From: Crambe crambe
Lineage: Eukaryota > Porifera > Demospongiae > Poecilosclerida > Crambeidae
Direction: 5' to 3'
NCBI GenBank assembly: GCA_963924555.1
Contig: OZ004586.1
Location: forward strand, 2,686,501 to 2,750,500
Length of the DNA stretch: 64,000 nt
This document shows positions 1-64,000 of this stretch, piece by piece (positions within the stretch are counted from its first letter, which is position 1; each line of letters begins with the position of its first letter). The notes beneath the pieces were generated by a model. The model did no database searches. It was not told where the DNA came from and worked only from the letters and a program-made list of their open reading frames with translations. Made by a program: the position numbers and the translations under genes.

Positions 1-73
1 TACACTGAAAATTGGTATAAAAGGACTTGCATAAACTATGTACAATAATGATTATTACGTATATATACTACAG

Positions 74-1470
74 CACCTACTGCTCCCCCATTCGACATAA
101 ACACTCCCACTACCACTTCCAGAGGTGTTAGTGTGTCCTGGTCAGAAATTGAATGCACTGAACGCAATGGTCCAATCACTAGCTACATTGTGGAATTTCA
201 AGAAGTGGAAGGGGTCATGATCCCTGGTCTGGTGGCCCATAGGACCTTCACAGCTAATGGGCTTTTCCCTTATACATATTACACCTTCAGAGTTGCTGGA
301 GTCAACGAAGTTGGCACTGGACCCTTTTCAAATAGAATCACTATTAGGATAGAAGGATCAGGAGCAAGTAATGATATTATTACAACAATACTCATCACTG
401 ATAGCTACGTAATTCCTATTATAGCTCCTGGTCCTGTTATTAACCTTGCTGGTACTGTTAAGTACACTTCCATTGTACTCACTTGGAGTCCTCCTATAGA
501 ACCTAATGGAGTCATCATCAGTTATGAAGTCACTTACACAGTCAATGGCACTGCTTTCAGAGTCAACACCTCAGAGTGGATAACTACACTTACTATCGAA
601 TCACTGACTCCAGAAACAATAGTCTCTGCTATTACAGTCACTGCTTTTACGGGAGCGGGTCGAGGAGAATCTGCTAATATACCTGATCAAACTACCTATG
701 CTGCACCAAGTGAGTCACTATGCCAATAATAGCTATAATATTCATGAATGTAATTTTTTCATTGACTAGCCAAGGTGTTTAATGTGCAGATTAAACCTGT
801 ATCTGATTCCTCAGTCAGAGTTAGCTGGCAGACCATAAAAACCATTGTGATTATGAACTATGTAGTTTACTACTCAAAGGAGGGAGAGGTTAATAAATCT
901 ATCATTGTTCCCAGCTCTACGGACTCCATTGTCATTGAAGATTTAAGTGAATCAAGTATCAATGATTACAAGTTTCAGATTGCTGCTTCAGCTAATATGA
1001 ATGGAGAATTTATCATGGGTGAAAGATCAGCTATGATATCATTGCCTTCATCCAACAACAACATATTTCAATGTAAGTGATGATACATAAAACTGTATAA
1101 GCTGTTTCATTTCTAATAATAGACACTTTAATTGGAGCTGTATTATTTTTTGTGGTGGGTGGGGTCGTTGGTCCTACCATCTTCATGATCTTATTTCTAC
1201 GCTGGATGAAGAGGTATGATTATAATTGTCACAATAACCAGCTAATGTTATGTAGCTACATTAATTTAATAGAAAATACGGGAAGCTGTAATAAAAAATT
1301 GAGGACAACTTTTGATAGATTCAAGGACATCTCACTCTAACTATAGCTATCTATAGCTAGAGCTAGTCTTTTCTTACAGCTAATTTCATAAAGCAACACA
1401 TCAATAATGATTTTCCATGTATGTATAGCTATGGTTACATAGGCTTGAACACATTCTGCCAGGAATATAA
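74..1470 (+). CDS. R1: 3' end of FN3-domain single-pass receptor (partial)
   Basis: The 5' part lies outside the window. Exons read as 74-367, 425-709, 770-1072 and 1123-1213, all joined in phase 1 except the last, which ends in phase 2. The first three each encode one FN3 domain; the first carries the family signature ECTERNGPITSY and a FRVAGVNE strand. The fourth encodes a TM helix (LIGAVLFFVVGGVVGP onward) ending in the basic WMKR. It would sit in the plasma membrane, with the FN3 domains outside. The tail is uncertain. A candidate last exon at 1443-1470 (tail RLEHILPGI, stop TAA) keeps frame, but its acceptor is weak; reading through the intron instead gives a stop at 1338-1340. It lacks the KKKRLHSKEK tail exon of R2. 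Ligand unknown. Confidence 0.75.
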
Positions 1471-1757
1471 TTTTTGAAAACAATTATTCTTATGGGGTGC
1501 ATGCATATGCATGCTATAGAGAAATTATTTCGAATATGGATACCAGTGCATGCACATTAATAGCTAGCTAGCTACTTACTGTAATTTTCCTGGATCAAAG
1601 ATGCAAGAATTTAGACTAGTGTCATGGTATCGTTATAGCTTCATCTGTATTCTGTTAATACAGTTAGCCAGGGCCCGCCCAGGGCCTACTATTTGCGCGT
1701 GCGCGACCCCAACATCAGATCGTAGAGGGGTCCCAGTTTCTTGAATCTCGTCTGGGT
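1471..1757. other. intergenic, no gene seen
   Basis: AT-rich spacer with TAGCTAGC runs. From about 1670 it becomes GC-rich (a GGCCCGCCCAGGGCC palindrome and a CGCGTGCGCG stretch), probably the promoter side of the small ORF that follows. Confidence 0.4.
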
Positions 1758-2180
1758 TTGGATGGTTTGGTGAAGAAGACCCTAGGGATGATGTGTTCTA
1801 CAGCTGAGCTGAAGAGTGAAGTGACTAATAGAGACATGGAACTGCTACTATCATCCTGTCAAGAGCACACGAGTACCAGAATAGCAGCTGCGGTTGCTAA
1901 AGAGTCTAGCTGGATAAAACTCTGGGACGCAGCCCTGGATAGAGGCACAGCCGGCACCACTGCCTTACAGAACCTGTATAGGGAGCTGACCAGGCCCTCA
2001 TATGGTTCCAGCCCTTGCCCTCGATGTGATGTGTCAGATTTGGAGGGCAATTCGTACTTTGAACACTATATCACAACTCACTCCTCCCTCATGAATGTGG
2101 ACAGGATCCTCTCTGCTCTGTCATCATCAGAACCTGACTTATCACTTGTTATAAATCATTTTTATGTTACACCTGAGTAG
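1758..2180 (+). CDS. Small single-exon protein with one C2H2-like zinc finger
   Basis: An uninterrupted 140-codon ORF. It contains a C-x2-C-x12-H-x4-H arrangement (CPRC followed by H..TTH) at about residues 87-108, which fits a C2H2 zinc-finger spacing. The N-terminal two thirds look helical and charged. I do not recognise the family. The codon usage is richer in G and C than the receptors around it and the preceding 80 bases are CpG-rich, which suggests an independent small gene or an inserted retrocopy. Upstream in-frame ATG codons are absent; a later start at 1788 is possible. A TGAT repeat (2250-2277) follows the stop. No TM segment or signal peptide is visible. It may bind nucleic acid or protein, but no function can be assigned. 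Confidence 0.55.
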   Translation: MDGLVKKTLGMMCSTAELKSEVTNRDMELLLSSCQEHTSTRIAAAVAKESSWIKLWDAALDRGTAGTTALQNLYRELTRPSYGSSPCPRCDVSDLEGNSYFEHYITTHSSLMNVDRILSALSSSEPDLSLVINHFYVTPE

Positions 2181-2249
2181 CCTCCCTCAGTCACTTGACA
2201 TTCTTTTTTCCCCGTTTATTTTGCATATGCCCTTTGGGCTTTACATTGC

Positions 2250-2277
<28 letters not shown>
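2250..2277. repeat. (TTGA)n microsatellite
   Basis: About seven perfect copies of the 4-base unit just after the small zinc-finger ORF. Confidence 0.9.
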
Positions 2278-2280
<3 letters not shown>

Positions 2281-2386
2281 TCATTATAGTGTACTCTGTC
2301 TCCTTGGAAGCAGACTTTGAAGAGGTCCTTCACATACGTACTTCTTTCCCTGATCCGGAGCAAGATGAGTGCATAGCGCGCGGTCC

Positions 2387-2402
2387 TATATAAATGACGT
2401 CA
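2387..2402 (+). promoter_or_regulatory. TATA box abutting a palindromic CRE (TGACGTCA), R2 promoter
   Basis: TATATAAA (2387-2394) is followed directly by the full CREB/ATF site TGACGTCA (2395-2402). It lies about 75-90 bases before the R2 start codon in a CpG-rich stretch (GCGCGCGCC at 2412 and nearby). Spacing to the ATG suits a short 5' UTR. Binding is inferred from motif knowledge only. Confidence 0.5.
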
Positions 2403-2475
2403 TAATATCGGCGCGCGCCATGCACGCGCACGTACGTACAGTATTAGTAACCAGCGCGTGTTTCGATGATCAATC

Positions 2476-4729
2476 ATGTTGAATAGTGTATTTTTTCTAC
2501 TATATGGACTTGTGTCCACTCTCATATCAGTGCATAGTCAAGGTGAGTTATAGCTACGTAGTGAGCAAGGAATATTAACTATCAGTAATGCATGCATGCA
2601 TGGAACCATGTTCTAGCTATAATGTTGATGATGACAGTCCAAATTTAGCTCAACTGGCTTATTACTATACAGAGCAAGCTCCTACAGGTCTCACAGTTAG
2701 ACAGGTTGGGACAAGGAGTGTGAGAATCTCCTGGATACTACCTGCACAGAATAGTAGAAGTAGAAGTGGATACCGAATATCAACAAGTAGAGACTTTAGT
2801 GCTGGTATAACCGTAGCAACTGATGCAACTCATCGACTGATAGATCAGGCACCTGGTAGAGTTAACTACTGGCTAATTTCACTTTCCACACCTTCAATAA
2901 TGGTAGGACCTGTGACTGGCACTATAAGAGGTGAGGAATTCCAGAAATGTATTTTGTATGATTGTATGTATACAGTGTTGGTGTACTTTAAACAGATTTC
3001 AATATTCCAATAACGGTCACATTCTCACCAAATACCACATCTGTGACCATATTCTTGGCCCAACCTCCCTATAGTCTCTCAACGGATAAGTATAGGGTAA
3101 AACTGAGACAAGTAAGTGGTCCAAGGGATCCATGTCAAGTGATTGATTCAGATCACGACTCCAAGATTGTTATTGGTCCCAGAGTGGAATTTGATAACCT
3201 GATGATTTTCAGTACTTATAGTATAAATTTTACTGCTCTGTTATTAAGTGGATTTAATGTCACATTGAGGCTGACTGACACAAGCAGAGAGTTCACTACA
3301 CTGGCAGCTGGTATAGCTAACTATAACGATTGCACAACTGTATTAAACTAAGATATTTATTTACTTCAGTGCCTACTGACTCCCCATTTGAAGTAAACAC
3401 TCCCTCTATTACTTCTAGAAGTTTCAGTATATCCTGGACAGAAATTGAATGCACTGAACGTAATGGTCTGATCACTAACTACACAGTGGAATTCCAAGAA
3501 GAAGGAGGGGCTGTGATCCCTGGTGTGATTGTGAATAGGACCTTCACAGCTAGTGGACTCACTCCTTACACAAATTATACTTTCAGAGTTGCTGGAGTCA
3601 ATCAAGCTGGCACTGGGCCTTTTTCTGACACAACCAGTATTCTGACAGAAGAAGAAAGTACCTATAATTATTGTATATATGGCTCTAACTGTAGCAATGA
3701 TTTTAATTTTTGTAGCTCCTGGTCCCGTGTTTAACCTTGCTGGTACTCATAACTTTATCTCCATTATACTCACTTGGAATCCACCTCAAGAACCTTATGG
3801 AGTCATCATCAGTTATGAAGTCACTTACACAGTCGATGGCAGCAATACTGTCAGAGTCAACACCTCAGACTTGAGCACTACATTCACTATCCCATCATTG
3901 ACTCCACAAACAAGAGTCTCTGGTATAGCAGTCACTGCTTACACGAGAATTGGCAGAGGAGAACCTGCTAATCTTCGTGTGGAAACTACCTTCATGGCAC
4001 CATGTGAGTCTCTATATCATGCATGCATGCATGGAGTATGATCATCATTATAGTTTTTTCTTCCATTTTTAGCCAAGGTGATGAATGTGAGTGTTGAGTT
4101 TCTATCTTATTCCTCAGTCAGAGTCAGCTGGGAGAGTGTAAATAATATTATGATTATGAACTACATAGTGTATTACTCAAATGATGGAGCGATTAACGAG
4201 TCTGTCATTGTTCCCAGCTCTGTGAACACAGTTGTGATTGAAAATTTAACTGAATCAAGTCTCAGGTTTCAGGTAATTGCTACAACTGAAATTAATGGAG
4301 AAGTCATCATGGGAGAAAGGTCAGATGCAGTAAGATCAACAATGCCTCCTACAATTGCAACTGCAATAGCTACAATATCAGATCTTACTCAAGAGTCCAA
4401 AATTACCACTCCTACAGAGAGTAAGACTAGATGCGTTAACTATTATTAATAGTTGCTCATTTAGATATAATTTATAGCTACTACAAATGGAGGAATATTT
4501 GCTGTGGTTCCCGTGGTCATTTTTGGTATTCTTGTCATTATTGGAATTATATTTGGATTCTGGCTGAAGAGGTATGAGGGTATGAGTATTATTACAATGC
4601 TGCATGATGATAATAGGTAGACAAAGAGAATACATTGTGATAAGAAAGCTGATGAAATATTATCATAATAGGAAGAAAAAGAGATTGCACTCCAAGGAGA
4701 AAACTGAAGTGTATCACAAACATTATTGA
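2476..4729 (+). CDS. R2: five-FN3-domain receptor with short basic tail
   Basis: Complete gene model, 571 residues. Exons: 2476-2542, 2673-2930, 2996-3310, 3370-3657, 3716-4003, 4073-4420, 4478-4571, 4672-4729; frames and phases agree throughout. Residues 1-22 are a signal peptide ending near SVHSQ. Exons 2-6 each encode one FN3 or FN3-like domain; the N-terminal one has the family pattern VRQVGTRSVRISW and NYWLISL. Exon 7 is the TM helix (VVIFGILVIIGIIFGFW region) and exon 8 gives the tail KKRLHSKEKTEVYHKHY. The tail has two tyrosines but no ITIM. An AATAAA signal lies at 4819-4824. A plasma-membrane receptor or adhesion protein is likely; ligand unknown. A decayed copy of its 3' half lies at 8394-9649. 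Confidence 0.85.
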
Positions 4730-5014
4730 CAGTAGCTATAGTTAGCTACCTTTAATTATTAACACTGCCATATTGCTATGTAACTATTTTGATACAGTCC
4801 AGAAGTTGTTTTTTAAAGAATAAACTTTATGCTGAAGTCGAAGTAGCTAGCTAGCTAGTTATAAGGGCAGAATCGCAATGAGGAGAAATTTTTTTCTTAA
4901 AGTTTCCAGTTACTTTGTAGCTACATTCCTCCAGATCTATACTAACTGTAGCTACCCAATATACCTAGCTATAGGCAGTAGATGTAAATGTAGGGCTTCG
5001 TAAATAACGAGGCT
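4730..5014. other. R2 3' flank / intergenic
   Basis: Contains the probable R2 polyadenylation signal at 4819 and AT-rich sequence. No coding signal seen. Most of it is repeated, with small changes, at about 9650-9927. Confidence 0.6.
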
Positions 5015-5078
5015 GCATAATCTCGGTTGGTAAAAGGTCGCACGCTCAACTGCGCGCGCATAGCGTTCGCGCGCGTAG
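5015..5078 (+). promoter_or_regulatory. CpG-rich palindromic promoter block upstream of R3
   Basis: A block ending in an inverted CpG repeat (GCGCGCG ... CGCGCGC around CATAGCGTT). It lies 45-110 bases upstream of the R3 ATG and is repeated almost base for base upstream of R4 (9928-9990), while nearby spacer differs more. That suggests a conserved core promoter. Confidence 0.45.
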
Positions 5079-5123
5079 CTAGTAACAAGATGTCTGTACA
5101 GGTGGTTTGCTGATGATCCATTC

Positions 5124-8115
5124 ATGTTGAATAGTGCATTATTATTATTTGGACTTGTGTCCACTTTCATATCAGTCTACAGTCAAGGTGGGTCCTAGCT
5201 ACATGCTTGCTATCTATAGCAAAGACATGAATTATCTTATTATCGTACAGAACGAGCTCCTACAAATCTCACAGTTAGACAAGTTGGGACAAGGAGTGTG
5301 AGAGTCTCCTTTATACTACCTGCACAGGAGGCTGCTAGTAGTAGGGGATATCAAATATCAACAAGTACAAACTTTGAGTATGGCATAAGAGTAGCACCTG
5401 GTGCATCTACTCGACTGGTAGGACAGGTACCTGGCAGAGTTAACTACTGGATAAGTTCTATTGCCACACCTGCAATAGTGGTAGGACCTGCTGTTGGCTT
5501 AGTAAGAGGTGAGGAAATGTATCAATATTAGTTAACATTGTAAGGCAAAGCGGGGCTAGCTATTTCGAATGGAGGGTAGTTCTGTATTGTGAAACTATAA
5601 GGCAAAGCGGGGCTATTTTGAACGGTGGGGCTATTCCGAAGGGTCAAATATTTTCAAAACTCCACGAGCTTACGAGCTCGATATATTCTACTATTATAGT
5701 AGATTATATCCTCCAACATTGAGCTCAGAAGTCTCAGAAATATTTGAACCTACGGAATAGCCCCCCTTTACCTTACTGAGACATCTGAGCTCAATGTCGG
5801 AGGATCTAACTATATCTTTCAAAATAGAGCTCATATAAGCTTTGAAAATATATGACTGTTCGGAATAGCCCTGCCATTCGGAATAAGGGCCCCCCGCTTT
5901 GCCTATAGTGGTAGTTATGTTAGCTAACATTGATATACTTTAATTAAACAGATTTCAGTGCTCCAATAAATGTCACACTCACATCACTGACTGCCACATC
6001 TGTGAGTATATCCTGGATCCAGCCTCCATACAGTCTTCCAATGGATGTGTATAAAGTAGAGCTGAGAGGTGAAACTAGTAGAGGTATTGGTGAGCTCTGT
6101 GCAGAGATGCAGGATTATGAATTCGCGGAAGTTACTGGTCAAACAGCAGGATTTACTAACCTTATGGCATTCAGTGTCTACACTATAACAATTACTGTTA
6201 TATCATTAAGTGATGGATTTACTCCTACTTTGAGACTAACTCGCAGTGGATTCACTACAATGGAAGCTGGTATGGCAAAGCATTATACCGAATATTGGGA
6301 CTCAATCTTTTGTCCTTTGTAGAGGAGTTATCCTTTTGATGAGGTATATAGCGTAAATCAAAGTATATATATTCTTAGAGTGTCCTTTTATTGAAAGTTT
6401 GTCCTCTTTCAGAGATAGATTTAAGACTCTTCATTTGTATTTTATACTTCAGCACCTACTGCTTCCCCAAATGTAAATGATCTTGATGCTACTCATAATG
6501 GTGTTACTTTATCCTGGGAACTTGATTGTTACAAACGCAATGGTCGAATCACTGGCTATATGGTGTCAGTCCAAGAAATGGGAGGGCGAATAATCACTTC
6601 GAGTTTGGTGGAAGATACGACCCTTGTGGTTAATGGACTCACTCCTGACACCAACTATGTTTTCAGTATTGCTGCAGTCAATAGTGCTGGCATTGGGCCC
6701 TATAATGCAACCTCTTTTTCAACACTGCCAAGAGTTACCGGTATAGCTAGCTGATTATAGAGTAATTAAGATTGTTACAATATCATTGACTGTTCCAACT
6801 TATAGGTCATAGTGGTCCTGTGTCTAACCTTGTTGGTATCCCCAAGTTCACTTCTATTTTGCTTACTTGGAGCCCGCCTCAAGAACCTAGAGGAATCGTC
6901 ATTGGCTATGCAATCACTTACAGAGTCAATAGCAGTAATATTGTCAGAGTCAACATCTCAGCCGTTACTACTATTACATTCACTATCTCATCGTTGACTC
7001 CACAAACAAGAGTCTCTGCTATTACAGTCGCTGCTTACACAAGAATAGGTCAAGGACAACCTGCTACTTTACCTGATCAGATTACCTTCACAGCACCAGG
7101 TGAGTCCACTATGCCAGCTATACAATGTAATTGGTTTTCCTCTCTAGGAGGTTACTTTACTTATTTTGTTGAGAGGTTTGTCCTCTTTCAGAGTGTCCTT
7201 TATCGGAGGTCACATTATGTATGCAATTTCCTTAGGCAAGGTGATGAATTTGCAGGTGGAGTCTTTATCTGATTCCTCAGTTAGAGTTTCCTGGAATAGA
7301 TTACCAGATAACTCTGCGGTTACTGTCTACACAGTTTACTACTATATTAGAACAAATGACGTGAAAGTAGTCACTGTTCCCAGCTCTGTGAATTCAGTTG
7401 TGATTGGAGATTTAACTGAACCAGAGTACCAGTTCCAGGTAGCTGCTACAGCTGAACGTAATAGAGAATTTATCATCGGTACAAGATCAGCAGTAACTTC
7501 ATTCAATTTGGCTTTTTTCAATCTTAGGACGCAGGGAACACAATCTGTCACGCAAAAAATTTATGGTAATAGATACTATGTATTAATGAATGTATAAGCT
7601 GCAACTGTAGTTTTTTTCCATTCCTGTAGCTGTAGAGCAAGTTGGACCGATAATTGGTGGAGTTTTGGCTGCAGGTGTTATTATTATTATTGTGATACTT
7701 GCCGTTATTCTTGTATTCTGGCTAAGAAGGTATACTATTATAAGGCAAAGTGGGCCTATTTCGAACGGTGGGTAATTCTGTATTGTTCAAATAATTATTT
7801 CTGAAACTACTGAGACTTCTGAGCTCACTATAATATAAATAGAGTTCATAAGCTTGAGGATTTTTGAAAGTATTTGACCCTTCGGAATAGCCCCACCGTT
7901 CGGAATAGCCCCGCTTTGTATACATTCTAAATAATTTTTATAGCTACATGACATTCAGTGTATTTTACATGGCTGTTATTTATATTAATAGGAGAAAGAA
8001 GGGTCAAAAGGATCTAAGTTCTACTAATTCGCCAACAATAATCAGACATGATGCTTCAGGGCAAATAATGGTTATTAGATCTAATGATTCAAGAAGCAAT
8101 TCATGTCCCCAATAA
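5124..8115 (+). CDS. R3: five-FN3-domain receptor with serine-rich tail
   Basis: Complete model, 591 residues. Exons: 5124-5187, 5251-5508, 5952-6269, 6453-6740, 6806-7099, 7236-7565, 7630-7729, 7992-8115. Signal peptide 1-21, then five FN3-like domains on phase 1-1 exons. A TM exon holds a very hydrophobic run (GVIIIIVILAVILVFW), followed by a basic, serine/asparagine-rich tail without tyrosine (RKKGQKDLSS ... RSNSCPQ). The fourth-exon FN3 (PTASPNVNDLDATHNG) is a different subtype from the equivalent exon of R2. Introns 2 and 7 each contain a copy of the same palindromic MITE (5541-5907 and 7741-7920). R4 is its close duplicate. A membrane receptor with no visible signalling motif; it might act as a decoy, adhesion or co-receptor molecule (inference). 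Confidence 0.85.
5541..5907. mobile_element. MITE with AAGGCAAAGCGGGGCT termini (R3 intron 2)
   Basis: The left end AAGGCAAAGCGGGGCT is matched by an inverted right end (CCCCGCTTTGCCT). Internal motifs TTCGAACGG and CCGTTCGGAATAGCC are also inverted. A second left end at about 5597 suggests a nested or duplicated copy. Relatives: 7741-7920, 15941-16115 and the remnant 62392-62505. No coding capacity, so non-autonomous. Confidence 0.75.
7741..7920. mobile_element. MITE, same family (R3 intron 7)
   Basis: Shorter 180-bp copy between the R3 TM and tail exons, with AAGGCAAAG and GCCCCGCTTTG ends and the same inverted internal motifs. Confidence 0.75.
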
Positions 8116-8393
8116 CTGCCCGGCATGGGCCCACTGACTTACAAAATAATGGTTACTGACTGATAATAACAATTCTTCAATTATTATGAGAGAGTTTAAT
8201 TAATATGAAATGATTTAGGGATGACAAGGCAGTACGTACGTAGCTATAGCTACCAAAAAAGTAAAGTCCACAGAGCTAGAAGTTATTATTGCAGCTATAA
8301 ATAATAGAGGATACATAATTATACATTAGACACTGAGACCAAGGGATCTACTAGCCTCGTCCCCAGGTGATTCCACACACAATAATAATTAAC
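8116..8393. other. R3 3' flank
   Basis: AT-rich non-coding sequence with an AGGGATGAC motif and the CCAAAAAAGTAAAG motif that recur after R4 (13535 onward) and at 16390. No gene seen. Confidence 0.6.
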
Positions 8394-9649
8394 GGATAAG
8401 TATCGAGACAAGTAAGTGGTGCAAGGGATCCATGTCAAGTGATTCACGACTCCAAGATTGTTATCAGAGCTGCTGGAGTCAATCAAGCTGGCACTGGGCC
8501 TTTTTCTGACACAACCAGTATTCTGACAGAAGAAGAAAGTAGCTACCTAATTATTGTATTTATGGCTCTAACTGTAGTAATGATTTTAATTTTTGTACGT
8601 AGCTCCTGGTCCCATGTTTAACCTTGTTGGTACTCATATAATTTTATCTCCATTACACTCACTTGGAATCCACCTCAAGAACCTTATGAAGTCATCATCA
8701 GTTATGAAGTCACTTACACAGTCGATGGCAGCAATAAGTCAACACCTCAGACTTGAGCACTACATTCACTATCCCATCATTGACTCCACAAACAAGAGTC
8801 TCTGGTATAGCAGTCACTGCTTACACGAGAATTGGCAGAGGAGAACGTGCTAATCTTCGTGTGGAGACTCCATGTGAGTCTCTATATCATGCATGCATGC
8901 ATGGAGTATGATCATCATTATAGTTTTTTCTTCCATTTTTAGCCAAGGTGATGAATGTGAGTGTTGAGTTTCTATCTGATTCCTCAGTCAGAGTCAGCTG
9001 GGAGAGTGTAAACAATATTATGATTATGAACTACGTACATAGTGTATTACTCAAATGATGGAGCAATTTACGAGTCTGTCATTGTTCCCAGCTCTGTGAA
9101 CACAGTTGTGATTGAAAATTTAGCTGAATCAAGTCTCAGGTTTCAGGTAATTGATACAGCTGAAATTAATGGAGAAGTCATCATGGGAGAAAGGTCAGAT
9201 GCAGTAAGATCAACAATGCCTCCTACAACTATGTCAATTGCAACTATAAATATGACAATATCAGATTCTACTCAAGAGTCCAAAATTACCCACTCCTACA
9301 GAGAGTAAGACTAGATGCGTTAACTATAACTTGATAGTTGCTCATTAGATATAATTTATAGCTACTACAAATGGAAGAATATTCGCTGTGGTTCCCGTGG
9401 TCATTTTTGGTATTCTTGTCATTATTGGAATAATAATTATTGGATTCTGGCTGAAGAGGTACGAGGGTATAAATATCATCACAATGCTGTATGCTGACAT
9501 AATGATAATAATAGGCAGATAAAGAGAATACATTATGATAAGAAATCTAAAAGAATCATTCTTGATACATAATTATATTATTATAATATAGGAAGAAAAA
9601 GAGATTGTGCTCCAAGGAGAAAACTCAAGTGTATCACAAACATTTTTGA
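8394..9649 (+). pseudogene. Truncated, frame-broken copy of the 3' half of R2
   Basis: Begins inside an R2-like third exon. About 8465 that exon is joined by a deletion to the last third of the fourth exon. Recognisable later parts: 8603-8873, 8943-9304, TM 9362-9458 and tail 9592-9649. Against R2, the 8603 exon has a 2-base insertion near 8640 and a 7-base deletion near 8740, and the next exon has a 4-base insertion near 9034, so the frame is lost several times. There is no signal peptide exon. It is a segmental duplication remnant lying between R3 and R4. Confidence 0.85.
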
Positions 9650-9927
9650 CAGTAGCTAGTTAGCTTTAATTATTTTGACACTGCCATATTGCTATGTAGC
9701 TATTTTGATACAGTTAGCTACCAGAAGTTTTTTTTTTTTTAATACTGAAGTCGAAGTAGCTAGCTAACTGGCAGAATCACAATGAGGAGATTAAAGTTTG
9801 TACATTCCTCCAGATCTATACTAACTGTAGCTACCCAATCTACCTAGCTATAGGCAGTAGGTGTAAATGGGATCTTCGTAGATATTATGTGAGGCTGCAG
9901 TACATATCCAGCTAGATTTAAGATTTT

Positions 9928-9990
9928 GCATAATCTCGGTTGGTAAAAGGTCGCACGCTCAACTGCGCGCGCATAGCGTTCGCGCGCGTA
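9928..9990 (+). promoter_or_regulatory. CpG-rich palindromic promoter block upstream of R4
   Basis: Near-identical duplicate of the block at 5015-5078, including the GCGCGCG/CGCGCGC inverted repeat. It ends about 55 bases before the R4 start codon. Confidence 0.45.
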
Positions 9991-10044
9991 ATAACAAGAT
10001 ATCTGTACGTACATATAATTATGTGGTTTGCTGATGATCCATTC

Positions 10045-13000
10045 ATGTTGAATAGTGCATTATTATTATTTGGACTTCTGTCCACTTTTATTTCAGTCTA
10101 CAGTCAAGGTGGGTCCTAGTTCTATCTATAGCAAACAGTGTAGCCACATGAATTATTTAATATCATACAGAACAAGCTCCTACAAATATCACAGTTAGAC
10201 AAGTTGGGACAAGCAGTGTGAGAGTCTCCTTTATACTACCTGCACGGGAGGCTGCTAGTAGTAGGGGATATCGAATATCAACAAATACAAACTTTGAGTA
10301 TGGCGTAGGAGTAGCACCTGGTGCATCTACTCGACTGGTAGGACAGGTACCTGGTAGAGTTAACTACTGGATAAGTTCAATTGCCACACCTTCAATAGTG
10401 GTAGGACCTGCTATTGGCTTAGTAAGAGGTGAGGAATTGTAGATTATAGTAGTAGTTAGTGGTTAATAATGTTAGCAATGTTAACAATGTTAGCTAACTT
10501 TGGTACAGATTTCAATACTCCAATTAATGTCACGCTCACATCACTGACTGCCACATCTGTGAGTATATCCTGGATCCAGCCTCCATACAGTCTTCTAATG
10601 GATGTGTATAAAGTAGAACTGAGAGGTGAAACTAGTAGAGGTATCGGTGAGCTCTGTGCAGAGACGCAGGATTATGAATTTATGGAAGTTACTGGTCCAA
10701 CAGCAGGATTCACTGACCTAATGGCATTCAGTGTCTACACTATAACAATTACTGTTATATCATTAAGTGATGGATTTACTCCTACTTTGAGACTAACTCA
10801 CAGTGAATTCACTACAATGGAAGCTGGTATGGCAAAGCATTATACCGAATATTGGGAGTCATCTTTTGTCCTTTGTAGAAGGGTTATCCTTTTGATGAGT
10901 TATAGAGTAAATCAAATTATTATATATATATATACGTGGATTCAAGCAATCTGATTGGTCCGTTACCGTTGAATAATTCACGGTATTCAATGGCATTATT
11001 CAATGCCTCTTCATGCATGTGCAGACTACACAATGAAAAATCTACAACTTGTAATGTAACAGGTATATGTAACAGAACAAAAATCCGTAAACCCTAGACA
11101 CTGGAAGTACTAATTTTTCAGTTAGTGGGGCAGCAGGTCTGATACAGTCCAAAAATACGGACCTGTTACTGACTTGTAGATTTTACTGACCCATTACAGA
11201 CCTGTGTACAGGTCATAACTGGTATGTGGGGCAGTCCAGACCTGTTACAAGTTGTAGATTTTTCGCTGTGTAGCCTAGTAACGTTTTTGGACATTTCTGA
11301 AGATGATAGGCAAGCTTAATTGAATTCTACAGTGGTTTATCAAAGTGCATTGGCTTATCTTAGTCGTTTGTAGGTCTGGTGGGCTGAGTGCTTCATGGTA
11401 AGTATTACAGGTTCACATTACAACTTCCTACAAGGCATATGTAGCCGCCTGGCTGGAACCAACTGTAGAATCCACTTATAATTATTATAATGCTTATTGC
11501 ATACTTCTTTGTTGAATATCAGATTCATTACTACCCTCGGTTGGGCATATTCACTCGGCCTACGGCCTTGTGAAATATTCCCACCTTGGGTAGTAATAAA
11601 TCATGATATTCAACGCAGGAGTGTGCAATAAGTATTAAATACTTATTTTTAGAGTGTCCTTTATTGAAAGTTTGTCCTCTTTCAGAGATAGATTTAAGAC
11701 TCTTCATTTACATTTTATACTTCAGCACCTACTGCTTCCCCAAATGTAAGTGATCTTGACGCTACTCATAATGGTGTTACTTTATCCTGGGAACTTATTG
11801 ATTGTTACGAACGCAATGGTCGAATCACCGGCTATATGGTGTCAGTCCAAGAAACGGGAGGGCGAATAATCACTTCGAGTGTGGTGGAAGATACGACCCT
11901 TGTGGTTAATGGACTCACTCCTGACACCAACTATGTTTTCAGTATTGCTGCAGTCAATAGTGCTGGCATTGGGCCCTATAATGCAACCTCTTTTTCAACA
12001 CTGCCAAGAGTTATCGGTATACGTAGCTAGCTGATTATTATAGTAATTAAGATGGTTATGAAAAAATAATATCATTGACCGTTCCAACTTATAGTTCATA
12101 GTGGTCCTGTGTCTAACTTTGTTGCTATTCCCAAGTTCACTTCTATTTTGCTTACTTGGAGTCCACCTCAAGAACCTAGAGGAATTGTCATCAGCTATGC
12201 AATCACTTACAGAGTCAATAGCAGTGATATTGTCAGAGTCAACACCTCAGCTGTGACTACTACTTCATTCACTATCTCATCGTTGACTCCACAAACAAGA
12301 GTCTCTGCTATTACAGTTGCTGCTTACACAATAGCAGGTCAAGGAGAACCTGCTACTTTACCTGATCAGACTACCTTCACAGCACCAGGTGAGTCCACTA
12401 TACCAGCTATACAATGTGATTGGTGCCATCGATCCTTATGGATGAGGTTTTCCTCTTTAGGAGGTTACTCAGGGCCTGTAGCCAGCAGGTGGCTTAATAG
12501 GCTTGAGCCCCCCTTTCCCTTTAATGGATAATTATATATATGTAGCTAGTTACTTGCATTAGTTTGCTGAATTGATAACCATGCAGTTCTTATAAGCTGA
12601 GTAACACAATAATTATAAATAATCTTCCTGAGCCATCCCTTTTCTAAAATCCTGGCTATACAGGCCTGTTACTTTACTTTTAGATAGTTCTTTGTTGAGA
12701 AGTTCGTCCTCTTTCGGAGTGTCCTTTATCGGAGGTCCAATCTATTCATATGTATGCAATTTCCTTTCTTTTATAGGCAAGGTGGTGAATTTGCAGGTGG
12801 AGTTTTTATCTGATTCCTCGGTCAGAGTTTCCTGGGATAAACTACCAGATAACTCTGCAGTTACTGTCTACACAGTTTACTACTATATTAGAACAAACGA
12901 TGTGAGAGAAGTCACTGTTCCCAGCTCTGTGAATTCAGTTGTGATTGGAAATTTAACTGAATCAGAGTACCAGTTTCAGGTAGCTGCTAGAGCTGAACGT

Positions 13001-13465
13001 AATGGAGAATTTATCATCACAAGATCAGCAGTAACTTCGTTCAATTTGAATCTTAGGACGCAGGGAACGCAATCTGTCACGCAAAAAATTTATGGTAATA
13101 GTATTAATGAATGTATAAGCTGAAACTGTAGCAATTTTTCCATTCCTGTAGCTGTAGAGCAATTTGTACCGATAATTGGTGGAGTTTTGGCTGCAGGTGT
13201 TATTGCTATTGTGATACTTGCAGTTATTCTTGTATTCTGGCTAAGGTATTATAATTATACATTCTAAAATAATATTTTAAAGCTACATGACATTCAGTGT
13301 ATAGTTTACATGGGTGTTATTCATATTAATAGGAGAAAGAAGGGTCAAAAGGATCTAAGATCTACTAATTCGCCAACAATAGTCAGACATGATGCTTCGG
13401 GGCAAATAATGGCTATTAGATCTAATGATTCCCCAATACCTGCCCAGCCTGGGCCCACTGACTAA
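10045..13465 (+). CDS. R4: five-FN3-domain receptor, duplicate of R3 with altered tail
   Basis: Complete model, 589 residues. Exons: 10045-10108, 10171-10428, 10509-10826, 11726-12016, 12095-12388, 12777-13094, 13152-13245, 13333-13465. Same plan as R3 (signal peptide, five FN3-like domains, one TM). The TM exon is two codons shorter. In the tail exon a deletion after IRSNDS removes the R3 stop and shifts reading into former 3' UTR, giving a new proline-rich end (SPIPAQPGPTD, stop at 13463). Intron 3 holds about 700 bases of extra palindromic repeats absent from R3. High similarity to R3 in introns as well as exons points to a recent duplication. Plasma-membrane location expected; ligand unknown. 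Confidence 0.85.
11023..11276. repeat. Inverted-repeat element in R4 intron 3
   Basis: CTACACAATGAAAAATC plus ACAACTTGTAA at the left is mirrored by TTACAAGTTGTAG plus ATTTTTCGCTGTGTAG at the right, about 250 bases apart, with repeated ACAGGTC/GACCTG motifs inside. It looks like a MITE; absent from the matching R3 intron. Confidence 0.6.
11488..11640. repeat. Palindromic element in R4 intron 3
   Basis: GCTTATTGCATAC..., TTGAATATCA and ATTACTACCC at the left are mirrored by GGGTAGTAAT, TGATATTCAA and GTGCAATAAG at the right, with GGCCTACGGCC near the centre. Another MITE-like insertion not found in R3. Confidence 0.6.
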
Positions 13466-13944
13466 TGGTTGTTGACTGATAATAATAATTCTCCAACCTA
13501 TACAATCATTATCAGTTTAATTAATGTGATGGTGTAGGGATGATACGTATGTGGCTACCAAAAAAGTAAAGAAACAATTATTTTTATGGTCCACAGAGCT
13601 AGCTAGCTATATTGCAGCTGTAGCTAAATAGGAATCTACAGGGATATACATAGCTAGAAATCTGCATGAAGGCCCTAGTACTGACCACTTAAACTGTTAC
13701 TAAGTGACTGATCAAGTTCATGTGTGTAGCTACACGCGTAATCGTGAGCATGTGAGCATGTCGAGAGTACGTAGCTAGCTTTATTTAGCTACACTGCTGT
13801 ATCTACGTATATATTTCTGTGTAAACCTTGCATGGGTATAGCTAGCTAGTTAAAAGTTTCGTAGGTTTGGAAAATTACATTAGCATTAATAATGTAATGG
13901 TTGACACCATAGCTTGCATGGATTTTATAAGTATAGTACAAATT

Positions 13945-14183
13945 GGGAGGAGGGGGGAGGGAGGGGGAGAGGGGGGAAGGGGGAGGGAGGGGGAGAGGGG
14001 GGAAGGGGGAGGGAGGGGGAGAGGGGGGAAGGGGGAGGGAGGGGGAGAGGGGGGAAGGGGAGGGAGGGGGAGAGGGAGGAAGGGGGAGGAAGGGGGAGAG
14101 GGGGGAAGGGGGAGGGAGGGGGAGGAGGGGGGAGGGAGGGGGAGGAGGGGGGAGGGGAAGGGGGGAGGAGGGGGGATGGAGGA
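13945..14183. repeat. Polypurine G-rich minisatellite
   Basis: About 240 bases almost only of G and A on the + strand, built of variants of GGGAGGGAGGGGGAGAGG. ORFs called across it in several frames are low-complexity artefacts. Many G-runs of three or more make G-quadruplex or triplex formation possible. Confidence 0.95.
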
Positions 14184-14250
14184 ATAATAGCCTAGGCTAC
14201 ATACCATAATATAGCTATAATACACACTGGGAAATCAGTTCCAGTCTAGC

Positions 14251-14935
14251 CTGTATATGTGACCGGCTCTGGGAAAACCCTCCGTCCGGTGCAAAAATCA
14301 ATTATCAGATATGAGCACGTTTAGTTGGCAGTGCCAAAATTTGGCTAAAAATTTTTTTAAGCATAAATGACAACTATGATCCTTGAACAAAGCACAGATG
14401 AAGTTTGGAGCTCAGACTACAAGTACAAAGGCTTCAAATGAAGCGCTAAAGTTAGCTAGTCAGCCATTGAAGCTTCGTGCACGGAGATTCTAGTCAGGCT
14501 GAAATTCATTGAACTTTAGGCAGGCTTTCCAGCTTATGCGCTGGGAAATATGAACTTACTAAGCTATCTGCGCTACCTTCGGTACCTTGCTTCTCTTCTC
14601 GGAGCTTCGGTTGGACCTTTCTCGAGCCAAAAGGCAAGAAACTAGCTTCTTACTAACTACAGTTCGAAACCCCACCCACCGTCAATTTACTAGTCCACGG
14701 GCATGTCCGGAAATAATGTTCACGTTGCTTAGTCAGCTTTTCTCGAAAAAACAATAACGCTAATGGACGCTACCTCGATCTTTCTAAGAGCTGTTCCTCA
14801 GGCGTCATAAAAGCTATAGCTTTGAAATTTGCGCAATAAAGAGCCAAAGGGCCATAGATAATAAATTTTACCATAACAAAAAAATTTTAATTTTCACCGG
14901 ATGGAGGGTTTTCCCAGAGCCGGTCACATATACAG
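14251..14935. mobile_element. Non-autonomous DNA transposon with about 40-bp terminal inverted repeats
   Basis: The left end CTGTATATGTGACCGGCTCT, followed by GGGAAAACCCTCC and GTCCGGTG, is the inverted complement of the right end with one or two mismatches. The interior (about 600 bases) has no ORF of note. TA is found at both ends, but the target duplication cannot be fixed because the ends are themselves TA-rich. Confidence 0.75.
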
Positions 14936-15016
14936 TATTGGCCATCCATGACTCAGTGAGGTCGGACCAATTCCTGCTAGCCTCAAATTGATCAAATGTC
15001 TTAATGCATTATAAGA

Positions 15017-15175
15017 ATGCAGTGGAATTAAATCTCTGATAAAGGTCATTCCGAAATAGGATGAACCTCTCAATCAAGAAGTATATACGTACCCTTGTAT
15101 ACAAAAAACGAAGAAAACAACATCAAAATGAGGCAAGGACAAAGCCCAAGTGTGTATACAGGTTCCACTGTATGA
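15017..15175. mobile_element. MITE remnant of the CAGTGGAA...TTCCACTG type
   Basis: Left GCAGTGGAAT and right GGTTCCACTGT are inverted. Related ends are at 16800, 39290, 41886-42056 and 62920. The interior resembles 62750-62930. Confidence 0.5.
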
Positions 15176-15805
15176 CTTTCAAAGAAGAAGTAGCTAGCTC
15201 GTGCTAGAGGTATAATGGCTAAACTTAAGGCGGCCATTTCGATTGATGCACAATAGAGAATTGTGCACCAAAATGGCCACCGTTGGCATGATAAAAAGCA
15301 GAAGCTCTATATTCGTTTTAATAGGAGAAAGAGGATCAAGAGTAAAAGACGTAGGGATGGCCAGGTAGCTAGCTAGCTGCCAAAGAAAGTAATTATTTAT
15401 TGTACTTATTAATTTTGCCACACATACAGAAGTTATAAGTAGCTAGATATAGCTAATACACCAGGTACAGAGTATAGTAATCTCAAATGTAACCTCAATA
15501 GAACTTATTATCAAACATGAATACTATCTCAATACTTAAAAATGAACACGCACTAGCTTTTATACAAAGATAATAAACCACAAACAATAATTATACCGGT
15601 GTTACATAACAATAAATGATTACATAATAGATAACTGTTACGATGTCTGTTACTATACCACAAGAGTATAGCTATCTATACAACCAAAATCTCACTGCAA
15701 GCTTAAGACTAACTACGTATGTGGTCCATTATAATTATAGTTGATCATTATGTTTTTGTGTCACATATAGTCAGTATATAGATCCCATGTAGCATCAAAG
15801 TGGGG

Positions 15806-15903
15806 TGATCAGGTATGGCATGGTGGGGTGATCAGGTATGGCATGGTGGGGTGATCAGGTACAGTGGGGTGATCAGGTACAGTGGGGTGATCAGGTACAG
15901 TGC
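15806..15903. repeat. Minisatellite GTGGGGTGATCAGGTA
   Basis: About five units of 18-23 bases sharing GTGGGGTGATCAGGTA. Single or double units recur near 17186 and 63209 in the duplicated segments upstream of R5 and R11. Confidence 0.85.
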
Positions 15904-15917
15904 ATGGGATGATTATA

Positions 15918-16316
15918 TTGGCTAAGAAGGTATACTATTATAAGGCAAAGCAGAGCTATTTCGAACGGCGATAATTCCAATAATTATTTCTGAAAACTAC
16001 TGAGACTTCTGAGCTCACTATATAATTATTTTAAAATAGAGTTCATAAGCTTGAGGATTTTTGAAAGTATTTAACCCTTCAGAATAGCCCCACCGTTCAG
16101 AATAGCCCCGCTTTGTTTGTATACATTCTAAATAATATTTATAGCTACATGTCATTCAGTGTATTTTACACGGCTGTTATTCATATTAATAGGAGAAAGA
16201 AGGGTCAAAAGGATCTAAGGTCTACTAATTCGCCAACAATAATCAGACATGATGCTTCGGGGCAAATAATGGTTATAAGATCTAATGATTCAAGAAGCAA
16301 TTCGTGTCCCTAATAA
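15918..16316 (+). pseudogene. Orphan copy of the R3 TM-exon end and tail exon
   Basis: Matches R3 from 7720 to 8115: the last bases of the TM exon (GGCTAAGAAG), the intron with its MITE (15941-16115), and a tail exon from about 16193 with an intact frame ending RSNSCP and a stop (16311-16313). No ectodomain exons precede it. Pseudogene by isolation; the tail exon itself is unbroken and could serve as a donor for conversion. Confidence 0.8.
15941..16115. mobile_element. MITE, AAGGCAAAG family
   Basis: Carried along inside the duplicated R3 segment, at the same position in the intron as 7741-7920. Confidence 0.75.
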
Positions 16317-17390
16317 CTGCCCGGCCTGGGCCAACTGACTTACAGAATTATTATTAATGGTTCAATTATTATGAGAGTTTAATTAATGTGATGGTGTAGG
16401 TAGTACGTACGTAGCTACCAAAAAAGTAAAGAAACAATTATTTTTTTACCACAGAGGTAGCTAGTTAGAAGCTATTGATTAATTATTGGAGCTATATTAT
16501 ATATAAATAATAGTTATGTAAAGAGGAATCTACATGGATTTAGCTATGAAAGCCCTTAGCTGTATAGAGTCTGAGTATACAGTGAGGGTCTAAAGTTTCT
16601 AAACCGCAGATTCCATTGGCCAACTTACATAGAGGCAAGTCAGAGAATTGTGTTGTCTTGGTGTATCTTTATAGTCGTCACATGTATAAAGTGGACTGGT
16701 GGCTTTGGTGTCTAATGGTGAAGTGCTTGTTGTTTTGATAGGACAAAGAAAACAACCTCAAAAAGAGGAAAGGACAAAAAGCTTGGTCCCAAGTGTGTAC
16801 CGGTTCCAATGTATGATTTTCAAAGAAGAAGTAGCTAGCTAGCTCATGCTAGCGGCATTTTGATTGATGCACAATGGAAATTGTACACCAAAATGGCCAC
16901 CGCTGGCATGATAAAAAAAAGCATACGCTCTATCAGAAAGAAGGGCCAAAAGGATCAAGAGTAAAATGTGAAATATGTAGGGATGACTAGGTAGCTAGCT
17001 ACCAAAGAAATTAATACTTATTGGCCACACAGTGAGGCAGACTATAGCAGGTACAGAGTAGCTATACCACTTTCTAGTATCAAAATCTCACTGCATGGGA
17101 ACAAGCTTAATTAGGGCTAACCATTATCGTTCCAATAATTGATCATAAATTTGTATCATATGGTAGTGGCCCGTACAGCATCAAGGTGGGGTGATCAGGT
17201 ACGGTGGGATGATCAGGCAAGGTCATGGGGGTGTACAGTGGGGTGATAATAAGGTGCTAAGAATCTTAGCTCCAGCTACGTAGTTAGCTATTAGCTATTA
17301 TGTAAAAGCAACCCATTTTTAAGTGTTGTTATTACACATTAAAAATTTTATTTTCATAGTGCATAGCAAGATAATCTCTATAGCTGCATA
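16317..17390. other. intergenic, repeat-derived
   Basis: A second decayed copy of the 15000-15400 segment (ATGGCCACCG...TGGCATGATAAAAA, GGATCAAGAGTAAAA and GTAGGGATGAC motifs) lies at about 16750-17000, with two GATCAGGTA minisatellite units near 17186. No gene seen. Confidence 0.55.
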
Positions 17391-17518
17391 GCCACAGAGA
17401 CACACCCCTAAATATACACTGGGTGTATTGTGACTTTCCAGGCTCTATAGGTTTATTTCAGCTACCTATGTAGTGCATGAATATTGTTAGTCTCTTACAT
17501 GTTCACCACCAGGGGACC
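17391..17518 (+). promoter_or_regulatory. R5 upstream region, duplicated before R11
   Basis: CCACAGAGACACACCCC, then a TAAATATA element (17409-17416) and CATGTTCACCACCAGGG just before the ATG. The same order and nearly the same bases occur before R11 (63532-63638). Probable core promoter and 5' UTR. Confidence 0.45.
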
Positions 17519-20500
17519 ATGTTGAAGAGTAGCATACTACTAGTGGTGATGCTATGTATAGTATCAACTCTTATCATGTTAGTGCAGAGTCAAGGTGAGT
17601 GTATATGTCTCCAATTTAACTAACAATATTCTACAACATAGTTTTATGCTATATGTAGTCATAAGGGGAAGATGAAAGTGTAGGCCATTAGGAAGGAAAC
17701 AGCTACAAAAATTACCCATTTTTCAAATTTGGGTTATCTGAGTTCTAAATTGGAATTCAAATAACCTAAAGATGGATTATAACCACAACATCCTTGCAAG
17801 CACTTTGAGGCCATATGGCATGTGTTAGGGTGCAGATTCTTCTTAGTGCCATGGTAAATATAATACTTTTGTTGGTCCTTATGTAACCCGATTATTAACC
17901 CTCGCTGTGGATGTGCTAGCTATAGGGTTATGATATTTACTTCAATAGATTGCATGATCCATGTCTTTGACTACAAAATTTAAGTCCTTTAGTGTATCAT
18001 GTAGACTATATTGATCACATACTAGCTAGTGCTGGAATAGAGTGGACATATACAAACAGATTGATGGATAGACAGACAGATCAAGCTCAAACTCAGTTGT
18101 CCATATGGCCATGCTGCAGTGGTTTCATTATACGTAGTTCATGATATTATGTACCCATGCACAGTGTTGAAGATTGGCACTTCCAAGTGCTTTCACTTGC
18201 TATTGATTTTGTGGTTGAAATAATTGAGATTGGTGGTCTGATCAAGCTAGTAGCAATAAGTGTGTAGCTAAAGGCCAAAACATTGTTATTAATGCATGTC
18301 TATTAATTACAGAACAAGCTCCTACTAACCTCACAGTTAGACAGATTGGGATTTATACAGTGAGAGTCTCCTGGATACCACCACCCAATCCTCCTAGTAG
18401 GGGATACCTAATAACAAGTGACATAAGACCTACAGACTTCAATACTGGCATAACATTAGCATCTACAGCATCTAGTTGTGATGTAAATCAGGCACCTGGT
18501 ACTACTGTTACTTACTGGCTGATTGCACTTTATGGGACTCCAATAGTAGTAGGACCTGTGAGAAGCACTGTAAGAGGTGAGGAAATGAAGTCATAAAATT
18601 GATACCAGACTTCAGGGCATCAATCACATAATGTATTGCACCACCATGCACTGTGTTCAGCATTGAGGATTGGCACTTCAAGTGCTTCTCATCTGCTATT
18701 GTTTTTTTGATTGAGATTTGTGGTCTGAGAAAATGGGGATTGGATAATAGGGCCAAAACATTGGAAACACTTACTTGTATACTATTAACACATGTTATTA
18801 ATACTTGACAGAACAAGCTCCTACTGACCTTACAGTTAGACAGATTGGGATAAATAGAGTTAGAGTCTCCTGGACACCACCACGCTTTTCTCCTAGTAGG
18901 GGATACCTAATAATAACAGGTGACACAAGACCTACAGACTTCAGTGTTGGCTTAACAGCGGCATCTACAGCATCTTATCGTGATGTAGGACAGCAACTTG
19001 GTACAGTTACTTATTGGCTGGTTGCACTTTATTGGACTCCAATAGTAGTAGGACCTGTGAGTGGCACTATAAGAGGTGAGGAAATGCAGTATAATTAAAG
19101 TCATAAAATTGATCACATTGATACGTACCTAACTTCAGGGCATCAATGACATAATAATGTATTGCACCACCATGCAAGTGTTGAGGATTGACACTTCAAG
19201 TGTTTTTCATTTGCTTTTGTTTTTTGAGGTTAAGAGATTTGTGGTTGGGTATATATTGGATAATAAGGCCAAAACATTGGAAACACTACCTATAATACAC
19301 ATGTTAAATTAATACTTGACAGAAGAAGCTCCTACTGACCTCATGATTAGACAGATTGGGATGAATAGAGTGAGAGTCTCCTGGACACCACCACACTTTC
19401 CTCCTAGTAGGGGATACCTAGTAACAATAGGTGACACAAGACCTACAGACTTCAATGCTGGCTTAACAGCAGCATCTACAGCATCTAGTCATGATGTAAA
19501 TCAGGCACCTGGTACAGTTACTTATTGGCTGGTTGCACTTTATTGGACTCCAATAGTAGTAGGACCTGTGAGTGGCACTGTAAGAGGTGAGGAAATATAA
19601 TATTTAAAGAAAAGTGATCACATTGATACCTGAATGACAATGTATTGCACCACCATAGTGTTGTGGATTGGCACTTCAAGTGTTTTTAATTTGCAATTGT
19701 TTTGTGGTAAATAATTGTGATCTTATTGGCTAATAAGGCCAAAATATTACCTATGTATAATACACACGTTATTAATACTTGATAGAACAAACTCCTACTA
19801 ACCTCATGGTTAGACAGATTGGGATGGATAGAGTGAGAGTCTCCTGGACACCACCACACTTTCCTCCTAGTAGCGGATACCTAATAACGACAGGTGACAC
19901 AAGACCTACAAACTTCAGTGTTGGCTTAACAGTACCACTTGGAGCATCTAGTCGTGATGTAGGACAGGTACCTGGTACAGTTACTTATTGGCTGGTTACA
20001 CTTTATGGGACTCCAATAGTAGTAGGACCTGTGAGTGGCACTGTAAGAGGTGAGGAAATGCGTAATTAAAAGTCATAATCATACTGGAACCAGACTTCAG
20101 GGCACCAATAACTGTCATCTTTTCATCACTGACTGCCACATCTGTGACCATATCCTGGACCCAGCCTCCATTCAGTCTCCCAATGGATGAGTATAGAGTA
20201 GAACTGAGACGAGTAACTAGTACAAGGCAGTTGTGTACAATGGTTGAGGATAATAAGTCCAAGGTGACTACTAGTATTTCCACATTGGAGTTTGCTAACC
20301 TACATGAATTCAGTATTTACACTATAAACATTATTGCTACAATACCAAGTGGATATAATATAGCTCTGAATACAAATACTGCAGAGTTCATCACACTGAC
20401 TGCTGGTATGAGTACATATTGTAGCTATAGTTACTAATAACGCATGCTTATCGTTTTGTGGCAGCACCTACTGCTCCTCCACGCAGAATAAACAATATTT

Positions 20501-22399
20501 CTGTCACCTCCAGAAATGTCCGTGTATCCTGGACAAAAATCAGATGTATTGAACGTAATGGTCCAATCACTAGCTACACAGTGGAATTCCAAGAAGTGGG
20601 AGGGGCTCTGATCCCTGGTGTGGTGGTGAATAGGACCTTCACAGCTAGTGGACTCACTCCTTACACAAACTACACCTTCAGAGTTGCTGGAGTCAATAAC
20701 AATGACACTGGATCCTTTTCTAATGTAACCAGTATTCTGACAGAAGAAGAAAGTAATCATAGCTATACCAATTGAGCCATTATGCAATAATATTATTAAT
20801 TCTTCATGTGTATGCATAGGTCCTGGTCCTGTGTCCAACCTTGCTGGCATTCCTAAGTTCACTTCCATTGTACTCACTTGGAGTCCACCTCAAGAACCTA
20901 ATGGAGTCATCATCAGTTATGAAGTCACTTACACAGTCAAAGGCAACAATACTGTCAGAATCAACACCTCAGACTTGAGTACTACATTCACTATCCCATC
21001 ATTAACTCCACAAATAAGAGTCTCTGCTATTACAGTCACTGCTTACACAAGAATTGGTCGAGGAGAACCTGCTAATTTGCCTGATCAGACTACACTTGAG
21101 TTATGTGAGTTATTGCCCCTTCATGTGTCATATTATAATCATTGATGCCACTTGCAGCTGTAGTGATGAATGTCATGGTGGAGATGTTGTCTAATACTTC
21201 AGTTAATGTTTCATGGGAAAGTATTGACATTTCAGAGCCCACCATAAGCTACATAGTCCATTATAATCAACTTGGAAATACGAATGTCTTCATTTATAGT
21301 CCTAACAACTCTATTGTTATCGATGATCTGATATGCAATGTGGAGTACTCGTTTAATGTGGTGGTTATTGCTGAAGTTGATGAGCGGACATTTACTGGAC
21401 GGAAATCAATGACTGTAATGATTCGATCAACATCTACTCCTTCAGTTCCTCCTTCTCCAGGTGAGTGATTATCATTATGACTGGTGACTGTACATATACC
21501 AGTAGCCATCTGCTTTATGATTGTAGCTAATTAATTTTTCATTTCATTAATCAGCAGATTTCCTTTATAAAGCATGAAACAGCTACTCTTTTAAGTTACA
21601 GCTGATCATTTTCTCTCTTGCACTCTTGCAGAAATAACATGTAGTAGGAATAGGAGGGAATTATATATTGCTGTTGCTGTTACATCCATACTCACCTTTG
21701 TCTTGACCGTCTTACTCTCCACTGGTATCAACTTCATTATTTGCTTTATGTGCAGTCGTTATCATCATAAAGGAAATGAACGAGAGTGAGATTTGATACT
21801 ATACGTATAGTACATGTATGTACATGACTTAAAAAATATTTTCAACTTTAGGAATAAACAACTTGAAGATATCATATATGACACTATAACTCCAAAGTAA
21901 GTTACGTAGTATGTGGCTAGCAATGTAATTAAAACTTAAACAGATGATACTATTATAGCTCTCCATTAAATAATAGCTACATAGCTATCTGCTGGAGAAA
22001 AATAATAATTATACCAAGCTACGTACCAAGCTCATAACCAATAGCCAACTGTGTTTTTGAGCAAAATACGTAGGTACAAAGTACACCAATAATCATGTCC
22101 TCAAGATAATTACTTTCTTCTGTTGAGCCAGTATAGCTAGTTATAACCATAGCAGACGGAAAAAATCTCTACAAGTTGCCTCCACAGTGGGCAGAAAATT
22201 TCCATCCAGTGGCCGTGGGTATATCACTTTACATGATACTGTAAAATGTTTTATTATAGGGTGGCTACAGTTATAACATTGTAGGTTCTGTTGTATTTAT
22301 AGAGGGCCTGCTGCTGATAGTGGAATGGAAATGGATATTTGTGCAGCATATGATTACGTGACCACGACACGAACAACACAAGCATCAGATACAATATAG
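17519..22399 (+). CDS. R5: eight-domain FN3 receptor with ITIM-like tail
   Basis: Complete model, 871 residues. Exons: 17519-17594, 18313-18576, 18812-19075, 19323-19586, 19786-20049, 20094-20405, 20465-20752, 20820-21104, 21158-21460, 21632-21785, 21852-21896, 22303-22399. Signal peptide 1-25; four tandem copies of the N-terminal FN3-like domain (each 88 residues, VRQIG.NRVRVSW and TYWLVALY motifs, residues 26-377); four further FN3 domains to about 773; TM in exon 10. The tail contains DIIYDTI (Tyr834), fitting the ITIM consensus I/V/L-x-Y-x-x-I/V/L, then AAYDYV (Tyr856 and Tyr858). Such sites in known receptors bind SH2 domains of phosphatases when phosphorylated; here that is inferred. 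R9 has the same tail plan. Confidence 0.85.
18140..20049 (+). repeat. Tandem array of four exon-plus-intron units in R5
   Basis: Each unit is about 465-510 bases: an intron piece with GCACTTCAAGTG (or GCACTTCCAAGTG), ATTTGTGGT and GGCCAAAACATTG motifs, followed by a 264-base exon. Introns as well as exons match, so the copies arose by tandem duplication of genomic DNA. Confidence 0.85.
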
Positions 22400-22711
22400 C
22401 CACAATGACATTTGAAAAGGAACTGTATATATGTACACATACGTAGTAGTGCTCATGCCTAATGTATACTGTCTTATTTGACCAATGCATTGTGATGCTT
22501 ACTTTTTAATCCAGTGCTTGTTTGCTATCTAGTGTTATGTGATCATAACAATCTATAGCCATTATTAGTTTCTTAGTAAATTAATAGGCTCTGTTTATAA
22601 ACAGCCACGAATAGGCATTCTAGTATCATATACACTATGGTATATTAGCTACATGTACATATCTACGTATAATTAATATCTATAACTATACTATAATGCA
22701 TCCATTATAAT
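22400..22711. other. R5 3' flank / intergenic
   Basis: AT-rich non-coding sequence. No gene or strong repeat seen. Confidence 0.5.
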
Positions 22712-22727
22712 AACAGGAAATGATTAT
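22712..22727 (+). promoter_or_regulatory. Shared AACAGGAAATGATTAT motif upstream of R6
   Basis: The same motif with a GGAA (ETS-type) core occurs before R9 (about 49768) and, slightly changed, before R10 (about 53331). In the last case it forms one end of a palindromic MITE-like element, so it may be a repeat end rather than a regulatory site. Confidence 0.3.
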
Positions 22728-22982
22728 TTTGCTTCGCAATTAACCAGTAACTATCTCTATATTATTACAGAGGTGTTAGAAGCAAGATTCAATTGGTCAG
22801 GCCCAAATTTGAAATATATGAGCATCTTTCATTTGTTATTGATTGATAGCCACTTATTAACCTTGTTTTTCCCAAAGTATTGCATATTAATTGGTCAGGC
22901 CTGGGCCTGACTGGCCTGACCTGTTCCACCACCTATATATTAAATAAACATCTCAAGATTTTAGCAAAAATAATAGTTGATC

Positions 22983-25900
22983 ATGTTGAATTGTGTACTA
23001 CTTCTAACTCTTGGACTTGTGTCCACTCTCTCATCTGTACAGAGTCAAGGTGAGTGCTTAAAGACTCAGCACCTTGCCAGTTGCTAAACTAGCTACTTCA
23101 AAAAAAAAAGATTATGATCCAGAAGATTTCATTCACATAAAGGTCCTACACATAGCTATACCATTATTTCATAGCTCAAGTATACGCATAGTTACCAAGA
23201 AAGATTAGTAGTGTATGGCTATGTACAATTAATGTAAGCAGAGCAAGCTCTCATGGTTAGACAGATTGGATTAAATAGCTCCTGGACACCACCACTCAAT
23301 CCTCCTAGTAGCTACGTAAGGATAAAAGCACTAGACATACAAACTTACTGCTGGTATAACATGTAGTACAGGCACCTGGTACAGCTACTTATTGGCTGGT
23401 TGCACTTTATGGGACTCCAATAGTAGTAGGACCTGTGAGTGGCACTGTAAGAGGTGAGGAAATGTAACTTATAATGTACAAACAGTAACTAATGAGTGTT
23501 CTATCAGATTTCAGCAGGTCAATAAATATCACTTTCTCATCATTAACTTCCACATCTGTGACCATATCCTGGACACGGCCTCTCCCAATGGATGAGTGTA
23601 TAAAAGTAGAATTGAGACGAGTAACTGGTGTAAGGCAGTTGTGTACAATGTTTGAGGACAATATGTCCAAGATGACCAATTGTATTAAAACACTGGAGTT
23701 TACTAACCTACAGGAATTCAGCATTTACAATGTAACTATTATTTCGTCACCACCTAGTAGATTTATACTGATGCCAACTGAAGAGTTCACTACAAAGGCA
23801 GCTGGTATGACCATACACTTAAATTACATAGCTAATTATAAAGCTAATGGTTTGTTCTGCTCCAGCACCTACTGCTTCCCCACGCAGCATAAACATCTCT
23901 ACCACCTCCAGAAATGTTAGTGTGTCCTGGAGACGAATCAGATGCATTGAACGCAATGGTCCTATCACTAACTACACAGTGGAATTGGGAGGGGTTCTGA
24001 TCCCTGGTGTGGTGGTGAATAGGACCTTCACAGCTAGTGGACTCACTCCTTACACAAACTACACCTTCAGAGTTGCTGGAGTCAATGATGCTGGCACTGG
24101 ACCCTTTACTAATGTAACCAGTATTCTGACAGAAGAAGAAAGTAAAAATCTGCTATTTTGTACATTAATTCTACTAGATATATTCTTTATGTATAGCTCC
24201 TGGTCCTGTGTCTAACCTTGCTGGTACTCCTAAGTTCACTTCCATTGCACTCACTTGGAGTCCACCTCAAGAACCTAATGGAGTCATCATCAGTTATGAA
24301 GTCACTTACACAGTCAATGGCAACAATACTGTCAGAGTCAATACTTCAGACTTGAGCACTATATTCACTATCCCATCATTGACTCCACAAACAAGAGTCT
24401 CTGATATTACAGTCACTGCTTACACAAGAATAGGTCGAGGAGAATCTGCTAATTTGACTGATCAGAATACACTTGAGTTACGTACGTGAGTTATTGCCCT
24501 TGCATGCCTAGCTCATTATTTAATTTATTCATCAATACTACTTGCAGCTGTAGTGATGAATATCATGGTGGAGATGTTGTCTAATACTTCAGTTAATGTT
24601 TCATGGGAAAGTATTGACACTTCAGAGCTCATAATAAGCTACAGAGTCTACTATAGTCAACCTGGGAATATGGATATTTTTGTCAATGCTTCCAATAACT
24701 CCATTGTTATTGATAATCTGACAAGTATTGAAGAGTACTTGTTTCATGTGGTGGCTATTGCTGAAATTGATGGGCAGATATTTATTGGACAGAGATCAAT
24801 GACTGTAATGATAGTGGCTGTGTCAACAACTGAATGTATGTTATGTTACCATGATTGGCTCATAATAACTATTTTTAATTCTAGCTCCTGGCAGTACAAC
24901 AGCTGGAATCATAGTAGGAGTAATACTCCTGATCATTAGCATTGCCATAGTAACTGTACTGGCAATATTTCTAGGATTTTGGTTTAAAAGGTATAGCCAC
25001 ATCTGTAATAATATTTATACTGTACAATTATTATTTTGTAGAAGACAAAATGGAAAACCTGACAAGAATATAGCAGTAGGATACACAAAGCCAAGTCCAA
25101 CTATAATAACCATACCAGAGCATACTTCAGGTAATGAAGGGTTTTAATTTCTCACTATTATGACAGTGATATACTTATTACCTGCAGGACCAGAGATTGA
25201 AGATTTTCCTGTGGACAAAGTTTTAGTGGAAGGTGAAGGTGTATCATTCAAGGTGGCAGTGAGGGGAGACCCAGAACCAACACTCACCTGGTACCATGAA
25301 GGAAATGAATTGATATCTGATTACTCCCTCGAGATCCAACCTGACGGCACTCTAGTGATAGCCTCAGCTGAACTCAGACACAATGGAGTGTATAAGTTAT
25401 TGGCAAGGAACAGCAGTGGTGTAGCTGAAAGAAAGCTTAGCCTTACTGTCCAACAGGAAGGTGAAGAGATAAATGCTCCCTTGAAGGGGAATATAGAGGT
25501 TGACTTCACAGCTGAACCAGTGGCTGACTTTGGGGATTATGTGGCAAAGAATCATTCACAGTCAGATGCAGGATTCAGAAAATTATACGAAGTAAGACCG
25601 CATGGACACACAAATATACTGTTATCAGACTATTAGATTGCACACACTCAGCCTGAATCTAATCCTCATCTCATTAATTTTGATGAATAATCTTAGAGTC
25701 TTGATAATGGTGATGAGCATCCTAAAACTGTTGGACTCTGCAAAGAAAACAAGAAACTGAATCGATTTGTTAACATCACTGTGTGTAAGTGGTTAGTGGA
25801 TAGATACAAGCCTTATCAATTTTTCATAATGCCATTTATCATATGTAGATGACCATAATCGTATAATACTCAATGCCCTACCAGAGTATGAAGATTGTCA

Positions 25901-28900
25901 GAGGGAGTTCATCAATGCCTGCTATGTCGATGTAAAGAAGTCTCAATCCATGCATGATATGTGTTCTTATATAGCAATGTAGCCACACACAGTATAATTA
26001 GTTTGAGTGATTAATTATTTTTTATTATAGGGGTATTCACAGCTGCAAAGATTCATAACAACTCAAGGTATTACTCATCAATACATGACTTGTTGAAGCA
26101 TCGATATTTGTGATCTCCACTGTTTTAATTATGCAGGTCCTAAAGATTGTACACTTGTTGATTTTTGGAGACTAGTTTGGCAGGAGAGACCTCTAACAAT
26201 AGTAATGGTAACCAACATCAGGGAAGGTAACAAGGTCAAATGCCAGCAGTATTGGCCAGACAGTGGAAGCAAGAATTATGGTCCCTTCAAGGTCATCCTG
26301 ATAGAATACCAGGTGTTTGCTGACTACATCATCAGGACACTTCAAGTTACTGTGAGAAAAGCTACACAGTGATCCATCACATTGGTCATTGTAGCCATCT
26401 CTACAACTATATGTATGCATGCAGTTAGAAGGCAGTTCTGCAAGTCGTCCTTGGAAACTGAAGCAGTTTCACTTCACGTCCTGGCCTGACCATGGAGTGC
26501 CTGAATATGCCACTTCAATGCTGTCCTTTCATCGCAGGATCCTCTCACAGCACAAGAGCAGAAGAGGCCCCATGCTAGTACACTGCAGGTAAGCCAGCAT
26601 CTGTATAGTGCTTTTGGGAATTTTCTAGGAACGGTAATTTCATGTAGCTACGTATGTACGTATCACACAATGAGACTGTAATTAATAAGTTTGAGTGTGA
26701 GTATCTCATTTAAAGTTACAAGTGCGTTGTTGACAATTTTACAATACTTTTACTGGCACATAAATACACTATAGGTTTTATTCCAATGCCAGATCTTTAT
26801 GGTTTCCATAATGGTTTCAAGGTTATACATAAAGCAAAAATTTTGGTGTATTTATAAACATTATTGGGCATGAAACTAAACAATAATTATTGTGCTAAAG
26901 AACCGTTTGAATTCTTTTAGAACCATTAAGAAAGTTTTGACAACAGCAAAACACATACAGCAATAAACAGTTACATTGTATATCTAAAGAGTTAGGTACT
27001 TAAGGTTGTTCATTTAGTAAATGGCATTGCATGTGTTTGTGTCTTATGTATGTAGCTAACTGAGCTAAAAGCCAGCTTGTGTACATGAGAAAAAAAAACC
27101 TAGCTACTTTTAGCTATTTACATCATGCAGTGTTTGAGTGAATATACATTCATCTACGTACATTGACTATTTATTAATATAACATTATACATGCATGCAG
27201 TGCTGGAGTACTGGTACAGTACATTCATCTGCATTGACTATTATTACATGCAGTGCTGGAGTACTGGTACAGTACATTCATCTGCATTGACTATTATTAC
27301 ATGCAGTGCTGGAGTACTGGTACAGTACATTCATCTGCATTGACTATTATTACATGCAGTGCTGGAGTACTGGTACAGTACATTCATCTGCATTGACTAT
27401 TATTACATGCAGTGCTGGAGTGGGGAGAACTGGTACATTCATATGCATTGATATTGTTCTTGAACAAGTCAAGAAGGAAAACAAAGTGGACATTGCAGGG
27501 ACCATCAATAAACTGAGGCATCAGCGCATGAAGATGGTCCAGACTCCAGTAAGGAAGTATGGCTACTATCATCATAGTTCCAGTAAAGATGCTGTTATTA
27601 GAAAAAGGATGCTAGCTCTTAGAATTTGAAATGGATAGAGTTTATAGGGGAATTAAGAATTATAACCTCTTCTTGCTCATACAGGAGCAGTACATTTTCA
27701 TCCATGATGCTATCTTGGAGTCAGTGATGTGTGGGGACACTGAGATAAATGCCACTAACCTCAGATCCACACTGATGAAGATGAACAGGAAGAACAACTC
27801 AACTAAACTTGAGACACAATTCAAGGTTCAGAGAGAGTTCTTGACTATACAAGACCAAAACAATGTTGCCTCGTTTTATAGGTGTTGGATCTTGTATCAC
27901 CTAAACAGAGTGATGTCATATGCACTGCTGCACTTCATCATTCAGATAAGAATCGCCTCAAAGATTTCCTACCTTGTAATTATTTAACACCTAACTGTGA
28001 TACAATGTGATGTATAATTCTTCACATGTATGCATGTAGCTGATAAGCACCGTGTGATTTTGAGTGGAGAGTATCCTGACTACATACATGCTGTTGCTGC
28101 CAATGTAAGCTCATAATATGTAACAGATGCTATTTTGTAATTTTGTATCAATTGTTGGCTTTCATAAAGATTCTTTCAAAAGTCTAGTTTCCAAGCATGC
28201 TAAGTTACAGCACACTAATAATATATTAACTATCCAGCATGTGCTATTGAAGGTTCCGTTGCATGCACTTCATGATTTTACACACTATTATGTACATGCA
28301 GGCCTACAAGCAAAAGAAGGCTTATATAATAGCAGAGGGCCCAATGTCCTCCACCGTCAGAAACATGTGGAAAGTCATCTGTGATAGGAAGTGTGGGGCA
28401 GTCATCATGTTATCCAACCTTATCGAGAATGGAATGGTACATGCACATGTATTTATAGTGTGTACTATTTATTTTTTTTAGTAACTATTAGCTGTGCCTA
28501 CAGAATGTGAATTTTATTACATTAATGAAGTGAAGTGGTTGTCTACTGGATGATGCTAAGTAGGAGAAATTTCTTTGCAAAATATGCATAAGAAATAGCA
28601 TAAGTAATATATAGCTATTGACATGGCCACTTAACTACACATGTGATCATGACATCTGATAAACAATTTACAGGAGAGTAGTTATCAGTACTGGCCAGCA
28701 GCGGAGGGGGAAATGTCTCAATTTGGGGAGTTCAAAGTGGATCTGATTAATCAGGAGGAGTTGGGTGGGTTCACCATCAGGACACTTGACATCTTACAAT
28801 ATAAGGTAGCTACTATTGTCTGGCATACAAATCATGTCTATCCTGATAAAAATTTCAGATATGTAGTAAGTATTTCTTCCAAATTTCAGTATTTGGATCC

Positions 28901-29256
28901 AATTCAGTCCAATATGATCACTTTTTTTCAACCGAAATTAGCTAGCAATTTATATCTATTCATATTAGACCAAAAAGACCCACCAAGTGATTCAGTTCCA
29001 CATCACATGCTGGAGACCAGATGGAGTGTGTTCCAACCTTAAGAGTGTGGTGGATGTCGTGGAGGAGCTCTCCAAAATCCAGAGGAAGACTGGAAATAAA
29101 CCTGTATTCATACACTGCAGGTAAAGCCAATTACACTATAACCATGATCATAATTTTTATAACTCATTCGGTGACAACTTTTACCAAAAGATAGAATTGG
29201 TAAGGGGGTAAAAATTCTTGCAGTCAGTATGTGTAGCTATAGCCAATGGACATACT

Positions 29257-29288
<32 letters not shown>

Positions 29289-29713
29289 ATTGGTGGTGGT
29301 GGTGATGTTGTTGTTGCTGTTGTTGTTGATGTTGTTATTGTCGATGCTGTTGTTGATAATGATAATGTTGTTGTTATTTTATTTTTTGCTAGCTCAATTC
29401 TTATAATTATCTATGTTCTTGACATAGTGACACAGTGACCAGGAGTGGAATGTTTTGTGCTATAGCCACCATCATTGATCGATGCAAGACAGAGGGAGTG
29501 GTGGATGTCTTCCAAGTGGTCAAGGCTCTCCGTGTCCAGAAACTAGGGGCTGTGCCCACTCTGGTGAGTTATTAAGCTCTACTAAGTAGCTATACGTAGC
29601 TGGTTATGGAGATGCAATCATTCATTATGCAGGCAAATTACAAGACCATATTTGATGCCATACTTATATTCTTGGACTCATTTGATACTTATGCCAACTT
29701 TCAAAACATTTAG
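22983..29713 (+). CDS. R6: receptor tyrosine phosphatase, FN3 x4 - TM - Ig - PTP - PTP
   Basis: Model of 1156 residues. Exons: 22983-23049, 23508-23804, 23866-24141, 24197-24481, 24548-24835, 24885-24990, 25042-25130, 25188-25591, 25697-25784, 25849-25931, 26031-26067, 26137-26351, 26425-26588, 27413-27548, 27685-27825, 27882-27975, 28040-28104, 28302-28436, 28674-28805, 28969-29120, 29428-29563, 29633-29713. Signal peptide, four FN3 domains (to 404), TM 405-440, a cysteine-free I-set Ig (470-604), then D1 with [20 protein letters not shown] and [10 protein letters not shown] (Cys799) and [12 protein letters not shown]: all catalytic parts present, so active phosphotyrosine phosphatase expected. 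D2 has [10 protein letters not shown] (Cys1084) and a WRPDGV loop, probably weak or regulatory. The N-terminal domain exon (23238-23455) has an in-frame TAG and deletions; skipping it keeps phase. Confidence 0.85.
23238..23455 (+). pseudogene. Dead N-terminal FN3 exon inside R6
   Basis: Acceptor and donor (AGAG|GTGAGG) are still visible, and the 3' half ([15 protein letters not shown]-like) is clear. It has lost several short blocks relative to R10 53710-53973, and in the only joining frame hits TAG after CWYNM. The exon is flanked by phase 1 on both sides, so omission is harmless to the rest of the gene. Confidence 0.7.
27201..27412 (+). repeat. Four 53-bp tandem repeats of the catalytic-exon start
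   Basis: Copies begin at 27201, 27254, 27307 and 27360, each TGCTGGAGTACTGGTACAGT plus 33 more bases ending in ACATGCAG. They are degenerate copies of the first bases of the P-loop exon that starts at 27413, each with its own 3' splice-site-like end. Shorter versions exist before the same exon in R10 (about 57482-57575) and the 44950 pseudogene (about 46378-46476). Confidence 0.9.
29259..29380. repeat. (GTT)n-rich microsatellite in R6 intron
   Basis: Imperfect TTG/TGG/GAT triplet array between the last two D2 exons. ORFs over it are artefacts. Confidence 0.9.
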
Positions 29714-31033
29714 CTAATGCATTTAGCTGGGTAGTTGGTTATTCATGTAACTAGCTATACACGTCGTTTGTTAATTTGTTTGTTGCAAAGGTAATGAATT
29801 ATTGTTAGAAGATACTAAGGACCCTATGTGAGGCCACAATGCTGTTATGCATTTATCAGGGACATTAGAGATGTCGAGGCCAGTGAGACTATAGCCTCAC
29901 CACTTTGTGGGGACAATTATAATAATCCAAAATCCCCCTCTAATTGCACCAGATTGAATCTAAGAGGCCCCAAAATCTTCCTGGGTGGCATGCTCCAAGA
30001 CCCCCTAGATGGCATGCTGTCATTTAAGCGCCCTTCTCCATTGAATTTTTGTGACATGGTATTGGGCCAAAAAATGCACCTCCAAAATCCAAGGACGACA
30101 TCAAGATAAAACAGAACCAAGTGTATGGCTTGGGTGATGTTGAAGTGAAGGACCATGTGTACGAAAACAGTAGCTACTGCAACAAAGACGTTAACTGGAC
30201 ACTCTGGAGGAATAAATTATGGATTGGGAAGTCCAAAAGAAATAGGTGCAGCTTCACTTTAACGGCGATGGTCATGTCGATGAAGAAGTGAACATAATGA
30301 ACTCCAACCATTAGCAAGCCAACTGTTGGTAATATGAAGTATGAGAATTCAACCAAAGATGAGGATAGGAATGAAGGTACGTGGGTATGATTATGTGGAT
30401 GAGAAACCTACGTAATAGCAAAGGTAAATGGTAAGGAACGCAGGTGAAGAAAAACTCCAAAGAATAGAGCACATGCAGTCAGGCAAGGAAAAACACATCA
30501 CAGCAGAGTACCAATGGACTATTATTATAATGTTAGTGTGTACCTGTACACTAGCTAAGTGGCTCCATACATGTAGCTAGAGCTATACCTAAAACTTAGT
30601 CACTTCCAAAAACTATACTAAAATTAATAGTTGTTATTATCGTGTTGTTGTTGTCACACAATCTAATAGTATTTGAATAGTATTTTATCCTGCTTGTCAT
30701 GCAACAAAAACTCATCAATTCGATATTGCAGATTACATCTCATTCAGCAGTCAGATCTGGAATTCATTCCAAGAATTGTAAACCAGCTGTGATAAAACCA
30801 ACGTCTATTTTCAGGATTAACTCTATTTGTCTGGATGTTCAGCATGTATACAGAAACGGATTGGGATAATTAGGTAGTAGCTGCTAGACACACTGCATGT
30901 GACACTGTGAGAGCTAAAGGCTAGTGCTTAGCTATCTGAAAACTGTTGCCTGCACTTCTTGGCTTCCTGAGTCACCTGAAGGCTATTTTAATTAAGTATC
31001 CTCATAACACCTTTCAACTATAGCTACTGGATT
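29714..31033. other. R6 3' flank, no gene seen
   Basis: 29825-30070 is a segment that also follows R8 (about 44290-44475) and R10 (about 61940-62070), with the shared ACATTAGAGATGT and CACTTTGTGGGGACAATTAT motifs. It is best read as duplicated 3' UTR or flank. The rest to 31033 is AT-rich with no credible exon. Confidence 0.5.
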
Positions 31034-31346
31034 ACAAGTAAGGGAAAAAGCATTTCGTGAAATGAAAAAAAGATGTAGGGATGACCACTGCTCAAAAAAG
31101 TAAGGAAACAAGAAGGATGGAAATGGGATCAATCTTTGTTCTGTATATCCAGCCAACAATCCCTACATATACGTACATTACTACACTATAATCTGAAGTT
31201 ACCCGACGTATATGTAGGGATTGTTGGCTGGATATACAGAACAAAGATTGATCCCATTTCCATCCTTCTTGTTTCCTTACTTTTTTGAGCAGTGGTCATC
31301 CCTACATCTTTTTTTCATTTCACGAAATGCTTTTTCCCTTACTTGT
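31034..31346. repeat. Near-perfect 141-bp inverted repeat with 31-bp loop
   Basis: The left arm 31034-31174 and right arm 31206-31346 are the same length and, as far as I can read, fully complementary. Arms contain GTAGGGATGACC and CAAAAAAGTAAGGAAAC, motifs also seen 3' of R3 and R4. A transcript would form a long hairpin. Confidence 0.9.
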
Positions 31347-31803
31347 TCCTGGTCTTTTTTCCTCTCTTTTATGGTTTTAGCTATGATTAGAGTTCATTCT
31401 TCTATGTGTATGCAGGGACAGATGAAAGAAGTTCTCCAATAGTTCTCCAATAGCACACCAGCCCAATCATTATCGAGTCAAGGTGTTGTGTTGTTGAGCC
31501 ATACTTGGAGGTCGAAGATGCTGAAATAGAGTCTACCGTGGTGAATCTAAATCCCCGAATCGATACAGTACCGGTAGTCTATCATCATCATTATCCAGAG
31601 CTAGAGACAGCTGAGTAATATTATGATTTCGAATAATTGGATATTCAAATATATGCGCATGCGTATTATAGAAAAGATGGCTTCCTAATTGAATTAGTCG
31701 AGTGCTGTGCTCCATAGTGTCTCCTTTTTCATCGACTCTTTCGAGGATCAACGAGTAGAAAAGATCGTAATTGGTAGAATTTGGAGTGGATTTGTCCAGA
31801 AAT

Positions 31804-31912
31804 CATGGCTGTAGCTGTAGTGGTTCGAGAGATATGGTTGTCTAAGAATAATAATAATAATAGAGAAGAAGAAGAATATAGCGATTTACCTGCTTGCCGT
31901 ATTTCTGAAACG
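31804..31912 (+). CDS. Possible first coding exon of an unrecognised gene
   Basis: An ATG-initiated stretch of 36 codons with a poly-asparagine and acidic run (SKNNNNNREEEEYSDL), ending at a good donor (ACG|GTAAGC). No following exon could be identified with confidence and no domain is recognised. It may be chance or the edge of a gene lost to insertions. Confidence 0.2.
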
Positions 31913-32078
31913 GTAAGCTCCCTGGTCCTGAAACTTGGTCTGCACATTGTAGTAGGCTCTAGTAGGCTGGATAATCATTCACAGTAGCTTTTGTTAGGTC
32001 TAAGTGGGAGAACTAGAATTTCACTTTAGTATTAGTCTATAGGCGGCGCGCGCGGCCGTCCGAGTCATCCCTACATAG

Positions 32079-32104
32079 AGAGTGCTACCGCGCACTCTCT
32101 GATA
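32079..32104. repeat. Short hairpin AGAGAGTGC...GCACTCTCT
   Basis: Perfect 9-base arms beside CATCCCTACAT. The same module, inverted, is at 58698 and 58932 inside the R10 intron, so it is part of a dispersed element. Confidence 0.6.
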
Positions 32105-32728
32105 GTGGGGGCCAGCGTCGTAGTAAAAAAACTGTCTCCCTCCTCCTTCCCCCCCCAAATGTCACTATTCACCATCTAGTCCCCCTAGACACTATAGTGT
32201 CTGTAGAGGACCTGGAACGGGAGTTTGAAAGTATAGCTTAAATTTTAATTTATAGAACAAATGAATCTCACTGCATTAGCTAGCTAGCTAGCTAGAGCAT
32301 AAATTCTCAACTCTCTATGCAGTCCAACTAAACACCGAAGAACTAAAACAAGAAAAAACACGCACAATTCAAGAAAAGCAAGAAAAGATATATGCACAAA
32401 ACTATATCCTATTACATAATGCATAAAACTAGAAACACAACAAAAGCACACACAGCAATAATACAAAGTACTAATTAATTAATGAAATGATTACACAAAA
32501 TTACTAACCCACAGTCCCCCCAAACATTATTCACTAGACCAATCTTCATGAACAGTCGTCTACTCCTATAATATAAGTGTATGCTCCACATCTTTTTTTC
32601 CCCTCCTCCTAGATCCTCAAATAGGCCCTGCCATATTATTCCAGCACAATTTTGAGAATAATAGACCTTTGTAGCATAGCTAATAGAATAATTCTAGAAT
32701 AATTGGAAAGTTTGGGGGAATAATTAGC

Positions 32729-32842
32729 TACACTGTAAAAACAAAAGTGTTTACTGCACACCATTTTGTCCCAGTTTTGTTTTTAGTGTGTGTATTGGGA
32801 CAATTTAGTGTGCAGTACACACTTTCATTTTTACAGTGTATA
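32729..32842. mobile_element. Palindromic MITE with TACACTGTAAAAA ends
   Basis: TACACTGTAAAAA...AAGTGT at the left and ACACTT...TTTTTACAGTGTA at the right are inverted, with GCACAC/GTGTGC further in. About 110 bases, non-coding. Confidence 0.75.
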
Positions 32843-33658
32843 GCGTAAGGCATCAAATTTCGACCGCATCTTAAATCGACCGTTTTAATGACACGGAAAG
32901 TCTACGGTAGTAAACAAACGTGAACGGAGTCTAAGAAAATGGCTGCATTGGAAAATGTATGGGAAAAACTTACAAGCTATGGAAAGAAAACAGGACTTCA
33001 AGAGAACTATTTATCAGCTGTAGTATGAAAGTAAGTTGCTAGCTCACGTTACCCATCTCCATGGCTCCAGAAGATTGCTCAAAAGCTAGGAAATCTATCG
33101 ACTAATGGTGGAATGGTAACTGCTGCAGAAGCTCTCCTTTTTGTTGGATTCAGATAATAATGCTCAGAAACAGTCTTCATTGGTCTGTGTTTCATATTCT
33201 TACAGAATCTAGTCATATCCATCTGTACAGCCCTTGCTATAACAAAGAGCAAATTCGACTGAAAGTTGTGAAGCCGTTTATGATAGAAAAGCTTCGTTCA
33301 TTTTTTATAAAAATTTGGTATAATGATGTATTTTATGGCATAAAATAGTATAAAAGTATCTTTTTAAGGGCCCTGACATGTAGTGGAGCAAAACTTGAAA
33401 AGAAAGACTGGGTGGACGATTATTGATATTAAATTTTCAACGGGTGGTCGAAGATAGGTAACGGTGGTCGATTATTGGCTCTTTAGTTGATGTAGTAGAT
33501 CCAGTGTTACAAAATTTCTATCCAATTGTGAAGAAAATGACGTTAAAGAGGAAGGAAATATCTTCCTTATGGTTCTTGTTTGAAGCTTTGACGACCATCG
33601 GTAAAGACGATACGGCACGAGGAAAAATAGTCTGGTCGAATAATGATGCCTTACGCTA
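32841..33658. mobile_element. DNA element with TAGCGTAAGGCATCA inverted ends
   Basis: TAGCGTAAGGCATCA (32841) and TGATGCCTTACGCTA (ending 33658) are perfect inverted repeats, followed inward by TTCGACC/GGTCGAA. The interior has short open stretches (one begins at ATG 32939) but no recognisable complete transposase. Confidence 0.7.
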
Positions 33659-34590
33659 AATTGGCTTGGCTTTTGATATTATTTTTGTTGTATCATCTTC
33701 ACAGGTAATGTTTACATGTAGATGGTGTAGTAAGCAATTTACGTAGTGCTAGTATAGCTGAGCTTGCATGGCTTGGCCTGCTCGATAGTAGCAGAAGATA
33801 TTCTAGTTCAAGAGCTGTTGTTTAATTGCCTTCTGAATAGATTGGAGAATCTGATTTAGCACGTAAAAGAAAGGTACAAACCAATCCATGTAAGGGAGTC
33901 AAGAGAAGTAAAGGTGCTGCTTCTTTTGAACCACAGAATGTTTCTCTCTCATCTAGAATTAAAGAATTCCCTGATCAACATCTTTCGATCAATAAGGGTG
34001 AACTGTTGTGATGCATGCAGAGAATTCCTGTCCCTAAAACGTGTTTTTTCCATAACAATTTTATGAATAAACAAGCATCCTCACTGCAAGACTATATAGA
34101 AACATCTGTCATGTTACAATAATAACACATGATTTTACTGTGTCACAAACACTTAGAATTCGATGGAATAATAGCCTTTCTTTCCAGAAAAATTGGAAGT
34201 TTGGGGGGAACAATTACCAGCTTTTTGAGAATAAAAGAATAGAATAAAAGGGAAGGCAGGGCCTATCCTCAAACCAAATAGGGAGCTCATAATTGTGTTC
34301 TTATCAGTGCTGCTAACATCTTTAGAGCATTCTATGTACTAAATAATTGATTCTGTACACAATGTTTGCATTGTACTAGCTATAAAAGTATTCTAGTGGA
34401 TATCAGATAATTATGGTCTCACCAATGACGGATGAGATTACAAAGTGTTATAGGAAGAGATAGAAACGTAGTCTCGCGGGCCTATTATGACAATGTTGAC
34501 TGCACTGTGCGCGCAGTAAGAATCTTTTGGGGTGTGGTTAGCGTTAATTTAAGGCTTAAAAAGTGCTATGCAATAGAATGTAATGCTCCA

Positions 34591-37365
34591 ATGAGAATGT
34601 CTCCATTTGTAATATTATTGATATTGTGCCTCTGCCCTTACAAAGGTATGATAATTATGAGATGAGGTAGTTATTTAGCATGCTTAGCATTAATAGCTTA
34701 GTTAGTACGCAGCTGTTACTTGACTGGCAATTAGACAGACCCTGGGAGCAGTCATTGTTAGGAGTCCAACTGCTGTTTGAGTTAGCTAGTTACACTATAG
34801 CTAGTAAGTTAGTTCTAACTGTTGCAATGCATGGCTAGTAACCTGCAAGACATACATAGTTTAGCTACTGAGACTGTTATTAACTACTTTTCTTGTTTCT
34901 TATAAAAGGTACTTCACAGCTAATATTGACTGCTATGCCTAACTTGACTAACTCGAGAATATGTCCTGGACTGGTTCAGTTCACTTGTGCCAGTGATCGA
35001 GCACCTCTAGGACTATCATGGGTAATAAATGGCAGTGTTCAAGAGTCATACATATACCTATCAAGTGATACCTTCCCGAAGTCATTGAACATTAACTTTC
35101 CGAGTCCACTCACTGGAGTAGAATTACAGATCATCAGTGCTCACATTAATAGTGATAGGCAAACTGTTAATATACGTTCTACATTGACGGGCAATGCAAC
35201 AGTTCTCAGAGGCTTGGCCATTGAATGTGTGGCCCTGACTACACGCAGTGGAAAATTAACTGTCAATGTCAGAGGTATGTGCAAAAATAGAGATCTATTT
35301 ATTGGGCTAGAACTAGGGGCTAGGGACTAGGGCGAGGTGGATAAAAGATAATCATGTATAGTTACAAAAATCATTGAATCCTGCTTGATAATAATAATAT
35401 CAAATAGATCCACCTCCTCACCCTTCTATTTCTGATGAAAACTGTTTCATTCATGGAAGGTCAGAGGTCTACCTCCAATGGTCTTCATCTTTTACCTCTC
35501 AATATGTTGTGGAGAGTTATCGTGTACGAGTGAGTCCTGTTCCTTCCTCCTGTTCTGGTGAACAGGTATTGAGTCACAATGAGGATTACAGCTGCTCTGG
35601 ATTGGTTCTGGGGACACGCTACTCCTTCACTGTCAGTGCCATCAACTGTGGGAACCAAGAAGGAACAAGAGACACCTTGACTATCCAACCACAAGGTGAT
35701 TACGTATATAGCTAGATGTCTTTCTTCAATGCTGTTGATTTATTTTGCAGTTCCACAATCTCCTGTGATCCAGGCAGTAAGACCTGTGTACCAAAACAGT
35801 ATGCTGCAAACACTTTATATAGAGTGGAATCAACAGGTAAGTTTATACATAACTATGTTAAACTTCTCTACATAGATACTAGCTTAAAAATTCTGACATT
35901 TCGGCCAAGTGCTCAGGCCTTCCTATGTAACTACTCCATAGTAGCTAAAGTGAAACCTCCAAAATTAATAAAGAACACTCTAAAGGACAAACTCTAAAAG
36001 AGGATGCTTATAATCATTTTAATCTCTGCTTACATATATAAGGGACATCTCTCTGCTTGGTCTCAACTTATCTTTTTACAGAAAATAATACTTTTTTTTC
36101 TAGCCCACGTTGATCTCAACAAGCTGTTCGTTGGATATGTCTATTAACACCACTGTTGTTTTGGAAGATAGTAGTGGAAGAAGGATAGAAGAGAGGATGA
36201 TAAGATGCAGCAGGGTTAATTGCTCTACTTCCTTCACTCCCTCTTCTTCTAATCGTTCTGTGAGCTATCGTGTCCGCATCAGCAGCACTAATGTCTTTGG
36301 AGAATCTTCTTCTTCTGCAGTATCAGACATAATAAGCGAGTTCATTAATGCCACCATTCTTTTTAATTTCAGCTGTGCTTCATTTAAGTAAATTAATACG
36401 TTTTGTTATACAGGTGTTTCTGATCAATATATCATGCTTTCATGGACATTTGAGAACTGTGTGACCACAATTGTCTGCCTCCCTCTTCGAGTTATTGACG
36501 AAGAAGAGACTCAATGTGTGATGCAGTATGGTACAGATCCATCCTTTCAGGTTTTGAGTTCCACTATTATCGTCCCCCTCAATATCTCCACCCCACTTCC
36601 ACTCATGGAACCACTTACACCCTATTACTACGAACTCACCACTACAAACTCCTCATCAACTGTAAGAGGGAATTTTACCACTGAAAAATGTAGGTTTGAC
36701 ATTATTTTTAAAATTATTATATGGTTAGTGGTTTCACCAAACAATATACACTATAATTATAATGATCAGTAGCCAGCTACATTATAATTGTGACAGGTAG
36801 GCGTTCTTCTTTTTTTTTTTTTTTCCAGCTCCCATACATAGCTAAGTCATAATCATTAGCTAGCTAGTAGCCTTGGGACTGTATAGAGATAGCTAGTCTA
36901 GATAAAAAAAATTGTTTGAATGATGAATTCCTATCTGGATTACCACAAAAGTTATTGTTTTAGCACGCCCTTTTATGGTATAGAATAATCATGACTGTAT
37001 AATCTTGTACCTACACTGCATCACATGCAGTTGCTGAATGGTTGACTCGGAGCAATATCTTCCTATTGGGAGTAGGAATGTTTATACTAACATTGATTAT
37101 TGCACTAAATATCATCACAATGTGCCTGCTAAGAAGAATATTCCCAAAAGGTACTTACGTACGTATTCCAAGTCAGTACTTTTTATCAAGGTTGATTAAT
37201 GGATCAATATTCATTATTTTATGTATAACTGCAGTGACTCGGAGTATCTTTGGATTTTCAACTTTTTTACTGGTGGTGGCGGATGTTCTTATGTGTGTGT
37301 CTGTTGTGCTGTGGATAGTGCTGGGCATCGTGGCTGGACGACAAAAAAGTGCACACCATAGCTAA
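34591..37365 (+). CDS. R7: Ig plus FN3 receptor-like membrane protein
   Basis: Model of 545 residues, unrelated in sequence to the FN3 array around it. Exons: 34591-34645, 34909-35274, 35408-35695, 35751-35836, 36104-36335, 36414-36689, 37031-37365. Signal peptide 1-18; an Ig-like domain with the expected cysteines (FTCAS and AIECVA) and SWVIN tryptophan; about three FN3-like domains, one split over exons 4 and 5. Exon 5 seems to use a GC donor (AA|GCGAGT). Exon 7 has a TM run (IFLLGVGMFILTLIIALNII) then LLRR. If read to its stop TAA at 37363 it adds two more hydrophobic segments. It may instead end at 37150 (AAAAG|GTACTT, phase 1) and splice to 38072-38188 or to the R8 Ig exon at 38486, both of which keep frame. 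Start could also be ATG 34597. Confidence 0.65.
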
Positions 37366-38071
37366 GTACCACTATAACACTGTTACTATCCTTGGGACTG
37401 AAATTATAGATGGAGATATCCGACCATTATAAATCATGCAGGATAAGTTTAGGAAGCTGCTTCATGTTTAGTCCTAAGGATAGTAGCTAATCAAAGAGCT
37501 AATATGTAAGAAAGAGCAGGGACATTGCTAATAACTTTCTTGGCCAATTAGCTAGTACAGTCTGAAGGGAAATTATTAGGATGGGAAATCAATGACTGTG
37601 TTTGTATAAACTAGCTGTCAACTTTTATTGTTTTGGACTAATGACAGGATAATACTGTCACATATTTTGTACATAGCTATGTAATTGTGTGTGTGTGTGG
37701 GGGGGGGGGGGGGGAGGGGGAGGAGGGGGAGGGGGAGGAGGGGGAGGGGGATGTTTGATAGGAAAGATATGAAGTTGCAGGTTTCTGAGTCAACTCCTTG
37801 AATTGTGGGCAGTGGCAGTGTTCAACTTAATGACTAGAGCTATGATCTTATCATAGTTTAGTGTATTTTGGGACTTTCTACGTACATTCAGGACAGGTAT
37901 ATACTTCCCAGTGGCTACCCACATGGTGTACTTATAGCTCTACCTGTATGTACATATGTTCATTTACTCTTAAGCTGATCCTTTCCCAAATAATTATGCA
38001 TGCAAGTGTACTAATAATGCCACCAGTCTAAATAAGAAGATGATAACTTTAATTTCTCTATAATCCTCTAG
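37366..38071. other. spacer with poly-G tract
   Basis: Holds a GTGT run followed by G-rich sequence (about 37687-37750). No coding signal in the rest. Confidence 0.6.
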
Positions 38072-38262
38072 ATACCTGTGACCTCAAGTGGCAGTCGTCT
38101 AGAGATGGTCTAATTCTCTCAGCATTAATCTTTTCCACCATAAGTTTCGTAGTGTTGTTAATAAACACAACATTAGCAGAAAAGTTAGGTAGGTTTTAGA
38201 GATGACGGTTGAACACTTCGTGGGTGTGTGTCTCTATAGAGTACCACAATGAGATATCCTGA
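38072..38262 (+). CDS. Possible alternative 3' exons of R7
   Basis: 38072-38188 is a phase 1-1 candidate exon with good borders (CTCTAG| and |GTAGGT) encoding a hydrophobic run (LILSALIFSTISFVVLLI). A second piece 38240-38262 would add EYHNEIS and stop. Either could follow the donor at 37150. Not proven; may be noise. Confidence 0.3.
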
Positions 38263-38313
38263 AGCCTGAAGGAAACTTGATAAGGAAATTCATAGGATAC
38301 ATAAGGGCATAGC

Positions 38314-41300
38314 ATGTTTCCTTATTTCCTATTCAAAATAATTATGAAATGTGTTGTGGCCTTGTGTGCATGTAGTATTGCAGTAGTACGTAGGCCTAAA
38401 CCAAATAATATTGTAACTATACTGGAGCATACTTCAGGTAATGAAGAAGTTAAATTAATTGATAGCCATGAATTATTACCTACAGGACCAGAGATCGAAG
38501 ATTTTCCTATGGACAGAGTTTTAGTGGAAGGTGAAGGTGTGTCCTTCAAAGTGGCAGTGAGGGGAGACCCAGAACCGACACTCACATGGTACCATGAAGG
38601 AAAGGAATTGACATCTGATTACTCCCTCGAGATTCAACCTGACGGCACTCTAGTGATAGCCTCAGCTGAGCTCAGACACAATGGAGTATATAAGTTATCG
38701 GCAAGGAACAACAGTGGTATAGCTGAAAGAGAGCTCAGCCTTACTGTCCAACAGGAAGGTGAAGAGATAAATGCTCCCTCAAAGGAGAGTATAGAGGTTG
38801 ACTTCACAGCTGTACCAGTGGCTGATTTTGGGGGTTATGTGGCAAGGAATCATTCCCAGTCAGATGCAGGGTTCAGAAAACTGTACGAAGTAAGTTCAGA
38901 GTGATTATGTATAACACTGTTGTCAGTCTATTCTGACACATGAAATTGCACATGCACACTCTAACATCTTCAAGCTCAGATTTCAGGATCAGTTTTGATG
39001 AATATACACTGTCAATCTTAGAGTCTTGATAGTGGTGATGAGCATCCTAAAACTGTTGGACTCTGTGAAGAAAACAAGAAACTGAATCGATTTGCTAATA
39101 TCACTGTGTGTAAGTGGTTAATTACTCTATACAATATTATTATTGTAATCATTTTCACAATGCCATAATAATGTCTCATGTAGATGACCATAATTGTATA
39201 ACACTCAATGCCCTACCAGAATATGAAGATTGTCAGAGAGAATTCATCAATGCCTGCTATGTCGATGTACGTATGTAAAGAAGGTCTTACAGTGGAACTT
39301 CCGAATAATGGACACACTTGGGACCCCATAGTAGAGAGGTTGTCCTCTTTTGGAGGTTATAGAGTGTATAATTATACAAAGGTTTATTTAAACTCTGCTT
39401 ATTCTCAGCTAACATGATAAAAATTCAATAGAATTAGTTCTCATAAGCTAATTTTATGAGAACTAATTCTATTGAAGGTTTATTTTTATTTTATCATTAA
39501 TTTTTTTGAGGAATTTGTCCTCTTTCAGTGTGTCCTCCATTGGAGATTCCATTATAATCCATGCATAATATGTGATCCTAGCAATAATTATGTCTAATTA
39601 GTTTAAGTGATTGTTTTTGTTATTGATTTCATTGTAGGGGTATTCACAGCTGCGAAGATTCATAACAACTCAAGGTATGTATATATATAGCTACTCAAAA
39701 AATGCATGATGATAGTGGATTAAAGCAACATTTCTGGGAACCATGACAAACTACAGTAATAATTTAGTTCGATCCCACAAATAAACAGCCCCTTGCTCTG
39801 TGCATGATTTGTACTCATGCTTGACCCAAAATATAAGTACATATGAAATTCAAAATTATTATGACTAAATTCAACAAGGAACGATTGGAATGTATAAAGA
39901 TCACATACTTATAATATTATTTGTTTGGGATTTACAGATTATTGTACTGGCTTATTCATTTCTCTTCATGCATGCACATTATTAAAGTGGCATTTTATGA
40001 CCTCCTCTTTAAGATGACACAGAATAGTTACAAGATTCACTGGCTATACATAATTTCCATTGTGTTGATTGTATATGTAGGTCCTAAAGATTGCACTCTT
40101 GTTGATTTTTGGCGACTCGTTTGGCAGGAGAGACCTCTAACTATTGTCATGGTAACCAACATCAAGGAAGGTAACAAGGTCAAGTGCCAGCAGTACTGGC
40201 CAGACAGTGGAAGCAAATGCTTTGGCCACTTCAAGGTCACCCTGGTGGAATACCAGGTGTTTGCTGACTATGTCATCAGGACACTGCAAGTTATTGTGAG
40301 TGAGGCATATTATTTCAAATAACATGTTTCGATGATTCTCTTGACCTATGCAGTTAGAAGGCAGTTCTGCAAGTCGTCCTTGGAAACTGAAGCAGTTTCA
40401 CTTCACATCCTGGCCTGATCATGGAGTGCCTGAATATGCCACTTCAATGCTGCATTTTCATCGCAGGATCCTCTCACAGCACAGGAGTAGCAAAGGCCCA
40501 ATGATAGTCCATTGCAGGTGAGGACATATTATAATTGTTAGCTGCATATATAACTTGCTAGTAATTATCTCTGCTAATCACAACTGAAAAATGAAAAGTA
40601 ATTATTGCAATTGCTGATAAGTTACACGGTGCTTCATGCATGGATCCAACCACATATTGGCATGTATGTTTATGTGGTTTATACACACTGCAGCTTTTGT
40701 GTGTGATACAGTTTATAGTCTGTCTTAATTGTTTCTAGAAGCCCTACCTGGAGCCACCTAGCTATAGTCGTACATGGCTCCATTAGTCATTAGTCTCCAT
40801 GATATTATCATAATCATTATTTAAAATAGCACACACTGTTTTCTATACTATAGCAAAGAGTTAAACATAACCACAGATGATACTCAGCATTGCCTTCAAT
40901 GGTTAATGATTGACCAGTAATCTCAATAAATATTCAAGCACACAATATTCATACACAATACCAGGTATACATGGCTGTGTTGGTAAAGCCTCCCATCCCA
41001 ATTAAGGAATGCACATCATCATTAGCTAATATTTGATTAGTTTCTACAGTTATCTGTTTATACACATGCATGCAGTGCTGGTATTGGACGTACTGGTACT
41101 TTCATTTGCATTGACAATGTCCTGGAGCAGATCAAGAAGGAAAACAAAGTGGACATTGCAGGGACCATCAATAAGTTGAGGCATCAGCGCATGAAGATGG
41201 TCCAGACTCCAGTAAGTAGTTACCTCCCCATGATGGAGCTCCCAGTAAATCAGAAATCAGTCATTATGCCACAAGGCTATGAGATGAAATAATCCTATTA

Positions 41301-44186
41301 GAAGGTTTAAGTCAACACAGGGTAACATTATTATCTCACAAGAGCCAGTATTCATACTTTCCTTGGTATCTACTTGTGCATGTCTATGCAAGTGACATGG
41401 TCACATGGGACATTTGGTGGCCGTGGTTAATGGGCGTTCTTTCAGACCACACAATATGTATATCTCATGGATGCACCCAGTCATAATAGTTCTGACTCTA
41501 CTGTAGCTACTGCTGGTAGCTTACAAGGGCCACAGAAATTCATGTTATAGTTATACAGAATATTCAATGTTATAATTATACAAAACAGCAGCTGCTCCTG
41601 CAGTTTTGTAAACCATAACATAAAGCTCTCCCCCAAACCTTCCAACAACCATGCATAACCAGCAATAGACTATTATTGATCTGTGCATGTTCAATATTTC
41701 TTATGATCACACCTACATAGGAGCAGTATATTTTCATCCATGATGCAATCTTGGAGTCAGTGATGTGTGGGGACACTGAGATAAGCAGTAGTAACCTCAG
41801 GGCTGCTTTGAACAAGTTAAACAAACGGAGTGGGAGAGATCGAACAACAAACATGGCCACACAATTCAAGGTAATGCTCTATACAATTACAGAGGAAACT
41901 CCAAATAATGGACACTCTTGGGACCCAGCATTTCATCCATTGTAGCTAGCCTGAGAGGTTGTCCTCTTTTGGAGGTTATTATAAAGTGTATAGCTACATA
42001 CAAAGGTATTTTAAGTTGAAAGGTTTGCCCTCTTTCAGAGTGAAGGTTCCACTGTAATTACAAGATTCACATACAAAAAATTCAGAATTTTAATATATCA
42101 TTGTATCAGGTATTGGATCTCGTATCTCCTAAACAGAGTGATGCCATACGCACTGCTGCACTTCAGCACCCTGACAAAAATCGCTCCATGGAATTCCTGC
42201 CATGTGAGTATAAAAAGCAGTACGTAGCTACACTGGGACTCCACTTCAATTTGAATTCTTAAAATTGGATCCAACTTAAACACAATCCCAAAGAGAAGGT
42301 CAAATCTTATTGTATCATTATTTGCAGCTGATAAGTACCGTGTGATTTTGAGTGGAGAGTATCCTGACTATATACATGCTGTTGCTGGTAATGTAAGCTC
42401 ATAAGGTTAAGTAGAGTGAGCACTGTAAATTTCAGCTTAGACACGTACAATTATAATCATTATAGGCTTATAAGCAAAAGGAGGCTTATATCATAGCAGA
42501 GGGTCCAATGTCCTCCACCATCAGAAACATGTGGAAAGTTATCTGTGATAGGAAGTGTGGAGCAGTCATCATGTTGTCCAACCTTATTGAGAATGGAATG
42601 GTGTGTTTATACAATGTTTACATTACGCAACAGGCTCAATATATACAGTGAATTGCAAGTTGGTTGTCCAAAAGATGCAAAATTTAAAGGAGCTGTGTAA
42701 ACTTGAGGCTGTTCCTGAATAGATGTGTGGCTTTTCCTCGTTTTGATTGCAGTCAATTTGTGCTTTACATTTTGGACAACCAGCTTGCAATTCACTGTAC
42801 AGTGAATTGCAAGTTGGTTGTCCAAAAGATGCAAAATCTAAAGGAGCTGTGTAAACTTGAGGCTGTTCCTGAATAGATGTGTGGCTTTTCCTCAATAGGT
42901 GCAAGTTTTATTGCAGTCAATTCACTGTAACACAACAGGCTAAAATAATTCAACAGTTGATAGCAAAACAGTTCTTTTAATGATAATAAACAGTAATAAT
43001 GACCTTCCCATGCAAGGTTAATCTCTATAAGTTCAATGATTAAGGGAAGTGAGACTTACGGCACTGGCATAAGTATAAAGGATCAGGGGTTAGAGAACTG
43101 TTCCTTACCAAGATAGTTAGCTATAAGTAACACAATCCTTCCGCAACCAAGGTTGATAGTGATGGCAATGGCTTACAAGTGTATAGCTAGAACCTTTAAT
43201 TTCCATTAATTGATATGTATGATGATATTAATACAGGAGAGTAGTTGCCAGTACTGGCCAGTAGAGGGACAAGTGGCTCAATTTGGGGAATTCACAGTGG
43301 AATTGATTGGTCAAGAGGATTTGAGTGGGTTCACTATTAGAACACTTGAGATCCAACAGAGCAAGGTACATATAGGGTTGAATTACATACTGAATTAACA
43401 TACGAGATTATTCCATTACTATAGGCCAACAAGGCCCATCGTGTGACTCAGTTCCACATCACTTGCTGGAGACCAGATGGAGTGTGTTCCAACCTCAAGA
43501 GTGTGGTGGATGTTGTGGAGGAGCTCTCCAAAATACAAAGGAAGACAGGAAACAAACCTGTATTCATACACTGCAGGTATACTCACATAGCTAGCTATTG
43601 TATCACTTACCATGAATCCTTTCCTTGGCATTAATCGTATGTCAAATTGGTAAGGGATCATCGATGGTGTACAGTTATAGGATGCAGTTTATTCTTGTGA
43701 GCACCATTGGGTTATCACTAGAAGTAGTTTATTTTTGTGATGACCATTGGGTATAATATTGGGTTATAATGATAATAATGGAGTTTCATTATCACAACAG
43801 ACATTGGATAAACAAATAGATGCTTGCCCAAAATATAAGTTAGTAATGAACATTTCTTCTGCACTTTTTTTTTTTCTAGTGACACAGCGACCAGGAGTGG
43901 AATGTTCTGTGCCATAGCCACCATCATTGACCGATGCAAGACAGAGGGAGTGGTGGATGTCTTCCAAGTGGTAAAGGCTCTCCGCGTCCAGAAACCAGGG
44001 GCTGTGCCAACTCTGGTGAGTTGTATTGCAGGAAGACGTCTTGCTAACTCTTTATGGAGATAGCTACAATCATTCATTATGCAGGCAAATTACAAGACCT
44101 TATTTGATGCTACACTTAAATTCTTGGACTCATTTGATACTTACGCCAACTTTCAAAACATTAAGCTAATGCATTTAGCTGGGTAG
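38314..44186 (+). CDS. R8: Ig - PTP - PTP cytoplasmic region without FN3 ectodomain
   Basis: Clear exons: 38486-38889 (Ig), 39022-39109, 39184-39266, 39638-39674, 40081-40295, 40354-40517, 41076-41211, 41721-41870, 42110-42203, 42328-42392, 42466-42600, 43237-43365, 43425-43576, 43880-44015, 44085-44186. D1 has SWPDHGVP and [10 protein letters not shown] with QTPEQYIFIH, so catalysis is expected; a DHNR-to-DHNC change is present near 39195. D2 has [14 protein letters not shown]-to-AAG change extends the C-terminus by seven residues (KLMHLAG). No FN3 or usual TM exon precedes it. Two readings: an own start at 38314 giving a hydrophobic N-terminus ([18 protein letters not shown]) that could be a signal anchor, in frame through the 48-base former intron 38438-38485; or splicing from R7. 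The juxtamembrane exon survives in part (38380-38437). Confidence 0.75.
39288..39556. mobile_element. MITE, CAGTGGAACTTCC family, with internal hairpin
   Basis: ACAGTGGAACTTCCGAATAA begins the element and is followed by TTGTCCTCTTTTGGAGG. Inside, AATAGAATTAGTTCTCATA and its complement (39430-39474) form a perfect hairpin. The right end (GGAGATTCCATTATAA) is degenerate. Confidence 0.5.
41886..42056. mobile_element. MITE, CAGTGGAA family, in an R8 intron
   Basis: TACAGAGGAAACTCC at the left and GGTTCCACTGTAA at the right are inverted; TTGTCCTCTTTTGGAGG and CCCTCTTTCAGAG lie inside. It lengthens the intron that is only 55-56 bases in R6 and R10. Confidence 0.6.
42645..42935. mobile_element. One full and one partial copy of a 150-bp MITE
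   Basis: ACAGTGAATTGCAAGTTGGT...CC and GG...ACCAGCTTGCAATTCACTGT flank the first copy (42645-42799). A second copy starts at once and is shortened internally, ending CAATTCACTGT near 42929. ORFs on the minus strand here are repeat artefacts. AACAGGCT flanks both sides. Confidence 0.75.
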
Positions 44187-44949
44187 TTGGCTAGTTATAT
44201 ACATGACAACATAGCTGTTTAATTTATTTTTTGCAGTTCATGAAGCAGATTGCAAAGGTATGAAATTGATTTCATTAGAAGATTCTAAGGACCCATGTGA
44301 GGACACGTACGATGCTGTTATGTATTTATCAGGGGCGTTAGAGATGTTTAGGCTAGTTAAACTATAGCCTAACCACTTTTAGGGGACAATTATATCCAAA
44401 ACTTTCCCTCTAATTGTACCAGATTGAATCTAAGAGGCCCAAAATCTTCCTGGGGGGCATGCTCCCAGACCCCCCTAGATGGCGTGCTTTGCATACTGTG
44501 TGATCACAATAATAATATGGCCTCACCACTTCAATTTTGCTACTGAATAGATGTTATGGCAGAGTTATATCTAACTTCTCACCATTTATAGTAATTAGCT
44601 ATAAAGCATTAAGTTTAGCTATAGTTAGGACACTAAGCTAGCTACGTATATAGTAAAATAACAGTATGCATTTCAACGGTAAATGAAAACCACACAGCTA
44701 GGGACATAATGATCGGGCAACTCAGACAACGTGGTGCATCACGTGCACCGGTATATATAGAATTCCACAAATAACATAAGTAATGACATAATCACAATAA
44801 CGGTCCACAATGAGGTATATAGTTCAGTAATGGTAGTTCAGTTCCTTACACCTCTCACACCAGTGAAGAGTAGTTAGTCACAGTACTAATCCACACCAAG
44901 CATGATCATTTTATCCCTTGCACATGCGGGGTAATTACCACTGTCTTCA
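44187..44949. other. R8 3' flank
   Basis: 44290-44475 repeats the segment found after R6 and R10; the rest is AT-rich. No gene seen. Confidence 0.5.
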
Positions 44950-47900
44950 AAAAGATTTATTACACCAATAACAATAACTATTGCTTCATAATCACTGACT
45001 CCCACATCAGTGACCATGCATATCCTGGACCCAGCCTCCATTCAATCTCTGTATGGACGTATATAGAGTAGAATTGGAGGCGAGTTGCTAACTGGTGCAA
45101 GGCAGTTGTGTCAAGAAATTTCCAAGATGACCACCAGTGGTGCTTCTACTCCACGTACGTATCAGTAGATTTTTCTAACCTACAGGAATTCAGTGTCTAG
45201 TGTGATGTATGGAACTATGTGAACTGTAATTATTAATTAGTCATGACAATAATGTGGATGTGGTTTTTTGTAAGAAGTTGAATCGATTTGTTAACATCAC
45301 TGTGTGTAAGTGGTTAGCGCATACACCTACAAGCCTTATTATTTTCAAGATGCTATTTATCACATGTAGATAACAATAATCGTATAAAACTTAATGCCCT
45401 ACCAGAGCATGAAGATTATCAGAGGGAGTTCATCAATGCCTGCTATGTTGATGTAAAGAAGTCTCAATCCATGCATGATATGTGATCTTAGCAATGTAGC
45501 CACACACAGTATAGTTAGTTAATTGTTTTATTATAGGGGTATTCACAGCTGTAAAGATTCATAACAACTCAAGGTAATATACATGACTTGTTGAAGGATC
45601 AATATTTGTGATCTCCACTGCTTTAATTATGCAGGTCCTAAAGATTGCACACTTGTTGATTTTTGGAGACTAGTTTGGCAGGAGAGACCTCTAACCATTG
45701 TCATGGTAACCAACATCAAGGAAGGTAGCAAGGTCAAATGCCAGCAGTATTGGCCAGACAGTGGAAGCAAGAATTATGGTCCCTTCAAGGTCACCCTGAT
45801 GGAATACCAGGTGTTTGCTGACTATGTCATCAGGACACTGCAAGTTACTGTGAGGCATGCTATTATCTCATACATACAAATGAACATGGTCTTTCTATGT
45901 AGTTAGAAGGCAGTTCTGCAAGTCGTCCTTGGAAACTGAAGCAGTTTCACTTCACGTCCTGGCCTGACCATGGAGTGCCTGAATATGCCACTTCAATGTT
46001 GTCCTTTCATCGCAGGATCCTCTCACAGCATAAGAGCAGAAGAGGCCCCATGCTAGTACACTGCAGGTAAACATTCATGCATACGTACATGATATTTTGG
46101 GGGCCAGAGACTTGCTATGGGGAATTTTAATAAATATGAAAGCCAGCATCTAAAGAACTGCATGTTTTTGAGTTCTTTTAGAGCCATTAAGAAGGTTTTG
46201 ACAATAGTAAAACACATTCATCAATAAACAGTTACATTGTATATCTAAAGAGTTAGGTACTTAAGGTTGTTCATTTAGTAAATGGCATTGTGTTTGTGTC
46301 TTACTGTATAGAAAATAGTGTACATGAGAAAAAAACTTAGCTACGTTAGCTGATCTACATCATGTAGTGTTTGAGTGAACTGGTACATTCATCTGTATTG
46401 ACTATCATAACATTAAATATGCAGTGCTGGAGTGCTTGTACAGTACATTCATCTGCATTGACTATATTACGTACAGTGCTGGAGTGGGGAGAACTGGTAC
46501 ATTCATATGTATTGATATTGTTCTTGAACAAGTCAAGAAGGAAAACAAAGTGGACATTGCAGGGACCATCAATAAACTGAGGCATCAGCGCATGAAGATG
46601 GTCCAGACTCCAGTAAGGACGTATGGCTATACTGTCATCATTATATAGTTCCAGTAAAGATGCTGTTATTAGAAAATCCAATAAGGATGCTGTCATTAGT
46701 AGCTCTTAGAATTTGACAATCATGCAAATGTATAGAGTTTATAGGGGATTAAGAATTATAACCTCCCCTTCTTGCTCACACAGGAGCAGTTCATTTTCAT
46801 CCATGATGCGTCAGTGATGTGTGGGGACACTGAGATAAATGCCATTAATCTCAGATCCATACTGATGAAGATGAACAGGAAGAACAACTCAACTAAACTT
46901 GAGACACAATTCAAGGTTCAGAGAGAGTTCTTTACTATACAAGACCAAAACAATGTTGCCTCGTTTACAGGTGTTGGATCTTGTATCACCTAAACAGAGT
47001 GATGTCATATGCACTGCTGCACTCCAACACTCAGATAAGAATCGCCTCAAAGATTTCCTACTATGTAATTATTTAACACCTAAAGAGTTGTGGCTGTGAT
47101 ACAATATTATGTGATGCATAATTCTTCACATGTACATAGCTGATAAGCATCGTGTGATTTTGAGTGGAGAGTATCCTGACTACATACATGCAATGGAACC
47201 TTCAATAGCATGTGCTGGATAGTTAATATATTAGTGTGCTGTAACTTAGCATGCTTGGAAACTAGACTTTTGAAAGCATCTTTATAAAAGCCAACAATTG
47301 ATACAAAATTACAAAAATAATGAGATAAAACTAGCATCTGTTACATACTTCAGTATTATTATGAAGTTAATGAGCTTACATTGGCAGTAACAGCATGCAC
47401 TTCATGATCTTACACACTATTATGTGAATGCAGGCCTACAAGCAAAAGAAGGCTTATATCATAGCAGAGGGCCCAATGTCCTCCACCGTCAGAAACATGT
47501 GGAAAGTCATCTGTGATAGGAAGTGTGGGACAGTCATCATGTTATCCAACCTTATCGAGAATGGAATGGTACGTGCACATGTTTGTACGTAGTCATAGTG
47601 TGTATACCTACTACGTACTTATAATTCATAGTTAGTAACTAATAATTACGTAGCTATGACTACAGAATGTGAATTTTACTACATTAATGAAGTGCAGTGA
47701 TTGTCTACTGTGATGATGCTAAGTAGGGGAAATTTCTTTGCAATGTATGCATAAGAAATAGCATAAATACATGTAATAGCTATTGACATGGCCACTTAGC
47801 TAAACATATGTGATCAGCTATGACATCTGATAAACAATTTATAGGAGAGTAATTGTCAGTACTGGCCAGTGGAGGGGGAAATGTCTCAATTTGGGGAGTT

Positions 47901-47973
47901 CAAAGTGGATCTTATTAATCAGGAGGAGTTGAGTGGGTTCACCATCAGGACACTTGACATCTTACAATATAAG
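44950..47973 (+). pseudogene. RPTP pseudogene (FN3 scrap joined to PTP exons, 3' end lost)
   Basis: 44950-45200 is a decayed R10-type second FN3 exon with frame breaks. By 45274 it runs into the end of the first PTP exon ([10 protein letters not shown]), so TM, juxtamembrane and Ig are gone. Later exons: 45370-45452, 45537-45573, 45635-45849, 45903-46066, 46477-46612, 46784-46915, 46971-47064, 47140-47190 (cut), 47434-47568, 47845-47973. CAG-CTG-CAA has become CAG-CTG-TAA at 45552-45554, a premature stop. A 9-base in-frame loss is in 46784-46915. The YDHNR motif is changed to YNNNR. A small inversion breaks the exon at 47190. The last three exons are missing: an LTR starts at 48150, in the intron before them. 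Confidence 0.9.
47188..47397 (-). other. Microinversion inside the RPTP pseudogene
   Basis: Read on the minus strand, the segment restores the R6/R10 order: the end of the exon, the GTAAGCTC donor and the intron to about GGTTCCATT. CATGC and GCATG at the two edges form short inverted repeats at the breakpoints. Confidence 0.85.
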
Positions 47974-48149
47974 GTAGCTATTATTGTCTGGCATACAAAT
48001 AATGTCTATCCTGATAAAAATTTCAGATATGTAGCTAGTAAGTATTTCTTCCAAATTTCATCCAACTTTAGAAAATTTATTCAGTCCATTATGATCACTT
48101 TTTTCAACCAAAATTAGCTATTTTAGGTAGCAATTTATCTATTCATATT

Positions 48150-48433
48150 TGTTGGAGCCACACCCTCCTACTGTGGTCCACCCACACAGCTAACCAATTG
48201 AACATGTCATTTCTTGCACAGACTTCAAACAATACACACATAATCATCACATTCATTTATGCTGTATCATGATTGTCACCTAGGCTTTGATCTAATTACA
48301 GTAGTCATTATTCTTGCCTGTAAGTCAGTCTCCTTGCAATTTTGATTAAGTCTTTTGCTGTTGTAACACTGAGTCTAGCTAGAACCTGCTCCTGGGAGTT
48401 TGCCGACTGTATAGTTCACTCAAACCCCCAACA
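48150..48433 (+). mobile_element. 5' LTR of a Ty3/gypsy-like retrotransposon
   Basis: Begins TGTTGG and ends CCAACA (matched short inverted ends). It is followed at once by a primer-binding-site-like TGGTGGCAGCGG. Length 284 bases. No matching 3' LTR is visible in the window, so the element is truncated. Confidence 0.7.
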
Positions 48434-48508
48434 TCTGGTGGCAGCGGTGCTGACAGCTAGACCATTGACTGCAGTGAGACCAGCGAGATCAAAAAGAATA
48501 CAAGAACA

Positions 48509-49564
48509 TTGGTTGAGATAACCAACAGGCACGGACCAGTTAATCTACGAACGTTACAGAAGAACTGTCTGGCAGAGGAAGCCGAAGACTCGAGCATTTA
48601 CTGTAAGTTGATTAAATTTCAAAAGATGTCAAAGAATCCGAGGAAGCGAACAGGCTACAGTTCACGAGAGAGGCCTGGAAACGAGGCTGGCACGCCACAG
48701 AGATCAGATGCGGCAGCTGAGCAAGACAATGATTTTGAAGATAGAGCAGAAAAGCCTAGAGAAAATGCCACAGAGACACAGCAGGACCAGTTCCCCTGGC
48801 TAGCACATTTTTTGCAACTCCAGCGGGAAGAATCAATTGCTCGCCAGGAAGAGGAGAGGGCCAGAGAAGAACGCTTGTGCAAGCAGGCCCTAGAGAGGGA
48901 AGAAAGGCTTCAGAAACAGTTTCTCACCTTCTTGCAGGCTCAAGCAGACCAGTTTACCAAGAAAGCAGAGGCAGATGCAACACTTCAACGGATTGACGAA
49001 GAGAGGAGACGTCAGGAGTTGGAGCAGCAGCAAGAGGAGGCCAGAGCTAGAGAGGAAGCCCGAAGAAAGGAAAAACTTCTGGAGCAAAGGAGACGAGAAA
49101 CACCTAAAATGCAAGCAATGTCTGAAGATACGGATGTTGAGGACTACCTCGCAGAATTTGAGCTACTTATGCAAGACCTGGAGATGCCAATAGACAGATG
49201 GATGACTTACCTGCGGCCACTTCTCTCGGCTAGGGCGCGAGAATCAATCGCAGTACTTACCCCAGAAAAACGAATAGACTATGAATCAGTCAAGATCACC
49301 ATTCTTGAAGCTTGTGGGATACGCCAAGGAAGACTGGGTGACAGGCTGTGGCGTTTTACGAAGCCAAAAGGGGTGAGCTTCATGAGCATGACACCTAAAC
49401 TTGTACGTCTCTATAACCGATATGTCGGGGAAAAATCTACCTTTGAGGAAGTGCGTGATGCCATCCTTAAGGAAAATTTTTTGCAGATGCTACCACCCAT
49501 ACCAGCATCCCACGTTAGGGACAAGAACCCTACAACCCTAACAGAAGCAGCCATTGCTAGCTAG
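48509..49564 (+). mobile_element. Truncated gag of the Ty3/gypsy-like element
   Basis: An open frame of 351 codons. The N-terminal half is a long charged coiled coil rich in E, R and Q; the C-terminal part (from about residue 205) has the retrotransposon gag pattern: DVEDYLAEFELLM, LRPLLSARARESIA, then a helix ending FLQMLPP and VRDKNP. It stops at a TAG just where the domain would end. No zinc knuckle, protease, reverse transcriptase or integrase follows. The G+C content is clearly higher than in the receptor genes. The true start may be the ATG at 48627. Not a complete or active element. Confidence 0.8.
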
Positions 49565-49846
49565 CAAGGTTCTGCACAAATCATCTTATTGAGTTTCAGA
49601 TCAAAATTTAATTACAGGAGCAGTGGAGATATGATATGCTAATTAATGGCACATCTAAATGCAATCAATCATCTAGCTTGACAGAAGACAGATAGATATA
49701 TAGATGAATCTATGACTAAAGATGAAGTATGCGAGTTGTGCATGCATACACATAGCAATTCTGATAACAGGAAATGATTATGTGCTTCCACCATGCTATA
49801 ATTATTTACATGTGACTATCTCTGACATCATCACAAGTTCTTAATC
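49565..49846. other. spacer upstream of R9
   Basis: Non-coding; contains AACAGGAAATGATTATGTG (from 49768) and CTTCCACCATG, the end of the palindromic element also present at 53251-53360. Confidence 0.5.
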
Positions 49847-52569
49847 ATGTTGAATGGTGTACTACTTATAACTCTTGGATTGGTGTCCACTCTGTCATCT
49901 GCACAGAGTCAAGGTGAGTGCCTAAAGACTCAGTAGCTATACCCAGTTAGCTAACTAGCTAAAAATATTCATGCAGTGATGATGAGAGGTGAGGGAATGT
50001 AACTTATTATGTATACAATCAGTAACTAATGAGTGTTCTATCAGATACGTAATCAGCACGCCGATAAGTATCACTTTCTCATCACTGACTGCCTCATCTG
50101 TGACCATATCCTGGACCCAGCCTCCATTCAGTCTCCCAATGGATGAGTATTAGAGTAGACCTGAGACGAGTAACTGGTGCAAGGCAGTTGTGTGCAATGG
50201 TTGATAATAAGTTCAGGATGACTAGTGGTACTTCAACAGTAGATTTTTCTAACCTACATGAATTCAGTATTTACAGTGTAACAATTACTGTTTCATTACC
50301 AAGTGGATTTACTGCTACTCTGATACCAACTGTAGAGTTCACTACAAAGGCAGCTGGTATGACCATACACTGAAATCACATAGCTAGCTAATAACAATGC
50401 TAATGGTTTGCTCTGCTGCAGTACCTACTGCTCCCCCACGCAGCGTAAACAGTCCCTCTATCACCTCCAGAAGTGTTAGTGTGTCCTGGTCGAAAATTGA
50501 ATGTATTGAACGCAATGGTCCAATCACTAAGTACACAGTGGAATTCCAAGAAGTGGGAGGGGCTCCGATCCCTGGTGTGGTGGTGAATAATAACTTCACA
50601 GCTAGTGGACTCTCTCCTTACACAAACTACACCTTCAGAGTTGCTGGAGTCAATGACAATGGCACTGGACCTTTTTCTGATGTAACCAGTATTCTGACAG
50701 AAGAAGAAGGTAGCTAATCATAACTACATAACTGTCTTAATTTTTTTTATGTGTAGCTCCTGGTCCTGTGTCTAACCTCACTGGTACTCCTAAGTTCACT
50801 TCCATTGTACTCACTTGGAGTCCTCCTCAAGAACCTAATGGAGTCATCATCAGTTATGAAGTCACTTACACAGTCAATATATTCACAGTTAAGGGTGCTT
50901 GCAATAGCAACGCCCATGCTTCTATTTCTAGAATTTGAAAAGGTTGTCCTGCACTTATACTGCAGCTAGTTGGATAATTTTATAGTCTTATCTTCAGATA
51001 GGATCAATCTACACACTATGTAATAGTTATTAAGAGGGGGTGGGGCATGGTGTGGCTAAAATACCTTAAACCATAAAATTTTGATTACTTCGTACATCTC
51101 AGGAATCACTGGTTCGAATCAGCTCATTTTTTGCATGCAGCTTTCATAAGTTAAGGTTATCAACGTAACGGTTAGTTTTTTTCTATATCTAGCTTGGACT
51201 TCTCAAATCACAAGGTCGGGCATGAAAAAATAAGCATAAACTAAAAATTAATATTGAAATTCAGAAAAACTCAATGTTATGTTGTAGAATACAGATAGAA
51301 GGTGTCTGAGAGAAAAAATTATCCAAGTAAGTCCAACAGTTCCTGAGAATTACAGGCATTAGCAAAGTCGTTCATAGCACCCACGAAAATTAGGCAATAT
51401 TTAAAATTTTTGGTGTGTGTGGTAGTGACATGGTACTGTATAGCTAGGATATTTTGCTTATTGCTGCTCTAAACAGCTCTGGAGTTATACTCCCCTAGCA
51501 ACCATGCGTGGGCGGAGGGTTGCAAGCACCCATAACACCTCAGACTTGAGCACTACAATAACTATTCCATCATTGACTCCACAAACAAGAGTCTCTGCTA
51601 TTACAGTCACTGCTTACACAGGAATAGGACGAGGAGAACCTGCTAATTTGCCTGATCAGACTACACTTGAGTTACGTGAGTTATTTCCTCTGCATACCTC
51701 ATTATTATAATGATTGATGCCACTTGCAGCTGTAATGAATGTCATGGTGGAGATGTTGTCTAATACTTCAGTTAATGTTTCATGGGAAAGTATCGACACT
51801 TCAGAGCCCACCATAAGCTACAGAGTCTACTATAATCAACCTGGAAATATGGATGCCTCAAGTTGTGTTTTTATCGTACTTGTTTACAGCTTCTATATCA
51901 CCACCTGCTGGCAGTCCAGTTGGAGTCAGTAGAACAGAATTGTCTGTTGCTATTGTCATTACCTTTCTCTTGACTGTCATACTTAACACCTCCATCATTT
52001 TTGTAATATACTGTATCTACCATCATTGTAATGAAGGAATAAAGAAAGAGTGAGTGATACAGCCACCTAGCTAGCTATGTACATAGAGTATACATAATTA
52101 TAGATCATATGCATATTATGTATGTCCACCCACACTAATAATGATAACAATGGAAGTATAGCTTCTTCAGCTCAAGATAGATAGTGCTGGCTAGAGCTAT
52201 ACTTTGGAGTATGCTCAATGTATGGCCATAATAATATTATTATAGCTGGAAAATGTTTCCTCTACCTACTTGCCCTCTAGGAACTGCTGCCCAATGTTAT
52301 ATGTAGGTTTGACCTTATTATATTTGAACAGAAATGGACCATCTAAAGAAGTTCAGTATGAAACTGTGGCTTCCAAGTACGTAAGTTACTTCAGTATCAA
52401 CAATGTAGACAGTGTTATGTACTATACATGTACGCCAGTTAACATTAGCTTTCGAATTTGTAATAACAGAGGTCCAGCTAATGGAATGGAAATGGATGTT
52501 TGTGCAGCATATGGACATGTGATGACAACACAAAGTCCCCCCACTGTCTTTGGCAGAGAAAGTACATGA
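49847..52569 (+). CDS. R9: damaged FN3 receptor with ITIM-like tail
   Basis: Sound exons: 49847-49913 (signal peptide), 50422-50709 (one FN3), 51890-52049 (TM), 52332-52376, 52470-52569. Broken parts: the first domain exon is gone except for its donor remnant (AGAGGTGAGGG near 49985); 50046-50360 has a 5-base and a 1-base insertion; the exon starting 50759 is split by a transposon (50893-51531); the exon starting 51730 loses its second half and donor. Because the FN3 exons are phase 1-1, splicing only the sound ones still gives a 219-residue, one-FN3, one-TM protein. The tail has VQYETV (Tyr codon 52357), a good ITIM match, then a GMEMDVCAAYGHV segment as in R5. It could be a working short inhibitory receptor or a pseudogene. 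Confidence 0.6.
50893..51531. mobile_element. DNA transposon inserted in an R9 FN3 exon
   Basis: GGGTGCTTGCAA at the left and TTGCAAGCACCC at the right are perfect inverted ends; AACGCCCATGC and GCGTGGGC(G) extend them imperfectly. Interior non-coding. Some exon bases beside it are lost compared with R10 (54852-54890 region). Confidence 0.8.
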
Positions 52570-53250
52570 TAACATTTAAACATGTGTTACAACTGTTACA
52601 GTAGTTGGTATAACAATTTTAGATATGTAGCTAAGCAATGTATTATGATCTTTACCAAACAGTGGAGAGTGCTATTTAGTGCAGACTTCATGATATTTCC
52701 TTTTGCATACTACGTATTACTATTACAATCTGACTACACTGTCTTATGATTGCATCTGCATAATCACCTAGCTAGTACACAAGTCCCACTGCCTCTCATG
52801 TATAGATGCATGTATACCATAGTCATTTACAGTATAATACATACCACATCATGTCTTCACTGCTTATTTGGAGATATTATTGTGCAGACCTAGCTACATA
52901 GCTATACTTTCATGCCAATCAATCAATCAATCACCTACCCTAACAGGAAATCACATGACTGACACATCCTGTGGTTATTCATGTAGCTACATGTGTCATT
53001 TGTTTGCTGGCTATAGCTGATAGCTACTATAATTAGCTATGGCTAATAGTTTGAGACTTATAAGTTGTTATAACAGTAACCATATAATAGTTCATAGCTT
53101 CTTTTAAAAAATGATCCATGGATTCTGTTGGTTTTATAGACAGCTATTCAGTTGTGGCTAGATAGAATGGGCATACTAAATTTAATCTCTTCTTTAAGCA
53201 ACTATGACTATGTAAGTTGTGCACCCACACACAATTAGCTATCTATCATG
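52570..53250. other. R9 3' flank / intergenic
   Basis: AT-rich; no exon recognised. A lone AACAGGAAATCACATG motif is at about 52943. Confidence 0.5.
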
Positions 53251-53360
53251 TGCATGGTGGAAAAGCAATCATTTCCTGTTCGCTACAATAATGTATATCA
53301 CATTATTGTAGCTCACTGCTATAAATACATAACAGGAAATAACTATACTTCCACCATGCA
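53251..53360. mobile_element. Palindromic MITE upstream of R10
   Basis: TGCATGGTGGAA...ATTTCCTGTT at the left and AACAGGAAAT...TTCCACCATGCA at the right are inverted; inner GCTACAATAATG/CATTATTGTAGC also pair. Ends 66 bases before the R10 start codon. Confidence 0.7.
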
Positions 53361-53426
53361 TATTGATCTAGAGCTAGCTAACTACATGTAACTAAGTAGC
53401 TCTGGCTACATCATTCATAAAACATC

Positions 53427-56400
53427 ATGAATAGTGTACTACCTCTAACTCTTGGACTTGTGTCCACACTCTCATTTGTACTGAATCAAGGTGAGTGCTT
53501 ATAAAGACTCAGCAACTAGCCATTAATTTTAAACTACTTTAAAAAATCCATGATGATGATTCAGAAGATTTTACTCACACAGAGATCTTTGATCAATTAT
53601 TGTTCCTATATATATATAGCCACATACAATCCTCATGCATGGAATAAGACTAGGAGTGGGAAGTTAGCTACCAAGAATGATTAGTAGTGTATACTATGTC
53701 TGTATGCAGAACAAGCTCCTACTAACCTCATGGTTAAACAGATTGGGATGGGAAGAGTGAGAGTCTCCTGGACACCACCAACCCCCCCTCCTAGTAGATA
53801 CCTAATAACAACAGGTGACACAAGACCAACAGACTCCAGTGCTGGCATAATGGTAGTTTTTGGAGCATATAGTCGTGATGTAGGACAGGCACCTGGTACT
53901 ACAGTTACTTACTGGCTGGTTGCACTTTATAGGACTCCAATAGTAGTAGGACCTGTGAGTTACACTGTAAGAGGTGAGGGAATGTAACTTATTATGTACA
54001 ATCAGTAACTAATGAGTGTTCTATCAGATATCAGCACACCGATAAGTATCACTTTCTCATCACTGACTGCCTCATCTGTGACCATATCCTGGACCCAGCC
54101 TCCATTCAGTCTCCCAATGGATGAGTATAGAGTAGACCTGAGACGAGTAACTGGTGCAAGGCAGTTGTGTGCAATGGTCAATAATAATAAGTCCAAGATG
54201 ACTACTGGTACTTCAACAGTAAATTTTTCTAACCTACATGAATTCAGTATTTACAGTGTAACAATTACTGTTACATTACCAAGTGGATTTACTGCTACTC
54301 TGACACCAACTGTAGAGTTCACTACAAAGGCAGCTGGTATGACCATACACTGAAATCACATAGCTAGCTAATAACAATGCTAATGGTTTGTTCTGCTGCA
54401 GTACCTACTGCTCCCCCACGCAGCATAAACAGTCCCTCTATCACCTCCAGAAGTGTTAGTGTGTCCTGGTCGAAAATTGAATGCATCAAACGCAATGGTC
54501 CAATCACTAAGTACACAGTGGAATTCCAAGAAGTGGGAGGGGCTCCGATCCCTGGTGTGGTGGTGAATAGGATCTTCACAGCTAGTGGACTCACTCCTTA
54601 CACAAACTACACCTTCAGAGTTGCTGGAGTCAATAACAATGGCACTGGACCTTTTTCTGATGTAACCAGTATTCTGACAGAAGAAGAAGGTAATCATAAC
54701 TACATAACTGTAACAACAATCTTAGTGTCTTTTATGTGTAGCTCCTGGTCCTGTGTCTAACCTTGCTGGTACTCCTAAGTTCACTTCCATTGTACTCACT
54801 TGGAGTCCTCCTCAAGAATCTAATGGGGTCATCATCAGTTATGAAGTCACTTACACAGTCAATGGCAACAATACTGTCAGAGTTAACACCTCAGACTTGA
54901 GCACTACATTCACTATCCCATCATTGACTCCACAAACAAGAGTCTCTGATATTACAGTCACTGCTTACACAAGAATAGGTCAAGGAGAACCTGCTAATTT
55001 GCCTAATCAGACTACACTTGAGTTACGTGAGTTATTTCCTCTGCATACCTCATTATTATAATGATTGCTGCCACTTGCAGCTGTAGTGATGAATGTCATG
55101 GTGGAGATGTTGTCTAATACTTCAGTTAATATTTCATGGGAAAGTATAGACACTTCAGAGCTCATAATAAGCTACAGAGTCTACTACTACTATAATCAAC
55201 CTGGAAATATGGATGCCTTTGTCAATGCTTTTAATAACTCTATTGTTATCAATAATCTGACGAGTAATGTGGAGTACTTGTTTTATGTGGTGGTTATTGC
55301 TGAAGTTGATGGGCAGACATTTACTGGACAAAGATCAATGACTGTAATGATTGGGGCTGTGCCTGAATGTATGTTACGTTACTAAAATGATTCATGATTT
55401 GCTCATAATAATTATGATTAACAAAATTAATGTTCTTAATTTTTTAGCTCCTACATCACCATCTACAACATCATCTTCTGGCAGTGCAATATCTGGAATC
55501 ATAGTAGGAGTAATACTCCTGATCATTAGTGTTGCCATAGTAACTGTACTGGCAGGATTTGGGTTTATAAGGTAAACTAGAACTACAATGTTGTATCAGT
55601 ATTTATAAAATTATTATTGTAGAAGACAAGATGAAAAATCTGACAAGAATATTGCAGTAGGATGTGCAAAACCAAGACCAACTATAGTAGCCATACTGGA
55701 GCATACTTCAGGTAATGAAGGGTTAATTAACAGTTCATAATGACAGTCATGAAATTACCTACAGGACCAAAGATTGAAAGTTTTCCTATGGACAGAATTT
55801 TAGTGGAGGGTGAAGGTGTGTCATTCAAGCCAGTAGTTAGGGGAGACCCAGAACCAATACTCACATGGTACCATGGAGGAAATGAATTGATATCCGATTA
55901 CTCCCTTGAGATCCAACCTGACGGCACTCTAGTGATAGCCTCAGCTGAGCTCAGACACAATGGAGTGTATAAGTTATCGGCAAGGAACAGCAGTGGTGTA
56001 GCTGAAAGAGAGCTCAGGCTTACTGTCCAACAGGAAGGTGAGGAGATAAATGCTCCCTCAAAGGAGAGTATAGAGGTTGACTTCACAGCTGTACCAGTGG
56101 CTGACTTTGGGGATTATGTGGCAAAGAACCATTCCCAGTCAGATGCAGGGTTTAGAAAACTGTACGAAGTAAGTTCAGAGTGATTATGTGTAACTAATTA
56201 TGCATGTTGTCAGTCTATTCTGACACATGAAATTGCATATGCACACTCTTAGTCTGAATCACATCTTCAAGCTCAGATTTCAGGATCAATTTTGATGAAT
56301 ATGCACTGTCAATCTTAGAGTCTTGATAGTGGTGATGAGCATCCTAAAACTGTTGGACTCTGCAAAGAAAACAAGAAATTGAATCGATTTGTTAATATCA

Positions 56401-59400
56401 CTGTGTGTAAGTGATTAGTGTATAGCTACAAGCCTTATCATTTTCAAGATGCTATTTATCACATGTAGATGACCATAATCGTATAAAACTTAATGCCCTA
56501 CCAGAGTATGAAGATTGTCAGAGAGAATTCATCAATGCCTGCTATGTCAATGTAAAGAAGTCTCAATCCATGCATGATATGTGATCTTAGCAATGTAGCT
56601 AGCCACACACAGTATAGTTAGTAATTGTTCTGTTATAGGGGTATTCACAGCTGCAAAGATTCATAACAACTCAAGGTATTCCTCAATACATGACTTGTTG
56701 AAGCATCAATATTTGTGATCTCCACTGTGTTAATTGTGCAGGTCCTAAAGATCGCACACTTGTTGATTTTTGGAGACTAGTTTGGCAGGAGAGACCTCTA
56801 ACCATAGTCATGGTAACCAACATCAAGGAAGGTAACAAGGTTAAATGCCAGCAGTATTGGCCAGACAGTGGAAGCAAGAATTATGGTCCCTTCAAGGTTA
56901 CCCTGGAGGAATACCAGGTGTTTGCTGACTATGTCATCAGGACACTGCAAGTTACTGTGAGGCATGCTATTATCTAATACATACAAATGAACATGGTCTT
57001 TCTATGCAGTTAGAAGGCAGTTCTGCAAGTCGTCCTTGGAAACTGAAGCAGTTTCACTTCACGTCCTGGCCTGATCATGGAGTGCCTGAATATGCCACTT
57101 CAATGTTGTCCTTTCATCGCAGGATCCTCTCACAGCACAAGAGCAGAAGAGGCCCCATGGTAGTACACTGCAGGTAAACATTCATGACATACGTACATGA
57201 TATTTTGGGGGCCAGAGACTTGCTATGGGGAATTTTAATAAATACGAAAGCCAGCATCTAAAGAACTGCATGTTTTTGAGTTCTTTTAGAGCCATTAAGA
57301 AGGTTTTGACAATAGTTAAACACATTCAGCAATAAACAGCTACATAGTATATCTAAAGAGTTAGGTACTTAAGGTTGTTCATTTAGTAAATGGCATTGTG
57401 TTTGTGTCTTACTGTATAGAAAATAGTGTACATGAGAAAAAAACGTAGCTACGTTAGCTGATCTACATCATGTAGTGTTTGAGTGAACTGGTACATTCAT
57501 CTGTATTGACTATCATAACATTAAATATGAGTGCTTGTACAGTACATTCATCTGCATTGACTATATTACGTACAGTGCTGGAGTGGGGAGAACTGGTACA
57601 TTCATATGTATTGATATTGTTCTTGAACAAGTCAAGAAGGAAAACAAAGTGGACATTGCAGGGACCATCAATAAATTGAGGCATCAGCGCATGAAGATGG
57701 TCCAGACTCCAGTAAGGAAGTATAGCTGCTGTCATCATAGTTCCAGTAAAGGTGCTGTTATTAGATAATCCAATAAGGATTTTGTCCTTAGTAGCTCTTA
57801 GAATTTGACAATCATGCAAATGATTACAGGGCAATTAAGAATTATAACCTCCTCTTCTTGCCCATACAGGAGCAGTTCATTTTCATCCATGATGCTATCT
57901 TGGAGTCAGTGATGTGTGGGGACACTGAGATAAATGCCACTAACCTCAGATCCACACTGATGAAGATGAACAGGAAGAACAACTCGACTAAGCTTGAGAC
58001 ACAATTCAAGGTTCAGAGAGAGTTCTTGACTATACAAGACCAAACCAATGTTGCCTCGTTTGCAGGTGTTGGATCTTGTATCACCTAAACAGAGTGATGT
58101 CATATGCACTGCTGCACTTCAACACTCAGATAAGAATCGCCTCAAAGATTTCCTACCTCGTAATTATTTAACACGTAACTGTAATACAATGTGACGTATA
58201 ATTCTTCACATGTCCACAGCTGATAAGTACCGTGTGATTCTGAGTGGAGAGTATCCTGACTACATACATGCTGTTGCTGCCAATGTAAGCTCATTAACTT
58301 CATTATACTGAAGTATGCAACAGATGCTAGTTTTATCTCATTTTGGAATTTCATATCAATAATTGTTGCTTTTTTGGCTTTTATAAAGATGCTTTCACAA
58401 GTCTAGTTTCCAAACATGCTAAGTTACAGCACACTAATAATATATTAACTATCCACCACATGCTATTGAAGGTTCTGTTGCATGCACTTCATGATCTTAC
58501 ACACTATTATGTGCATGCAGGCCTACAAGCAAAAGAAGGCTTATATCATAGCAGAGGGTCCAATGTCCTCCACCATCAGAAACATGTGGAAAGTCATCTG
58601 TGATAGGAAGTGTGGGGCAGTCATCATGTTATCCAACCTTATTGAGAATGGAATGGTATGTGCACATGTATGTACGTAGTCGTATTTATAGTGTGTATCA
58701 GAGAGTGCGGTAGCACTCTCTAAGTAGGGATGGCAGGTCAAAGTCCATAGGACAGTATAAACTAAAAACTCTTCTTTCTCTTCTACCCTTACTCTACAGG
58801 TTCTCAGAAGGCTACAGTGAATTATTATATCTACAAAGAAGAGAGGAGAATGTTCAAAAGCCAAAAATTCATTCGCCAACATAAGAAAAAAACGAGTTCT
58901 AAAATTGACTTTTCGTTCTTTTTCTTTATAATCAGAGAGTGCGGTAGCACTCTCTAAGTAGGGATGGCAGGTCAAAGTCCATAGGACAGTATAAACTAAA
59001 AACTCTTCTTTCTCTTCTACCCTTACTCTACAGGTTCTCAGAAGGCTACAGTGAATTATTATATCTACAAAGAAGAGAGGAGAATGTTCAAAAGCCAAAA
59101 ATTCATTCGCCAACATAAGAAAAAAACGAGTTCTAAAATTGACTTTTCGTTCTTTTTCTTTATAATAATAATAATAATAATAATAATAAGGATAATAATA
59201 ATAATAAGATCGACGTACCGACTTACTGGCTATAGTCATCAAAATTCTGCTTTGGCCATCTGTTAGAGCGGCACCTAGAGGCTGATCTTTTGCTATTAGT
59301 TTTGACTAAGGCTCTACTTCACTATTCGATAGCACTCGGAACACAGCTGCTAATCTTTCTACGCCATTTTGAAGGGGGCGGGGCTTATGGGCGGAGCCAC

Positions 59401-61837
59401 GTAAGCTTAAGTTTAGCTATAGCCAAGGTCTTCATTCATTATCTGATGATGTTCCAGTCACTCCTTGCTGAATTACAGTACAGATGCTCATCCTATAGTA
59501 GCATTATAGCCAGTACTGTAGTGTAGTCAGCTCACTTCACCATGCCGTGTACATGTCATTTACATTGCTGTTGCTGTAAAGTTTTATATCAACAAAACTT
59601 AAATAGCTAAACAAATTCTTCAACCAGAGACACTGTATGTACCTACAAAAGAGGTTTATGTAGAGCTGGCTTTGTATAGTACTGTACTGTAGCCTCCCTC
59701 ATTCAACTTCAAGCACTAAGAAAAAGGATAGAAACAAGTGAGCGTAAAAAATTTCTTCAAATAAAAAGGTTAAGTAGGGATAGCCTAAAATCTAGCTGGG
59801 CTATCTATAATGTGCTGCAGCCTCGTATGAAAAAAATCTTCGCGATATTACCTCATAAAAGGGGTGGGGCAATTAATAGCAGTTCTCCTCATATAGCTAA
59901 CACCTGCACAGGATGTGGCCATTTGATGGCATCCACTATTATGATCACTACACCAAATGCATAAACTCCCCATACTCCTCCCTCAAGCAAGACATACGTA
60001 CCATCTCAATAATTATTTCAGTGATCACATATGTAACAATTAGCTAATGCTGTTCACTTTTTAAAATGTTCACTCCTTTCAGTACTCCATTACACTGCAG
60101 ATGATCATCCTTCAAACTCTCCTCCCTGAACAGAATGAAATACTGATCATTAAATAAATTTAGTTCAATCAAGGAAGCCTTTAGTGTCTGTCAATTTTCA
60201 TAATCACAAAGAAAAAGAATGCAAACAAGTGAATGCAAAAAATTTCTTCGAAATAAAAATGTGAAGTAGGGATGCTATTATAACTGCAGCTTCATTATGA
60301 AAACCAAGTACTGCAGCATCGAAGCAGTATGGCCCAAAAATCTAGCTGGAATATGTATTATAACTGCATGCAAGAGAGTGAACTTAGTGAAGTGACCCTT
60401 ACCCATCATCAAGTACAAGATACTATTCCTACTTCACTCCCATGATCAAGGGCCAAGGGAGTGAAGTAGGAATAGTATCTCGTACTTGATGATGGGTAAG
60501 GGTCACTTCACTAAGTTCACTCTCTTGCATGCAGTTATAATACATATTCCAGCTAGATTTTTGGGCCATACTGCTTCGATGCTGCAGTACTTGGTTTTCA
60601 TAATGAAGCTGCAGTTATAATAGCATCCCTACTTCACATTTTTATTTCGAAGAAATTTTTTGCATTCACTTGTACTACTTATAATTCATAGTAACTAGCT
60701 ACGTATTAGCTATGCCTAAAGAATGTGAATTTTACTACATTAATGAAGTGCAGTGATTATCTACTGTATGATGCTAAGTAGGGGAAATTTCTTTGCAATG
60801 TATGCATAAGTAATAGCATAAGTAATAGCTATCGACATGGCCACTTAGCTACACATGTGATCATGACATCTGATAAACAATTTACAGGAGAGTAGTTGTC
60901 AGTACTGGCCAGCAGTGGAAGGGGAAATGTCTCAATTTGGGGAGTTCAAAGTGGATCTTATTAATCAGGAGGAGTTGAGTGGGTTCACCATCAGGACACT
61001 TGACATCTTACAATATAAGGTAGCTATTATTGTCTGGCATACAAACCATGTCTATCCTGATAAAAATTTCAGATATGTAGTAAGTATTTCTTCAAAATTT
61101 CAGTATTTGGATCCAACTTTAGAAAATTTATTCATTTCTTGCAACCAAAATTTATCTATTCATACTAGACCAAAAAGACCCACCAAGTGATTCAGTTCCA
61201 CATCACATGCTGGAGACCAGATGGAGTGTGTTCCAACCTTAAGAGTGTGGTGGATGTCGTGGAGGAGCTCTCCAAAATCCAGAGGAAGACAGGAAACAAA
61301 CCTGTAATCATACACTGCAGGTACAGCCAATCACACTATAACAATGATCATAATTTTATAACTCAACCTTTACCAAAAGATAGAATTGGTAAGGGATATC
61401 ATTAATGTATAAAAATTCTTGCAGTCAGCACTGTATTATGTAGCTAGCCAATGGACATACTTTTTGTTATTGTTGTTGTGGTTATCAATGCTGTTGTTGA
61501 TAATGATAGCTAATGTTGTTGGCTCAATTCTCTTGATATCTTGATATATAGTGACACTGTGACCAGGAGTGGAATGTTCTGTGCCATAGCCACCATCATT
61601 GATCGATGCAAGGCAGAAGGAGTGGTGGATGTCTTCCAAGTGGTCAAAGCTCTCCGTGTCCAGAAACCAGGGGCTGTGCCCACTCTGGTGAGTTGTACTG
61701 TAGGAAGATGTCTTGCTATGTAGCTCTTTATGGAAATACAATCATTCATTATGCAGGCAAATTACAAGACCTTATTTGATGCCACACTTATATTCTTGGA
61801 CTCATTTGATACTTATGCCAATTTTCAAAATATTTAG
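53427..61837 (+). CDS. R10: receptor tyrosine phosphatase, FN3 x5 - TM - Ig - PTP - PTP
   Basis: Complete model, 1257 residues, all phases consistent. Exons: 53427-53490, 53710-53973, 54028-54336, 54402-54689, 54742-55026, 55081-55368, 55448-55571, 55623-55711, 55765-56168, 56319-56406, 56469-56551, 56639-56675, 56742-56956, 57010-57173, 57576-57711, 57870-58010, 58066-58159, 58220-58284, 58521-58655, 60888-61019, 61169-61320, 61552-61687, 61757-61837. Signal peptide, five FN3-type domains, TM about 500-541 ([19 protein letters not shown]), cysteine-free I-set Ig 571-705, D1 with WPDHGVP and [10 protein letters not shown] (Cys900), D2 with [10 protein letters not shown] (Cys1185). D1 should be an active phosphotyrosine phosphatase. 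NACYVD of the other copies is NACYVN here. The 2.2-kb intron 58656-60887 carries several repeats. Best intact representative of the RPTP type in the window. Confidence 0.9.
58698..59165. repeat. Two 234-bp direct tandem repeats in R10 intron
   Basis: Copies 58698-58931 and 58932-59165 look identical. Each starts TCAGAGAGTGCGGTAGCACT followed by CTCTAAGTAGGGATGG, a hairpin module also at 32079. A minus-strand ORF of 233 codons across it is only this duplication read in a free frame. Confidence 0.9.
59162..59207. repeat. (AAT)n microsatellite
   Basis: About 15 imperfect AAT units directly after the 234-bp tandem repeat. Confidence 0.9.
60225..60673. repeat. 217-bp inverted repeat with about 15-bp loop in R10 intron
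   Basis: The arms 60225-60441 and 60457-60673 are equal in length and complementary with about one mismatch (ACAAG against CTCGT near the centre). Contains GTAGGGATGC and its complement. It lies within the primary transcript of R10, so a long hairpin RNA is expected if the intron is transcribed. Confidence 0.9.
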
Positions 61838-62084
61838 CTAATGCATTTAGCTGGGTAGTTGGTTACTCATGTACCTAACTATACATGTTGTTTGTTTGTT
61901 TGTTGCAAAGGATGAATTGATTCTATCCATATTATTAGAAGATACTAAGGACCCCATGTGAGGTCACAATGCTGTTACGTATTTATCAGGGACATTAGAG
62001 ATGTTGAGGCCGGTGAGACTAGCCTCACCACTTTGTGGGGACAATTATAATAAGCCAAAATTTCCCTCTAACTCCTAGCTCCTA
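61838..62084. other. R10 3' flank
   Basis: Duplicated flank shared with R6 and R8 (GGGACATTAGAGATGTTGAG and CACTTTGTGGGGACAATTAT). Homology breaks off near 62075, where the next pseudogene begins. Confidence 0.5.
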
Positions 62085-62745
62085 CAAAGCTCCTACAAAT
62101 CTCACAGTTAGACAAGTTGGGACAAGGAGTTTGAGAGTCTCCTTTATCTACCTGCACAGGAGGCTGCTAGTAGTAGGGGATATCGAATATCAACAAGTAC
62201 AAACTTTGAGTATGGCATAGGAGTAGCACCTGGTGCATCTACTCGACTGGTAGGACAGGTACGTACCTGGTAGAGTTAACTACTGGATAAGTTCAATTGC
62301 CACACCTGCAATAGTGGTAGGACCTGCTGTTGTCTTAATTAGTAAGAGGTGAGGAAATGTATCAATATTAGTTAGTTGTAAGCAGGTAATTCCGTATTGT
62401 GAGACTTCTGAGCTCAATGTTGGAGGATCTAACTATAGCTAATAATATATCATTCGAAATAGTTTGAAAATATATGACCGTTCGGAATAGCCCTGCTTTG
62501 CCTATAGTAGTAGTTAGTAGCAATGTTAACAATAGTAGCTAACATTGGTACTTCAGATCTCAATACTTCAATAAATGCCACGCTCACATCACTGACTGCC
62601 ACATCTGTGAGTATATCCTGGATCCAGCCTCTATACAGTCTTCCAACAGATAAAGTAGAGCTGAGAGGTGAGGTATTGGTGAGCTCTGTGCAGAGATGCA
62701 GGATTATTAATTTGTGGAAGTTACCGGTCAAACAGCAAACCTAAT
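62085..62745 (+). pseudogene. Fragment of an R3/R4-type receptor (first two domain exons)
   Basis: 62085-62350 matches R3 exon 2 with a 1-base loss (about 62142), a 4-base gain (GTAC near 62262) and a further insertion near 62337. A MITE remnant follows (62392-62505, same site as the R3 intron 2 MITE). 62557-62745 matches exon 3 but is cut off and has internal losses. No signal peptide or TM exon. Confidence 0.85.
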
Positions 62746-63638
62746 TGATCAAATGTCACTAAGAATGCAGTGGAATTAACTGATAAATGTCACTCCAAAA
62801 TAGGATAAACCTCTCAAGAAGTACACCCTAAGTTTGTATATGCAATAACCTCCAAAAGAGGAAAGATAACCTCAAAAAGAGGAAAGAACAAAGGGCTTGG
62901 TCCCAAGTGTGTACAGGTTCTACTGTATGACTTTCAAAGAAGTACTATGTAACTATGTAGCTCCTGCTAGAGGTATAATGGCCTAATTGTTTATCATACT
63001 TATTCGCAGCACATGCTGAAGTTATACGTAGCTAGTTAGTGATACAACAGGTACAGAGTAGCTACTTATACCACTTTCTAGTACCAAAATCTCACTGCAT
63101 GGGAATAAGCTTAAGGTTAACCAGTTAACCACGTGGTTCTATTATAATTTATATAGTTGATGTGTCACATGATCATTAGATCAGGAAGTGGCCCATAGAG
63201 CATCAAGGTGGGGTGATCAGGTACAGTGGTGTGATCATAAGGTGCTAGCTCCAGCTAGCTTATTACGCTTATGATAATTATAAGATTTTCACATGGACTA
63301 TTTGTAGAGCTATAATACGCATGAAACTCTATAAATAACAAATAACTCAGTTGCAACTTCAATTCCTTATCAACTCATAAGGACCAATACTATTATAGCT
63401 AAGGATCTAGACATGCACTGTAAATAATTTTGTAAAAGCAACATACCCATTTTTTAGGTTTCCCAATTTGCAAACTGGGTTGTCACATTTTTTTTATAGT
63501 GCATGTGACTCTGTGGGTTAATATAACCCACAGAGACACACCCCTAAATATACACCGTGTATTGTGACTTTCCGCTTTATTTCAGCTACCTAGTGCATGA
63601 ATATTGTTAGTCTCTTACATGTTCACCACCAGGGGGCC
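62746..63638. other. intergenic, duplicated from the 14985-17518 region
   Basis: Follows the order of the sequence upstream of R5 with deletions: AATGCAGTGGAATTAA, CCCAAGTGTGTACAGGTTC, GTGGGGTGATCAGGTACAGT, then the promoter block (63532-63638). No gene seen. Confidence 0.65.
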
Positions 63639-64000
63639 ATGTTGAAGAGCAGCATACTACTAGTGGTGATGCTATGTCTAGTATCAACTCTTATCATGTC
63701 AGTGCAGAGTCAAGGTGAGTGCTGTATTAGCTAATAGCTATGTCTCCAATTTAACTAACAATATTCCACAAAATAGTTTTATGCTCTATGTGCTATAGCT
63801 ATGTAGTCATAAGGGGAAGATGACAGTGTAGGCCATTAGGAAGGAAACACAGCTGCATAGAGTTTTTGCCCCAAGGGAAGGCATCACTGTAGATGTTAAT
63901 CTTTTAAAAAGACTAGGAATGCCTCGGCACTTAAGTGCAACCTTTAACTTTCTAAATTTGGCTTATTTTAAATGCTTTACAGTGAATATGACAGTGGTAT
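63639..64000 (+). CDS. R11: first exon of an R5-like receptor (continues beyond window)
   Basis: The signal-peptide exon 63639-63714 (25 codons plus one base) ends at CAAG|GTGAGT. It differs from the R5 first exon by only two or three residues (for example LCLVST for LCIVST). The intron start also matches R5. Later exons lie outside; by homology an R5-type receptor is expected. Confidence 0.75.

Follow-up and report, generated by a model that had tools for sequence, protein, structure and literature searches.

An extended array of variable FN3 receptors with phosphatase and short tyrosine-motif tails in the sponge Crambe crambe: a candidate recognition complex

Gene content of the window and of the surrounding array

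The window, a 64,000-nucleotide stretch of the genome of the sponge Crambe crambe, is a slice of a receptor array that occupies about 1.19 Mb of contig C9. Ten units overlap it (genes 2 to 11), nine beginning inside and one entering from the left; genes 2, 3, 4, 6, 7, and 10 have all five classes of FN3 exon (D, E, A, B, and C) open, with D and E of gene 2 lying left of the window, and four units are damaged (gene 8 by a frame-broken D, and genes 5, 9, and 11, which are broken).

73..1290, plus strand: gene 2, entering from the left; FN3 A, B, and C, transmembrane exon, short tail RKYGKL
2476..4727, plus strand: gene 3; signal peptide, D-E-A-B-C, transmembrane exon, basic short tail ending VYHKHY
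5250..8114, plus strand: gene 4; D-E-A-B-C, transmembrane exon, tyrosine-free tail RRKKGQKDLSSTNSPTII..; signal-peptide exon with GTGGG donor immediately upstream
8439..9200, plus strand: gene 5; related to gene 3 but broken, with pieces of A-B-C only; tail VYHKHF
10170..13024, plus strand: gene 6; D-E-A-B-C, near relative of gene 4, followed by a transmembrane exon; tail exon probably near 16.2 kb
17519..22399, plus strand: gene 7; signal peptide (17519-17594), four D exons, E-A-B-C, transmembrane exon (21632-21785)
21852-21896 and 22303-22399, plus strand: tail of gene 7; exon with ITIM-type IIYDTI, then end exon with AAYDYV
22983..29710, plus strand: gene 8; signal peptide, frame-broken D, E-A-B-C, transmembrane exon, juxtamembrane exon, cytoplasmic Ig (25187-25591, placed by position), PTP D1 and D2
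38485..44168, plus strand: Ig-PTP-PTP tail; array-family FN3 exons absent in front
45372..47980, plus strand: partial PTP tail; final D2 exons not found, one stop within a D1 exon
50055..52570, plus strand: gene 9; damaged E, A, split B, truncated C, transmembrane exon (51928-52050), exon with ITIM-type VQYETV, AAYGHV end exon
53427..61840, plus strand: gene 10; signal peptide (53427-53490), D (53710-53973), E (54028-54336), A (54402-54689), B (54742-55026), C (55081-55368)
to about 61.8 kb, plus strand: inner part of gene 10; transmembrane exon (55448-55571), juxtamembrane exon (55623-55711), cytoplasmic Ig (55765-56168, placed by position), PTP D1 exons (56319-58010), then D2 exons
62086..62711, plus strand: gene 11; D broken, E truncated

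An earlier note on this DNA had counted at least nine plus-strand genes with a common signal-peptide exon. The number of units stands, but the signal-peptide exon could be found in only six (genes 3, 7, 8, and 10 with a GTGAG donor, genes 4 and 6 with a GTGGG donor), about three fewer than had been claimed.

A profile search (150 of 560 candidates scored) finds at least 106 units with a class B FN3 exon on C9. We read 344 kb of the array in full, a large minus block lying outside this part, and within it 42 units have a single exon order: signal peptide, FN3 D-E-A-B-C, transmembrane exon, and tail. This order is repeated on two strand blocks, which is beyond chance, and recurs in the single gene read on contig C13; a separate signal-peptide exon is present in most units. 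The FN3 exons had been described as phase 1-1, and nearly all full-length exons of the 42 units conform: acceptor and donor are in phase 1 in 43/43 and 43/43 D exons, 32/32 and 32/32 E exons, 35/36 and 36/36 A exons, 35/36 and 36/36 B exons, and 36/36 and 34/36 C exons, these counts coming from a permissive splice-site search around the domain ends that had no shuffled control and excluded 41 partial hits. Exit of the transmembrane exon in phase 2, as the earlier note had it, was read by hand in genes 3, 4, 7, and 10 and in one left-block tail. Exons A, B, C, and E score above the Pfam fn3 cut-off; D, whose E is no better than 0.0016, falls short of it, and its predicted structure is an FN3-like fold.

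The left block contains near-identical DNA (9.1 kb at 99.0%, and other stretches at 95-99%), and genes 28 and 38 are about 100% identical across all five exons; the near-identical stretches may be true duplications, or else assembly duplicates or uncollapsed haplotypes. Plasmid, tRNA, and Rfam searches gave no lead for the array, and no description of it was found in the open-access full-text literature searched, so far as which shows it is an apparently undescribed build of variable receptor system.

Cytoplasmic tails and their origin

Where at least four unrelated cytoplasmic ends had been proposed, we count five kinds in the window: RKYGKL (gene 2); basic VYHKHY (gene 3) or VYHKHF (gene 5); RRKKGQKDL.. 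(genes 4 and 6); tyrosine-motif (genes 7 and 9); and Ig-PTP-PTP (genes 8 and 10, plus two tails not preceded by an FN3 gene).

The D1 motifs WPDHGVP and HC..AG[VI]GRTG are present in 8/8 phosphatase tails, and D2 exons are present as well. Gene 10 encodes a signal peptide and one transmembrane segment, and its cysteine-free Ig domain is placed after that sole segment and before PTP D1; in the two FN3 genes carrying Ig-PTP-PTP the Ig is, to judge by position, cytoplasmic. An extracellular Ig with a second transmembrane segment was set aside as a reading, since there is no second hydrophobic stretch. Among solved structures the PTP region is nearest PTPRS, PTPRF, and PTPR-alpha, and the phosphatase-tailed genes appear to fit the receptor-type PTPs with tandem PTP domains (single-pass, D1 catalytic motifs, second PTP domain). 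LAR-type (R2A) receptors are defined by extracellular Ig domains followed by FN3 domains; here only FN3 D-E-A-B-C were found outside, and the one Ig, by position, lies inside. R3 receptor phosphatases combine extracellular FN3 repeats with a single cytoplasmic PTP, according to the portion of the account available (PMC5336234), and the array tails have two PTP domains.

The tyrosine tails had been called ITIM-like. Against a consensus of [IVLS]xYxx[ILV], this description holds strictly for just one part of the tails, the extra exon present in genes 7, 9, 12, 17, 18, and 20 (two of them in the window), and fails for the commoner motifs AAYGHV and YDNI, tails with only these belonging to the left block. 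The AAY/VAY tyrosine of 27/27 end exons is not independent evidence of conservation because the search pattern demanded it; the pattern missed units 14 and 17, two of the 29 with tyrosine tails.

In the left block, decayed phosphatase exons in sense orientation lie downstream of 14 of the 21 genes with short tails; in the core block this is so for 0/14. The left-block short-tailed genes therefore look like truncated phosphatase receptors, although several of these arose from one another by recent duplication, so the truncation events number fewer than 14. As a general explanation, import of tails by exon shuffling is ruled out by these remnants, but it may still hold in the core block, where none were seen. 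The "interchangeable tails" of the earlier note are thus apt for alike outsides with unlike insides and, in the left block, not for a shuffling of unrelated tails.

Mosaic ectodomains and diversifying selection

In 26 genes, with genes 38 and 41 left out, the tree of each exon is rejected by every other exon (20/20 comparisons, AU P <=0.002); because of this conflict we regard the ectodomains as mosaics, and the conversion among units that had been suggested is upheld as exon-wise recombination or conversion. Similar outsides joined to unlike insides, also suggested earlier, are plain in two pairs of neighbours: genes 9 and 10, whose outsides are near twins (93-95% identity from E to C), and genes 18 and 19 (86% over 3.2 aligned kb, introns and upstream DNA included). 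Such pairing is no general rule, since tail types alternate only weakly in the plus block (28/43 neighbours; P 0.04 on shuffling), and the minus block shows no alternation (20/41 neighbours, P 0.67); four of the 46 C9 rows, Ig rows that were short and partial, were set aside before counting. These counts rule out a strict repeating pair of short tail and phosphatase across the whole array.

Selection was tested among paralogues within one genome, exons under 80% of the profile being excluded. Omega is 1.27 for the outermost domain D, but 0.76, 0.77, 0.67, and 0.55 for E, A, B, and C; M2a is preferred over M1a most strongly in D (2dlnL 117.6) and not in membrane-proximal C (0.6), and as A, B, and E also have a weaker positive class (30.7, 14.4, and 11.3), variation is not confined to D. 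Without genes 0-6, D still has omega 1.37 and 2dlnL 90.8. These site-model tests can be inflated by recombination, which the exon trees themselves demonstrate; the pairwise tests are less exposed to it, yet open to alignment error in the indel-rich D loops, and give a tree-free pN/pS of 1.31 for D (20 disjoint closest pairs, P 0.005) and a Fisher P of 1.5e-8 for D against E+A+B+C. On the modelled strands, the 15 positive D sites would fall in the AB turn or start of B (15, 16), the BC loop (25, 26, 27, 30), the C-C' loop (45), C' (49, 51), strand E (56, 58, 60), the EF turn (62), the FG loop (75), and strand G (85). By comparison, the phosphatase exons of 7 tails have dN/dS 0.16, and intact D exons in four of these 7 genes have dN/dS 1.34. 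The earlier note held that purifying selection on all ectodomains would speak against its recognition role; D argues the other way, and diversifying selection on the outermost domain favors that role.

Comparison with known receptor systems

A close architectural likeness is to the avian Trojan family (Mystran, Trojan, and Thracian), in which, in the available part of its description, neighbors with alike FN3-bearing outsides have unlike insides (tandem PTP, short tail, or tyrosine-motif tail), and positive selection acts mostly outside while the phosphatase tail is conserved (PMC4372362). Differences are that the Trojan family comprises three genes on chicken chromosome Z, places CCP domains ahead of two FN3 domains, and has an ITAM rather than ITIM-type motifs; a cytoplasmic Ig is unmentioned in that part of the source (PMC4372362). 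The likeness drawn here is one of architecture.

LAR-type PTPRS and PTPRF share with the array tandem PTP domains, active D1 motifs, and extracellular FN3 domains. The Ig domains of LAR are extracellular; in the array the Ig appears to be cytoplasmic, D2 is degenerate, and there are about a hundred variable units rather than a few conserved genes. The paired receptors KIR and LILR likewise have similar outsides, unlike insides, fast turnover, and some ITIM tails, but use the Ig fold, lack a built-in phosphatase, and have activating partners with a charged transmembrane residue and adaptors, a scheme not seen in the array.

Hydractinia alr receptors have Ig-like ectodomains and were mapped by crosses and graft tests, whereas the array is known from genome sequence. 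Like the array, alr is a cluster of polymorphic receptors with ITIM- or ITAM-type tails in an early-branching animal (partly PMC12065747). The fester and fester co-receptor families of Botryllus are also large and variable, with ITIM or core YxxI/L/V tails; their neighbors are expressed as pairs, and their allorecognition role has genetic and functional proof, but they use Ig and Sushi domains instead of FN3, and a built-in phosphatase is not described in the part of the review available (PMC12065747).

Interpretation

What is directly observed is the order of the genes, the mosaic exons, the contrast in selection, the anatomy of the tails, and the decayed phosphatase exons. From these we favor, with a probability of roughly 0.6, a reading of the array as a multigene complex that is diversifying rapidly and encodes type I recognition receptors at the cell surface, variable outside and with phosphotyrosine-signalling tails. 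Each receptor would display five FN3 domains, of which the outermost D, sometimes repeated, may be a variable ligand-contacting module and the inner four mainly a scaffold. One transmembrane helix would link binding to phosphotyrosine signalling in two main ways: i) through a phosphatase tail comprising cytoplasmic Ig, an active-site-complete and presumably active PTP D1, and a degenerate D2; or ii) through a short tail whose conserved tyrosines, some in ITIM consensus, could be phosphorylated and bound by SH2-domain partners. Where neighbors look alike outside but differ inside, they could recognize one surface, or surfaces that resemble each other, and respond in opposite ways, in the manner of paired receptors. 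Turnover of the array would involve tandem duplication, recombination or conversion exon by exon, and the shortening of phosphatase receptors into short-tailed ones.

The likely use is self/non-self or microbe recognition, which present evidence does not distinguish. We rate well short of even the reading that the array is a histocompatibility locus, in which variable D domains would read polymorphic self markers or bind one another and the tails would set fusion or rejection. The receptors are clustered, variable, and duplicating, their signalling is conserved, and some tails are of ITIM type; clustered genes and diversifying selection on recognition domains, as in allorecognition complexes, are found here among paralogues of one genome; specific graft rejection in sponges is ascribed to a polymorphic genetic system in the part available of a 2017 graft study, which does not there name the receptors (PMC5450542); and the unrelated Hydractinia and Botryllus allorecognition receptors are described, in the review as available, with common ITIM-type signalling (PMC12065747). 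However, microbe recognition predicts the identical genomic pattern, and the words "receptor", "fibronectin", and "phosphatase" are absent from the main text of the graft transcriptome paper. That D instead binds variable microbial or symbiont surfaces, and that in this filter-feeding animal the tails tune phagocytosis or tolerance, is a possibility to which we give the same weight as the histocompatibility reading; it draws on the same variability and signalling, and on the large innate receptor families of sponges, as far as the available portions of the sources describe them (PMC10855680; PMC6208332), but nothing in the array favors a microbial over a self ligand.

The nearest solved structures (PTPRS, PTPRF, and PTPR-alpha) and the many damaged copies would also suit ordinary LAR-like adhesion phosphatases that have merely expanded under relaxed outside constraint. 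Relaxation, however, drives omega towards 1 and not higher, so a D above 1 by three approaches, beside adjacent FN3 exons of the same genes at 0.55-0.77, makes this improbable. Clustered protocadherins, with their shared constant exons, are a cell-identity analogue, and a big tandem array of one architecture might similarly give each cell different receptors for self-avoidance or sorting; we think this very unlikely, as most units have their own signal-peptide exon and such a code does not need diversifying selection.

Within the recognition reading, a more specific and rather doubtful proposal is that the array is the genetic basis of sponge self/non-self recognition, D reading the neighbor's surface and a phosphatase receptor gathered by ligand dephosphorylating its tyrosine-tailed look-alike, thereby setting the threshold of rejection. 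For the old question of sponge graft rejection, the locus offers a bounded interval and named exons. As a build of variable receptor system it appears to be new in that the outside is FN3 instead of Ig, many members carry a phosphatase of their own, an Ig that lacks cysteines sits between this phosphatase and the membrane, and phosphatase receptors can be seen decaying to short tails with tyrosines. No kinase tail was found in the array among the 121 of 1944 kinase candidates scored. In favor of the recognition-receptor reading, an SH2-SH2-PTP arrangement lies, among the matches listed (150 of 601 candidates scored), at 6,539,084-6,540,942 of contig C18.

Extent and layout of the array

Searching the 143 Mb assembly (119 contigs) with one FN3 exon of the window, the class B exon of gene 10, and scoring 150 of 560 candidates, we found at least 115 class B matches on C9, the contig of the array (2,338,840-3,526,410, identity 70-100%), at least 28 on C13 (identity 52-61%), and at least seven elsewhere (three on C19, two on C1, and one each on C11 and C16). 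Counting B copies with less than 700 bp between them as one unit gives at least 106 units on C9, in three strand blocks (minus 2.338-2.456 Mb, plus 2.617-3.055, and minus 3.071-3.526); one of the 106 is a run of ten consecutive class B FN3 domains at ~450-bp spacing (G000:C9:3075241-3079569), the sole such run among the C9 B matches listed. Tail types of neighbors differ in 28 of 43 cases in the plus block, a weak alternation (P 0.04), and in 20 of 41 in the minus block, where there is none (P 0.67).

Full reading covered 344 kb of C9 (2,326,501-2,526,500 and 2,666,501-2,810,500), including the window (G000:C9:2686501-2750500), with the third strand block lying outside it. HMMs built from the window exons reveal 42 units there, some of them fragments, with the FN3 classes in a single order, D-E-A-B-C from outermost to membrane-proximal, and one to a few copies of D per unit; all five classes are open over at least 80% of their length in 26 genes, near-duplicates 38 and 41 set aside. 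The phase 1-1 FN3 exons described in the earlier note hold for all or nearly all full-length exons of each class in the units read. A signal-peptide exon with a GTGA or GTAA donor is found in 31 of the 42 units (that of gene 13, 4.8 kb off, looks spurious); in genes 4 and 6 the donor of this exon is GTGGG. Several kinds of TM exon occur: most phosphatase genes share one, the tyrosine-tail genes another (66 matches at E <=0.01, 52 of them on C9), and genes 0-6 use yet others. Class D matches Pfam fn3 weakly (E 0.0016, under the cut-off); its predicted structure has seven strands (mean pLDDT 91) and among solved structures is most like FN3 domains or FN3-derived binders (top E 6e-4).

Similar outsides, different tails

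The earlier note counted at least four unrelated cytoplasmic ends, and five kinds are indeed present within the window.

Cytoplasmic tails in the window
Tail RKYGKL: gene 2
Basic tail ending VYHKHY: gene 3 (VYHKHF in the broken gene 5)
Tail RRKKGQKDL..: genes 4 and 6
Tyrosine tails: genes 7 and 9
Ig-PTP-PTP tail: genes 8 and 10; also two tails with no FN3 exons ahead of them

Among the 27 tyrosine tails with an end exon found, by a search pattern that itself demanded the first tyrosine, 19 contain AAYGHV, 21 have an extra C-terminal motif (13 KLYDNI, 4 KVYDNF, 3 KVYDNI, and 1 KVYNNI), and one more reads RIYNDI. The pooled dN/dS of this exon is 0.39; the tyrosine tails are under purifying selection. 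The ITIM consensus is [IVLS]xYxx[ILV], and among the tyrosine tails of genes read on C9 it fits solely the extra exon of genes 7 (IIYDTI), 12 (VIYDTI), 9, 17, and 18 (VQYETV), and 20 (VYYETV).

In all eight phosphatase tails of the core, the part of the 344 kb that includes the window, the first phosphatase domain (PTP D1) carries WPDHGVP along with an HC that precedes AG[VI]GRTG, and the second (PTP D2) reads DT[VA]TRSG, keeping the cysteine and arginine; because the usual glycines are absent, PTP D2 is probably inactive, judging from sequence. By sequence, the PTP region is closest to the solved structures of PTPRS, PTPRF, and PTPR-alpha, with E values from 1e-135 to 2e-134. The Ig domain, of the I-set type (Pfam E 5e-16 and 2e-14), is placed after the sole TM: in the spliced gene 10 model, the signal peptide and the TM are the only two hydrophobic stretches. 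Cysteine is absent from seven of seven Ig sequences; the predicted structure reaches pLDDT >=90 at 71 of 135 residues, with one end disordered, and among solved structures it best matches Ig domains of Robo1, titin, and MLCK. An intracellular Ig domain is not known to us from any other receptor phosphatase.

In gene 8, a 53-bp unit that reproduces the splice acceptor and the opening part of the PTP D1 active-site exon is present in about five copies in tandem (window 27194-27455); splicing to an upstream copy would wreck the active site, and the repeats may thus act as a splicing decoy.

Selection on the ectodomain

Determining dN/dS on the FN3 exons had been proposed as a check, and purifying selection proved not to be common to all ectodomain classes: codon models over the 344 kb gave omega 1.27 for D, 0.76 for E, 0.77 for A, 0.67 for B, and 0.55 for C, the D value being better than omega 1 by 3.3 log units (reckoned P ~0.01). 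In our own implementation of M1a/M2a on fixed IQ-TREE trees, 2dlnL was 117.6 for D, 30.7 for A, 14.4 for B, 11.3 for E, and 0.6 for C, bearing in mind that recombination can inflate such site tests; the positive class of D has omega 3.2 and 20% of sites, with 15 of 91 sites above 0.95. Leaving out genes 0-6 gave D omega 1.37, 2dlnL 90.8, and 12 sites, and 2dlnL of 17.5 for A, 17.3 for B, 8.0 for E, and 0.0 for C. Given the values in both gene sets, A, B, and E have a positive class too, weaker than that of D. A tree-free test on 20 disjoint closest D pairs counted 413.7 non-synonymous vs 108.3 synonymous changes (pN/pS 1.31, binomial P 0.005), compared with pN/pS 0.57-0.70 for E, A, B, and C (D vs the rest, Fisher 1.5e-8).

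Within the phosphatase genes, dN/dS is 1.34 for D (4 genes with intact D), 0.90 for A, 0.78 for E, 0.49 for C, and 0.45 for B, and 0.16 for the PTP exons (7 tails, one without an FN3 gene, 21 pairs; ML 0.21). The outside is variable and the enzyme inside is conserved.

Evolution of the array

Each exon tree is rejected by the alignment of every other exon (20 of 20 tests, AU P <=0.002, 26 genes), and the ectodomains are therefore mosaics. Closest relatives can have differing tails: neighbors 18 (tyrosine) and 19 (phosphatase) share 97% identity in D, 98% in A, and 95% in B, and 86% across 3.2 aligned kb; genes 9 and 10 are 93-95% identical from E through C; and neighbors 7/8, 12/13, and 15/16 are less similar (79-87% across most of the ectodomain). 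None of 20 units in the left block, the other part of the 344 kb, has an Ig tail, and in that block decayed PTP exons lie 0.5-2.7 kb downstream of 14 of 21 short-tail genes (28 matches sense, 0 antisense); some of the 14 are recent duplicates, so there were fewer than 14 decay events. No such exons were found downstream of the 14 short-tail genes of the core. The simplest history would be that copies of an ancestral FN3-TM-tyrosine-Ig-PTP-PTP receptor went on to retain one output or the other.

A second, diverged array lies at G000:C13:3.1-4.6 Mb (at least 28 B-type and 14 Ig-type matches listed). The one gene read there (3740001-3750000) has the D-E-A-B-C order; a frame containing LHYDTI, a fit to the ITIM consensus, comes next, and Ig and PTP D1 follow. 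An Ig-like frame occupies 1540-1923 within C13:3740001-3750000.

Possible roles and similar families

D may make the ligand contact, which would bring receptors together; tyrosine tails could then recruit SH2 proteins, and phosphatase tails could remove phosphate, possibly off the tyrosine tails of look-alike neighbors. An SH2-SH2-PTP arrangement is found elsewhere in the genome (C18 6,539,084-6,540,942). The recognition role proposed in the earlier note could be allorecognition or microbe recognition, and the array fits both.

We found no description of this array in the open-access full-text literature, where most subscription papers are absent. The nearest analog is the avian Trojan family (PMC4372362), which likewise has similar FN3-bearing outsides and differing insides (tandem-PTP, short, and ITAM), with positive selection mainly in the outside part. 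For the sponge Amphimedon queenslandica, fibronectin domains are reported to be more enriched in the genome than in the transcriptomes of three other haplosclerids (PMC4704026), and one R3-type phosphatase has been described (PMC5336234).

Other features

Calx-beta arrays on C10 and C3 are reminiscent of aggregation-factor genes, a weak pointer to a sponge; another Calx-beta match, at G000:C9:4224783, lies within one open frame of 10,128 codons. Dense PTP-domain clusters beyond the C9 and C13 arrays occur at G000:C12, 0.07-0.38 and 2.5-3.2 Mb (150 of 601 candidates scored).

Within the window, a separate receptor-like gene inside the array (34884-37365) comprises a frame without Pfam match, an FN3 exon (35398-35715, Pfam E 5e-8), and a second frame, at 37003-37365, in which several stretches are hydrophobic. 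Two further open frames are without Pfam match: one of 170 aa between genes 2 and 3 (1668-2180), perhaps a mobile-element fragment, and a charged, coiled-coil-like one of 367 aa (48461-49564), perhaps gag-like. A PTP D2 intron of gene 10 holds repeats at 58688-60674: two identical 234-bp units and a stretch with arms that recur at 97-99% identity, in either orientation, at C9 2.36 and 2.50 Mb, probably a recent foldback-type mobile element.
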